A DNA stretch of 49,894 bases, from the IMG/VR virus record IMGVR_UViG_3300050821_005866, positions 1-49,894 of that record, one strand, 5' to 3'. The stretch comes from a virus. A program made the position numbers and the translations under genes. Under the pieces are notes generated by a model. That model was not told where the DNA came from. It saw only the letters and a list, made by a program, of their open reading frames with translations, and made no database searches. Below, in pieces: positions 1 through 49,894 of the stretch (within the stretch, counting starts at the first letter, position 1; each line of letters starts with the position of its first letter).

Positions 1-2859
1 CTGCGCGCGGATACGCACGGTTCCCTAAATATCACAGAGGGATCTTTCATCTTCGGTGTTTATTTTAATGGGCAAGGTGCAGGTGATAGTAGTATAACGC
101 TCGATCACGCACAAGTCATTAATGTCAATGCTCCTGCTCTTTACATAGCTAACGGACCTGAATTCGGGACGCCGTTCGGCTTTACCGTCAACTACTCGAC
201 ACTCTCCTCCTTCGGTGCACCTAACCCCGCAATCTTCGGCGCAGCTAATGGATACGACGCCACTATGGGATTCAATAATCTCAACGGTTCGACACCTACG
301 AGCAACAATATTGGTACGAATGGATACACGATCGGAAGTATCGCCCTAGATACAAATCCAGGAACGCTTGATGTTCAGGGACGTATCAGCTCCACAGGCA
401 ATGCTCTGAGCGGCGGTAGTGGTAATCTACAAGTCAATTCACAGGACCAAACTGCTCTATTCGAGTTGATTGCGAATAATGGCGGTGGCGGATTTACTCT
501 ACACAACGATAATAACGGACAAGATGTTATCCATGTCGATCCTAATGCGCCAGGATCTATCTTCATAGATAGTAGTGGTAAGGTAGATCTGTCCAACGGC
601 CTCAATGTCTCAGGTGCTTCACAGTTTGATAGTAACGCTATCTCTACAGATGGTGCGGGTAACTTAACTGTTTCAAGTCTTCACGTTCAGGCGACATCGG
701 GGAACCAGACTATAAGTCTAGGGGCATTCTCTCCAGGTGCGTGGCAGCTCTTTAGCGGTCCGGGTGGAGCTACTACTGGCTTTGGAATATTCAATTCAAT
801 CAGTGGATCATCTCCCTTTGACATCGACCCCAACGCCTTGAACGCTTCGTTACATCTGACCTCTTCGGGCGTCCAGTTCGATAATAATACGGCACATACC
901 GATGGCTCAGGCGATTTAATTGTCAAGCAATTATACGCATATGGTTATCAGGGTGTGAATGTTGCACCTACTACGGTAGGACAGGGTGCCATTCTCACGA
1001 TGAAGTCTCAAGATAATACTAGCCAGTATTATCTCAACGCCAATCCCGGTAGTGGCGGATTTAGCATTCTGAATAATGTCACGGGGTTATCTCCCTTTGT
1101 TATCACAGGGGCTGCTAATAACAATTCTCTCGTGGTCGATCAGGGTCGTGTTATCATCACGGGAAGCTCTACCGGAGGTTCTCCTAATGGTAGATTAGAT
1201 CTGGTCTCGCAGAGCGGACCTGGGTGGGATTTAATAACAAAAGATTCAGATGGAACATTCCACATTAATTTCTTGGGAAGTGGGTCTGATCAGTTTGAAT
1301 TGGATAGTGCGGGTAATCTAACTATCTTAGGTGATGTTAACGCCGGTGGGAATATAGCTGCTCAAAATCAGCTGCGCGCTGCTAACGGTAATTTCTTCGT
1401 GGATAGCTTCGGAAATATTATCCTCAACCCTGGTGCAGGCGGTGGTAATGTAACGGCCAAGTCATATAATCTCACTCAAGGTGAATCCCTCACATCTGTT
1501 ACTAATGGCGGACCAGATAATCAATATTACCTCAATATCTCTGGAATAAATCTCAGCAGTAATCCTAATTTCGCTCCGGGATTCATTCAAGTTCCTGACA
1601 TCAATCCCGTAACCGCGGGAGCAGGTAATATTGTTATCGCTGGATCAACTGGTAATGAAGTTGGTCCGAATATGCGCGGTCTCATCAATATCGCCGCACA
1701 AGCTGTTGCGAATGTAGGTCTTGCGGTATCTGGTGCAGGTAACGCCGGTGATGTAGTTGCTTCAGCTGGTTACACTGATTCCCTAGTGGGTGGTAACATT
1801 GCTCTCAGTACCGGAGAAAACTTCGGTGGTGCCTCCTTTGGCGTTCCAAATCCTCCGACGACATCTACGGCGGGCGGAGAGACGCTCACTCTGTCGATCA
1901 ACGGCGAGACTCCTTTTACGATCACATTTGGAGCGGACGCGAGCGGAGTAGCGATAGCTGCAGACATCCAAGCGCAAGTGCGTGCACATACTGCAGATAG
2001 TCCCTCTAATCAGTTTGCCTACAATGGGTTCACTGCATTCTACCAAAATTATCAATCCGGTCCGAACCCTCGCTATCTATTGAACGCTCCGGGCGATCCA
2101 TTCATCCTTAACCCAGGAAGTCCTACAATATCCTCGGTAGTCGTTACTACTGGTTTGTCTGCGCCGGACATCGCAGCTGGGTTACAACTTGGTGCAGGTA
2201 ACGGAGGGAATGAGTCATCAGGTGGAGTAGGTGGCTTCAGTGTAACTCTTGGTCAAGGAGACACTCCTCAGTTTGGTGGAAGCCTATCTTTCAACGGAGG
2301 GGGGCAGCTCTTCATTAATAGTAATGGAGGCTCAGGTAATGAGAATCCTGACTGCTTCATCTCATTAACGGGAAGCTACACGTGGCTTCTTAATTCTAAC
2401 TTCGGAAGTAGTGACTTCGAGATAGCTGATGGCGGTACTGGAAATGTTCCTTTCAGGATACAGACAGGGGCGCCTAATGACGTCATTCACATTACAGGTG
2501 CAGGAGCGGTAGGATTTAACACAGCTACTCCGACCGCCCTCGTGGATCTAGAAGCGATAGGTCTGGCGTTCCCTGCTATTAAGATCGTGGATGGAACGCA
2601 GGGCGCGGGTAAGGTTCTAACATCGGATAGCGGTGGAGTTGGAACGTGGCAGCCTCTTCCTCCCTCAGCGGACTCTAACGTACCTGTTAGTTCTGTAACA
2701 ACGTTTACAGTCACTCACAATCTTGGATACTACCCGCTAGTGCAGGTTATAGATAACGCAGGCTTTATGGTAATTCCTAATAGCGTTCAGCATACAGATG
2801 TCAACAACTTTACCGTGACATGGGCGACATCATTTACGGGTACTATCATCTACAGGTAA
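1..2859 (+). CDS. Tail fibre-type virion protein, 5' end outside window
   Basis: The frame is open from base 1, so the true start lies upstream; 952 codons are visible and an internal ATG at 265 is probably not the start. The protein is rich in Gly, Ser, Asn and Thr with no Cys-rich or enzymatic motif, as in trimeric beta-structured phage fibres. Roughly 70-residue units recur in the first half, built around 'SPFxI', 'GNLxV' and 'FxxN' segments. A C-type module sits at about residues 625-741. The end holds the fibre hallmark GKVLTSDSGG followed by a C-terminal domain starting HNLGYYPLVQVID, found at the tips of many phage fibres. It is followed after 3 nt by another fibre gene. The role, host attachment or side fibre, is inferred from composition and context; no receptor can be named. 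Confidence 0.8.
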   Translation: MRADTHGSLNITEGSFIFGVYFNGQGAGDSSITLDHAQVINVNAPALYIANGPEFGTPFGFTVNYSTLSSFGAPNPAIFGAANGYDATMGFNNLNGSTPTSNNIGTNGYTIGSIALDTNPGTLDVQGRISSTGNALSGGSGNLQVNSQDQTALFELIANNGGGGFTLHNDNNGQDVIHVDPNAPGSIFIDSSGKVDLSNGLNVSGASQFDSNAISTDGAGNLTVSSLHVQATSGNQTISLGAFSPGAWQLFSGPGGATTGFGIFNSISGSSPFDIDPNALNASLHLTSSGVQFDNNTAHTDGSGDLIVKQLYAYGYQGVNVAPTTVGQGAILTMKSQDNTSQYYLNANPGSGGFSILNNVTGLSPFVITGAANNNSLVVDQGRVIITGSSTGGSPNGRLDLVSQSGPGWDLITKDSDGTFHINFLGSGSDQFELDSAGNLTILGDVNAGGNIAAQNQLRAANGNFFVDSFGNIILNPGAGGGNVTAKSYNLTQGESLTSVTNGGPDNQYYLNISGINLSSNPNFAPGFIQVPDINPVTAGAGNIVIAGSTGNEVGPNMRGLINIAAQAVANVGLAVSGAGNAGDVVASAGYTDSLVGGNIALSTGENFGGASFGVPNPPTTSTAGGETLTLSINGETPFTITFGADASGVAIAADIQAQVRAHTADSPSNQFAYNGFTAFYQNYQSGPNPRYLLNAPGDPFILNPGSPTISSVVVTTGLSAPDIAAGLQLGAGNGGNESSGGVGGFSVTLGQGDTPQFGGSLSFNGGGQLFINSNGGSGNENPDCFISLTGSYTWLLNSNFGSSDFEIADGGTGNVPFRIQTGAPNDVIHITGAGAVGFNTATPTALVDLEAIGLAFPAIKIVDGTQGAGKVLTSDSGGVGTWQPLPPSADSNVPVSSVTTFTVTHNLGYYPLVQVIDNAGFMVIPNSVQHTDVNNFTVTWATSFTGTIIYR
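1873..2223 (+). repeat. C-type module copy 1 (in fibre)
   Basis: This segment of about 115 residues has the shared pattern: a LTLSINGETPFTITF strand pair, AADIQAQVRA helix, YLLNAPG strand, then a VVVTTGLSA..LQLGAGNGGNES ending. Related copies lie in the sheath, a baseplate protein, a fibre and the gene at 35767. The boundaries are approximate and were read by eye. Confidence 0.6.
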
Positions 2860-2862
2860 ACT

Positions 2863-5700
2863 ATGGAACTTAATGGATCTTTAAATATTGATGGGACGTT
2901 GAGTGGATCTCTAGTCCAGGGTAGCCCCTTGAATATAACGGCTGCTGCGTCTCCTACTGGAGGCGTCCCCGGCGGAGCCATTAATATAACTGGAGGAGAG
3001 GGTACGGGTAATCCTTCTTGTCCAGGAGGAGCGGTCAATATAAGTGGAGGGGATAGCTCAGGAACCAACTTTTCCGCGGGTGGAGCTGTCAATATAAACG
3101 GCGGAAATGGCACAGGCGGTGGTGCTGCAGATGGTGGTGGAAATATTATTCTTACCCCCGGAACAGGATCCGGTGGGGCTGCTAATGGTGAAGTTTCCGT
3201 TGTAGGAAATCTTACAGCGAGTGGGGCTATCAATTCCAATACGGCCTTCAGTCTCAATGGCTCTCCGCTCGCTCCTTCGTATCCGGTAGGTACTACTACT
3301 TCTACGTACACCGTTGGTACTGCTCCGGACGCGCTAGCTTTCGACGGCGTCAATATTTGGGTAGCAAACGAGAGTAGTAATAACGTCACCGTACTTAATG
3401 CCGTCACAGGTCTGCCAACTAGTTTTAGTCCTGTCGCAGCAGGTACAAACCCTGTTGCGTTAGCTTTCGACGGCGTCAATATGTGGATAGCGAACGCTAG
3501 TAGCAGTAACGTTACTGTCGTGAATGCGCTCACTGGTACTCCTACGGGATTTAGCCCAGTAACTGCGGGAAATGCTCCAGCTGGATTAGCATTTGATGGT
3601 ACGCATATGTGGGTTACCAATGCAGACAATGCGATGGGACGCGTCTATGTTTTCAACGTATCTGATGGCTCCGCAGCTTTCGGTCCTATTAGCGTTGGAG
3701 CGTATCCGCAACCAATAGCATTTGATGGCACAGATATGTGGGTTGGGGTACAGAATAGTTCGCCAGATCCATCTCTAGTGAAAATAAGTACTACCGGCAC
3801 TGTATTGGGTACCTTCTACATTACATACCAGGGTGGGAGTTTTTATCCTTCTGCTATAGCGTTTGATGGTATCAATATGTGGGTTTCTAGCTACAATAGC
3901 GCGTTCGTCATCGTAGTAAATTCTGCAGGAAGTACTGTAGCGGAATACGCTAGCGGTACTTTCCATAGTGTCGCTATCGCATATGACGGTACAGATATGT
4001 GGGTAGCTAACGCTACGTCTAGTCATGTCGTTCAGCTCGATATGCAGGGGAATATTCTTGGTACCTTTACGGTAGGTACTTCTCCTGTTGCGCTGGTATT
4101 CGATGGTAATAACATGTGGGTTGCCAATGCAGGAAGCAACAATGTTATGAAGTTGGTAGATCGCCCGTTTCAGGGTCCTATAACTAGACTAGATGCCTTT
4201 GCGCTCTCATCAAAAGGTCTTTTACCACCCGCAGGAGCGGCTGGAGGAGATTTAACAGGCGCGTATCCTAATCCGATAGTAGTGAGTGCTGCTGGCAACT
4301 TTACGGTTGGCGGCCTTCTAGATGTTTCTTCTCCAACAGCCTCGATAGCTATCCTGGGGACAACGAGTTCGAGTGGATCTCCTGTCACCCAATTTGAGTG
4401 GCCGGGCTCAAATTCCAATAACTATCAATTACAATTCTTCAATAACAATACGGCTGTAGCTTACATAGAGGGTATTTCAACGGCAAATGGAAGTGGTCTA
4501 CAACTTCTGGGAGGGGGTTCAGGTGCTCCCGCGATTCAGATCGCGTACACTAACCAAGTAGGTATCGGTGTTGCCCCCGATGGAAACCTTCTCTCTGTTG
4601 CGGGCACCACTTCTCTGGATAGCGGTAGTATTACCACTAGTGGCTCCGGCTCTCTCACTGCGGCTAATACTCTTTTCGCCCAGACGCTCGAGAATCCCAC
4701 TCTCGGCAATACTCTCAGTATTTTCACAGCAGGCGCACTAGTTTCGGGTAATACTGGGGATATTAATATAAGACCCGGGATCACTCAGACCGCCGTAGAC
4801 ATTGCAGGCAGTGTAGGTATATTCGGTGGAGAATCTGGGGCTAACGGTGGATTGGCCGGAGGGGTTACTGTCTCATCAGGTCCCGCAGCCGGTGGAACCG
4901 TGCAGGGGTCGAGTCTCGTCCTCGCTCCTACTCCGGGAACGTTCGCGTCGGGATCATCCGCCACTCTTTCCGCAGGAGGGGATGGCTTTACGGGAGATAC
5001 GGGAGCGGTAGTCACACTCAATCCTGGACAAAATCCGGGAGGAGGTGGATCCGCCATTATCTCAGGTGGGAATGGTAACGGAAGGGCTGGTGGAAATATT
5101 CATCTTGTGCCGGGAACCGGATCCTCAACTGGACAAGTCGCTATCATTGATGGGACTCAAGGTACAGGAAAAGTCTTAACTAGTGATGCCTCGGGTAATG
5201 CTAGCTGGCAAACTCCCACAGGTGGAATCACCCCTGTAGTCTACACACCATCGTCAGTAGACACTATCACGATCCCTCTCACCGCCGGTGTAACGTACGA
5301 TATCCGAATCACTCTCAATATGGTAGGGCAGGGCCTTCAGCTGCAGGCGTTGGTAAACGGAGATATAGGAGCTAATGTTTTTGGTTCGCAGGGGGAATAC
5401 TCCGCTGGGGGAACTTCTGGAATTTTTAATCCAGGCCCCTCGAATAGTATGACGCTACTTCCGAGTGCCAGCGCTACTGGTCCTATCAGCTTGAGTATAG
5501 ACTTGAGTTCAGTCACTGCATCTGGCCCTTCTACTGCAGGAATGTTACAGTGGGAAGGCATCGTTCCTCAGGGCGCTTACTGGGTCTCTGCCGGGGCAGT
5601 TCACAACGATGGTACTGCTACTCCTGTCACATCTCTAGTTATTCAGACTAATGATAATTCTCTGTTCTCTGGAAAGATCGTTGTAACGCCTCTAGGATAA
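2863..5700 (+). CDS. Tail fibre with seven-bladed beta-propeller
   Basis: This 945-residue protein starts 3 nt after the previous stop, with AGGT upstream. Residues 1-110 are Gly-rich repeats of the INITGGEGTG type. Residues 147-433 hold seven tandem units with the core (A/V)FDGxxMWVAN, which read as a closed seven-bladed propeller of the NHL/YncE/Vgb type. A fibre-repeat linker GGDLTGAYPNPIV follows near residue 460, then more Gly/Ser-rich beta repeats, GKVLTSDASGNASWQ near residue 770, and a compact C-terminal domain of about 160 residues. Propellers often bind ligands, so a receptor- or glycan-binding role is a reasonable inference. No hydrolase residues are evident. It is probably co-expressed with the upstream fibre. 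Confidence 0.82.
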   Translation: MELNGSLNIDGTLSGSLVQGSPLNITAAASPTGGVPGGAINITGGEGTGNPSCPGGAVNISGGDSSGTNFSAGGAVNINGGNGTGGGAADGGGNIILTPGTGSGGAANGEVSVVGNLTASGAINSNTAFSLNGSPLAPSYPVGTTTSTYTVGTAPDALAFDGVNIWVANESSNNVTVLNAVTGLPTSFSPVAAGTNPVALAFDGVNMWIANASSSNVTVVNALTGTPTGFSPVTAGNAPAGLAFDGTHMWVTNADNAMGRVYVFNVSDGSAAFGPISVGAYPQPIAFDGTDMWVGVQNSSPDPSLVKISTTGTVLGTFYITYQGGSFYPSAIAFDGINMWVSSYNSAFVIVVNSAGSTVAEYASGTFHSVAIAYDGTDMWVANATSSHVVQLDMQGNILGTFTVGTSPVALVFDGNNMWVANAGSNNVMKLVDRPFQGPITRLDAFALSSKGLLPPAGAAGGDLTGAYPNPIVVSAAGNFTVGGLLDVSSPTASIAILGTTSSSGSPVTQFEWPGSNSNNYQLQFFNNNTAVAYIEGISTANGSGLQLLGGGSGAPAIQIAYTNQVGIGVAPDGNLLSVAGTTSLDSGSITTSGSGSLTAANTLFAQTLENPTLGNTLSIFTAGALVSGNTGDINIRPGITQTAVDIAGSVGIFGGESGANGGLAGGVTVSSGPAAGGTVQGSSLVLAPTPGTFASGSSATLSAGGDGFTGDTGAVVTLNPGQNPGGGGSAIISGGNGNGRAGGNIHLVPGTGSSTGQVAIIDGTQGTGKVLTSDASGNASWQTPTGGITPVVYTPSSVDTITIPLTAGVTYDIRITLNMVGQGLQLQALVNGDIGANVFGSQGEYSAGGTSGIFNPGPSNSMTLLPSASATGPISLSIDLSSVTASGPSTAGMLQWEGIVPQGAYWVSAGAVHNDGTATPVTSLVIQTNDNSLFSGKIVVTPLG
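3301..4160 (+). repeat. Seven tandem propeller blades
   Basis: Seven units of about 38-45 residues each carry a FDGxxMWV or FDGxxIWV core (one reads AYDGTDMWV) and mostly begin with VGTxP. The count of seven matches a closed ring. The DNA copies have diverged, so the expansion is not recent. Confidence 0.85.
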
Positions 5701-5703
5701 TTT

Positions 5704-6258
5704 ATGGTAAACTGCGAGTGTCGTGATCATAACCGTATGCATGTGCATTGCAACAACCACTGTGCTTTTTGCTTTGAACGTAAGTGGAGTGATCAGGAGA
5801 GAAGGCTCGTTCGTGATTCTCTGATTCTCATGCCGGAACGATTTAGAGCTACTGCTAACGACGAACGTGTTTTGATGTTTCTTGAAACAGTCGTTGCGGA
5901 TATCAATGCTATTCCTCCATCGGAAGATCTTCATATCAACGATCTATCTCCCTTCGTCATTCCTATAGTTAGATTTGGCGCTAGCCTATATGCGCAGATC
6001 TTTCAACAGATGGGTGCGACAATCGACGACTTCACCTGGAGTGATCAGGGTATAACTGTCGCCATCGATCAGACTGCCCGAATTAATACGTCCCTAGTTA
6101 ATACCGGCAAAGCCTATGAGCGCATGCTCGTCAACTACAAGAAGACCAGAGTCATCGCACAGGGTGGACGCGGATTAGGTACCCCTCGCTATCAGTCACA
6201 GCTTGGACAATTTTTAAAGATTGCGCTCGGAAGCTCATTCTTATTCAACTCTTTCTAA
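5704..6258 (+). CDS. Small virion-region protein with N-terminal zinc motif
   Basis: This 184-residue protein begins 3 nt after the fibre stop, with AGGA upstream. The first 25 residues hold a dense Cys/His cluster (CECRDHNRMHVHCNNHC and then CAFC) that looks like a metal-binding knuckle. The rest is mixed alpha/beta without a motif I recognise. It is the last gene before the promoter at 6379, so it probably ends the fibre transcription unit. The family is unknown; a structural or assembly role is only suggested by location. Confidence 0.65.
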   Translation: MVNCECRDHNRMHVHCNNHCAFCFERKWSDQERRLVRDSLILMPERFRATANDERVLMFLETVVADINAIPPSEDLHINDLSPFVIPIVRFGASLYAQIFQQMGATIDDFTWSDQGITVAIDQTARINTSLVNTGKAYERMLVNYKKTRVIAQGGRGLGTPRYQSQLGQFLKIALGSSFLFNSF

Positions 6259-6378
6259 TTAGTATCGTTGCATCGATTCATTGTTTTGCTCTGATGTCTC
6301 AACGTTTACGAGCGTATAAGCAAGTGTTAATCAGCTGATGTTAATTAATAAATGCGTTAAATTGTCGCGGCGAAAAAT

Positions 6379-6408
6379 TTGACAGATTTAGTATAGACCG
6401 TTTATAAT
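6379..6408 (+). promoter_or_regulatory. Consensus sigma70-type promoter
   Basis: TTGACA at 6379-6384 and TATAAT at 6403-6408 are perfect consensus hexamers separated by 18 nt. They sit in the 165-nt gap before the gene at 6424, so transcription should start near 6415 and run into the tail operon. A 10-bp palindrome ATCAGCTGAT lies upstream, near 6330-6340, and could be an operator, though nothing else supports that. Confidence 0.8.
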
Positions 6409-6423
6409 AGCGAACAGGATACT

Positions 6424-6900
6424 ATGGAAAAACTAGCCAAGTTGAGTTCAAAAGAAGAGTCCGGTGAACAGAGTCTTAGTGGATTATTTCGAATCACTAT
6501 GGACGTCACGCTTACTGATCAGCAGGTTGATGTTCTTAAAGCTTCCTTAAAAGCTCTAGGCGACATCGAAGATATGACCATCGAAAGGCATGCTTCTGAG
6601 TCTCCTTTTAATATTGGCGACACGGTCGAGCTAACATCTGAATTCACGTGCGACAAATCCATCTACCAAGATTCTCATGGTAATCTAGTGATCTCCGACA
6701 AACCTGTGACAGGTAGTGTCGAGAAGATTGGTGAGTTTAGAGTTAGTCTGCCGGCGGGTACTACTGCTGAAGTTAACCGGAAATCGATTAATGGTTCTGT
6801 AGAAGTACTTTTTACTGGTGAATCCATTTATTTAGATGACATCAGTAGAATTGCTTATTTAGGGATTATGGAATTACCTGTTTCACTACTGGCTAAATAA
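6424..6900 (+). CDS. Hypothetical protein, first gene of tail operon
   Basis: This 158-residue protein is the first gene after the promoter at 6379, with AGGA upstream of the ATG. It has an acidic/polar N-terminus, a predicted helix near residues 30-50 (DQQVDVLKASLKAL), then a beta-rich body with a segment FNIGDTVELTSEF that resembles the opening strands of an SH3-like barrel. I do not recognise the family. It overlaps the next start by 1 nt, so it is translationally coupled to the structural genes. Confidence 0.65.
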   Translation: MEKLAKLSSKEESGEQSLSGLFRITMDVTLTDQQVDVLKASLKALGDIEDMTIERHASESPFNIGDTVELTSEFTCDKSIYQDSHGNLVISDKPVTGSVEKIGEFRVSLPAGTTAEVNRKSINGSVEVLFTGESIYLDDISRIAYLGIMELPVSLLAK

Positions 6901-7490
6901 TGCTTGTTCCTACTCCTGTCTTTGGCGTATCCGTTGAGAATTTACTCGCTGGGCGCAGGATGCTCGTCGAGTGGGATCTCAGCCCATTAGCGCAGGGTAT
7001 CACGCAGTACACCGTTTGGCGTTCAACGCAAGAGTATCAGGGTTTTGAGAAGATTGCGACTATAAATTCTCCCACTTACCAGTTCATTGATAAGGTCCCT
7101 TATACGTTCGGCGTTATTTTCTTTTATAAGGTTCTCGCGGTAAACGCTTCAGGTGTCTCAAGCGATATCAAACAGTCTAATGCTGTGTCGGATCAGACGT
7201 TTGACGACTTCGAAGAGAAACCGTTTAGAGCTACCACTTTACAATTTGATGCACTAGTAACGAATGAGACTCCTGGCGGAAACGTCGATGGAGTCAATAA
7301 AACTTTTACAACCGCTAACTTGTTTAGATTTGGCAGCTTGCAGGTTTTCCTCAATGGCATCAATCGTATCAACGCAGACTCAAATGCTACCGTTGTAGAT
7401 TATACCGAGGGTACTAATCAGATGTCGTTTACGTTTTCGAACGCACCTTCGCAGAACGATATCATTGTCGTGAGTTATCTTAAACTGTAA
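6900..7490 (+). CDS. Fibronectin III-like virion protein
   Basis: Residues 5-95 read as an Fn3/Ig-like sandwich: VEWDLSP, the YTVWRST strand, FEKIATI and FFYKVLAVNASGVSS are typical strand signatures. Residues 110-196 form a second beta domain with TFTTAN, SLQVFLNG and IIVVSYLKL, a common add-on in phage structural proteins. The stop overlaps the next ATG (TAATG). It is probably a neck, baseplate or decoration component; its position before the tail terminator favours a neck or head-tail joining site. Confidence 0.68.
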   Translation: MLVPTPVFGVSVENLLAGRRMLVEWDLSPLAQGITQYTVWRSTQEYQGFEKIATINSPTYQFIDKVPYTFGVIFFYKVLAVNASGVSSDIKQSNAVSDQTFDDFEEKPFRATTLQFDALVTNETPGGNVDGVNKTFTTANLFRFGSLQVFLNGINRINADSNATVVDYTEGTNQMSFTFSNAPSQNDIIVVSYLKL

Positions 7491-8095
7491 TGGCACACCT
7501 CCAGATACTTCCCGCAGTCAACGATAGACATGATCCGCTTGTCGAAAGATTCCTCGACATGCGCGAAAAACTCCGCTGGATGTTAGCGATGGGCGGAGAG
7601 AGGGTTCTTCTTTATAAGAGATTGTACTCTGGAACACTATCTCCTTATTATGATCCTATACGAAAGACTGTGCAGTCGAGTCCGGATGATAATATTGGAT
7701 TCGGTACCCCTTTCGTCGGCGGTTATTATGGACCGTTCGATATTTTCGTGAGTTTGAAGACAGGAGGGATTCCTCAGGTGATCACGTCGTATGATCAGGG
7801 CTTGCGGAGGACTTTTAACGCGGTTGGTAACTGGGCTCTCTGGGAGCCTCAACTGAACAACAAAGATTTTATCGTACGTAGAAATAATCAGAGATTGTGG
7901 GTTACTGAAGTAGAAATTTCAAAGTGGAGACATCACATTCTTCATTTCGGATTTAACACGACAGAAATTGAGCGCAGCAATATCATTTATAATATTCCAA
8001 TTACGGGGTTGGCCGACAATCAGACAGGTTTGACGTGTCCGATAACTCCGATGCCTATGTCGCCGCCGCTACCTATATCTGAAGTACAAGTTTAA
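7490..8095 (+). CDS. Probable neck/head-tail connector protein
   Basis: This 201-residue protein overlaps both neighbours by 1 nt. It has a basic N-terminal helix (VERFLDMREKLRWML) and a Trp/Tyr-rich body, and ends in a Pro-rich tail PITPMPMSPPLP. No enzymatic motif is visible. Position between the Fn3-like protein and the tail terminator-like protein suggests a neck or tail-completion function. I do not recognise the sequence itself, so the assignment rests on gene order. Confidence 0.6.
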   Translation: MAHLQILPAVNDRHDPLVERFLDMREKLRWMLAMGGERVLLYKRLYSGTLSPYYDPIRKTVQSSPDDNIGFGTPFVGGYYGPFDIFVSLKTGGIPQVITSYDQGLRRTFNAVGNWALWEPQLNNKDFIVRRNNQRLWVTEVEISKWRHHILHFGFNTTEIERSNIIYNIPITGLADNQTGLTCPITPMPMSPPLPISEVQV

Positions 8096-8952
8096 TGACA
8101 AACTACTCATGGCTGGGGCCGATCATCATCAGACGTGTTCGGGATGCGATCGTCCTGAACTTGCGTAGACAATTTCTGTACGATACGACATATCCATACG
8201 TAGAGACGTTATCGTTTACCCCTTTAGCTGGGCTCGTAGCAGTTGTTAACGAATCACCTTTTGTTGTAGGTACTGCTACTAATTTCACTACCGGTTTACA
8301 AGCGGGAAATAGAGTACAATTCGGAAGTGATGCTAGCGCTTACTATATTTTATCGGTAACCGACTCTACTCATTTAGAGTTGACAACCAATTATACGGGC
8401 GTGACTAACTCTAGTACTTCCGTAAGTTTTGGTAGTCCTACGGTCAATTTCGATTGTACAAGAATTACGATCAATGATGCGACGCCTCAAGATTATTACT
8501 ACTTACCGACGATCACAGTAATGACCGCGCAGGGCGACGAGACTCGTTTCTTGCAGGAAGATTTTTTCGAAGAGTTCACAGATGTCAACGGAAACCAAAG
8601 TGAGCGCCGCGGTGCTCCAATGGAGATTATCGTAACCATAGAAGCGTTGGGTTTAGACACTATCACGCGAGATCAATTGGTGGATCGTTTGTATGAGAAA
8701 TTTAAAATTCTCACAACTGATCTCGCACAAAATGGTATAGGTATCCTCAAGACGTCGATACCTCCAGATAGCCGTAAATTTGAAAATGATCGTTGGTACT
8801 ACACTTCGAGCGTAGTGATGCGTATGTACGCAGAATGGCTTGATGAGAATATCACGCCGCCGAATACATCGTTAACAGGTATTGGTAGCGTTATCTATAC
8901 ACCACCGCCGAATGGAATTATTCAGCGCTTCGATTTAAAGCAAGGGCTTTAA
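8095..8952 (+). CDS. Tail terminator/sheath-completion-like protein with inserted module
   Basis: This 285-residue protein lies directly before the sheath gene, the usual place of tail terminator or completion proteins. An N-terminal helix (IIIRRVRDAIVLNLRRQF) is followed at residues 46-112 by a B-type module, then a C-terminal alpha/beta part with VTIEALGLDTITRDQLVDRL and KILTTDLAQNGIGILK. The B module seems to be inserted into a core of about 215 residues. Start and stop overlap the previous gene by 1 nt. The specific name is an inference from synteny. Confidence 0.62.
   Translation: MTNYSWLGPIIIRRVRDAIVLNLRRQFLYDTTYPYVETLSFTPLAGLVAVVNESPFVVGTATNFTTGLQAGNRVQFGSDASAYYILSVTDSTHLELTTNYTGVTNSSTSVSFGSPTVNFDCTRITINDATPQDYYYLPTITVMTAQGDETRFLQEDFFEEFTDVNGNQSERRGAPMEIIVTIEALGLDTITRDQLVDRLYEKFKILTTDLAQNGIGILKTSIPPDSRKFENDRWYYTSSVVMRMYAEWLDENITPPNTSLTGIGSVIYTPPPNGIIQRFDLKQGL
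8230..8430 (+). repeat. B-type module copy 1
   Basis: About 65 residues with the pattern V.VVN.SPFVVGTAT.FT..L..G..VQF...YYI.SV.D.T.L.L...YTGVTN. Four further copies lie in three other genes of this window. The end LTTNYTGVTN is identical to the copy at 46884, although the codons differ. Confidence 0.75.
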
Positions 8953-8972
8953 AAAATTTAGGAGACAATAAC
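8947..8972 (+). promoter_or_regulatory. AT-rich leader and strong ribosome site of sheath
   Basis: The short gap before the sheath reads TTTAAAAAATTTAGGAGA and ends 8 nt before ATG. Nearly the same string precedes the gene at 34465. It gives a strong Shine-Dalgarno (AGGAGA) in a region where most starts rely on coupling, fitting a protein needed in high copy. Confidence 0.6.
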
Positions 8973-11900
8973 ATGGCAGATACACAGCCTTCTTTAGCCG
9001 CAGAAAATGCACTATCAGGAGTAGTCGTTGCTGAAGTTCCTGCGACCGCTCAACCCTCTATTCCTGGGGGTTTACGTGTTGTTGGTCTTATTGGTACAGG
9101 ATTAAATTACAAAAATGTTACTGTTACCATCACTCGCGGATCAATTCCAGACACATTCGATCTGCTTAACCCGGTAGCGTTGTCTCTCCCCAGCACGATC
9201 ACGGATGAGAATAATAAAGTTTATTCTCTAGGATCGGGCCCAGGAGTTCTTGACTACTGGCTGTCTCTGCCAACGAGCACTTCCGCTGCAGGCGTATCCA
9301 CCATCGATTGGAACGCCGCTCTACCTTCCGTTGGATTCAATACTCTCATTGTTAATCTTAACGGCGATGGTAACCAGACAATTACTCTGTTCACCACTGA
9401 CGCAAATCCGGTTGCAGTGGCCGCAGATATTCAACTGAAGGTTCGTGCGCTTGTTCCTTTCAACACGAACAACGCTCAGGCATATCTTCAGTTCACTGCT
9501 GTCGCGCAAGCTTCAACTAATCAGTATGTATTGACTTCCGGAACAACGCCGCTCGGTTCTGTGAACGTGAATGGGGGAACTGCCGCAGCTCTTCTGAAGT
9601 TGGGAACTGCTAATGATGGTATTGAAGTTCCTGGAGGAAGCATCAGCTGGGGACCTGCAGGAGTCGCAGCAGTCACTGGCGCAATTGACATAGGTGCAGC
9701 TGCATTCCCTTCTGGAGTCAATCTTAATGGTCAGACATTTGAAGTCTCCGCCAATGGAAGTCCTGTCGTGCAGTCAATCACTTTCGTAGGTACTAGCTTG
9801 AGTCCTACGGATTTCACGACTCTGACAGGTGGAGTCGATCTCGTTCATAATTCAACTGCGGTGAATGGAGTGGGCACTTTATTCCTAGCGCAGTTGGCGC
9901 CAGGAGATCTCGTTCAATTCAACGGAGTAGCTCCGTCGTATCAGGTCGCAGCTGTTAACAGTAACACGAGCTTGACTCTCACAACAGAATTTGCGGGAGC
10001 AACTAATCCAGTGACAACTGGGTACGCTCTACTTTCTGATACCTCTATCTCTAACACTGGAGCATCTGTAATCAACGGAGACGTGGATCTTTCACCAGCG
10101 GGTTCTATTACACCTGGAGGTTGGACTGTAACGGGTACTGTTCACAACGGTGACGCGACTGCTGCGGCGGCTCTAGCAGCAGCCAACGCTTCATTCACTG
10201 CAAAGCAGTCGGCAGCTCTTGCGAGTGAGCCGGGAAGCAACATCCCTTCAGTATTAGATGGACAGACTCTCAACTCCCCTGCGGTAGGTGTGACTCAATA
10301 CTTTACGTTCGCATCTGGAGCAGCGACATTAAACGGAGTTCTAACGCTTAATGGTCCAGGCAACTTCGTAATTTACACCGCTAGTACGTTGGGCGTAGGA
10401 GCCAGCGGAGCTGCAACGGTAACCCTTACAGGTGGAGCGTTGGCTTCAAACGTCTACTGGGTCGTAGGTTCTTCTGCCACATTGCAGAATGCAGGTACAA
10501 TATTCAACGGAAACGTTCTCGCGCAAGCTGCTATCTCCTTCCCCGCAGGCGGCTTGTACAATGGATCTTTTGCGGCGCTCGGTGCAGCTCTGACGACCGG
10601 AGGAGCAATAACGGTCAACGGTAATTCTGCTACACCTATTCCTGTTCCTATCAGCTTAGGAGATGGAATTGTCGAGCAGATGAATGCAGGCTTCTCACCA
10701 GTGATAACGTTTAATTCGACGGTATCTACTTTAGCACATACAGTTACACTTCCGTCACTTCCTGTAACTGGTGACACGTTATTAATTCCTGGATTTACTT
10801 ACACTGTCTCACCAACGCCTGCATCCGGGCAGTATACGATCAGCGGAGTCAATCCTCTGTTGGTAGTCTTCAATGCGACAGCTGCTAATCAGTTCGTCCA
10901 GATTACGTACGCAGTAGCTCCTACATTAGTAGCTTCCATATTCGCACCTCCTTTCCCGTCGACGGCGAACTACGTCGTAGTATCTACAGTGTCCACCGTC
11001 AATGCAGAAATACAAATCGGTAATGGTACGGCTAATACTACTCTTGGATTTACTCCAGGTACCCTTATCGAAGGTCCTCAAGAGCCTGCTGCAGGTGTTA
11101 CATACACGTTTACGTACGGAACACCGAAGATGACTACCGCGACGTTTGATGACTATGGTCCTACTCTGTATACGGATTTGATAAGTCTCATCGCAGCGTA
11201 TGGCCCCGTTGCAACGTCCAACGACTTTACGAGTCCGCTACCTGGATCATCTTCCTTACCGCCGTGGGCGCCTTGGAGTGTAACAAATACGCTTCCTCTT
11301 GGAGCGCAGATCGTCTTCACAAACAGTGGAAACACTGGTGGCATCATGGCAGTACAGTGTAATCCAGCTGATGGAGCTCCTCTCGCTCAGTTCCAGAATG
11401 CTCTCAACAAGCTCGCGAACGTTTCGGGTGTTAACATCGTCGTGTGCTTAACTCCAGATCCGTTACTCACGCCGTCAATCGTGTCCCATGTTGTTAACGC
11501 GAGTCAGCCGCTCGAAGGTAACTTCCGCACAGCCATGATAGGTTTCGATCCTGCGCAAGTGTCTTTGACTAACTCTGGCGTCGATACCGCGATCTCTATA
11601 GCTGAAGGGGTAGCAGCATCAGGTAGTGGGCGTCGTTTCTTAATGCCATGGCCTCCCGCAGTCAACCTGTTCCTTGCGGGTAGCTCTACCATTCCGGCAC
11701 AGCTAGACGGATCATTCCTCGCAGCAGCGATCGCAGGATTACGTATCGATGGAAACAATGACGTTGCTACACCGTTACTTAGACAGTTCTTATTCCCGTT
11801 CACGACTGCAGCAGTCAACCTTATGCGCACGACCAAGCTACAGCTTCGTGATGGAGGAGTGACTGTTGTGGAACTTCAGAATGGTAATATCGTAATCACA

Positions 11901-12224
11901 GAAGATACCACGACGGATCGTTCCACTGTTGACAACGAAGAGTTCTCAGTTACGGAGATTGTCGACTTCACCGCAACAACAGTAAAGACTCTCCTTAACT
12001 CGATCTTCATCGGAGTTAAGATTCTTTCGAATACGACAAGCATCATCACTGCGACTATCCAGGTTCTTCTTAACAACTTGATCGCATTGAACATCATCAC
12101 GAACTACCAGAATGTCACCGCACAAGTCAGTCCTCTAGATCCTAGACAGATCGATGTTTCATTCGAAATCGCTCCTGTATACGGTCTAAGATACATCTCC
12201 GTGCAGTTCTCTCTACAACAGTAA
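8973..12224 (+). CDS. Tail sheath protein with inserted modules
   Basis: This is the contractile sheath subunit, 1083 residues, about twice the length of minimal sheaths. The sheath N-terminus is seen in IPGGLRVVGLIGTG. The core resumes after about residue 700 with NALNKLANVSGVNIVVCLTP, a FLMPWPPAVNLFLAG segment and a C-terminal domain containing NLMRTTKLQL and ITNYQNVTAQVSPLDPRQ. Inserted between are a C module (residues 121-223), a B module (about 286-351), a DUF3494-like domain (355-553) and an A-type beta module (about 575-650). The insertions are likely displayed on the outside of the tail. Strong leader at 8947; followed by two tube genes, as expected for a sheath. Confidence 0.9.
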   Translation: MADTQPSLAAENALSGVVVAEVPATAQPSIPGGLRVVGLIGTGLNYKNVTVTITRGSIPDTFDLLNPVALSLPSTITDENNKVYSLGSGPGVLDYWLSLPTSTSAAGVSTIDWNAALPSVGFNTLIVNLNGDGNQTITLFTTDANPVAVAADIQLKVRALVPFNTNNAQAYLQFTAVAQASTNQYVLTSGTTPLGSVNVNGGTAAALLKLGTANDGIEVPGGSISWGPAGVAAVTGAIDIGAAAFPSGVNLNGQTFEVSANGSPVVQSITFVGTSLSPTDFTTLTGGVDLVHNSTAVNGVGTLFLAQLAPGDLVQFNGVAPSYQVAAVNSNTSLTLTTEFAGATNPVTTGYALLSDTSISNTGASVINGDVDLSPAGSITPGGWTVTGTVHNGDATAAAALAAANASFTAKQSAALASEPGSNIPSVLDGQTLNSPAVGVTQYFTFASGAATLNGVLTLNGPGNFVIYTASTLGVGASGAATVTLTGGALASNVYWVVGSSATLQNAGTIFNGNVLAQAAISFPAGGLYNGSFAALGAALTTGGAITVNGNSATPIPVPISLGDGIVEQMNAGFSPVITFNSTVSTLAHTVTLPSLPVTGDTLLIPGFTYTVSPTPASGQYTISGVNPLLVVFNATAANQFVQITYAVAPTLVASIFAPPFPSTANYVVVSTVSTVNAEIQIGNGTANTTLGFTPGTLIEGPQEPAAGVTYTFTYGTPKMTTATFDDYGPTLYTDLISLIAAYGPVATSNDFTSPLPGSSSLPPWAPWSVTNTLPLGAQIVFTNSGNTGGIMAVQCNPADGAPLAQFQNALNKLANVSGVNIVVCLTPDPLLTPSIVSHVVNASQPLEGNFRTAMIGFDPAQVSLTNSGVDTAISIAEGVAASGSGRRFLMPWPPAVNLFLAGSSTIPAQLDGSFLAAAIAGLRIDGNNDVATPLLRQFLFPFTTAAVNLMRTTKLQLRDGGVTVVELQNGNIVITEDTTTDRSTVDNEEFSVTEIVDFTATTVKTLLNSIFIGVKILSNTTSIITATIQVLLNNLIALNIITNYQNVTAQVSPLDPRQIDVSFEIAPVYGLRYISVQFSLQQ
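9335..9640 (+). repeat. C-type module copy 2 (sheath)
   Basis: It reads LIVNLNGDGNQTITL, then AADIQLKVRAL, YVLTSGT and VNVNGGTAAALLKLG ending NDGIEVPGG. This copy is uninterrupted and serves as a reference for recognising the split copies elsewhere. Confidence 0.75.
9827..10026 (+). repeat. B-type module copy 2 (sheath)
   Basis: It reads GGVDLVHNSTAVNGVGTLF, GDLVQFNG, YQVAAVNSNTSLTL and AGATNP. It directly precedes the DUF3494-like domain in the sheath. Confidence 0.72.
10036..10632 (+). other. DUF3494 / ice-binding-like domain in sheath
   Basis: About 199 residues show family signatures in order: SISNTGASVINGDVDLSP, a helix with AAAALAAANASFTAKQSAA, FTFASGAATLNGVLTLNG, GNFVIYTASTL, TVTLTGGALASNVYWVVG, SSATL, FNGNVLAQAAISF and GAITVNGN. 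These match the discontinuous beta-helix plus long helix of DUF3494 proteins as I know the family. Ice binding itself is not shown. Confidence 0.8.
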
Positions 12225-12230
12225 TAGACA

Positions 12231-12818
12231 ATGGCTGTACCACGATTACCTCAAACGGATCTCCGTCTAGCTACATCGGTCTCTATCTTTTTCTTACCAG
12301 AGAGCTCGATAAGCCTAGCTACTTCTTTTGCGAGCATCTTTGCACCGAGATCCACGACAACAGCTGTCGTGAATCAGATGCAGCAGCTAGACGGGATCGT
12401 TTCGTTTGTGGAGGAACAGTCTAGAGAGTTGGAATCGCGATACGAGGTGGATTCAGATGGTATCGGATCTCCGCTGGAGATAATGGCATCACCTGTGCGA
12501 CATTCTTTCAAGCTCAGGAGAGCTGTAACGTATTATGCCGACTTGATCAGCATTTTGGGTTTTAACTCGCTAGGGATTAATTCTAGTCAAGGAATTCCCG
12601 CAGATGGAACAGTAGACGGCGGATTGTTAGCACAAGCTATTAGTAATCCGTATATCTTTATCAAGAGGGAGATTTCGCCCTCAGGTGGAGACATCGTTAC
12701 CTTTTATAGAAATTGTTTGATTGGTAACATTTCGAGAGACACTAGCGTAGTCAACAGTCTAGGCGTGTATGAAGACGCTAACATCTATTACGCAGACAGA
12801 CAACTTTTTACTTCATAA
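12231..12818 (+). CDS. Tail tube protein, copy 1
   Basis: This 195-residue protein follows the sheath. It is paralogous to the next gene: both start MA.P.LP.T..RL.TSV.I and share VESF.E..SR matched to VSFVEEQSRELE here, an ExxSDG acidic turn and a C-terminal strand ending YY.DR or YSER. This is the pattern of T4 gp19-like tube proteins, which stack as hexameric rings inside the sheath. It lacks a strong ribosome site of its own and may be less abundant than the second copy. It could serve as a tube initiator or terminator ring. Confidence 0.75.
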   Translation: MAVPRLPQTDLRLATSVSIFFLPESSISLATSFASIFAPRSTTTAVVNQMQQLDGIVSFVEEQSRELESRYEVDSDGIGSPLEIMASPVRHSFKLRRAVTYYADLISILGFNSLGINSSQGIPADGTVDGGLLAQAISNPYIFIKREISPSGGDIVTFYRNCLIGNISRDTSVVNSLGVYEDANIYYADRQLFTS

Positions 12819-12834
12819 GAGGTAGGAGAAATAA

Positions 12835-13362
12835 ATGGCAACACCGCAATTACCAGTTACAGTAGCTCGATTATCTACATCGGTTACTATCAGACTTATT
12901 CCGATGGATACTCTTAACTCAGCAGCACTGGCTAACCCTGCTTCTATTTTGACAGCAGTGCAGAGTGCACCTATTGGTGCTGTGGAGAGTTTTCAGGAAA
13001 CTAACTCACGTCCAGCAGTGATTCGTTTCGAGATGAACTCTGATGCTCCGGGAGTCGTACAGGAAGTAACACCCAATCAGGTTGAGGCTCGTACGATTAC
13101 GCTTGATCGAGTCGTATTGTATTCCGGCGACGTTCTGGATACCTTTGATGTCACGAACGGGGATATCGTATTCCAGTATTATCCTTTCGCTTTAATCAAG
13201 GTGGAAGTAGCTCCGGCTGCTGCCAATCTTCCAGACATCATCACGGTGTATCGCGACTGCTGGTTCACAACTAACCCGAAGGCGTATGCAGTCCGCGATT
13301 CCCTAAAGATCATTCAGACTGTTAACATCACGTACTCAGAAAGAGAAGTTGTAACCGTCTAA
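12835..13362 (+). CDS. Tail tube protein, copy 2
   Basis: This 175-residue paralogue of the preceding gene contains GAVESFQETNSRPAVIRFEM followed by NSDAPGVVQEVTPN, the typical tube-protein loop region, and ends NITYSEREVVTV. It is preceded by a good ribosome site (GGTAGGAGA, 4 nt before ATG), fitting the major tube subunit. Gene order sheath-tube-tube-chaperone-tape measure supports the call. Confidence 0.8.
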   Translation: MATPQLPVTVARLSTSVTIRLIPMDTLNSAALANPASILTAVQSAPIGAVESFQETNSRPAVIRFEMNSDAPGVVQEVTPNQVEARTITLDRVVLYSGDVLDTFDVTNGDIVFQYYPFALIKVEVAPAAANLPDIITVYRDCWFTTNPKAYAVRDSLKIIQTVNITYSEREVVTV

Positions 13363-13389
13363 TTCGTTCGGTCGTGAAGGAGAGATAAG

Positions 13390-13782
13390 ATGACACCCGC
13401 AACCGCAGCAATGCCCGACGTAAAGAAACCAATGACACTAAATGAAATTTCACAGCTTGGCTACAATCAGAAAACCAAAGAAGTATTCGATGGTGCGACT
13501 CTGACTGTCCAAACTTTGTCGTTATCCCGCCAACAAAAAATCCTATCAAACATTCCCGCCGAAGCGACGGACCCTCTTGTGCGGTACACTCATCTACAGA
13601 TTGAGACCCTGGCAAATGCGACGCTTGCAATTAACGATGAGAAGTACTCCGAGGCAGATGTAAATCGTTTGCGCGCGTTTTACGGTGGCTTACAAAGCAG
13701 AGTCTTACAGTTCTTCTACGAAGTCTATCAGGATATGATGGATGAGCAGGAGAAGACTTTGTCGGGTTTAAAAAAAACCTAA
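13390..13782 (+). CDS. Tail assembly chaperone, G-type product
   Basis: This 130-residue, mostly helical acidic protein sits between tube and tape measure genes, the universal place of tail assembly chaperones. A strong site GAAGGAGA precedes the ATG. It ends SGLKKT just after a slippery run. The zero-frame product corresponds to gpG of lambda-type systems: it coats the tape measure during tail assembly and is absent from the virion. The overlapping -1 frame makes the longer GT form. Confidence 0.85.
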   Translation: MTPATAAMPDVKKPMTLNEISQLGYNQKTKEVFDGATLTVQTLSLSRQQKILSNIPAEATDPLVRYTHLQIETLANATLAINDEKYSEADVNRLRAFYGGLQSRVLQFFYEVYQDMMDEQEKTLSGLKKT

Positions 13783-14114
13783 GCCTTGAGGAGATACCAT
13801 TTCGTAGCGACTACGAAATATGTAAGCTCTTAAACTGTACCCCGAACGATAAGAAGTTTACGGACCTGACTATAGCTCAACGGCTATGGTTCTCGCTTAA
13901 TATTCATAGAGATAAAGTAGAACACGCAGAACAGATTAAGAATATCTGTATGCATATACAGCCTGGCGCTTACTTTACTAAGAAGCCGGACGCTGTATCT
14001 ACTGACTTTATCGGAGATATTATGCAAAAGTTGGGTCGAGAACTCACTCCCGAAGAAAAAATGGCTTTGGATGTTCCTGATGATGGCGATGTAGACATAA
14101 TCACGAGAGAATAA
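13390..14114 (+). CDS. Tail assembly chaperone, GT frameshift product
   Basis: A -1 shift at 13773 joins 128 zero-frame codons to 113 codons of the -1 frame, giving about 241 residues. The T part begins KNLSLEEIPFRSDYEICKLL and ends DVDIITRE. It has no usable start of its own: no ATG with a ribosome site lies near its beginning, so it must be made by frameshift. The T domain in known systems recruits tube subunits to the tape measure-chaperone complex. The annotated end is the -1 frame stop. Confidence 0.87.
13767..13776 (+). promoter_or_regulatory. Programmed -1 frameshift site
   Basis: The run TTTAAAAAAA spans 13767-13776. Read in the zero frame it holds T TTA AAA (13767-13773) and, overlapping it, A AAA AAA (13770-13776), both canonical X XXY YYZ heptamers. 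The zero-frame stop TAA follows at 13780. The -1 frame is open from there to 14114, ending 1 nt before the tape measure ATG. Confidence 0.9.
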
Positions 14115-14115
14115 A

Positions 14116-15882
14116 ATGGCTGATGACATTCCTCTACCCGGAGAAACTCCTGACAATGTAGGCCCCTCTTCTGCAGAGAAGTCAGAAGCGGCGAAGGCAG
14201 CTCTTCGGGATATAGACGCTCTTTACAGCTCGCTTATTGGAAAGCAGAAAGATTCTACTAGAGAGGAGAATGCTTTTCTTAATTTGCTGTCTAAGCGACA
14301 GGCGATATTGGATGAGATCTCTCAGAAGATGGTTGGTCTCTCCGGTGAGCAGAGAGCGTACGCTCGTGCGGAGTACGAAGCGATAGAAGATGAATCGAAA
14401 AGGATTGCTTCTGTTGAAAAATATTTCGGCGTGACTAAGGGAGTTACAAAAGAGTTACAGGAGCAGGAGCGTATTCGTAAGGCTATTGAGAAAACGGGCG
14501 CAGCTCTTGGGATGCAGACAGCTGATATCGCTAGGCTCCAGGCTCTCGCCGCTGCGGATACGATGTTGGAACAACGACAGGGACATGCTGCAGCATTCGG
14601 AGAAAAAGTAGGGAGGGTAACCTCCACCGCCGGTAGCGCGTTGGGTGCCGCAGATGCTGTGTTCAATTTTCAGTTACAGAATGCGATGATAGGCGCCATC
14701 GGCAAGGCGACTACTCTGATGCAGGGTGGAAATATCCGGGGAGGAGCGCAGGCTTTATCTAACCAGCTATTTGGTGGTACAGGTGAAGCAATGGGGCCCG
14801 TTGAGAGGATGGAAGCTCTCAATAAGGTCTTAATGAATGCGCCGCGCGCCGCGGGAGAAACTTCTGCGTCCATGAATAAGATGATCGGTACCATGGCTTT
14901 CTTTGGTGCGGATATGGATAAGATCACGGAAAATCTTATCAAGGGCAATAAAGATCTTAATCTTTCCGCAGATAATCTCGCCGACGTGTACATGTCTGCG
15001 AATGCGGTATCAAAAAATTTGGGGCTATCCACACTAGACACATCTGACAACTTGCTCGAGATGTACGCGTCTCTTCGCCAGGTTGGTGGATCTGTTCATC
15101 AAGCGGAATCGATTTTAGACTCATTTGGTAAGACAGTTGGCAAGACAGGAATGTCCGCATCTGAAGCGGCAAGTCTGGCTCAAAAATTTTCACAAGGAAT
15201 TTCTTCGCTGCCCATCGAAAAGATGATGGGTCTAGTACAATTTACAACCGGAAAACCTTTACAGGCACAGACGGCAGCGGATCTAGGTAATGGTAATATA
15301 ATACCTACAGTCTTAGCGACATTCAGTAAAATTTCTAGCCAAATGGGCGGCAGCTATAGTGAGCAGCTGGTAGCCACAGAAAAGATAGCACAGATGGTTG
15401 GTATTAATGTGTCAAGCTTCCGTGACGTTTCTAATCTCATGACACAATTAAAGTCGGGCGCTCTCACGGAACATGACATTAATTTGTTATCGAATCCGGC
15501 TGTAGCCGCTGCAAAAGGTATTGAAGATCTCAAAGCAACAATCGATCCTCTTAAGAGGATCGCGAATGCTACGGAAAATTTACAAGCAACTGTATCGACA
15601 CTAAGTGCTACAATCACGAATTGGGGATTAGGTAACTTGATGCCTGCGCTTATCGGACTCAAGGTCGGATCGGGAGTAGTAGGTGCTTTCGGCGGTGCTG
15701 CTAAGGTTGCAGCGGCTACTACTGGAACGGGTATAACTGCTGGTCTCGGTACAATGGAAGTAGGAGAGATAGCTGCTATGGGGCTGCTCAGCGCTCCTGC
15801 GCTAGTCGCTACGGCAGGTGTGGCTGCGGCAGGAGCCGCAGGATACTATGGCACCAAGTATGCAATGGATAAGCTGAGGTAA
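14116..15882 (+). CDS. Tail tape measure protein
   Basis: This 588-residue, largely helical protein starts 1 nt after the GT stop. The N-terminal third is charged coiled coil (KEKSEAAKAALRDID-like heptads, QEQERIRKAIEKTGAAL), and the middle is Ala/Ser/Met-rich helical. Near the C-terminus are hydrophobic Gly/Ala segments (about residues 500-585) that could insert into the host membrane. Location after the chaperone and before the hub is diagnostic. At about 1.5 angstrom per residue the length predicts a tail near 90 nm, rather short. No muralytic domain was seen. Confidence 0.87.
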   Translation: MADDIPLPGETPDNVGPSSAEKSEAAKAALRDIDALYSSLIGKQKDSTREENAFLNLLSKRQAILDEISQKMVGLSGEQRAYARAEYEAIEDESKRIASVEKYFGVTKGVTKELQEQERIRKAIEKTGAALGMQTADIARLQALAAADTMLEQRQGHAAAFGEKVGRVTSTAGSALGAADAVFNFQLQNAMIGAIGKATTLMQGGNIRGGAQALSNQLFGGTGEAMGPVERMEALNKVLMNAPRAAGETSASMNKMIGTMAFFGADMDKITENLIKGNKDLNLSADNLADVYMSANAVSKNLGLSTLDTSDNLLEMYASLRQVGGSVHQAESILDSFGKTVGKTGMSASEAASLAQKFSQGISSLPIEKMMGLVQFTTGKPLQAQTAADLGNGNIIPTVLATFSKISSQMGGSYSEQLVATEKIAQMVGINVSSFRDVSNLMTQLKSGALTEHDINLLSNPAVAAAKGIEDLKATIDPLKRIANATENLQATVSTLSATITNWGLGNLMPALIGLKVGSGVVGAFGGAAKVAAATTGTGITAGLGTMEVGEIAAMGLLSAPALVATAGVAAAGAAGYYGTKYAMDKLR

Positions 15883-15884
15883 TT

Positions 15885-16391
15885 ATGGCTAATACGAAAT
15901 TTCCGCTGAAATTAAATGGAGTGAGCTTCTTGGTCAACCCTACTAATTTGAGCGTCAAGAAGCCCATCGTCAAGGGGGCAGTTAGTACCCAGTCTGGTGT
16001 ACGATTCCAGATATGGTATAATAATCCAGAGATATTGACCATAAGTGGTCTATCTACCGGTCAGTCCGCTTACTCTGAATTACTATTTCTTAAACAGAAC
16101 TACGAAATCACTAGAACGTCGACGATCAGCACTCTCTTCTACAAAACTAAACTTTACCGCGGTTTTATAGATTCTATAGAAGTGGGACACTCGATTGATA
16201 GGCATCAGCGGTGGCCTTATACGATCCAATTCCAATTGATACAAGGGGAGCAATTTAATATAATGGACTTTGCTCTACAGCCAGGTACAGGGCCTCTAGG
16301 ACAGATCACCAATCTATTGGAACAAAATATCAACGCGCCTATTGCTAGAGCGACCGGCGCGCTTAATGGCGTGATAGGAAAAGTAATCTAA
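15885..16391 (+). CDS. Baseplate hub-associated / tube initiator-like protein
   Basis: This 168-residue protein begins FPLKLNGVSFLVNPTNLSV, with Asn/Pro strands seen in small baseplate proteins that join the tube to the hub. Middle strands include ILTISGLSTGQSAY and LYRGFIDSIEVGHS, and the end is Gly/Ala/Ile helical. It is followed with 1-nt overlap by the large hub gene. No LysM motif was identified. Function is inferred from order (tape measure, this gene, hub). Confidence 0.65.
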   Translation: MANTKFPLKLNGVSFLVNPTNLSVKKPIVKGAVSTQSGVRFQIWYNNPEILTISGLSTGQSAYSELLFLKQNYEITRTSTISTLFYKTKLYRGFIDSIEVGHSIDRHQRWPYTIQFQLIQGEQFNIMDFALQPGTGPLGQITNLLEQNINAPIARATGALNGVIGKVI

Positions 16392-19300
16392 TGATATCAT
16401 CCGGTGCAGGAGGCTACCCAGTGCCTCCAACTAGCGGGTCTATACCAACGCCAACTAGTTCTCCAAGTAATCAATCGTCGGATCAGGACATCTCTAGTCC
16501 TCTTCTGATTGATTACTTAAAGACACGTTGCTACTTGTACAAGTTTACTCCGGAGGTTTCTTTCGGAGGTAAGGTAGTAGCTCCTGCTCCTCCTCCCATT
16601 CCTAAGAGTACGACATCTGTGATAAGCACGAAGTTACACGCGATGGCTGCGCAGGTCTATGCATTTAACCAAGCGCTACTCAACACTTTTATAGGTAACA
16701 GCTCTGCGGATATTAGCGATAATTCCTTTGCTGTAGCGAAAGTTATTTCCACCTTCGTCAACTCTATTCTCGTTCCGAATAATGGAATAGTTCTGCCTAC
16801 TGCGACTAGTAGTCTTCATATATCTTTGTATGATGGACTCGTTGAAGATGCCAACGACGTAGCCGCCTACTTGGTCGATCGATCAGATGGGGCTCCTCCA
16901 ATCGACTCTCAGAGACAAGCAGAACTCCTGCAGGAGGTCGCAAACTTGGAGACGTGGGCAGCGTCTGCGTACGCTGTCATTATCAATGCGGCGACCTCGG
17001 CAGATGCTGCGACGTCAGGAATAGTTTCATCGGCGGTAGCTGCTTCTTACACAGCGACTGCTTTACAACAATTTAAAGTTAATCGCTTCGTCTACGATTT
17101 GAATACTAAGGATCTATCTCGATTTGATTTATCGAGGTTCATCAGTAACTATTCCGTTCAGCAGCAGCTCGGAGACATCTCAACCGTGGGGACAATGAGT
17201 AGCACTGTAGCGCTGCAGAATGCTATCATTCCTCTGCAGGATCTTGGTCCTATTGCAAGTCCTACATCTGTTCGTCGTCCGATGTTTTTCCCAAATGCTA
17301 AGGGCGACTATGCGGGTTATGTCAACGGATTGCCTAGTGCTGCATCGCCTTCGGTTATACCTTCTCTGGATCCCATATCTCTCGAACCGATATCGACACT
17401 GCAAGCGGACGAACTAATGACGCGGATAGCGATGGCACAAACTCTAGAAGATGACGGCGGAGCAGGAGATGGTACTGAACAACTTCAGTCAGGAGTTACT
17501 AGTCCTTATCCTGATGCGTTTCTCACCGACGTAGATAGGGTGGAGATAGCCATCCGCTTAAGGGGTATAGCAAATCCGCGGAAGAAAGAATTGATTGCTG
17601 AGTATTTTAGTACGGGAAAGGTCAGCACAGATCTCATTCGGCTGCTGCCTAATCCTGCTCAAAATACTATCTCGGGTCAAGTAGCCACCGCTGCGTTAGC
17701 GACTTCTACAGCCTTATCTAATCTGGTTACTAATGGTAACGCTCTTCCCGGTTTAACTCAGTCGCAACAGGCCATCGCGAATCAACTCACCGCGAAACCG
17801 GGGGATACCGCGACACAACTTGCCAATCTGTCAGAGCTGTTGACCGATGCTAAAGTGGACGGTATAGCCGTAGGTGACCTGGTTCAAAAGTATGACTTCT
17901 TCAGTATCTTTGTTTATAAGCATGAGGTTTCTCCAGACGCCGTAGAAGAAACTCTCACGTTGAATACAAATGATCCATATTTTTTTGATAAAGAATCTCT
18001 ACCACTAGTCACCCCTTTCGTTTTCTACCTAAACAATTATGGTCCCGGCGCGACTAATACTCCCACTGCAGACAGCAGAGTCGTTCCTACGTACGCCTCC
18101 GAATTTAATGGCTTCGTGGCGGAGACGACTTATTCTTCAGTTCCGGGTTCGGTTAACATGCTGAATTTGAATCTCATGAGTTCTATGGGACTAATGGGAG
18201 CGACAAAGCGTATCTACAACGCAACCATCTATCAGCAGTCCGTCTTCGATGCGGCGGAAACGTTTGATTCGGATATATTCAATCTCTACCAGAATCTTTA
18301 TGTGGGCAAAGATCCGCTACAAATCCTGACTATACTTTTGGATAGTCTTTATCTTTTACGTATTGGTCTCCCATATCAAGCTGTTCAAAAAGCGTTATCG
18401 ACAGATCAGATTGCCCAAATTAATGCCACTGTAGCGCAGACACTTCAAGCATCCGCTCCGAGTCTCATAGCGGCGCAACAGTCGATCGCGGTGGCAGCTG
18501 CTCAGCGTAACTTACAGCAAACGAGCATCGGTGGTCGCACCGTGCGTGACTCCGCAGGTAATTTGTCCTCTTTCTTAGATATATTGAGCATGAGGGCTTT
18601 CAACCAATTTGGAGTAGACAACGTAAGTAGTGATGGCTCGACAGCCGCCGCGGGAGCCATAAATCTTTTCAACATGGCATCATTTTTGTACGCTAATGTA
18701 ATGAGACAGAGACGATTCAACGTCAGAGTAGCTACGGAGTCACAGATTGCGCAGCTAGATGAACTCTATGGAGGTACTGGAGTAAATACGGGTATCCTGC
18801 CTTTCTTCCTAGAGAGTCCGGAGAATACTGGTACTCCGTTCGGCGTCAAGGGCGGATCAGGATTCAACGATCTCGGTGCGTTTCAACCGTTTATCAGTTC
18901 TTCTGGTCAGCTAATAGCGGGGACTGCGGCTATACCTAAGGAGTGTGATGGATCGGGTGGAAGTATTCTCGAAATTAATCCGTTTCTAGATACAGCTGGT
19001 TCCTATCTAAATTCCTCTGTGACGTCTCTACAGACGGGTCTTCAGCAGGCGCTAGATTGGAAAACTTATTTCGTCTTCTTGTCTTCCAGCTTTGATCAAT
19101 TCGTTGCGGATCTAAAGACGCCCTACGAAATAATGGGGGATGTAGTCAGCTCGTGCTACTTAGAACTCTTTGAAACTCCGGGTGGACGATTCATTTTCAG
19201 AACTCCTCAATATAACAATAAGATACCATTATATCGACTAAGCTCCCAAGATGGAAATGTACAAGTTCCTGCTCAGCAGACACTTGTTACTAACGCGGCG

Positions 19301-20218
19301 AACGGGGCTACGGAAACAAGTTCAACTGCTACGGAAGCATCTAACTATGCGCACATGATTACGTCGACGGACATATATGTCATTTCTTCCGAATACAGTC
19401 AGTCAGCAAAGAATCTAGTCTCTAAACAAGCGATCGCGTACGGCGCAGATCTGATAGGTGTCCCGGTTATTCCACAGTTATATTATTTTTATAGCAACGG
19501 CAAGATGATAGCTCAGTATGGGTTGACTCTCGGTAAGTCTATTGAAAATCCTAACGTGAGAGCTATACCTCACGATAAGATACAATTGTCCTCCGCTGGC
19601 TCTACCATCTTCAATGGAATTTTTCACTACTGCAGATTTTTCTTAGAGTATGCCAATATGAATAATTTTACGGCTACTATTACTGCTATCGCGGATCCTG
19701 TCATACAGGCAGGTCGCACCTATTTTGATATACAGAATCAGAAATTCGGATATATCTCTAACGTGACTAAAAACTTAGAAGTGGGTGGTACTTACACTTG
19801 TACGTTCACGCTGAAAGCGGTTAGAGATGCTGTGTACGGCGTCTACGTGACAGATAGCGGGAGCTCTTCACCAACACAGCCTCTATCGAGTCCTACTTTT
19901 AGATACTTACCGGAGATGGAGCAATTCATCGGTAAATTTACGGGCAACAATACTATTGTAAAGAATCTGTCTACGACGCAAGTCAGTAAGGCGGGACCCG
20001 CACAGGTCTTCCAGCCTCTACCTACCAGCGCGCGTCTGGCTGCGTTAACTGCAGCATCTTCGCAGCAACCGGGCTCTGTAAATACGCCGGCGACGACGCC
20101 ATCTACGGTTCCTTCACCTGTGCAGTATACTCCCGTAACAATACCTGTCCCTATCGCTTTGCCTCCAGCGCAGACGCCGCCTGTTTACGTATCTATACCA
20201 ATTCCTCCTCCAAAGTAA
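16391..20218 (+). CDS. Large baseplate hub protein
   Basis: This 1275-residue protein lies between the tube-initiator-like and spike genes. Around residues 1107-1147 it has the hub signature of gp27/gpD-type proteins: DPVIQAGRTYFDIQ, FGYISNVTKNLEVGG and TYTCTFTLKAVRD. The first ~1000 residues are mostly Ala/Ser/Gln-rich helices with beta patches, far longer than classical hubs (about 350-400 residues). The last ~45 residues are a Pro-rich tail ending PIPIPPPK-like, possibly an extended linker to the spike. The large N-terminal part may integrate other hub or tape-measure-anchoring functions. Confidence 0.7.
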   Translation: MISSGAGGYPVPPTSGSIPTPTSSPSNQSSDQDISSPLLIDYLKTRCYLYKFTPEVSFGGKVVAPAPPPIPKSTTSVISTKLHAMAAQVYAFNQALLNTFIGNSSADISDNSFAVAKVISTFVNSILVPNNGIVLPTATSSLHISLYDGLVEDANDVAAYLVDRSDGAPPIDSQRQAELLQEVANLETWAASAYAVIINAATSADAATSGIVSSAVAASYTATALQQFKVNRFVYDLNTKDLSRFDLSRFISNYSVQQQLGDISTVGTMSSTVALQNAIIPLQDLGPIASPTSVRRPMFFPNAKGDYAGYVNGLPSAASPSVIPSLDPISLEPISTLQADELMTRIAMAQTLEDDGGAGDGTEQLQSGVTSPYPDAFLTDVDRVEIAIRLRGIANPRKKELIAEYFSTGKVSTDLIRLLPNPAQNTISGQVATAALATSTALSNLVTNGNALPGLTQSQQAIANQLTAKPGDTATQLANLSELLTDAKVDGIAVGDLVQKYDFFSIFVYKHEVSPDAVEETLTLNTNDPYFFDKESLPLVTPFVFYLNNYGPGATNTPTADSRVVPTYASEFNGFVAETTYSSVPGSVNMLNLNLMSSMGLMGATKRIYNATIYQQSVFDAAETFDSDIFNLYQNLYVGKDPLQILTILLDSLYLLRIGLPYQAVQKALSTDQIAQINATVAQTLQASAPSLIAAQQSIAVAAAQRNLQQTSIGGRTVRDSAGNLSSFLDILSMRAFNQFGVDNVSSDGSTAAAGAINLFNMASFLYANVMRQRRFNVRVATESQIAQLDELYGGTGVNTGILPFFLESPENTGTPFGVKGGSGFNDLGAFQPFISSSGQLIAGTAAIPKECDGSGGSILEINPFLDTAGSYLNSSVTSLQTGLQQALDWKTYFVFLSSSFDQFVADLKTPYEIMGDVVSSCYLELFETPGGRFIFRTPQYNNKIPLYRLSSQDGNVQVPAQQTLVTNAANGATETSSTATEASNYAHMITSTDIYVISSEYSQSAKNLVSKQAIAYGADLIGVPVIPQLYYFYSNGKMIAQYGLTLGKSIENPNVRAIPHDKIQLSSAGSTIFNGIFHYCRFFLEYANMNNFTATITAIADPVIQAGRTYFDIQNQKFGYISNVTKNLEVGGTYTCTFTLKAVRDAVYGVYVTDSGSSSPTQPLSSPTFRYLPEMEQFIGKFTGNNTIVKNLSTTQVSKAGPAQVFQPLPTSARLAALTAASSQQPGSVNTPATTPSTVPSPVQYTPVTIPVPIALPPAQTPPVYVSIPIPPPK

Positions 20219-20219
20219 T

Positions 20220-21377
20220 ATGATAACATGGTACGAAGGTGAAATAGTTTCTTATCTACCCCAAGTCGAAACTGGACTCGGGATACTAAGAGCTGTTGTC
20301 CGAGAGCTGACGCAAGGTATTGAGATACAGGGTGTGCAGATGCCCGTTATTAACGGGATGCAGATTTATCCTGCTCCAGCTAATCCTGCGACAGGAACGC
20401 GAGGCACTCGCATCGCTTTTTATAGAGATTCTGCGGCTACTGCAAAATTTGGTTTTATACTGAGTGATCCGGTACCGCTGCATAGTCCTATTGTGTTCGA
20501 TACGGCCACTCTCGCACTGGAGCAGCCTAACGCTCTCCCCTTTGATTACGGCGAAGTGGCGCTAGCCGCTGCGGGCATAGATAATGCTGCGGGTACGAAT
20601 GAGGGAGGACAGCTCTGGCTTCGAAATACCGGAGACGCAGCGCTTCTATCTGGTTCATTCATGCAACGCATCGTCGCGAGCGATTCCTCTAGTTCTATTG
20701 ACATAGAAGGAACTAACGTAGACATTTACGGCCACGGCAACTTGATCGCCACTCATTTTTATGCTATTGACGATGTTCTTGGCGTGACTTCTCTAAGTCT
20801 TGGAATGCGTAATCCTATAACAGGAATTGGATACACTACCTTAGAATGTCACTTCGATGGCTCTTTCACGATAGGAGACTCTTTAGGATTGTCGGGGATT
20901 GAATACAATCTTGTACCCTCATTACCATTCGTCACATTAGTACCGCAGATATCCTTGACGTCTGTACCTTTAGTATCTGAGTTAATCGTTAATCCGAAGG
21001 GATTAACCGTCTTTGGTCCTACTATCGATTTGACTGGTATTACTTCTATCGATGGAGCTACTACGATAACAGGTGCAACAGTTATAACAGGTGCCACTGC
21101 TATTACTGGGGTAACTACTATCACACCAGAATTGAATGTTACAGGAAGTGTTGCTATTGCAGGTTCTCTCGCAGTATTCGGTTCTATAGTTGCTGCGGCG
21201 ACAGGCACGAGTAATGCGCTAACTATAATAGATCTTGAGGCCGCCTTTGAGTATATTGGGCCTATAGTTCCTACAACAAGCCCTCAAGCGGTTCTCGCAG
21301 GAATTCAATATCAAATTCCTGTTAAAACAGCTCTCGGACCAATGTTTTTAGCTTTGAGTCAGACAGGTTGGGCATAA
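20220..21377 (+). CDS. Central spike / baseplate puncturing protein
   Basis: This 385-residue protein follows the hub. An N-terminal OB-like beta domain (VETGLGILRAVVRELTQG, MQIYPAP) is followed by strands and, at about residues 270-320, a repetitive segment with units ITGAT, ITGVT and IAGSLAV that should form a triple-stranded or beta-helical needle. This is the layout of gp5/gpV/VgrG-type spikes. No lysozyme domain is inserted. A HxH metal-binding tip motif was not seen; the C-terminus ends LALSQTGWA. Confidence 0.68.
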   Translation: MITWYEGEIVSYLPQVETGLGILRAVVRELTQGIEIQGVQMPVINGMQIYPAPANPATGTRGTRIAFYRDSAATAKFGFILSDPVPLHSPIVFDTATLALEQPNALPFDYGEVALAAAGIDNAAGTNEGGQLWLRNTGDAALLSGSFMQRIVASDSSSSIDIEGTNVDIYGHGNLIATHFYAIDDVLGVTSLSLGMRNPITGIGYTTLECHFDGSFTIGDSLGLSGIEYNLVPSLPFVTLVPQISLTSVPLVSELIVNPKGLTVFGPTIDLTGITSIDGATTITGATVITGATAITGVTTITPELNVTGSVAIAGSLAVFGSIVAAATGTSNALTIIDLEAAFEYIGPIVPTTSPQAVLAGIQYQIPVKTALGPMFLALSQTGWA

Positions 21378-21378
21378 T

Positions 21379-21951
21379 ATGGGTTTACCAATTCTACAGG
21401 CGGCGCTTAAAAAGCAATTAGAGAACACTGCGAATGCTAGTCTTACCGGCTGGTTGGCCATATCTAGCTTGCTCTGTCTCGAAGAATTTTTACTTTTACT
21501 ATTTACCGCGGGCATATTAGAAGAGTTTAAGGTGGCGTTGGAGGGGCTTATAGCAGCTGCAGCTGCGCAAGTTGCCATCCTCGAGGTAGTTGTCGCGGAG
21601 CTAGAATCTATCAATACGGTCATAAGCACTTTTATCAACACGGTCAAATCATTAATCGCAGCTGCGGCTGCCAAGTTATCAATTTTTCCTTTTAACAATC
21701 CCCTTTTCCAACAGTGCCCCATCGTGCAGGCTATTGAGCAGGATATAACTGTTCTCGTTCAGTCTTCCCTTTCCCCTTTCGCAAAGGTGTATAAAGGTAC
21801 GCTCGCTGATATCAATTTATTGCAATACCAGCTTCTCAGGAACCAAAAAAGTTTACTCCAAATCAATCAAAAGATTGCGGCGTTACAGCAATCGATACTT
21901 GCTTGGCAGGCTATCATAAACGCGATAGCGAATCAGTTCGGTATACATTAA
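21379..21951 (+). CDS. Helical baseplate-region protein
   Basis: This 190-residue protein is almost wholly helical and hydrophobic: LLCLEEFLLLLFTAGI, LIAAAAAQVAILEVVVAEL and SLIAAAAAKLSIF. The two AAAAA helices are similar to each other, suggesting an internal duplication. It sits between spike and gp25-like genes. It may be a baseplate adaptor or membrane-interacting factor released at infection. I do not recognise the family. Confidence 0.6.
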   Translation: MGLPILQAALKKQLENTANASLTGWLAISSLLCLEEFLLLLFTAGILEEFKVALEGLIAAAAAQVAILEVVVAELESINTVISTFINTVKSLIAAAAAKLSIFPFNNPLFQQCPIVQAIEQDITVLVQSSLSPFAKVYKGTLADINLLQYQLLRNQKSLLQINQKIAALQQSILAWQAIINAIANQFGIH

Positions 21952-21959
21952 GAGGTAAA

Positions 21960-22436
21960 ATGGATTTCCTTTTACAGACGCTACCCAATCAAAATAATCC
22001 CTATAATAATACTGTCTTAAATCCCGTTACTGGCTCCTTTTGGGGGCAAGGTACTAACGATTTTATTGTAGATAATACTGGAGATTTCGCCCTCGTCAAT
22101 GGTGAAAATAATCTAGCTCAATCCATATGTAAAATTATCGTGACCACCAGAGGCGACAATACTTTTTTGCCTATGTATGGATCTATCATTAATAGTTTTG
22201 TCGGCTCACCTATTAATATTGATGAACTTCGCGCCAACATAAAGACGGACTTAATCGACACTCTTCGTATATATCAGTTTATTAATCAAGGGAATCCAGA
22301 TCCTAAGGAGCAGATTGATATTTTACAGTCGCTAGCGGTCAACCTAATTCCGGGCGTCAACGGGATCACTGTTACTTTTCAAGTGATTACACTGGCAGGA
22401 ACAGCCGTAGGTAGTACTATAACGGTCGAGGGATAA
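21960..22436 (+). CDS. gp25-like baseplate wedge protein
   Basis: The start at 21960 is chosen because AGAGGTA lies 3-9 nt upstream; the frame is open further but would overlap the previous gene. The 158-residue product shows the gpW/gp25 pattern: a beta N-terminus, ENNLAQSICKIIVTTRGDN, then MYGSIINSFVGSPI and a helix TDLIDTLRIYQFI. In contractile machines gp25 nucleates the wedge and starts sheath polymerisation. It precedes the J-like wedge gene by 2 nt, the usual pairing. Confidence 0.8.
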   Translation: MDFLLQTLPNQNNPYNNTVLNPVTGSFWGQGTNDFIVDNTGDFALVNGENNLAQSICKIIVTTRGDNTFLPMYGSIINSFVGSPINIDELRANIKTDLIDTLRIYQFINQGNPDPKEQIDILQSLAVNLIPGVNGITVTFQVITLAGTAVGSTITVEG

Positions 22437-22438
22437 TT

Positions 22439-23893
22439 ATGATACTTACGGTCACCCAAGTAATTAACAATATGGTCGCGTATATTCAGAATGTCATCCC
22501 TGGATTGTCGCTCTTGGAGGGAACTGTCGCCAGAGATGTCGTCATAGAGTCGCCAGCTCAAGAGTTTGGCCGCGTATGGACTGAATTGGGTAGAGTGGAA
22601 GCTATGCAGACGATGACGGATCCTACTGCATTCATTAACAATGAGCTCGATAATCTCGCTTCCAGCTTTGGTCTTACGCGTAAACCTGGAACAGCCGCAT
22701 TGGGCTCCGTTACATTCTCTCTCGCTAATTTTTCGCCCTCGTCGAGCAATATTACTATTTCTGCGGGCACGGAAATATCGACACAGTCTAGTCTGACTAA
22801 TAATACCGTTGTCACATTTACAACGACTTCAACCGTAACATTCGTGGCCGCCAACGCAAGTACTTTCTACAATCCGCAGAACGGAGACTATGAGATAACT
22901 GTACCTATTCAGGCAACGACTGCCGGTACTCAAGGTAATGTAGCAGCGGGTACGATCAACGTTCTCGTAACCTCTTTACCGAATAATATAACGGTTAGTA
23001 ACTCCAACGCAACTTTTGGAGGATCGGCAGCAGAGTCAGACGCGGCACTTCTCACACGAATTCAACTGAAGTTAGCGGGTACCGCTATGGGTACTCCAAG
23101 CGGAATACTCAGCTTTGTAAATGCAAGCCCCTACGTGATAGCCTCCCTACTAGTGGGTCCTACTGATCCTTTGCTGGTTCGTAGCTCTTATGGCAATGCG
23201 GCAGATGTATATATCATCGGAGATCTTCCAACACCTGTCGTAGAAACGCAAACGTTTACCGCGGGAATAGCTACGTACGTCTTACAGCAGCAACCTGTGG
23301 AGGCGGGATCGGTTAATCAAATCATAGCAGGTACCGTCGGTGGATTGAGTTTTAACTTTGTAGAGGGAACTAATTTCGTAGTCAATCAGGATAACACAAC
23401 ATCTGCGGGTGGATCTGTCAATGCACAGACCTCCGTGACTTTTCTCGGGTCGCCTTTCCCCGATGCGAATACGGGTATTACTATAGATTATTCCGTTAAT
23501 AATCTCATTGTTGATCTGCAGACTTCGATCAACAGCGATACTAATCACATTGTGGGGACAGATATTCTAATAAGAGAAGCCATTCAGGTTCTTGTAGATG
23601 TAAGCGCCTTCATTACTGTCTTTCCAGGCTATACGAAAGCGAATGTAGTCGCGGCGGCAGTCACCAATGTAGATAACCTTTTGAATTCATCTACGCTCGG
23701 ATCTTCCATCAGCGAGTCAGATATTATAGCCACTATTCAAGAAACTCCTGGGGTCAATGCTGTCTCAATACCTATTTTCATATCTATCTCTACTCCAACG
23801 GTTCCCGCGCTCACACCTGTGGTTAATCTTGTGACGGCCGAAAATCAATATTTGAGACCTAACCCGGCTCCTAACTCGATATCAATTACCTAA
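22439..23893 (+). CDS. Baseplate J-like wedge protein
   Basis: This 484-residue protein has the J/gp6 family features: an N-terminal helix, a segment with GSVTFSLANFSPSS, then ITISAGTEIST, later TTAGTQGNVAAGTINVLV and GGSAAESDAALLTRIQLKLAG, in the usual order. It forms the wedge arch of the baseplate. The C-terminal third holds a beta module (TAGIATYVLQ...VNLIVDL-type) and a helical domain. Its partner gp25-like protein is directly upstream. Confidence 0.87.
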   Translation: MILTVTQVINNMVAYIQNVIPGLSLLEGTVARDVVIESPAQEFGRVWTELGRVEAMQTMTDPTAFINNELDNLASSFGLTRKPGTAALGSVTFSLANFSPSSSNITISAGTEISTQSSLTNNTVVTFTTTSTVTFVAANASTFYNPQNGDYEITVPIQATTAGTQGNVAAGTINVLVTSLPNNITVSNSNATFGGSAAESDAALLTRIQLKLAGTAMGTPSGILSFVNASPYVIASLLVGPTDPLLVRSSYGNAADVYIIGDLPTPVVETQTFTAGIATYVLQQQPVEAGSVNQIIAGTVGGLSFNFVEGTNFVVNQDNTTSAGGSVNAQTSVTFLGSPFPDANTGITIDYSVNNLIVDLQTSINSDTNHIVGTDILIREAIQVLVDVSAFITVFPGYTKANVVAAAVTNVDNLLNSSTLGSSISESDIIATIQETPGVNAVSIPIFISISTPTVPALTPVVNLVTAENQYLRPNPAPNSISIT

Positions 23894-23905
23894 CGAGGAT
23901 ATAAA

Positions 23906-24436
23906 ATGTCTAATCCTTCTCCATGGCCCGTAACACCATCAATCGAATCAACTAGCTTAGTAACTCTATTTGATCAACATTCATCAACTCCGACCCCATA
24001 CGCTGGACAGCTATATTTAGTACCTTCTACAGGGATTGTATTCTTGCAGGAAAATCCCCTCCAGACGAATACAGCTGTTCCCACGGGAGTGAGCTGCATT
24101 GAAACATCAGGTCCTCATACAGGTGTACTGAAAGAGGTGTTGATATCTCCTCCGGCAGCTGGACAGTTTTACGTAGATTATTTTAATGGATCAGTACAGT
24201 TCGGAGATGTAGGTGCAACGGTCGCTGTTACGTATCAGGGCGTAGGATCGGTTGTACTCGCTGAGACTATCAACAATATGGTTACGTACATTATAGCGGC
24301 CTCCAGCGCTGCGTCATTTATCGCGCCTAACTTTGTTACAGATCCTGGTTCGCCAGGCGTAGGACAGATTTGGTTTAATACGACGGATAGTCAGTTTAAA
24401 GGATGGAATGGTTCAGCAGTTGTAATACTAGGATAA
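23906..24436 (+). CDS. Small baseplate/fibre protein
   Basis: This 176-residue protein has a Pro/Ser/Thr-rich N-terminus, a beta unit (GQFYVDYFNGSVQFGDV, an A-type module core), a short helix, and a C-terminal DPGSPGVGQIWFNTTDSQFK tip, typical of phage fibre ends. CGAGGATATAAA provides the ribosome site. It probably attaches to the baseplate next to the J-like wedge. Confidence 0.65.
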   Translation: MSNPSPWPVTPSIESTSLVTLFDQHSSTPTPYAGQLYLVPSTGIVFLQENPLQTNTAVPTGVSCIETSGPHTGVLKEVLISPPAAGQFYVDYFNGSVQFGDVGATVAVTYQGVGSVVLAETINNMVTYIIAASSAASFIAPNFVTDPGSPGVGQIWFNTTDSQFKGWNGSAVVILG

Positions 24437-24437
24437 T

Positions 24438-27400
24438 ATGTCAGAATACGGAACGATATTATACACGGGCCGCGGAGGCCCTACTAACTACTACACGGGA
24501 GCTGGTACTGATCAGCCCCAGAGTCTAGATTTCTATCGAACGGATACCGATGGAGACTATGTATTTCACTGGACATTTTTACAATCGTTTGTGAGCCCTC
24601 TCATAAATCCTACGCTCTTTAGCCTCGACTATATCCTGCAGCTAGATACTAATCCAACGTTCAATCTGCCGACAACCTTCGAAACGGTTTCAGGTCAGGC
24701 GGATGTATCTGCTCACGGGAAAAATATATCGGGGCCCTACGCCGCAACGGCTATAGGATCGGGCCTCACTCTTATCATCAATATTGATGGAGACGGACTG
24801 CAGACAGTTACTCTCCCTGCTAACGCTTCAGGGACGGCTATCGCGGCGAGTATTCAGTCGGCTGTACAAGCTTTGACGGCCTTTCACCCCGCTCTGCAGT
24901 CCTCCTATAATAATTTTCTAGCTAACTTCGAGTTGCTCAGCGGTGCGCCTACTTACGTACTATATTCTGGGAGTATAGGTGTGTCTAGTTCGGTGGTTGT
25001 GTTGGGAGGTACTGCCGCTCCGATATTAAATCTGGGGGTGCCTTATGGAGGGATTCAGTCGTTAGGTGGAGAACATGTTTTACAATTTCTACCTGGAGGA
25101 GTGCTGAGTGTAACGGATAGTTCAGGCGTCGTTTACACTGATGTATCCGCAACGACTAACACACCAGGACTTAATCAATTCGTTGTGAGTATTCCTACGG
25201 GTGTGATCACTTTCAACATAGGAAATATTCCAGGCCTTCAAGATACTTTCACCATAATATACTTCCCGGCTACTAGTGCGCCTATTCTTAATTTTCAAGA
25301 CGGTAATGTGGAGAAGGGATTTACGGTACCAGTACCTCCGCGAGTGGCGAGTGCTCCTGTCACCTTCTACGCTAGAGTAGCCGTTAAGTATGGTCCATTC
25401 TCTTATGGAACGTGGTCTTCTACCTTAACTGTTCTGACGATTCCTAACGTCATCAATGAGACGTTCAGTCGTCTGATGTTGGCTCTTCCTGACTTCCACG
25501 TATATCCCACGGATAACGCTTACTTACTTAATGGTTCCCTAGTCGATGGAATAATTCCAAATCCGCTGCCAGCAGGATTGAGTAATATTGCCAAAGTGTA
25601 CTTGGCGTACGCCACACAATTCGATTTAGAGTATCTCGAAAAAGAGAATGCCATAAGAGACGTGAGACAGGATCGTCAGCGCGACGAGCGCTTAGGATCT
25701 ATTCTAGGCGCTCTATATAAGTATCCCCAACCGAAGGGGGTGCAGAACGTAGATTATCGACTAATACTTAGCGATATGAAGGCAGCTTCTCTAGATGGAG
25801 CCACATACGAAGCGGTTAAGTTAGTCGGCGCAGCATTCACGGGTGTCGATCCCACAATATTTCCTATATCGAAAATCCTTAATTTTATTACAGCAAGTTT
25901 TGATACCGAACTTACCGGAGTCAATTATCCTGGAGTCATTCAGAATATAACAGTTGATCCTGTTACTCATATGGCAACATTGTCGGATGGTGTTGCTAAC
26001 GATCCGATTATTCCTGGATCACTCATCTCAGGACCTGTGGCTTCTATTACAGATGGACCCGAATCTATTCCATCTGTCGCGCCTTTCACCCTGACGCTAT
26101 CACAGCTGCCCGCGGATATCCCTACTATCGCTGGATATACGTTCACCACAGGAGCTCCCGCTGTGAATCAGTTCAGCGTGAACTTCGCAGCGCCAGGAGC
26201 GTCCATATCTGGTGCTTCTCCTGCGACTACTACTTCTGGACTGTCCTTCAATATTGATATTAATGGAGATGGAATTCAAACCGTTACAATCGGCGCTCAG
26301 TCATCTGGAGCGAATATTGCCGCAGCGATACAGGCAGTCATTCGTTCGCTCACAGCTAATACTCCATTTAACCAGGCGGCGTACGATGCAACCACTGTTG
26401 TGTACACAACTGTTTACACGCTCACTTCTGGAGCAGGCGGATTAAACTCGAGTGTCATCATCACAGGCTTAGGAGCTGCACCCCTAAAGCTTGGGCAAGC
26501 GAATGGGGGAACTGAAACAGGCCCTTCGGGTGTCGTAACTTTCAACCCATCTAATGCAGGAGATTCTGTTTCAATTACGTACGTACCTAATTACGAGCGC
26601 GGAAATATGGATGTTCCCGGCAGAACACTTATCATCAATATCGATGGTCTTGGACCTCAAACGATTACTCTGGTAGCTAATGCTGCCAACGATTACTTAG
26701 CTACGAAGACAGGCGTCGCGTTAGCTATACAGACTGCGGTCAATAATCTTGGTCCAGCGCCTGCAACTACTCAGTTAGCGCTACTCGCTTCATCGACTAT
26801 TACGAACAGCGGGTCATCTATCATCACGGGTGACGTTGATCTTACTCCGGGTTCCTCCGTAACAGGATTTCCTCCAGGAACATATAGTGGTACACTTAAT
26901 ATAGATAATGCAGCAGCAGCGAATGCTATGGCAGCAGCTAACACTGCATTCACAGCAGGGCAATCTGCGGGACTAGGTGGTACGTTACTCACCGCAGATT
27001 TGAGCACGTACAGTCCTCTACCTCCGGGTAATTACTATTACTCCGCGTCAGGAGGTTTGACAGGTAGCTTAGTTCTGAATGGTACAGCATCCTCCACGTG
27101 GGTTATCTACACGGGGAGCACTTTAACTACTGCTTCCGCCTCCTCCGTTACGATGACAGGAGGAGCTTTAGCGAAAAATGTGTTATGGGTTGTAGGTAGC
27201 TCTGCGACATTTGGAACTTCAACTTCTTTCCAGGGAAATGTTATCGCACACGCGAGCATCACGTTGAATGGTGCCGACGCTATGAATGGACAGTTATCGG
27301 CTCTCACAGGGGCAATAACTATCGCGACCGCTAGTACAGTTGTTGGATCTACTCAACCAGCTGCTCCAGGATCCCAGACAGCTTACACTGATTTCGCGGC

Positions 27401-28616
27401 CCTATACAATTCCGCAACGGACGCGTTTACGCTTGTTTCGGGAAATCAATCGCCTACACAAACTAGTACCGTTGCTGTAACAGGAGGGACTGCGGCTACT
27501 CAGTTGCGCTTGTTAGCTGCCGACGGCGCTACACAAACTTACGGTCTAGTTTACGAAACTCCTCCAGGTCCCCCTCTCGGTCCTCCTTCTGGAAAATTTG
27601 CAAGTAATATCGTTCCGCCGGGAGATGGAAGTATTCTGACATTCAACGCAAATGAAGCAGGGAATATACATACAGTACTATTTCTTCCCGTGGCTGATAT
27701 CTTCACATATCTACCGGGGATAACTGTGGAAAATATACCTATTGCTCTTACGGTTCCCTCATCGCCACCGTATACGATCACGCTGGCTAACGCATCCTGC
27801 GACATCCCTAAGATAATACTTGTTAAAGGAACAGTTAATGTTAACAACGGGTCTCCTCTCGTAGTGGGTAGCGGTACTATGTTCACTTCTCTAGAGATAG
27901 GAGATACGGTTGCGGTACTGGCCTCTGGTGTTTACTACGGACCTTATATCATCCAGAGCATTGCAGATAATACTCACCTGACTCTGGCGTCTAACTATAC
28001 AGGGACTAACGCCGGATCAGCGGGCTTCATAGACTATGATCGCAGCTCTTATAAATTCATACCGACGCCTACGGTGGCAGGTGCATCTATCTCAGGAACT
28101 GTATCAATAACTAACGGCTCCCTATTAGTCGTAGGTACCGCTACGTCTTTCACTGCTACTCTATCTGTAGGAGAAGCTATTCAGTTCAGCAGTCAACTCG
28201 GTACTCTCTACTTCATTGAGTCTATCACGGATGACTTCAACTTAACATTAGAGACAGCGTACACAGGAATAACTACGACGTCAACGACCGTTAATCCTCC
28301 GGGGTTAGCGCCATTCCCTCCTGTGGTTAATCCGGGTGAGTTCACGGACGACTTTGGTACACCTGCAACTTTGACATTCAATGCATCGGCAGCAGGCGAC
28401 CCCATAATTGTATCATATACGATACGTGTACCTATCCAGGATATTGATACGGTTAATAATGCGCCTATATTGTTCAGTGATACCGAAGCAGGTTTCGGTA
28501 TCGAAATCATATTGAATAACCCCGCGTTGTTCACTTTAGATCTATCTAACATATCGTTCCTATTGACACAGATTCTTCCAGCGAATACAAAATTCATCCT
28601 GACGGAAGTACCATAA
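24438..28616 (+). CDS. Giant baseplate protein with nested modules, tail protein I-like core
   Basis: This 1392-residue protein follows the wedge genes. Residues about 335-490 are helical and resemble the tail protein I type partner of gpJ (ARVAVKYGPF, LSNIAKVYLAYATQFDLEYL, RDVRQDRQRDERLGSILGAL). The rest is a mosaic: C modules near 105-210, 597-697 and 728-1034 (the last split by a DUF3494-like domain at 784-971), B modules near 1130-1196 and 1218-1284, and A-type beta strands between them. The C-terminal end resumes with VPIQDIDTVNNAPILF. The recurring linker GASISG borders two inserted modules. It is probably a surface-displayed baseplate component. Confidence 0.75.
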   Translation: MSEYGTILYTGRGGPTNYYTGAGTDQPQSLDFYRTDTDGDYVFHWTFLQSFVSPLINPTLFSLDYILQLDTNPTFNLPTTFETVSGQADVSAHGKNISGPYAATAIGSGLTLIINIDGDGLQTVTLPANASGTAIAASIQSAVQALTAFHPALQSSYNNFLANFELLSGAPTYVLYSGSIGVSSSVVVLGGTAAPILNLGVPYGGIQSLGGEHVLQFLPGGVLSVTDSSGVVYTDVSATTNTPGLNQFVVSIPTGVITFNIGNIPGLQDTFTIIYFPATSAPILNFQDGNVEKGFTVPVPPRVASAPVTFYARVAVKYGPFSYGTWSSTLTVLTIPNVINETFSRLMLALPDFHVYPTDNAYLLNGSLVDGIIPNPLPAGLSNIAKVYLAYATQFDLEYLEKENAIRDVRQDRQRDERLGSILGALYKYPQPKGVQNVDYRLILSDMKAASLDGATYEAVKLVGAAFTGVDPTIFPISKILNFITASFDTELTGVNYPGVIQNITVDPVTHMATLSDGVANDPIIPGSLISGPVASITDGPESIPSVAPFTLTLSQLPADIPTIAGYTFTTGAPAVNQFSVNFAAPGASISGASPATTTSGLSFNIDINGDGIQTVTIGAQSSGANIAAAIQAVIRSLTANTPFNQAAYDATTVVYTTVYTLTSGAGGLNSSVIITGLGAAPLKLGQANGGTETGPSGVVTFNPSNAGDSVSITYVPNYERGNMDVPGRTLIINIDGLGPQTITLVANAANDYLATKTGVALAIQTAVNNLGPAPATTQLALLASSTITNSGSSIITGDVDLTPGSSVTGFPPGTYSGTLNIDNAAAANAMAAANTAFTAGQSAGLGGTLLTADLSTYSPLPPGNYYYSASGGLTGSLVLNGTASSTWVIYTGSTLTTASASSVTMTGGALAKNVLWVVGSSATFGTSTSFQGNVIAHASITLNGADAMNGQLSALTGAITIATASTVVGSTQPAAPGSQTAYTDFAALYNSATDAFTLVSGNQSPTQTSTVAVTGGTAATQLRLLAADGATQTYGLVYETPPGPPLGPPSGKFASNIVPPGDGSILTFNANEAGNIHTVLFLPVADIFTYLPGITVENIPIALTVPSSPPYTITLANASCDIPKIILVKGTVNVNNGSPLVVGSGTMFTSLEIGDTVAVLASGVYYGPYIIQSIADNTHLTLASNYTGTNAGSAGFIDYDRSSYKFIPTPTVAGASISGTVSITNGSLLVVGTATSFTATLSVGEAIQFSSQLGTLYFIESITDDFNLTLETAYTGITTTSTTVNPPGLAPFPPVVNPGEFTDDFGTPATLTFNASAAGDPIIVSYTIRVPIQDIDTVNNAPILFSDTEAGFGIEIILNNPALFTLDLSNISFLLTQILPANTKFILTEVP
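24751..25070 (+). repeat. C-type module copy 3
   Basis: It reads LTLIINIDGDGLQTVTLP, then AASIQSAVQAL, YVLYSGS, VVVLGGTAAPILNLG and YGGIQS. It is uninterrupted. Confidence 0.75.
26225..26530 (+). repeat. C-type module copy 4, inserted in an A module
   Basis: It reads LSFNIDINGDGIQTVTIG, AAAIQAVIRSL, YTLTSGA, VIITGLGAAPLKLG and NGGTETG. It sits between the two halves of an A-type unit: FTLTLSQLP...NQFSVNF before it and VVTFNPSNAGDSVSITY after it. Confidence 0.75.
26620..27540 (+). repeat. C-type module copy 5, split by DUF3494-like domain
   Basis: The N-half (RTLIINIDGLGPQTITL, then LAIQTAVNNLG) ends near 26786. The C-half (AYTDFAALYNSATDAFTLVSG, then VAVTGGTAATQLRLL) begins near 27379. Between them lies the ice-binding-like domain. 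Confidence 0.75.
26787..27350 (+). other. DUF3494 / ice-binding-like domain in baseplate protein
   Basis: About 188 residues, the clearest copy: SSTITNSGSSIITGDVDLTP, SSVTGFPPGTYSGTL, a helix of Ala-rich AAAANAMAAANTAF, LTGSLVLNG, WVIYTGSTLTT, VTMTGGALAKNVLWVVGSS, FQGNVIAHASITLN and GAITIATASTVVG. Order and spacing follow the DUF3494 family as known. Confidence 0.85.
27825..28025 (+). repeat. B-type module copy 3
   Basis: It reads GTVNVNNGSPLVVGSGTMF, then SLEIGDTVAV, YIIQSIADNTHLTL and NYTGTNAG. Confidence 0.75.
28090..28290 (+). repeat. B-type module copy 4
   Basis: It reads GTVSITNGSLLVVGTATSF, then LSVGEAIQFS, YFIESITDDFNLTL and AYTGITTTST. It follows copy 3 by a short linker that again contains GASISG. 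Confidence 0.75.
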
Positions 28617-28617
28617 C

Positions 28618-31600
28618 ATGCAGAAAGAACAATTCTTCGAAGATCAACCCATCCTCCAAAGTGATTTGCAGCTTGCTGAAAGCAGCAAGGAAAACGCGAT
28701 CAGAGAGCGTCAGCTTGATCTCTTAGATCCGGGCGTAGTCGTTGGTTCTCAGTTACTCGGAGAACCAATCTCTCTCGCGGTTACTCAGGGCCCTAGCGCG
28801 GGACTGTTTATCACTGTTAACACAGGAGTTGCGGTATCTCCTGAAGCGGAGAGAATCATTATTCCTTCCGTAGTGGCGTATAACGCCTCTCTTCCGACGA
28901 CTCAAACGGATAATGGTATCGGCGGAATGGTATTGACTCCGCAGTCTTCCGGGTCTCAGAATATTCCGGTGGCTAATAATACCATTAACTGGATTTGGGT
29001 CGGTTATCTAGAAACAACCGATACGAGCGTGTTTACTCTCAGCGAGGCGAATAATTCGCGTTTATTCGTTAAGCATGATGACGGTTATATCATTCAGGTA
29101 ACCCAGATCAGTACTAACCCTGATCCTACAACGTACGTGTTGGTTGCACAGGTTACTACGGCGGGCGGGCTCGTGACGTTGATCAATACAACCAACTTCT
29201 TACAGCCTATGGTTTATGGTCCCGTATTAATTCCAGGATCATATCTATTATCCTTGCCCGTGCTCCCAAATCTTTCACCGGAGTTTAATTTCCCAAGTAG
29301 CGTACCGATAATTGGTGAAGACAATACCGACACCCTTTTAGTTCCCTCTGTGGCGCCATACGCTGTCACCCTATCCCGAATACCTCTAGACACTACATGG
29401 AATATTCCAATCGTCACAGGAGTAATCAACCCCACTTACTCATATGTGGTAGGAACTCCCGTAGGTACTCAATTCTCTCTCAACTACTCTACAGGCGTCG
29501 TCACTTTTAGCTCAGCGGCGTCCGCAGATACCGTTACCATTACTTACGCGGAAGCTATTGATCCTTTCACGTATACTCTAACAGCTCCTACAGCTACGGG
29601 GCAGTTCACCGTAGATTTTTCGACAGGTATCGTACAGTTCTACTCCGCAGATGCAAATATTATTATAGGTACCACTAAGGTGTCGATGACGTATCAAGTT
29701 TTGAATGTGTGCCGACAGAATAGCGTGACAGTAGGTAGCACTGTGGCTGCTTACCTTTATCTGAATCAGAAGACGACGACGTATGCTCTGGGTCAGGAAG
29801 TTACGATGACGGCTCACGTCAATGCGTATGGATCTGGAGTAGTAACTCCGAATAATCCTCACGGTGTAGGTGCTGCAGATATAGGATTGGCAGGTGTTTC
29901 AGAGCTAGCTGAAATAGCAATAGATAATGGCATCGTTACGCCTACTGGGAATGCTAGCTCGCTGACCTCATCACTATCTCCATCAGCTACCTATCAGGCT
30001 CTTCCTCCGGGGGCTAACGTCGTAACAATATCACCTCTCGCAGCAGGAGAACTCGTCAATGTAGGTGGTACTATTGTCTCCTCCACTAATATTCCCAGCC
30101 TGTTAACATTTAATTTCTTAAACCCGAACACGCTAGCGCCGTTGCCTGCGAGTACTTATTATTTTTATATCGATCCTACCCTACTCACCGTTCAACAGAG
30201 TACATCATTACCTCCGGGAGCGTTTGCGATAGCATCCATATATTGGAATGGAGCCACTGTCGTTTTGCCTATAGTAGATCTCCGCGAGTTCGGAGTAGTT
30301 GGTAAGAATAATATGCGTCTCGAGGTGCTTTTGGGACTGGCGACGGGCTGCGCCACCGATAATAGAGTAACCGATCTGTACAGTGCTAAGCTCGTCGGTT
30401 CTACGATTGTTTCCTTTCCATCGTATCTGTATATGGGTTTAGGAGGAACAACGTTGGTTGCGGTGGTAAATGGGATATCTTACTCGTTGACTTTCCCTGC
30501 ATCGCCGGCAGATGTACCCCTTTCCGAAGTAGTCGCTCTGATTGAAAATAGTCTCCTGTGGAGTCCTTCTGTACCTCCTATAACTGCTATGGCTACAGCG
30601 GGAGGCCAGATCAAACTCCTGGCGGCCGTATCATTAGCGCTCAGCGGATCCGCAGCCACGGTACTCGGATTTTCGGGATCTCCTACGGCAGGTACTTCTA
30701 CGTCGGGAGCTAACCCCGCTACTACCGCAGCTCCTTCTGGATTGACTTTTAGCGTCGACGTCGATAATGGCGGCAATCAAACAATTAACGTACCTTCTAC
30801 TGCGGTTACTGGCGCAGAAGTCGCTGCTGCGATCCAAGCAGATCTTACCGGCGCTACTGTAGTCTATAACAGCGGAGTTGGCTACGGTATTCTCGCACAG
30901 GCTGCCATTACAGGTTCTACCGGAGGAGGCTCCACAGTCATAGGCGACTTAGATATCACTCCTGCAACGAACACCTCTATCACTAACTTCCCTCCTAGTA
31001 CATTTAGCGGGGCCGAGCACTTTGGAGTAGATCCTGTTGCAACTAATGCTCTATCGGTGGCACAGGCAGCGTTTACGGCAGGGATGGCAGCAGGTAATGC
31101 GGGTACACTTATCACTGGAGGTATCCTCGACGGGTACACAATGACTCCTGGTGCATACTTTACTTCTTCCACCGCGACTTTGTCAGGTACTTCTCCTCTC
31201 ACATTTAATGGAGCGGGTACATATACTATCGCGGTGGACTCCGCTCTCACCACTGGATCTAGTGGTACTCCCGTTATGACACTCACAGGCGGAGCGACCG
31301 CTGCTAATATATTTTGGTACGTAGGCAGCGCTGCCACAATCAATAGTGGTCACTCTGGGACATTTCAGGGAAGCGTTAACGCTTACGCGGCGGTCACAGT
31401 TACATCAGGCGGCGTCATTAATGGTTCATTAGCTGCTACGGGGCCCGCAGGCGCTGTCACCCTTTCTAACACCACAACTGTTAATGGAGGTACTGCGGGA
31501 ACGGCCGACTACGTAATCACTTCCAATACTACGGGAGTCAACAGTGAAGTCGTGGTGACAGGAGCGGGCGCGTCTACTTTGAAGCTTGGAGTATTGAATG

Positions 31601-31851
31601 GTGGGGTAGAAACGGAAGGAAGCGGTGGATCTACTGACAGTGGTAACATCAAGGAACTTTTAATAACGGGTAGTACTTCCTCTACAGGCGTAGCAGGACA
31701 GGTAATCCCTGCAGAGATAGATCTGGTTTATAATGGTAGTAACATTTTGACGCAAGTTGTTGCGTCTATGGGTAATGACATTCTTACGACAAAACTTATC
31801 TATAATTCAGATGGATCTCTTAACTCTGTTCAAGAGACAGTGGGATTCTAA
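28618..31851 (+). CDS. Baseplate-anchored tail fibre with DUF3494-like domain
   Basis: This 1077-residue protein shares its first ~200 residues with the gene at 32596: E.F.EDQP.L.SDL..A.S.KE.AI..R, PGVV..SQ.L.E, TQTDNG.GG.VLTP, and DNSRLFV-type segments. This is probably a conserved baseplate attachment domain. The middle holds A-type beta modules, a segment DLREFGVVGKNNMRLEVLLG and a degenerate C module (about 607-688). The last third holds a C module (30739-31623) split by a DUF3494-like domain (residues 762-959). The tail (NIKELLITGSTSSTG, LVYNGSNILTQVV) is a beta tip. Confidence 0.78.
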   Translation: MQKEQFFEDQPILQSDLQLAESSKENAIRERQLDLLDPGVVVGSQLLGEPISLAVTQGPSAGLFITVNTGVAVSPEAERIIIPSVVAYNASLPTTQTDNGIGGMVLTPQSSGSQNIPVANNTINWIWVGYLETTDTSVFTLSEANNSRLFVKHDDGYIIQVTQISTNPDPTTYVLVAQVTTAGGLVTLINTTNFLQPMVYGPVLIPGSYLLSLPVLPNLSPEFNFPSSVPIIGEDNTDTLLVPSVAPYAVTLSRIPLDTTWNIPIVTGVINPTYSYVVGTPVGTQFSLNYSTGVVTFSSAASADTVTITYAEAIDPFTYTLTAPTATGQFTVDFSTGIVQFYSADANIIIGTTKVSMTYQVLNVCRQNSVTVGSTVAAYLYLNQKTTTYALGQEVTMTAHVNAYGSGVVTPNNPHGVGAADIGLAGVSELAEIAIDNGIVTPTGNASSLTSSLSPSATYQALPPGANVVTISPLAAGELVNVGGTIVSSTNIPSLLTFNFLNPNTLAPLPASTYYFYIDPTLLTVQQSTSLPPGAFAIASIYWNGATVVLPIVDLREFGVVGKNNMRLEVLLGLATGCATDNRVTDLYSAKLVGSTIVSFPSYLYMGLGGTTLVAVVNGISYSLTFPASPADVPLSEVVALIENSLLWSPSVPPITAMATAGGQIKLLAAVSLALSGSAATVLGFSGSPTAGTSTSGANPATTAAPSGLTFSVDVDNGGNQTINVPSTAVTGAEVAAAIQADLTGATVVYNSGVGYGILAQAAITGSTGGGSTVIGDLDITPATNTSITNFPPSTFSGAEHFGVDPVATNALSVAQAAFTAGMAAGNAGTLITGGILDGYTMTPGAYFTSSTATLSGTSPLTFNGAGTYTIAVDSALTTGSSGTPVMTLTGGATAANIFWYVGSAATINSGHSGTFQGSVNAYAAVTVTSGGVINGSLAATGPAGAVTLSNTTTVNGGTAGTADYVITSNTTGVNSEVVVTGAGASTLKLGVLNGGVETEGSGGSTDSGNIKELLITGSTSSTGVAGQVIPAEIDLVYNGSNILTQVVASMGNDILTTKLIYNSDGSLNSVQETVGF
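30436..30680 (+). repeat. C-type module copy 6, diverged
   Basis: It reads TTLVAVVNGISYSLTFPAS, then VVALIENSLLW, IKLLAAV and GSAATVLGFSG. The family pattern is recognisable though the IDGDG turn is reduced to VNG. Confidence 0.5.
30739..31623 (+). repeat. C-type module copy 7, split by DUF3494-like domain
   Basis: The N-half reads LTFSVDVDNGGNQTINVP and AAAIQADLTG. The C-half reads TADYVITSNTTG, VVVTGAGASTLKLG and LNGGVETEG. The DUF3494-like domain lies between them at the same point as in copy 5. Confidence 0.75.
30901..31494 (+). other. DUF3494 / ice-binding-like domain in fibre
   Basis: About 198 residues: AAITGSTGGGSTVIGDLDITP, then TNFPPSTFSG, an Ala-rich helix ATNALSVAQAAFTAGMAAG, GYTMTPGAYFTSSTATLSG, PVMTLTGGATAANIFWYVGS, FQGSVNAYAAVTV and GAVTLSNTTTVNGG. 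It is the most diverged of the three in its N-terminus. Confidence 0.82.
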
Positions 31852-31860
31852 GGAGAGACA

Positions 31861-32592
31861 ATGTTAGCGGCTATTTTAAGTATAGTTCAACAAATCCTGG
31901 CAAAGACTCAGCAGATCCTCGCGGCGGTTACGGGAGGAGCTTCTACTGCCACGCAAGTATTTACCTCTTCAGGCACTTTTACACCCCCAACTACTACTGG
32001 ACACGCAACTGTGTTGCTAATGGGCGGCGGAGGAGGCGGAGGGCAGGGTGATCCTTTTGGCGGCGGGCAGGGCGGCGGAGGGGGCGCAGCGGGAGGATAT
32101 TATACAGGCACGGTTGCTGTTACTGGCCCAGTTACTGTAACGATAGGATTAGGTGGAGGGAATAACACAGCGGGCAACCCCTCTTCATTCGGCTCTATTA
32201 CTGTACCTGGTGGAAACGGTGGAGGGGAGAGTACAGGAGCCCCTGCGGGTCAAGGAGTTAGCTCCGGAGGCAATCCTAATTTTGCGGGAGGCTCGGGAGA
32301 CGGTGTAACTCACGGAGGAATATTTGGTCCGGGAGGAGCAGTAGGGCCCTTCTTTGGTGGGAGCGGTCAACCAGGCGGTGGCGGTGGCGGAGGGCTTATT
32401 ACTGCGGCTGAAAATGGTGCAGGAGGGCAGGGAGGCACTGCACAGACTGGAGGCATTGGAGGGAATGGTGCTTCTGCGGCTAGCGGTTCAGGAGCAGGTG
32501 GAGGAGGCGGAGGAGGAGGCGACGGAGGTAGAGGCGGAGGTAGCGGCGGAACGGGTGGTTCAGGATACTGCTTAGTAATTTGGTCGGAATAA
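31861..32592 (+). CDS. Glycine-rich fibre tip/adhesin protein
   Basis: This 243-residue protein starts with a short helix (LAAILSIVQQILAKTQQILAAV) and then the unit TQVFTSSGTFTPPTTTGHAT leading into VLLMGGGGGGG. Gly-rich stretches up to nine residues long continue to the end, which closes with GSGYCLVIWSE. This is the glycine-rich fibre domain that packs as a polyglycine sandwich, comparable in style to T-even gp38 adhesins. AAGGAGAGAC before the ATG is a good ribosome site. It lies between the two paralogous fibres, suggesting it caps one of them. Confidence 0.75.
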   Translation: MLAAILSIVQQILAKTQQILAAVTGGASTATQVFTSSGTFTPPTTTGHATVLLMGGGGGGGQGDPFGGGQGGGGGAAGGYYTGTVAVTGPVTVTIGLGGGNNTAGNPSSFGSITVPGGNGGGESTGAPAGQGVSSGGNPNFAGGSGDGVTHGGIFGPGGAVGPFFGGSGQPGGGGGGGLITAAENGAGGQGGTAQTGGIGGNGASAASGSGAGGGGGGGGDGGRGGGSGGTGGSGYCLVIWSE

Positions 32593-32595
32593 TTT

Positions 32596-34443
32596 ATGGA
32601 ACAAGAAATTTGGCAGGAAGATCAACCAGTACTTGCAAGTGATCTCGATCGAGCACAGTCGACGAAAGAGAGCGCAATCACTCTGCGCTTAGGCGACGAA
32701 TTTAATCCAGGCGTTGTTCCTGACTCTCAACAGCTGGCAGAAATAGTTCCTTTCCTAATCTCCGTAGTATCTTCCACTTCTATTAATGTAGGGACAGGTA
32801 TTGCTTACGATTCTAATGGACAACGAATCTTTATTTCAGGTCCGGCTCTCATTCCTTATAACATAGGTAATCCGGTGACTCAAACAGATAACGGCGTCGG
32901 TGGGACAGTTTTAACGCCTATATCCACAGGAAGTTCTTCAATTTCCATCACGGCGGGGGTAGCTAACTACATCTATGTCACTTACTTGAATACAGTTGAT
33001 CCCACCGTATTCACGATAAGTGAATTTGATAATTCACGTCTCTTCGTTTCTGGGACAGATGGTTATCGAATTGATATTGAGTCCACGCAAGTCGCTCCTT
33101 TCCCTTCTTCCATATTTCTCGGGGAGGTGGACGCTTCTCAGACAGTAACTACTGTGGGACGCCCCGTATTTAATCTAAAGCCAGACAATCTTTTAGCGGT
33201 TGTACCTCAACCGTTCAATACTCTCAATGCTCTCGGCGATCCCTATGCGGCAGGACAAAGCGTTAATTTTCCATATCACGTTAGCGGATTAGGAACTGGC
33301 GTAGTAACGCCAGTTAACGTTCATGGTCTCTCGCTCGCAGATCTGACGGGTACTTCTACGTCTCTCCCCCAGCTATTCATGGGATCGGGTATAGCTAATG
33401 CGCCACAACCCAACGCGGTAGGCTTTGCGTCCTCAGCACTCTACGGAGTTATTCAACCAGGAAGTGGTTCTCCTAATCCTCCTGGCTACGGTTATGACAA
33501 CTTTCAAATTCTTCCACTGACTGGAGTTGAAACCTTACTGGTGAATGGCACTACGGTTACGGCGGCTAATTTCACGCAAAGTTACTATCTCTTTTATTTT
33601 ATCAGCGCAGCGGGAGTCCCTTTATCTGCGGGAAATTATACTATTTACTTTAATGTAACGACACTACAACTACTTCTAGCAGCGAACGGTTCCCCTGCGA
33701 ACACCGCGTACAGAGTATATAATGGTACATCAGGTACATTTGTAAACGCGAATACACTCCCCATCGCAACAGTACTAGCAAATCCAGATAATTTCGTGTT
33801 GTGGCAGATTGATTGGCTAGCTTTATCTGGAGCGTTCCAAGGCATTGCATTCGGCTCACCTATTGATTTACGCGTATTCGGAACGATAGGAACTCTATCG
33901 CTACAGAGAGATGCATTAACGGATACAGTCGTTATAGCACACAATGTAGATATCACAGCTGATCCTTCGGGAGTAGGATTAGGTAATTTGACGGTGGCTA
34001 GTGACGTAACGATTCAGGGAACGAATCTGAACGTCAACGGAGTCAACTATAGTTGGCCTGCGTCCCAAGGTGCGCCAGGATCAGTATTAACAGACAACGG
34101 TGCAGGGAATCTAACGTGGGTTGTCGCACCCGTGGTTTCTCAAGCATCCTCTTCGCCATTCTTTGGTGTGCCTAATGTATCAAGAGTTAACGGAGTTGCG
34201 TACCAAAATACATCCGCAACTAGACCTATCTTCGTATCTGCGTGGGAAACAGGACCCTCTACGGCCGCTAGTATCGTAGGTTACTCTAGTCTCACTAATC
34301 CGCCTACAGGTACTATAGTGGCTATTCAGGAGTCTCCCGCGACCCCTAACCCCAGTGTGCCGCATATTTTCTTCGTGGTTCCTCCACTGTACTGGTATGA
34401 ATTTGCTGGTTCGGGAACAACAAATGTAGTAGAGTGGCAGTAA
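32596..34443 (+). CDS. Baseplate-anchored tail fibre, paralogue
   Basis: This 615-residue protein shares its N-terminal ~200 residues with the protein at 28618, and a mid region containing IDLRVFGTIGTLSLQRDAL matches DLREFGVVGKNNMRLEVLL there. It lacks the C and DUF3494-like modules. The C-terminal part has GAPGSVLTDNGAGNLTWV, the fibre end motif, and a compact beta domain. It probably forms an alternative or hetero-fibre attached at the same baseplate site. Confidence 0.78.
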   Translation: MEQEIWQEDQPVLASDLDRAQSTKESAITLRLGDEFNPGVVPDSQQLAEIVPFLISVVSSTSINVGTGIAYDSNGQRIFISGPALIPYNIGNPVTQTDNGVGGTVLTPISTGSSSISITAGVANYIYVTYLNTVDPTVFTISEFDNSRLFVSGTDGYRIDIESTQVAPFPSSIFLGEVDASQTVTTVGRPVFNLKPDNLLAVVPQPFNTLNALGDPYAAGQSVNFPYHVSGLGTGVVTPVNVHGLSLADLTGTSTSLPQLFMGSGIANAPQPNAVGFASSALYGVIQPGSGSPNPPGYGYDNFQILPLTGVETLLVNGTTVTAANFTQSYYLFYFISAAGVPLSAGNYTIYFNVTTLQLLLAANGSPANTAYRVYNGTSGTFVNANTLPIATVLANPDNFVLWQIDWLALSGAFQGIAFGSPIDLRVFGTIGTLSLQRDALTDTVVIAHNVDITADPSGVGLGNLTVASDVTIQGTNLNVNGVNYSWPASQGAPGSVLTDNGAGNLTWVVAPVVSQASSSPFFGVPNVSRVNGVAYQNTSATRPIFVSAWETGPSTAASIVGYSSLTNPPTGTIVAIQESPATPNPSVPHIFFVVPPLYWYEFAGSGTTNVVEWQ

Positions 34444-34464
34444 TTTAAAATTTAGGAGAATGAC
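34444..34464 (+). promoter_or_regulatory. AT-rich leader with strong ribosome site
   Basis: It reads TTTAAAATTTAGGAGA, almost the same as the sheath leader at 8947. The ATG follows 8 nt after GGAGA begins to end. Confidence 0.55.
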
Positions 34465-34917
34465 ATGTCAATCAATATTTCACAAGCCTTTGAATTAACC
34501 GTTAATGGGTTGAGCCCGAATGCAGGCGCAGGGATGGTATTACTTGCGAGTCCTTCTCTCAATTCCTCTAATACCGTCTTCGATGACTACGTTGCGGATA
34601 CATTCACACTTAACCCCAGCGTGTCGACGCCTATTCCTATCCCTTCTATTGGAACACTTGATCTGGGAGATATCAGTAGTGGCTATGTTTTGTGGGTTCA
34701 AACAGATCAGCCTATCACGATAAACTTCACGCAGAATCTAGTAGCAAGCTCTGTGCAAGTAGACAACTTTTTCTATCTGAGCTTGTCTCCGCTGGGAGGC
34801 AACCCGTTCAAGGGGCCAGTTACCTTTACAAACAACTCAACAGTTAATACGGCGCATCTCGCAGTAGTACTGTGTGGTAATCGTACACCTAATCCGGGAA
34901 CTCCGGGAATGTATTAA
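34465..34917 (+). CDS. Small beta-rich virion protein
   Basis: This 150-residue protein has beta segments such as FELTVNGLSPNAG, GYVLWVQTDQPITINF and NNSTVNTAHLAVVLCG, resembling a jelly-roll or head-decoration-like fold. The strong leader suggests high expression, as for fibre caps or decoration proteins. It lies between fibre and endolysin genes. No family is recognised. Confidence 0.6.
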   Translation: MSINISQAFELTVNGLSPNAGAGMVLLASPSLNSSNTVFDDYVADTFTLNPSVSTPIPIPSIGTLDLGDISSGYVLWVQTDQPITINFTQNLVASSVQVDNFFYLSLSPLGGNPFKGPVTFTNNSTVNTAHLAVVLCGNRTPNPGTPGMY

Positions 34918-34918
34918 T

Positions 34919-35539
34919 ATGAACCAGTGGCTGTCAAAGCTCACCGCGATAGTAGAATCCTTGTTTAGCACGAATGGTCATAGAAATGTGGTTGTTCCTT
35001 CTGAGGTTGCAGCGGGAGGGGTAGAAGCTTTTCGGGCAGATATGCAACTGTCTGCGCATTTTTCTTTATATGAATTGACAGCTACAGCGAATGCTTCTCT
35101 GCAAGAAGAAAACAGAACGCTAACAGATGATCAGGTCTCTAAACTTTCTGTCTTGGCGGCGCATGGGGAGAAGATTAGAGATATTGTTAATCTGCCAGTT
35201 GTTGTGCATTCGGGCTATAGGTGTAACGCTCTCAATGGAGTTATCCCAGGGAGTTCTTCTACGTCTCAACATCCGAGGTGTGAGGCGTTAGATTTAGCAG
35301 TTCTGGGGCAGAGCGTGGATGATACTTTTAACATCCTGCTGGCGGCTGCGAAGATGGGAAGTTTTCAATTTGGGCAATTAATTATAGAGGAGGCGACGCG
35401 AAGCTACGGTGTCGTGAGATGGGTTCATTGTTCAGTAATCGGAACTCTCGATCCTTCAAAAGTGGGTCAAGTAATGAAGATGGTGGCGGGAGCCGATGGC
35501 GTAACTCATTATACAATGGTAGATAAGCTTGATTTTTAA
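34919..35539 (+). CDS. Peptidase M15-type endolysin
   Basis: The start at 34919 is chosen because it overlaps the end of the previous gene minimally (TAATATG); an ATG at 34874 would overlap by 44 nt. The 206-residue protein has the zinc D,D-peptidase pattern of M15/VanY-like enzymes: FSLYELT near residue 48, SGYR at 98-101, SQH with H118, D125 in the ALDLAV segment, and WVH with H170. H118, D125 and H170 are the predicted zinc ligands. It should cut peptidoglycan cross-links or D-Ala ends at lysis. No signal peptide, so a holin or pore is expected. Confidence 0.82.
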   Translation: MNQWLSKLTAIVESLFSTNGHRNVVVPSEVAAGGVEAFRADMQLSAHFSLYELTATANASLQEENRTLTDDQVSKLSVLAAHGEKIRDIVNLPVVVHSGYRCNALNGVIPGSSSTSQHPRCEALDLAVLGQSVDDTFNILLAAAKMGSFQFGQLIIEEATRSYGVVRWVHCSVIGTLDPSKVGQVMKMVAGADGVTHYTMVDKLDF

Positions 35540-35566
35540 ATGAATAGATTCTCTCGGGAGGTAGTC

Positions 35567-35755
35567 ATGTTCTTTTTTGCATGCCCCGCATGTTCTAGTA
35601 GGATAGCTATGTGTGCCGGTAAAAATGCACCAGCTGTTTTACGATGTCCGGAATGTTCTGTTTTGTTAGCCTTCATTCATGAGCAGCGAACGCTGTTAGA
35701 TAAAATTAGAGACGCTTGGACGCCCTTAGATTTGATCAAGGCCGCCAACGATTAA
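35567..35755 (+). CDS. Small zinc-ribbon protein
   Basis: The start at 35567 is preferred over 35540 because GGGAGGT lies just upstream of it. The 62-residue product has CPAC and CPEC pairs spaced about 20 residues apart, a classic zinc ribbon, followed by a helix (FIHEQRTLLDKIRDAW). A regulatory or adaptor role is possible; no family name can be given. Confidence 0.65.
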   Translation: MFFFACPACSSRIAMCAGKNAPAVLRCPECSVLLAFIHEQRTLLDKIRDAWTPLDLIKAAND

Positions 35756-35766
35756 GGAGATAAATT

Positions 35767-36420
35767 ATGGCACAGTCTTACGGGAATTTAAACCCAACAG
35801 TGTTGGCTAATGCAACTGATAGCATCACAGGTGTAGCGAGCATTGAGCAGGAGTTAGGAACATCTATTTCGGCGGCGAGCCCGCAGGGGTTTGCAGCGCC
35901 TTCCACATTAATAATCACAACAGATGTCTCAGGAGCGCAGACTATCACTATCCCTGCGTCACTAAATGTTTATGATATCTGCACTTCAATTCAAACACAG
36001 ATGGATGTATTCGATCCGAAGTTCGTCGCTAGATATGATTCAGGATTGAATCAGGTTATTTTGTCTTCTGGCACGGCAGGAGCCGCGGCGAGTTCTTGCG
36101 TAGTCAGTGGAGGATCTGCTCAGCCGTTTCTCAAGTTAGGGGCAGCGTTCGGCGGAACAGAATCCTATGCGGGGCATGAGATTGTTACTTACATAGTAAC
36201 ATATCTTTTCGTCTACAACGGAGCCTCTTTCGGAGCGGGATCTGTTCTGGTCAAGAGCTCTGATCTAGCTTCACCTTTATCTCTCGTGGATCTAGAAGCA
36301 GTAGCTAACGGTAGAGCGGCTCAGCTGAAGGTAGAGTTGCAGCCAGGATTCGGAATCAATCCGCCTATAGTAGTTACGTCACCGCAAACTATAAACGGTC
36401 CGGTTATTCTCAATACTTAA
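35767..36420 (+). CDS. Fibre-like protein with C-type module
   Basis: This 217-residue protein starts after a strong site (TTAAGGAGATAA). Residues about 46-136 form a C-type module: STLIITTDVSGAQTITIP, ICTSIQTQMDVF, VILSSGT, CVVSGGSAQPFLKLG and FGGTESY. The C-terminal part has a helix (LVDLEAVANGRAAQLKVEL) and a beta end. Its stop shares four bases with the stop of the convergent gene on the - strand. A virion surface role is inferred from the module. Confidence 0.68.
   Translation: MAQSYGNLNPTVLANATDSITGVASIEQELGTSISAASPQGFAAPSTLIITTDVSGAQTITIPASLNVYDICTSIQTQMDVFDPKFVARYDSGLNQVILSSGTAGAAASSCVVSGGSAQPFLKLGAAFGGTESYAGHEIVTYIVTYLFVYNGASFGAGSVLVKSSDLASPLSLVDLEAVANGRAAQLKVELQPGFGINPPIVVTSPQTINGPVILNT
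35901..36174 (+). repeat. C-type module copy 8
   Basis: Pattern elements are listed under the host gene; here the module makes up nearly half the protein and is uninterrupted, which suggests it is an independent folding unit. Confidence 0.65.
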
Positions 36421-36839
36421 CTGTTAACGTATACGGTCTGTATAGGTGGGCTCCCCCACTGAGAGGTGTTCGTTGTAGTAGCTGTTAACGCAGAACCAAC
36501 AGACATGCTGCTCGCGCCCCCTAGGAAGATCGAATTGGGGGAGTTGAAACCGACAGTCAAGTTATCCTTAGTAGGGATGGATGGGATTATCTTCGTGTTT
36601 AAAACGAGGGTGATCCCATTTATATTTCTAGCAAGGCAGTCGACGGAGCATATATCTAAACCGGGGCTACCAGGAGTGTAGCTAGTTAGGCCGACATAGC
36701 GAGGGTCTCTCGCTTCCTCGCGCCGAGCTTGAATATGGATGACCGCGTCACCGTCCTTAGTGGCATCCCCGCAAATGTCGCATACAGTCCTACTCACCTT
36801 AACGTCGATGGACTTCTTCTCTTCAAATTCTTTTTGCAT
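36417..36839 (-). CDS. Zinc-motif protein, paralogue 1
   Basis: This 140-residue protein is on the minus strand. Its N-terminal half matches the neighbour at 36841: EEKK/REV..VSRTVCDICG, then C..DCLA.NI.GI.L.L..K.IPS. The CxxC plus CxxxC-like spacing looks like a zinc-binding knuckle. The C-terminal ~55 residues (Ser/Thr/Asn-rich, ending PPIQTVYVNS) look like a virion beta tip and are unlike the neighbour. Tail-to-tail overlap with the + strand gene is 4 nt (TTAA). Function unknown. Confidence 0.68.
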   Translation of the reverse strand: MQKEFEEKKSIDVKVSRTVCDICGDATKDGDAVIHIQARREEARDPRYVGLTSYTPGSPGLDICSVDCLARNINGITLVLNTKIIPSIPTKDNLTVGFNSPNSIFLGGASSMSVGSALTATTTNTSQWGSPPIQTVYVNS

Positions 36840-36840
36840 T

Positions 36841-37176
36841 TTATCTTCCTATGGAGATGGGGATTATTATCTGAGAAGCCTTCGAGTAGGATGGCGCCTC
36901 TTTGCAGTCTTCGGCTCTATCCTTCTTAGACATACTAATTTTTGCGGATGGTATCATCTTGCCATCCAAAATCAATTTGATGCCGGCTATATTCTTGGCC
37001 AAGCAATCAGGGGTACATACTTCTAACGCCTCGTCCCAGCTTACGGGCTGATAATCATCGGTTGCGTAGAGGCGGACGAACGGCTTATCATCCATCACCA
37101 CCTCGCCACAGATATCGCACACGGTACGGCTTACTGTATGTGTTACTTCCCTCTTCTCTTCAAATCTTCGCTTCAT
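36841..37176 (-). CDS. Zinc-motif protein, paralogue 2
   Basis: This 111-residue minus-strand protein begins MKRRFEEKREV and contains VSRTVCDICGEVVMDDKP, then CTPDCLAKNIAGIKLIL and KMIPSAK. The pair VCDIC/CTPDC is the predicted metal site. It is upstream of its paralogue with a 1-nt gap, so both form an operon probably driven from about 37216-37252. The C-terminal end is polar and variable. Function unknown. Confidence 0.68.
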   Translation of the reverse strand: MKRRFEEKREVTHTVSRTVCDICGEVVMDDKPFVRLYATDDYQPVSWDEALEVCTPDCLAKNIAGIKLILDGKMIPSAKISMSKKDRAEDCKEAPSYSKASQIIIPISIGR

Positions 37177-37590
37177 AATATACGCTCACGACATATTATA
37201 CATCGAATATCTCTATTACGCTATGGTACGTAGCGGATAAATATAATGTCAATGCTTTAGCATTGGCATTAGATTTAGCCGAAGAAACTAATTTAGATTG
37301 CATTAGCTGTAGCTGATTAAGATTAAATTAAGAAGCTGTGGCAATGTGACAATGTGCACTTTTATATTACAACTTGTCGTCTCTTTAAATAACCCCGCCA
37401 ATCTTCTCACGTATTCCTGCGCTAATCGCAGTAGCCAACTAGCTATTAACATAGCGCTAATCCCTCCATAACTGCGAATTCCAAGGCTCATAGTATTAGA
37501 TTACACAAAGACGCAGCCGTCGCCTTCTCTGCGCTTGTCCTTCGTCCCTCTTCAAAGGCATTCTTTTTCGCGGTTTCTGTATAATTCTTA
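37177..37590. other. Intergenic control region without a convincing gene
   Basis: This 414-nt gap separates the minus-strand pair from the replication block. It holds an AT-rich left part, a perfect hairpin CAATGC-TTTA-GCATTG (37250-37265), three TTAGATT copies (37269, 37293, 37496), a tandem CAATGTG pair (37343-37356) and two GCGCTAATC copies (37419, 37454). Short minus-strand frames here lack ribosome sites and overlap the helicase start. No tRNA cloverleaf was recognised. Confidence 0.5.
37223..37252 (-). promoter_or_regulatory. Putative minus-strand promoter
   Basis: On the minus strand TTGACA (37247-37252) is followed after 18 nt by TACCAT (37223-37228), a 4/6 match to the -10. Transcription would start near 37216 and give a 40-nt leader before the ATG at 37176. 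A TATAAT on the + strand (37242-37247) overlaps it but lacks a good -35. Confidence 0.45.
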
Positions 37591-39090
37591 ATGGCGATCC
37601 TCCCCGAAACCGCGAAGGTAATCAACTGTACTGCGCATATTGGTAATGTGTCAACAGTTATTACAGGAGATGTTCCCATCGATTTTTGGGAAGATTTATC
37701 TCTGCGCATGTCCTACGAGGTACCTGGCGCTTTATTTTCTCAAGCAGCCCAGAATGGCCACTGGGATGGGCGTAAGAAACTTTTCAACAAGCGTGGGTTA
37801 TCATTCCCAACAGGATTGTTTTCTCATTTTAGAGACGCTTGCTATGACCACGGGATAGCTTATGACATTAACGATACTCGTCGTGTTCCTACTCTTGGCG
37901 TCCCAATTAGCATCAAAGGGATAACTCTCAGAGACTATCAAATAGAATCCGCGGATAAAGCATTTGCGAAGCAGCGGGGTATGGTTAGAGTTGCTACCGG
38001 TGGTGGCAAGTCTGCAATCATAGCTTCGTTAATTGGTAGGCTCAATGTGCCAACGCTGCTTCTAATTCATAAGCAGGACATCTTTCATCAGCTGGTTGCA
38101 GGTCTTAATAGGGACCTTGGTATCACTGTTGGAGAGATCGGCTGCGGCAAAGTTATACCAAGAGATATAACGGTCGCAATGATTCAAACTATACACCGCG
38201 CATATGGTGGTACGTACCAAGGATTAAAGGATGTTGAAAAAGATGCTACGGACATATCTCGCCCAGAACTTATACAACAGGTTGTAGAGAGGGCTGAGTG
38301 CGTCATCATTGACGAGGCACACCATGTCAGTTCTACGATCTATTCTAAAGTCATGTCAGAATGCCAGAAAGCGTATTACCGCTGGGGTTTCAGCGCTTCG
38401 CCTTGGAGAGAAGATAATTCTGACTTGTTGCTTGATGCTCATACGGGTGCGAGATGCGTTGACATCTCTGCTTCGGAGCTTATTCAACGTGGCTATCTTA
38501 GCAAGCCTACTATTTATCTACACGAGTTTGATCATGGTCGCCCTAATGCTTTTGGTTATCCACATATGTACGAGCAGCAAGTGGTTAATAATACCTTTCG
38601 AAATAAGGCAGTGGTTAGGGTAGCCCTGAAGGCAGTAGCTGCAGGTAAGAGCTGTCTCATCGCGGTAACGCGCATAGAACATGGAAGGATGTTAGAGGCC
38701 ATGCTTAAGAGCGTTGTTCCTGGTAAGATTAGATTCGCTAGTGGTCAAATTGATTCTGTTGAGCGAAAGAATATCTTAGATGATCTTAATAGTAAGAAAA
38801 TAGATATAGTGATCGCTACTACCGTTTTCGGAGAGGGAGTAGATTGTCCTTCTCTCGATGTGCTTATTAATGCTAAGGCAAACAAGTCTTCAATCGACTC
38901 TCTTCAGCTCATCGGCCGAGCGCTACGAAAGACATCGAAGAAGAACAAAGTAACCGTTATTGATATGTATGATGATCATTGCAAGTATCTAGGTACCCAC
39001 GCAAAAGATCGTTTAAAGATATACAAATCAGAGCCGGAGTTTATCATTAAGAAGATTAAAGGTCCTGAAGAAATAATATTCCCTGCGTAA
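37591..39090 (+). CDS. SF2 DNA helicase, UvsW-like
   Basis: This 499-residue helicase has an N-terminal domain with VPGALFSQAAQNGHWDGRKK and FNKRGLSFPTGL, as in T4 UvsW and relatives, then SF2 motifs: RDYQ (Q-like), ATGGGKSA at 135-142 (Walker A), DEAH at 241-244, GFSASPW, TTVFGEGVDCPSLD and QLIGRALRK (motif VI). It should unwind branched DNA and support recombination-dependent replication or origin unwinding. No Shine-Dalgarno is seen; a TATAAT at 37580-37585 lies 5 nt before the ATG, so the message might be leaderless. It is the first gene of the replication block. Confidence 0.88.
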   Translation: MAILPETAKVINCTAHIGNVSTVITGDVPIDFWEDLSLRMSYEVPGALFSQAAQNGHWDGRKKLFNKRGLSFPTGLFSHFRDACYDHGIAYDINDTRRVPTLGVPISIKGITLRDYQIESADKAFAKQRGMVRVATGGGKSAIIASLIGRLNVPTLLLIHKQDIFHQLVAGLNRDLGITVGEIGCGKVIPRDITVAMIQTIHRAYGGTYQGLKDVEKDATDISRPELIQQVVERAECVIIDEAHHVSSTIYSKVMSECQKAYYRWGFSASPWREDNSDLLLDAHTGARCVDISASELIQRGYLSKPTIYLHEFDHGRPNAFGYPHMYEQQVVNNTFRNKAVVRVALKAVAAGKSCLIAVTRIEHGRMLEAMLKSVVPGKIRFASGQIDSVERKNILDDLNSKKIDIVIATTVFGEGVDCPSLDVLINAKANKSSIDSLQLIGRALRKTSKKNKVTVIDMYDDHCKYLGTHAKDRLKIYKSEPEFIIKKIKGPEEIIFPA

Positions 39091-39120
39091 GATTTTGTCG
39101 CAGATGCTGTAATATTTGTC

Positions 39121-39534
39121 ATGACTTTAAATGCATCAGAAGCAATCGTTGGTGAAGTATACTCAACCTCCTCCGGTATATCCGTTGAGGTAATTGAGAA
39201 AAGAACGCAGGCGGTTATTGTTAAGTCCTTAGAGACAGGTAATAGTGTTACGTTACCCCTAAGCTACCAATTAATCCCTGTTATAAAAAATATGGAGGTG
39301 GTAACAATGTCAGAAACTAATCAGCCCACAGGTTCAGCGGGTTTAGCCGTTGAAGCAAAGCCGAAGGCAGGGAAGCTAAAGAAGTCTAACGTAGTTGATG
39401 AAGGTCTTCGTACAGGGCTTTCAGTAGACGATATCGTTAAGAACGTTTTAGCTGCCTTCCCAGAGACGCCTGAAAAGAGCGTTCGTAATCTTGTAAGTGT
39501 ACGTCGTTCTAAGCTTAACAAGAAAACAGCTTAA
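39121..39534 (+). CDS. Hypothetical protein with probable internal start
   Basis: This 137-residue protein has a beta-rich N-terminal half (VGEVYSTSSGISVEVIEKR, VTLPLSY) that could be an SH3-like barrel, and a basic helical C-terminal part (SVDDIVKNVLAAFPE, VRNLVSVRRSKLNKK) that could bind nucleic acid. An in-frame ATG at 39307 has a strong site (TGGAGGTGG) upstream and would give a 75-residue product holding only the C-terminal part. A terminator follows at 39573. Confidence 0.6.
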   Translation: MTLNASEAIVGEVYSTSSGISVEVIEKRTQAVIVKSLETGNSVTLPLSYQLIPVIKNMEVVTMSETNQPTGSAGLAVEAKPKAGKLKKSNVVDEGLRTGLSVDDIVKNVLAAFPETPEKSVRNLVSVRRSKLNKKTA

Positions 39535-39572
39535 TTTTTGAGAGCATCGGGCTGCTCACTCAAAGAAGCACT

Positions 39573-39607
39573 TGGAGGCCTCTCGCAAGAGGGGCCTCCA
39601 TTTTATT
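39573..39607 (+). terminator. Rho-independent terminator
   Basis: GGAGGCCTCT and AGAGGGGCCTCC pair around the loop CGCA (39574-39599, with two unpaired G), followed by ATTTTATT. It separates the gene at 39121 from the next block. Confidence 0.85.
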
Positions 39608-39610
39608 CAT

Positions 39611-39736
39611 ATGAAATTTATTCCGCACGAGCACTGCCTAAAATGTTTCTTCGCTGAGAAGCTCCAATGGGTATGGTGGCCTACCTTTATAACATCTGAA
39701 GGCGGAGTAGTTTATCATCAAGAAGTTAATGTATAA
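39611..39736 (+). CDS. 41-residue Cys/His microprotein
   Basis: This short frame begins MKFIPHEHCLKCFFAEKL and continues with a Trp-rich stretch (QWVWWPTF) before ending QEVNV. The HEHCLKC cluster suggests metal binding. It lies directly after the terminator and 5 nt before the next gene. There is no clear Shine-Dalgarno, which lowers confidence, but the density of Cys, His and Trp is unlike random sequence. Confidence 0.5.
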   Translation: MKFIPHEHCLKCFFAEKLQWVWWPTFITSEGGVVYHQEVNV

Positions 39737-39741
39737 ATAGA

Positions 39742-40149
39742 ATGCTAATGGTTCAACGAGAGAAGAGTCTCCGGGATTACAACTCGAATGACTTTGTAAA
39801 ATACTTCGCTAAGAAGTTCAACGACTCGCAAGGCAAAGTATACCCTATTATATTCGCTAGGGATAGCGCCATCATGTTAAAAGTGATGCGAAAGTTCTTT
39901 GAGGCTGGTCGTCCTCTCAAAGACATATTCAAATTTATCGATGATATGTTTGAAGAATACCCTAGGCGCAAAAGACTAACGCCGATAGATATGAACTGGT
40001 TATTTAGTATGACTGGAATATATCTTAACGTTAAAATAAAGGACACAAAATCTAATAAAGTTAAAGCTCCAGAAATGGAACTTGACGACGAGATGAAAGC
40101 ATGGCTAGAATCCGAAAAGGAAAAGCTGCAGAAACCAAAGCAAGATTAG
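39742..40149 (+). CDS. Hypothetical replication-region protein
   Basis: This 135-residue basic helical protein (KSLRDYNSNDFVKYFAKKF, VMRKFFEAGRPLKDIFKFID, and RRKRLTPIDMNWLF) precedes the helicase loader. It may be a DNA-binding or replication accessory protein. An alternative start at 39748 is possible. It ends with TAG, the only one in the window, 49 nt inside the next gene. No family is recognised. Confidence 0.65.
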   Translation: MLMVQREKSLRDYNSNDFVKYFAKKFNDSQGKVYPIIFARDSAIMLKVMRKFFEAGRPLKDIFKFIDDMFEEYPRRKRLTPIDMNWLFSMTGIYLNVKIKDTKSNKVKAPEMELDDEMKAWLESEKEKLQKPKQD

Positions 40150-40364
40150 AAGCTTTGGAAGAGAAGAAAGCAGAAGAGCCTAATAAGCAGTTGTGCTGCA
40201 ACGTTAATCCTCTTAGAGAGTGCTCCAGATGTCCTACTAAATATTGTGAAGAACATCTCAAGAAAGCTTTCGATGAGGATCAAATTTATTATGTTCACGG
40301 TAAATTTCTTTGCTACAGATGTTTAAGTATAGAGATATTATTTGGAGATGTGAATGCTAAGTGA
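40101..40364 (+). CDS. Cys-rich small protein in the replication block
   Basis: This 87-residue protein has a basic helical N-terminus (MARIRKGKAAETKARLEAL) and a Cys cluster: CC, CSRC, then KYCEEH and LCYRC, probably binding two zinc ions. It overlaps the previous gene by 49 nt and the next by 11 nt, so expression is coupled. It ends with TGA. It may be a recruitment factor for the loader. Confidence 0.65.
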   Translation: MARIRKGKAAETKARLEALEEKKAEEPNKQLCCNVNPLRECSRCPTKYCEEHLKKAFDEDQIYYVHGKFLCYRCLSIEILFGDVNAK

Positions 40365-41043
40365 AAGAGATCGTAAAAGTTTGCTCAAGTTAAAAAAGCA
40401 AATCATAGAAGAGTGTCCGCAGTGTCGCGGGATGGATTACCGCTGCAGTTGTGTCGATGCATTTAGGTTTGAATTTAAGAAAGTAAAAGCTAACGTAGCC
40501 CCCAAGTATAGAAGCCTGACTTTTGATCAGATCACCCACCCACAGACTGTAGAAGTCAGAAATAAAATAGGAACATACATTACCAATATAGAGAAGAATC
40601 TAGAAGATGGTAAGGGATTGTTCTTGTACGGATCTACAGGTCTAGCAAAGACGAGTCTAGCATCCATTGTACTGATGGAAGCTATTCGCCGTGGTCGCTC
40701 AGGTTATTTCATAACACTGAACGCATTAGTAGATCTGTACGCAGGTGGCTGGAAAGATGAGGCTATTAAACAGCAGTACGAAGATCTTGTGTTAGGAACT
40801 GACATGCTCGTTATCGATGAGGTGGGCAATGAAACTAAAACAAATGTTATGCTCGTTAGCGCGTGCTTTAACGACGTGCTTCGTAGACGCTTTAATAACT
40901 TGCAGACGACGATTATAACTAGCAATCTTTATTTCAAGAAGATCAAGGATGTTTACGGCGAAGAAGTGTATTCTATTCTCAACGAGAGCACAACTCAACA
41001 CGAATTTAAAGGCGTAGACTATCGTCAAGGAACGGCATCATAA
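40354..41043 (+). CDS. DnaC-like helicase loader, AAA+ ATPase
   Basis: This 229-residue protein has an N-terminal zinc-knuckle (CPQC, then CSC) and an AAA+ ATPase core: GSTGLAKT at 93-100 (Walker A), DMLVIDE at 150-156 (Walker B), and sensor-I-like TTIITSN. This is the DnaC/IstB-like family that loads the replicative helicase. It overlaps the helicase gene by 1 nt, matching that job. Confidence 0.82.
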   Translation: MLSERDRKSLLKLKKQIIEECPQCRGMDYRCSCVDAFRFEFKKVKANVAPKYRSLTFDQITHPQTVEVRNKIGTYITNIEKNLEDGKGLFLYGSTGLAKTSLASIVLMEAIRRGRSGYFITLNALVDLYAGGWKDEAIKQQYEDLVLGTDMLVIDEVGNETKTNVMLVSACFNDVLRRRFNNLQTTIITSNLYFKKIKDVYGEEVYSILNESTTQHEFKGVDYRQGTAS

Positions 41044-42434
41044 TGGCAGTAGAAAGAGAATTTTTAAAGAAAGCTTTATTTTCAACGACAGACCTTTCTC
41101 TTGCGTCAGAAAAGCAAGTTGAATCGGATCTCATCTTAGACCCTGTCAATAAGAAATTATTTGAAATTGTATCCTGGTATTATCAGAAGTATAGCGCACT
41201 GCCATCTACAGATACTCTTAAGATGATCTTAGCGAAGAGTAAGATAGAAGAAACCATGAAGCAGAAAGTAACACTTCTATTTTCTGAGCTAGCCACTTCA
41301 ACCTACGCAGACAGGCCTCTCACTTTTCTTATCGATGAGTTAAAACAAGACTACAAAGCTTTTAAGCTCCGCGATACGCTGATAGCTTCTGTAGATCATC
41401 TCGAGAAGGATAAGATCGTCGATTCGATTAACAGCCTGAAAGAGGGAATTAGTAAGCTAGAACTTATCGGTAGAGATGACGTCCGTGAAGGATATCTCGA
41501 TAAGTCTGCCGACAGTCGCCTCGCCCACTACACTGATATTAAGACTAACCCTGATAAGTACAAGGGTATACCTATTGGCTGGCCTACATTTGATAGTATC
41601 ACCAACGGGGTTAGAGGAGGTCAGTTGATGGTAATTATCGCTGCCGTCAAGGAGGGTAAGTCAACTGCCCTGATGAATATCGGGTATAGCGTACACGCAG
41701 CGGGCTATAATGTTTTATATGTATCCGTAGAAATGCCTAAGGAGCAAGTTGAGAGACGCTACGACTCTAGAGCGTCTGGTCTAGAGTATAGTAAGATCCG
41801 CGACGGTAAGCTTAATCCGATGGAAGAAGAGATATACAAGCAGTGCCTCAATACACAAAAATCTAGGCAGAATAAATTTTATGTAATTGACGCTCACGAC
41901 TGCAATACAACTCTTATTCGATCCAAGCTTAAGACTTTCCCTCAGAAGTTTGATCTTGTCATCGTCGACTACCTCACAATCGTAAAGCCAGCAGTCAAAG
42001 CGACGAGTGGTAGAGATCAGTGGGAGTCAATAGGTAAGGTCACGGAAGAGATTCGCGCTATCGCTAGAGAACTAAACATTCCCATCATTACTGCAGCCCA
42101 AGCTAACCGCGACGGTATCAAAGAAGCGAAGTATAAGTACAACGTAGAAAATATTGGTCTATCGCACCTTATCTCGGCACACGCTGATACTCTATTATCC
42201 CTTCGTTTAACAGATAGGGACGAATTGGAAGTTAGCGACATTGTTGAGATGACAGCTGCAACGATTGCTATCCGCGATGACAAGGGTTGTCGTTTTACAA
42301 TCGATGCATGCTTTGGTAAGATGTTAATGGCAGAGAGATTCGTTTCTCCTACTGTCGGCGGCATACCTCTCAATTCTGGCGCACTAGCTTACGCGAAGGG
42401 AGAGTCATTCACCGGAGGTCCCGATGTTGTCTAA
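41043..42434 (+). CDS. DnaB-like replicative helicase
   Basis: This 463-residue protein has a helical N-terminal domain (DnaB-N type) and a RecA-like ATPase: AAVKEGKS at 200-207 (Walker A), VLYVSVEMPKEQVERR (motif H2), DLVIVDYL near 304-311 (Walker B), and TAAQANRDG (motif H3). The DnaB arginine finger region (SHLISAHADTLLSLR) follows. It should be the replication fork helicase, loaded by the preceding gene's product. The next gene starts 11 nt before its stop. Confidence 0.88.
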   Translation: MAVEREFLKKALFSTTDLSLASEKQVESDLILDPVNKKLFEIVSWYYQKYSALPSTDTLKMILAKSKIEETMKQKVTLLFSELATSTYADRPLTFLIDELKQDYKAFKLRDTLIASVDHLEKDKIVDSINSLKEGISKLELIGRDDVREGYLDKSADSRLAHYTDIKTNPDKYKGIPIGWPTFDSITNGVRGGQLMVIIAAVKEGKSTALMNIGYSVHAAGYNVLYVSVEMPKEQVERRYDSRASGLEYSKIRDGKLNPMEEEIYKQCLNTQKSRQNKFYVIDAHDCNTTLIRSKLKTFPQKFDLVIVDYLTIVKPAVKATSGRDQWESIGKVTEEIRAIARELNIPIITAAQANRDGIKEAKYKYNVENIGLSHLISAHADTLLSLRLTDRDELEVSDIVEMTAATIAIRDDKGCRFTIDACFGKMLMAERFVSPTVGGIPLNSGALAYAKGESFTGGPDVV

Positions 42435-43089
42435 TATATACGCCAAACTAAAGCAGTACTCCTTACACTTCTTCGTATCACTAGTCATCATACTAGGATT
42501 GGCTGGGTTCGCTACGCATCTTGAAGACGTGCGTCAGCTCAATGAGCAGATATACCTAATCAGCCACTCACAAGGGAAATTAGTCGTATCGCTACCTCCT
42601 AAGAAATCGATCGTCGACCGTATCATTGACAAGAAGGTAATCCCTCCAGCACCTGTACCTACTAATACTATTCACTCCGTTGTTGAAGTTGTTCAGACGA
42701 GCACAGCTTGCCCTCCAGTAGTTATTACTCTTCTGAAAGATGGAACTGTCGTTAGTAACAGTCCTGGAATTACTAAGATACTTGTCGAAGATTATACGCA
42801 GAGCTTTTTTGGTAATGAGCTCATGCTTAGAGGCGCGGGTCTTATTTATCCTGGTGATAGATTTCATAACAGTAAAATTCAGGGGGATTGGGGTGTACAG
42901 GTTAGCTACATGCGCGTGTGGCGCCTATATCCCGACGTGACTCTCGCGCGTCATACCCTAGGCCTAGGATTATCCTACCGCCAAGATACCGGCTTATTCA
43001 AGTATATATACGTTGGTGGTGGTTACGGATATCATTTCGAAGACGGATACTGGGGCCCTTACGCTAGCGTCTCCGCAAGAGTATTTTAA
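42424..43089 (+). CDS. Membrane-anchored protein with beta-barrel-like end
   Basis: This 221-residue protein has a single hydrophobic segment at about residues 14-30, a basic N-terminus, a linker with PPAPVP, and a C-terminal half with alternating Gly/aromatic strands (GVQVSYMRVWRLYP, LGLGLSYRQDTGLF, VGGGYGYHFEDGYW, ending SVSARVF). The terminal Phe and strand pattern resemble an outer-membrane barrel, though only about four strands fit. It could be an envelope protein such as a superinfection or lysis factor. Location inside the replication block is unusual. Family unknown. Confidence 0.65.
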   Translation: MLSNIYAKLKQYSLHFFVSLVIILGLAGFATHLEDVRQLNEQIYLISHSQGKLVVSLPPKKSIVDRIIDKKVIPPAPVPTNTIHSVVEVVQTSTACPPVVITLLKDGTVVSNSPGITKILVEDYTQSFFGNELMLRGAGLIYPGDRFHNSKIQGDWGVQVSYMRVWRLYPDVTLARHTLGLGLSYRQDTGLFKYIYVGGGYGYHFEDGYWGPYASVSARVF

Positions 43090-43130
43090 TAATTACAAAC
43101 TGTATAAATTTAATATAAGGAGCATTAAAA

Positions 43131-45629
43131 GTGAGCGAAAGAAATCTGCCAAAAGTATCTCTTACGGAGAATCAGTTCAAGGTCATCAAGGATAAGTATC
43201 TGAGAGATGCGCCGAGTGTTGAAGCTTGGCTTGATAAGATCGCACATAACATCGCTTTAGCAGAGATTCTTTTTCACCCAAACGTTGATAAGTGGGGTGC
43301 ATATAAGGGCGTTAACGTTTCGACAGTAGTAGGCGCCTCCCCTATGACTCTTCTGCATCAGGGACTAATTGATGCGCATGAAAGAGAGTCGAATTTCAAT
43401 CAACTTATAGGCAACCTTGAGGTAATCTACAACACTATAGAGGAAGCAAGGAATCTGGTTAACGAGCAGGCGACAGCTTACTACGATATGATGGCCTCAT
43501 GGGACTTTCTTCCCAATAGTCCTACATTGATGAATGCCGGTCGTGAACTACAGCAATTGTCGGCTTGTTATGTTCTCCCGGTTCCCGATTCGATGGAAGG
43601 AATTACGAAGTCATTATCCGCGCAATCCATGATTCAAAAATCAGGTGGAGGTACAGGATTTGCGTTTAGTCGTATCCGTGCTAAGGGTTCCATCGTCAAG
43701 AAGACGCAGGGAGTAGCTTCTGGCGCTCTTTCCTTTATGCAACTCTTTGATAAACTCACTGATGTTGTTAAGCAGGGAGGTACTCGTCGCGGCGCAAATA
43801 TGGGTATCCTTCACTACTCCCATCCTGAGATCAAAGACTTTATCACGATGAAGACGCAGCCTGGCGTTATGGAAAACTTCAACGTTTCTGTCGCCATTGA
43901 TGATTTATTTATGAAAGCCGTAGATGCAGACGCTGAATACGATTTGGTAGATCCTAAGTCAGGCGAGAAAGTAGGCTCACAGAGAGCTAAAGAAATCTTC
44001 GATATGATGGTCGAGTTTGCTTGGAAGTCAGGCGACCCGGGTTTTATTGTTATCGATAGAATAAATAATTCGGGATCTAACCCGACGCCAGCTCTTGGTC
44101 AGATCGAGAGTACAAACCCGTGCGGCGAGCAGCCACTACTACCTTGGGAACCTTGCAACTTGGGATCTATCAATCTTTCTAACTTCGTTAAAGAGGGCCG
44201 TTTCGATTTTGTTAGACTTGGATCCACCGTAGCTTTAGCGACCGTCTTCCTTGACGATGTCATTGAGGTCAATAACTATCCTCTACCTGAGATCGAAAAG
44301 ATGGCAAAAGGTAACCGCCGTATTGGTCTAGGTGTAATGGGTTGGGCGGAAGCGCTCGTCAAACTCAGCATCCCCTACGACTCCCCTGAAGCACTCAATC
44401 TAGCTACCCAGGTAATGCGCTTTATTAACGATAAGTCTCTAGCGCAATCCGAGGAGTTAGCCAAAGTCAGAGGCGTATTCCCTAACTGGACGGATTCTAT
44501 TTATGATATTTCTAGCACACATTATCGCGGTGACTCTCGGACCCCTCGCCATTGCGCACGCACAACTATCGCACCAACAGGAACAATCGCAATTGCAGCT
44601 GGTCTCCAAGGCTCGGGAATCGAGCCGTTTTTCGCGATCGCCTATACTCGCTACAATGCGCGCGCGCTGGAAGCTCTAAAGAACAATCAGGAACCTGCGC
44701 TATCAGATACGTTCTTTGAAGTTAACCCTTTATTCAAAGCAGTAGCCGAAGCTCATAACTTCTTCGGCTTGGAAGAGAAGCAGCTCTGGAAGAAGATCAA
44801 CGATAACCACAAAGCGGTTCGTGGAGTCAAAGAGATCCCGGATGAAGTACAACGATTATTCCCCTCATCGCACGACGTACAAGTAGATGTCCATGTCAGA
44901 ATGCAAGCTCAGTTCCAGAATCACGTAGATAATGGTGTATCGAAGACTATAAATCTACCTAACTCGGCAACGACCAATGACGTCCGATATGCATACAAAC
45001 TTGCTTACGATCTCGGATGCAAGGGGATTACGATCTATAGAGATGGATCTAAGGTGCAACAGGTACTAAACCTTAGCTCCGTCAAGACGTCCGCACCTGC
45101 AGCTCCCAAGGTTAAGCGAAGAGACCCCGCAACAGCCTTCGGAGTATCCTCTGAATACTATCAAGTGAGAACAGGCTACGGCCCTCTTCACGTCCATATC
45201 AACTACGACGAGAGAGGACCTTATCAGATCTTCACAAATATACCTCCGCTAGGCACCGAGATCTCTGGCCTCACTTCCCTGGTAGGAATCTTACTATCTA
45301 AGTACCTCGCAGAGGGCGGAGATCCTGTTAAGATCTTAAAGCATCTCAATTCTATTAAGGGCGACAAGGCTATGGGTTTCGGAGAGAATCGCATCGATTC
45401 TATTGCTCACGCTATATCTGTCGTCTTACGCCAACATCTCAAGAAGACGGGGTGGTTAGAAAGTGCCGATGAAGGTGTAAAATCTCCTAAGGTCTATATA
45501 GAAGAGGTCGCCACCGTTAGAGCGCCATCACAAGAATACTGTGAGAAATGTTACTCTTCTAACGTAGCTTTCGAGTCGGGATGTTCGGAACCGTCTTGTA
45601 AGGATTGTGGTCATAGCAAGTGTTCTTAA
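43131..45629 (+). CDS. nrdJ: Class II (B12-dependent) ribonucleotide reductase
   Basis: This 832-residue enzyme reduces ribonucleotides to deoxyribonucleotides for phage DNA. The start is GTG, behind AAGGAG. Conserved sites are LPNSPTLMNAG, the redox Cys C146 in LSAC, NPCGEQ with N329, the radical Cys C331 and E333, and the redox partner C342. These spacings match the class II family (Thermotoga NrdJ). Next come APTGTIA and a TSCPD-type domain (IFTNIPPLGTEISGLTSLVG). The tail carries eight-residue spaced Cys (CEKC, SGC, CKDC, C) for re-reduction or zinc. It has no partner small subunit, as expected. It needs host cobalamin. Confidence 0.93.
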   Translation: MSERNLPKVSLTENQFKVIKDKYLRDAPSVEAWLDKIAHNIALAEILFHPNVDKWGAYKGVNVSTVVGASPMTLLHQGLIDAHERESNFNQLIGNLEVIYNTIEEARNLVNEQATAYYDMMASWDFLPNSPTLMNAGRELQQLSACYVLPVPDSMEGITKSLSAQSMIQKSGGGTGFAFSRIRAKGSIVKKTQGVASGALSFMQLFDKLTDVVKQGGTRRGANMGILHYSHPEIKDFITMKTQPGVMENFNVSVAIDDLFMKAVDADAEYDLVDPKSGEKVGSQRAKEIFDMMVEFAWKSGDPGFIVIDRINNSGSNPTPALGQIESTNPCGEQPLLPWEPCNLGSINLSNFVKEGRFDFVRLGSTVALATVFLDDVIEVNNYPLPEIEKMAKGNRRIGLGVMGWAEALVKLSIPYDSPEALNLATQVMRFINDKSLAQSEELAKVRGVFPNWTDSIYDISSTHYRGDSRTPRHCARTTIAPTGTIAIAAGLQGSGIEPFFAIAYTRYNARALEALKNNQEPALSDTFFEVNPLFKAVAEAHNFFGLEEKQLWKKINDNHKAVRGVKEIPDEVQRLFPSSHDVQVDVHVRMQAQFQNHVDNGVSKTINLPNSATTNDVRYAYKLAYDLGCKGITIYRDGSKVQQVLNLSSVKTSAPAAPKVKRRDPATAFGVSSEYYQVRTGYGPLHVHINYDERGPYQIFTNIPPLGTEISGLTSLVGILLSKYLAEGGDPVKILKHLNSIKGDKAMGFGENRIDSIAHAISVVLRQHLKKTGWLESADEGVKSPKVYIEEVATVRAPSQEYCEKCYSSNVAFESGCSEPSCKDCGHSKCS

Positions 45630-45646
45630 ATATTAAAAATGACCGC

Positions 45647-45675
45647 TTGCTTTTTGTTTTAAAATATGTTATAAT
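45647..45675 (+). promoter_or_regulatory. Extended -10 promoter before sigma factor gene
   Basis: TTGCTT (45647-45652), a 17-nt spacer and TATAAT (45670-45675), with a TGT just before the -10 (extended -10). It should drive the sigma-factor gene and perhaps the following genes. Confidence 0.8.
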
Positions 45676-45684
45676 GTATTTATC

Positions 45685-45734
45685 GTAGTTTAAAGTAACT
45701 ACTAAACAGCAGGTAACCCTTTGAATGAGGGTTA
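45685..45734 (+). promoter_or_regulatory. Two leader hairpins before sigma factor gene
   Basis: GTAGTT/AACTAC (45685-45702, loop of 6) and TAACCCT/AGGGTTA (45714-45734, loop of 7) are both perfect. The gene starts at 45753 with GGAGAG before the ATG. They are not followed by a T-run, so they are not a terminator. A regulatory or mRNA-stabilising leader is suggested. Confidence 0.55.
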
Positions 45735-45752
45735 GCGCGAAATGGAGAGTAG

Positions 45753-46457
45753 ATGGAAAACACAGCTATTGCCGTTGCCCCAAAAGCCCACCGCCAGAGA
45801 CTTACGGATTTGAACGATACAATACTTCCTATCTTTCATTCTCGAGAAGCTCTCCAACTTCAGTTATCTACTGAAACAGATCCTGTCATTATCGATTCTC
45901 TTAAAGAGAAGATTCTCACGTTGAGGAATCAGATAGTTGACACAGTTATAAAGACGATGCCAGACTTTCTAGACGCGATCGTTTATAGCTGGAATAATTC
46001 ATTCTCGTACGATGAGGCTCGCTCATACGTACTTGAGAATCTATTAGAGTCCGTTCAAAGATACACGACGACGAAGAAGCCCTTCTGTCGTTTTACTTCT
46101 TTCTTCTGGATGTATAATAAAAACCTCCTACGCAACAAATTAAAGAAGACGCGTGCCGCAAAGCGCGACTCTCGCAAGACTCACTCTCTGGATACTTTGA
46201 TATCGTCTTGGGGGGAGGACGATGATGCTCCTCGATTTGATACATTCGGTGTGGATGAGAATGTTTTCGAGGCCTACTCCGATAGAGCTGTACTGAAGAC
46301 TCTATACGATAACGGTACAGATAAGCAGAAGCAAATCCTTGATAAGTTATACGTAGGTTACTCTCAAAGTGATATTGCAAAAGAGCTTGGAGTGACAGGT
46401 ACAAACATCAACACAGTTATTCGCAGACTCCGTAAGGATCTTGAAAAAATAATGTAA
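45753..46457 (+). CDS. Sigma70-family RNA polymerase sigma factor
   Basis: This 234-residue protein has a sigma-2-like region (YDEARSYVLENLLESVQRY then FTSFFWMYNKNLLRNKLKKT) at about residues 89-131 and a sigma-4-like helix-turn-helix near the C-terminus (GYSQSDIAKELGVTGTNINT). It lacks an extended region 1. Such factors in large phages direct host RNA polymerase to late genes (T4 gp55-like) or other classes. It has its own promoter and a structured leader. Confidence 0.85.
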   Translation: MENTAIAVAPKAHRQRLTDLNDTILPIFHSREALQLQLSTETDPVIIDSLKEKILTLRNQIVDTVIKTMPDFLDAIVYSWNNSFSYDEARSYVLENLLESVQRYTTTKKPFCRFTSFFWMYNKNLLRNKLKKTRAAKRDSRKTHSLDTLISSWGEDDDAPRFDTFGVDENVFEAYSDRAVLKTLYDNGTDKQKQILDKLYVGYSQSDIAKELGVTGTNINTVIRRLRKDLEKIM

Positions 46458-46478
46458 GATGTTTTATAGGAGATTACT

Positions 46479-46736
46479 ATGACAATGTTTTGGTTAGGAG
46501 CAGGTTCAATGGCCGTTGTAGCTGGATTACTAGCATGGGCTTGGTCTCTAGAAGGGCCTACCGTAGAAGCAGATTTACTTGCAGACGAAGCTGCAGCTAA
46601 AGATTATTTAGCTAATCTAGAAGATGAGTTACATGCAAAGCTGACGGAAGCTGAGCTCGCTGGGTTAACTCAAGCAGCTGCGAGTCTCACGAGTCTCTTA
46701 AATGCAGTCCAAGCCGAACTAGGAAAACTAAGCTAA
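46479..46736 (+). CDS. Small membrane-anchored coiled-coil protein
   Basis: This 85-residue protein has one hydrophobic segment (about residues 4-24, FWLGAGSMAVVAGLLAWAW) and then a long Ala/Leu/Glu-rich helix (residues 28-85). The layout resembles an inner-membrane spanin or a membrane-anchored accessory protein. Ribosome site TAGGAGA is strong. Next to fibre genes and far from the endolysin, so the role is uncertain. Confidence 0.6.
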   Translation: MTMFWLGAGSMAVVAGLLAWAWSLEGPTVEADLLADEAAAKDYLANLEDELHAKLTEAELAGLTQAAASLTSLLNAVQAELGKLS

Positions 46737-46737
46737 A

Positions 46738-47934
46738 ATGTCATTACTTAACGTTAGAGTACTAACTGCTGCAAATAGCACGCAAGCCGTAACTGATTCT
46801 TTAACAGTAAGCGCGCTAGCGCCCTTTATTGTTACAACGAGTTCGCGACCAACTACGCTCCCCGTAGTTACTACTGCTATTCAGGGTAGTGCAGATATCT
46901 CTGTAACGACCGCGTCTCCTGCAGTTGTTGGTACTCTAACCACCTTCACTACGGATCTGGTAGGAGGTAGTCTCGTCCAGTTTACGAGTCAACCCGGCAT
47001 CACTTATACTGTACTAACCGTAGTGTCAGATACATCCCTAACACTGACCACAAATTATACAGGGGTAACAAATCCTGCCACCTCCCTGCTATTTCAATAT
47101 GTCAATATCCCTACAGGAATTCCTACCGCCACACAATTCCTTGTTAACTACTTAACCGGAGTATTGACATTCAACGCGGCAGCCGCTAGTGAGGTTGTAT
47201 CCGTTAATTACAACGCTACCTTCTATACCCCTACTATCGGTACGTCGAGTGCAACAGTTGAACTTTGGGGCGGCGGAGGAGCCGGCGGTAACGCTCAGGG
47301 AGCGAACCCCCTCAACTACTCTGTTGGATCAGGTGGAGGCGCAGGAGGATATGCTAGATATACAATCCCTGTAGTAGCTGGCCCTTACCAAATTAGTATT
47401 GGAACCGGCGGAGGTACTCCCGTTATAGGCGCTACTTTTAACGGGGGAAACACTGTATTTACAGATGGAGCTACTGTTGTAACCGCTTACGGTGGAACAC
47501 AGGGAAATACTATACAGGTAGGCGCATCAGTTCCTGAAATAGCTCTAGGTGGTTTAGGCGGAGTTACCTCTACTAATGGTACATATAATAGCAACGGCAA
47601 CGCGGGTAGGGAAGGGATAATCTTATCTGGGAATTACATATTAGGTGGAGCCGGTGGTTCTACTTCTCTCAGTGGTGCGGGCAATGCATTGGGAATAACT
47701 GGAACAGGCTCAGGTAATAACGCTACCCCCAATACTGGATCCGGCGGCGGCGGCGCAATAAGCACTAATACTACAGGTATAGCTTTCGGCGGATGGGGAT
47801 CTACTGGTGTAATGGTTATTTCTGAATACGACTTAACCTTGACTCCTTCTGTTCTCGGTCAAGTTATGAGTAGCATCGTGATTGATAACGCTGGAGATAT
47901 CGTAACAGCAGACGGCGAAGTCGTATACATTTAA
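46738..47934 (+). CDS. Fibre protein with A, B and glycine-rich modules
   Basis: This 398-residue protein begins with an A-type beta module whose two halves (LAPFIVTTSSRP, then TATQFLVNYLTGVLTFN) flank a B module at about residues 50-121. A Gly-rich domain follows (VELWGGGGAGG, GTGGGTPVIG, SGGGGAISTN) with GWGSTGVMVISEYD, comparable to the protein at 31861. A short tail ends DGEVVYI. It is probably a fibre tip or a virion adhesin. Confidence 0.75.
   Translation: MSLLNVRVLTAANSTQAVTDSLTVSALAPFIVTTSSRPTTLPVVTTAIQGSADISVTTASPAVVGTLTTFTTDLVGGSLVQFTSQPGITYTVLTVVSDTSLTLTTNYTGVTNPATSLLFQYVNIPTGIPTATQFLVNYLTGVLTFNAAAASEVVSVNYNATFYTPTIGTSSATVELWGGGGAGGNAQGANPLNYSVGSGGGAGGYARYTIPVVAGPYQISIGTGGGTPVIGATFNGGNTVFTDGATVVTAYGGTQGNTIQVGASVPEIALGGLGGVTSTNGTYNSNGNAGREGIILSGNYILGGAGGSTSLSGAGNALGITGTGSGNNATPNTGSGGGGAISTNTTGIAFGGWGSTGVMVISEYDLTLTPSVLGQVMSSIVIDNAGDIVTADGEVVYI
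46884..47099 (+). repeat. B-type module copy 5, inserted in an A module
   Basis: It reads SADISVTTASPAVVGTLTTF, then LVGGSLVQFTS, YTVLTVVSDTSLTL and NYTGVTNPATS. The flanking A-type strands are continuous if the segment is removed. Confidence 0.75.
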
Positions 47935-47949
47935 AGGAGATTTTTACAT

Positions 47950-48702
47950 ATGGCATTACATTCTAGTCTAGTAGGCGCAGATATACACGAGACAAAATTA
48001 ACAGTTTTGTCGAATACTCCCGTAATTTTAAATACGGTAGCATCCGCTGCAGGTGTTTTAGTTCTTGACAATACGGGTGCTTTATGGAAGGCAAACTCTA
48101 CTGCAGCAGGGGACTGGAGCAAACCCACCGGAGCATCGGGAGGCAATCCTACAGGACCCGCGGGAGGTAGTCTATCTGGTACTTACCCCAATCCTGCTGT
48201 GGCGACGAATGCTAATCTTACGGGAGATGTTACTTCCGTAGGCAACGCAACAACCCTAACTAATATCCCCACTTTGAGCGGTGCTAACTTGACGGGAACT
48301 GCTCCTAGCCTGACAGCTGGTAACGCTACGCTTGCTACTACAGTAACAACTAACGCTAACCTTACAGGTCCAATAACTTCCGTAGGTAATGCCACAACAA
48401 TTGTTGGACCTCTACCTGCGATCAGCGGGGCCGCCCTGACGAGTCTAACAGCAGCCAACATCAGCGCAGGCACTGCAGGAATTAGCATCAGCGGTAATGC
48501 CGCTACTGTAACAACTAACGCTAACCTAACCGGAGATGTTACCTCTGTAGGAAATGCGACAACAGTAAACTCCGTTGGTGGATCATCTGCCTCAGATATC
48601 AATACCGTTGTTTCAACAGCAATCGGAGGATTCAGTGGAATTATTACTCCGTCATTCACCTCGATCACAGTCGTAGATGGTATTATTACCGCAGTCTCAT
48701 AA
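47950..48702 (+). CDS. Fibre protein with [14 protein letters not shown] repeats
   Basis: This 250-residue protein has a short beta start ([21 protein letters not shown]), then [13 protein letters not shown] and three NANLTG(D/P)(V/I)TSVGNATT units, near DNA positions 48208, 48350 and 48514. This repeat type is common in phage fibres, where each unit forms a beta-helical turn. AAAGGAGATTT precedes the ATG. It ends [10 protein letters not shown]. Confidence 0.75.
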
Positions 48703-48742
48703 GATCTTCAAACGAAGAAATAAAACAGTAGGAGTAACAGCA

Positions 48743-48958
48743 ATGCGTGGAAAAGTGAAGTGGTTTAACAATCAGAAGGGATTTGGTTTCATCACCCCCG
48801 ATGATGGCGGCAAAGATGTGTTCGTACATCACACATCAATCCAGATGGAAGGATATAAGACTCTTGCCGAAAAGCAGGAAGTTGAATACGACCTCGAGCA
48901 GTCTGATAAGGGGCCCCGCGCAATCAATGTGCGCACGCTCGTAGCAGCGACTCGTTAA
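48743..48958 (+). CDS. Cold-shock protein
   Basis: The start at 48743 is chosen for AGGAG upstream and because the family begins there. The 71-residue protein is a CspA-type RNA chaperone: KGFGFI (residues 12-17, RNP1) and VFVHHT (26-31, RNP2), with VKWFN at 5-9. It would melt RNA structure and may act in translation at low temperature or as a transcription antiterminator. It is followed by a terminator. Confidence 0.93.
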
Positions 48959-48964
48959 TAACAA

Positions 48965-48998
48965 GGAGCCTAGATGTAAAAGTCTAGGCTCCCTCTTT
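48965..48998 (+). terminator. Rho-independent terminator
   Basis: GGAGCCTAGA (48965-48974) and TCTAGGCTCC (48983-48992) form a perfect 10-bp stem with an 8-nt loop, then CTCTTT. The ATG of the next gene begins at 48999, inside the end of the T-run. Confidence 0.78.
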
Positions 48999-49478
48999 AT
49001 GAAAATTTTAGAATTAGTTGAAAAGTACGGTCTTGAAATTACTAAGCAGGGTAATCTATTCGTAACTTACTGCCCTTTCCACAAAGATGAACACAGGCCC
49101 AACTTTACGATTTACCAAGGAACAGATTCGTACTATTGCTACACTTGCTCTAAAGGCGGGGATGCCACCGACTTTTTTGCGCGGATGGAGAAAATATCTT
49201 ACTCCGAAGCACAGCATCGTCTTTATAGTGACCTGTCTTCTCTACGATCTCGGATTAACAAAGTCGTCGCTCCCGCGTCCTACAATGACATGGTCAACCT
49301 GCAGCTCAGTCAAGTTCTACGGACGAGTATTAATGCTAAACCTAATAGGCTGGTTGAAATAATGAAGGTGATGCAATACGTGGACGGTATACTAGTCAAA
49401 GACATAACGCAGGACGAAGCTATTAATTTAATCTCTGAGGTAAGCTCCAGATTAAACAGCATAGTTCAAAGTGTATAA
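48999..49478 (+). CDS. DnaG-type CHC2 zinc-binding domain protein
   Basis: This 159-residue protein carries the primase zinc-binding domain: C25-P-F-H28, a HRPNF stretch, and C47-Y-T-C50 followed by KGGDATDF, the CHCC pattern of DnaG. The TOPRIM catalytic domain is absent; the rest is helical. It could be a separate primase subunit, with the polymerase domain elsewhere, or a regulatory fragment. There is no Shine-Dalgarno; the start codon abuts the terminator. Confidence 0.82.
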   Translation: MKILELVEKYGLEITKQGNLFVTYCPFHKDEHRPNFTIYQGTDSYYCYTCSKGGDATDFFARMEKISYSEAQHRLYSDLSSLRSRINKVVAPASYNDMVNLQLSQVLRTSINAKPNRLVEIMKVMQYVDGILVKDITQDEAINLISEVSSRLNSIVQSV

Positions 49479-49514
49479 GATATAGTAGCGCAAATATAAA
49501 ACAGGATCATTTAA

Positions 49515-49894
49515 ATGAAAACAATTCTTATTTACTCAGGCGGGCTAGACTCTACAGCACTTCTATATCAGCTGAAGGCAGAAGGTCGCGAAGTTAAGAC
49601 GTTATCCATCAACTATGGACAAAAGCACGTCAAGGAACTCACCGCCGCGAAGTTCATCACTTCTAATCTAGGAGTAGAGCATCAGATCGTAGATCTATCT
49701 GCAATCCGCCCCCTCCTAAGCGGGAGTTCTCAGACGGACGATAGTGTAGAAGTCCCCGATGGCCACTACGCCGAAGAGGTAATGAAGAAGACCATCGTTT
49801 CGAATAGAAACATGTTGATGCTATCTGTCGCAGGAGCTTGGGCAATTTCCTCGAGATTCGACACCATTGCTTATGCGGCGCACGCGGGCGACCA
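49515..49894 (+). CDS. queC: QueC, 7-cyano-7-deazaguanine synthase, 3' end outside window
   Basis: The visible 126 residues start MKTILIYSGGLDSTALLYQL, with the PP-loop ATPase SGGLDS, and include SINYGQKH, VSNRNMLMLSVAGAWA and the AAHAGD segment typical of QueC. It converts 7-carboxy-7-deazaguanine to preQ0, which phages use to make 7-deazaguanine DNA bases that resist restriction. AGGA precedes the ATG. Zinc Cys residues expected near the C-terminus are beyond the window. Confidence 0.93.
   Translation, partial: MKTILIYSGGLDSTALLYQLKAEGREVKTLSINYGQKHVKELTAAKFITSNLGVEHQIVDLSAIRPLLSGSSQTDDSVEVPDGHYAEEVMKKTIVSNRNMLMLSVAGAWAISSRFDTIAYAAHAGD

Follow-up and report, generated by a model that had tools for sequence, protein, structure and literature searches.

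Background

The hyperactive ice-binding protein FfIBP carries a regular T-A/G-X-T/N repeat. In AnpIBP the ice-binding site is the B-face, i.e. the outward-pointing columns 1, 2, 4 and 6 on six strands, together with a loop (PMC7277481). Phage tail sheaths can carry additional domains, which lie away from the tube and for which roles in adhesion or stability, including the stabilisation of sheath disks, have been proposed (PMC9230969); Ig-like domains are the usual example of such modules, and T4 Hoc has been reported to attach to bacterial surfaces (PMC10385173). Here we describe three DUF3494 domains that are built into tail proteins encoded on the IMG/VR record IMGVR_UViG_3300050821_005866 (49,894 bases, without end repeats), which was analysed over its whole length and is referred to as the window. 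The gain, loss and permutation of the domain in related phages suggest that virus particles carry it as a sticky surface module that can be swapped. In the open-access literature, to which the search was confined, we found no earlier description of DUF3494 in phage sheath or tail proteins.

DUF3494 domains in three tail proteins

The left part of the record is a contractile-tail morphogenesis block and the right part holds replication genes (a DnaB-type helicase, a second helicase and a ribonucleotide reductase), downstream of which a glycine-rich domain protein (PF21722) is encoded at 46738-47934. When the open reading frames were compared with Pfam by hmmscan, three of them, all on the plus strand and encoding a tail sheath, a protein of 1392 aa and a fibre-like protein, scored above the curated cut-off of PF11999 (DUF3494, Ice_binding; 28.7 bits). 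The domains are located at 10032..10595 in the sheath (aa 354-541, 6.6e-21, 75.4 bits, standard order), at 26784..27332 in the 1392-aa protein (aa 783-965, 3.9e-35, 121.9 bits) and at 30889..31476 in the fibre (aa 758-953, 4.4e-21, 75.9 bits). They are 43-50% identical in pairwise comparison, and searching all six frames of the record recovered exactly three PF11999 matches, without internal stops. That all three are genuine DUF3494 domains is practically certain. A reading made earlier from the DNA letters (the sequence-only reading) had recognised such domains in the sheath, a second large tail protein and a fibre and had proposed a profile search as a check; the recognition was right in all three cases, and the span it gave, 10036-31494, covers the right region, although its ends are off by about 4 and 18 bases from the profile-derived coordinates.

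The sheath, too, had been named correctly: the C-terminal part (aa 770-1082) of the 1083-aa product of the gene at 8973..12224 matches the PHROG tail-sheath profiles phrog_2839 (1.7e-27) and phrog_279 (3.3e-21), and there is a weak match to PF17482 (23.6 bits, under the cut-off of 26.9). The C-terminal part of the sheath core was placed at 11289..12218 (aa 773-1082). Directly before the DUF3494 domain stands a small module (9828..10013, aa 286-347; PHROG 1980/9922) that by our reading is predicted to be SH3-like; a module of the same kind (phrog_2712/1980) is found in the open reading frame directly upstream of the sheath gene (8095-8952). The gene of the 1392-aa protein (24438..28616) directly follows a Baseplate_J gene (22439-23893), a position that makes the earlier description as a 'giant baseplate protein' plausible, although no profile names it baseplate; we refer to it as tail- or baseplate-associated. 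The gene of the fibre-like protein (28618..31851, 1077 aa) is followed by a tail-fibre-assembly-like open reading frame (31861-32592, phrog_863). Display of the domain on tail proteins is supported for the sheath; for the 1392-aa protein and the fibre we infer it.

Fold and B-face of the viral domains

At the sequence level, the copy in the 1392-aa protein matches the solved ice-binding proteins 7BWX (3.5e-28) and 6EIO (2.4e-27). Its AlphaFold2 model, for which 54 sequences from this and other viruses served as input, reached a pLDDT of 93-98 across the domain and shows a discontinuous beta-solenoid braced by a long alpha helix (106-127), so that structure prediction, the second check proposed earlier, also returned the DUF3494 solenoid with its side helix. 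The significant Foldseek matches are all DUF3494 ice-binding structures (31 with E <= 0.001; TM 0.86-0.87 to AnpIBP, 7BWX/7BWY), and the fold is that of DUF3494 and not an immunoglobulin beta-sandwich. The individual fold prediction covers this copy, and the sheath and fibre copies are assigned by the curated cut-off and by their 42-50% identity.

With the ice-binding columns of AnpIBP as reference, columns 1, 2 and 4 of 84 viral domains consist for 97.7% of T/S/A/G/V/N and for 0.7% of charged residues, and Thr makes up 41% of these columns compared with 15% domain-wide; for strand four, the figures of columns 1 and 2 carry a bias, because most of the domains were collected by means of patterns that end in ...VGS or ...VGSSA. 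Column 4 has Thr in a mean of 5.45 of 7 rungs, versus 3.5 in AnpIBP and EfcIBP, and hand mapping of the window fibre gave 7 of 7. These columns are small and Thr-rich in all three window copies, and the remark in the sequence-only reading that TxT rows were not evident was mistaken. The viral domains preserve the flat face of small residues with which AnpIBP binds ice. Nevertheless, 84 bacterial DUF3494 domains, many of them from soil organisms, show a matching pattern (column 4 Thr in 5.21 of 7 rungs), and because these relatives share it, the flat, small, Thr/Ser-rich and charge-poor character of the B-face, although present, does not discriminate between ice binding, binding to another surface and a demand of the fold.

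Nesting within a tail domain

In the 1392-aa protein and in the fibre, DUF3494 splits a tail domain of ~100 aa (termed 'IN-like' here), which we take to resemble flagellin hook-IN motifs and which occurs uninterrupted elsewhere in the tail proteins of the window. This domain has no Pfam name; its only match, to DUF3383, is weak (E 0.004). The 5' and 3' parts in the 1392-aa protein (26619..26783 and 27333..27545) score 23.4 and 65.3 bits separately and 77.1 bits when joined; those in the fibre (30739..30888 and 31477..31620) score 22.3 and 32.5 bits separately and 50.1 bits joined, as a single match across profile positions 1-100. The joined flanks of the homologues in contig G002 behave alike (74.7 and 73.6 bits). 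The profile was made from 24 sequences, mostly uninterrupted copies. Since one of the 24 is the 3' flank from the 1392-aa protein, the joined score of that protein is slightly inflated, which does not apply to the fibre or to G002. The flank-joining scores show that, in the 1392-aa protein and the fibre, another tail domain hosts DUF3494 as a nested insert.

The sheath contains an intact IN-like domain (9339..9635, aa 123-221; 116 bits with our own profile). An IN-like domain split three ways in the same protein would be a guess, prompted by an alignment by eye with the uninterrupted G007 sheath; with our profile it scores 3.4 bits, i.e. it receives no support. Further IN-like domains are present in the large open reading frame at the 5' end (1-2856, aa 626-741) and in a small one after the fibres (35767-36417), which implies that the domain is reused across the tail region.

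Circular permutation

In the sheaths of a distant lineage (architecture D, see below) the C-terminal three quarters of DUF3494 stand ahead of the N-terminal quarter. A correspondingly rotated profile gave a near-full-length match in 16/16 permuted proteins (15 sheaths and one other; e.g. L029:5752-6759, L025, L023 and L079:11422-12990), outscoring the best standard-order match by tens of bits, and this order was reversed in five standard-order controls. The sole non-sheath protein of the set has a chitobiase-C-like domain (PF13290) at its end. The cut point takes two slightly different positions, either before the helix or in the loop preceding it. AlphaFold2 modelling of ten permuted sheaths (first sequence L029) gave a pLDDT of mostly 70-95 over residues 46-240, the relocated N-terminal part included, with flanks below 50, and Foldseek matched the permuted model to DUF3494 structures. 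No paper on a circularly permuted DUF3494 was found in the open-access literature searched. The permutation implies that the N and C ends of the DUF3494 fold must be close, which makes it easy to insert.

Distribution, mobility and selection

PF11999 scored above the cut-off in 36/36 IMG/VR contigs fetched by the domain, several with 2-5 matches, some of the double matches being two parts of one permuted domain, and a sheath-core profile identifies many of these carriers as tail sheaths. Further relatives of the sheath, when fetched, included some with and some without DUF3494. It is present in 30 of 54 distinct related sheath cores from IMG/VR, a selected set and no census, and is missing from close relatives of the carriers; nearly all sequences used for comparison are uncultured IMG/VR contigs. 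Parsimony requires 12 state changes over these 54 cores, and on well-supported branches at least 6 gains or losses are unavoidable. The sheaths have four or more insertion sites and fall into four architectures, in which DUF3494 follows the small module (A; the window and G002), follows an IN-like front part (B; L271, L280, L263 and others), lies near the N-terminus (C; G007) or is permuted (D). Clean empty sites are seen as well: apart from the DUF3494 insertion, the sheaths of G006 (943 aa) and L287 (737 aa) can be aligned over their whole length.

The domain and the remainder of the sheath do not follow the same course. The L271 and L263 sheaths are 83% identical inside DUF3494 and 49-57% outside, and those of L271 and L268 are 41% identical inside and 77-84% outside; in L268 the domain (aa 377-549) occupies the same sheath region as in L271, which points to replacement of the cassette. 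Judged by these identities, the exchange of DUF3494 cassettes is uncoupled from the sheath core. In close pairs dN/dS was 0.09-0.30 in the sheath DUF3494 versus 0.03-0.08 in the core, which shows purifying selection on the sheath copies of close relatives, weaker than on the core.

In a domain tree, 44 viral domains, including the three of the window, form a virus-only group (SH-aLRT 96 by a quick method), within which the window sheath and 1392-aa copies cluster with domains of G007 and L208, and the fibre copy with the three domains of G002. The copies, earlier described as three paralogues, are indeed homologous, but since the fibre copy groups apart, with domains of another phage, they did not simply arise as recent paralogues. 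Nor is the domain peculiar to this virion: it is a mobile module that is widespread in uncultured myophages. Among 50,697 phage records, a tblastn search with the domain of the 1392-aa protein and with a second viral DUF3494 protein gave no match, although some may be hidden by the low-complexity filter. PF11999 is absent from S-SKS1, Tunturi_5, Mx1 and Nappy, even though Tunturi_5, Mx1 and Nappy encode related sheath cores. A search for the host by means of the sheath core gave no hit, either among 199 genomes from a single phylum (centred on an Acidobacteriaceae MAG) or in four genomes that carry DUF3494.

Two contigs encode proteins of roughly 520-550 aa that combine DUF3494 with a chitobiase-C/Fn3-associated domain (L081:12442-14103 and L079:11422-12990) and also have DUF3494 in other large proteins; these are possibly further virion decorations.

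Discussion

We consider it probable (at about 0.6) that the three domains serve a contractile-tailed phage as a mobile adhesion module displayed on the virion, which works like the Ig-like domains of phages. This explanation fits best because of the repeated insertion, loss and replacement, the conserved flat face and the constrained but faster evolution of the domain. By analogy with other sheaths, whose extra domains lie away from the tube, the module would point outward from the tail, and the sheath copy, displayed once per subunit, would form a helical array. The conserved Thr-rich B-face might then bind an ordered surface weakly and multivalently, by which free virions would be held near their hosts; candidate ligands are a glycan of the host envelope, an extracellular polymer, a mineral or ice. 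Against adhesion, the B-face may be kept for the fold alone, as bacterial relatives have the same face.

That ice proper is the ligand, such that virions anchor to ice or inhibit its recrystallisation and thereby survive freeze-thaw or become concentrated with hosts in brine films, is conceivable but unlikely. The closest solved relatives bind ice, column 4 is richer in Thr than in AnpIBP and EfcIBP, strong avidity would be expected from a helical array and some bacterial carriers of close relatives are palsa MAGs; yet the bacterial relatives also include Streptomyces and Microbacterium, which are not specially cold, and share the face. Arrays of real ice-binding domains on sheath, tail tip and fibres, i.e. 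ice-binding virions, with a natural permuted DUF3494 in a sister lineage, are to be regarded with the same doubt. We think it quite unlikely that the domain has a purely structural role as spacer or cement, i.e. as a stable beta-solenoid tolerated in loops, which braces sheath subunits or lengthens fibres and has no ligand. The close N and C ends and the proposed stabilisation of sheath disks by extra domains (PMC9230969) agree with such a role, whereas a part in subunit packing does not go well with how often the domain is gained, lost or, in the same position, exchanged for a version of 41% identity, and the potential binding face is highly conserved.

PF11999 genes of three Arctic vOTUs were annotated as cryoprotective auxiliary metabolic genes (AMGs; PMC11515562), but a role in sparing infected hosts from freezing, which has been suggested for these ice-binding-like genes of Arctic waters, is highly improbable here and is contradicted for the three window copies by their architecture: each is part of a tail protein, two being nested in another tail domain, and none is a free-standing secreted protein. 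A low-complexity, chance or assembly artefact, which the richness in Ala, Gly, Ser and Thr might suggest, is refuted by E-values down to 1e-35, the high-confidence fold, open frames without stops, a separate IMG/VR contig that carries the whole sheath and the domain of the 1392-aa protein at 100% identity, and diverged homologues in dozens of other contigs.

The adhesion reading enlarges by one fold the small number known to move from one phage surface protein to another and includes a directly testable claim, namely that some phages stick to ice or ordered surfaces, for which sheath pairs with and without DUF3494 can be used in experiments. The natural circular permutation of an ice-binding fold is of use in protein engineering. 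Caution is also due where genes in viromes are annotated as 'ice-binding AMG', since they may sometimes encode virion domains.

Compared with the DUF3494 ice-binding proteins AnpIBP (7BWX) and EfcIBP (6EIO), the phage copies share the profile, the fold with its long side helix and the flat Thr/Ser B-face, but are built into tail proteins, nested in another domain and, in relatives, sometimes permuted. The viral ice-binding-like AMGs (PMC11515562) belong to the same Pfam family, but are there auxiliary metabolic genes and not virion domains; Synechococcus phage S-SKS1, named in that study, had no PF11999 match in our analysis. As in the phage sheaths with additional domains (PMC9230969), the sheath core is split by inserts, although those of that survey are mainly Ig-like beta-sandwiches and some helical domains, unlike DUF3494, and its text does not mention 'ice' or 'beta-helix'. 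The Ig-like domains on phage tail and capsid proteins are likewise promiscuous surface inserts that come and go, with a proposed weak adhesion (Fraser 2006, via PMC9230969; T4 Hoc, PMC10385173), and their way of working, i.e. mobile insertion in several virion proteins and presence or absence among close relatives, is also that of DUF3494. The folds are unrelated, DUF3494 being a beta-solenoid with one flat regular face, and the likeness is one of behaviour only: what is new is the DUF3494 fold in the role of a promiscuous virion surface domain, whereas the role itself is known.
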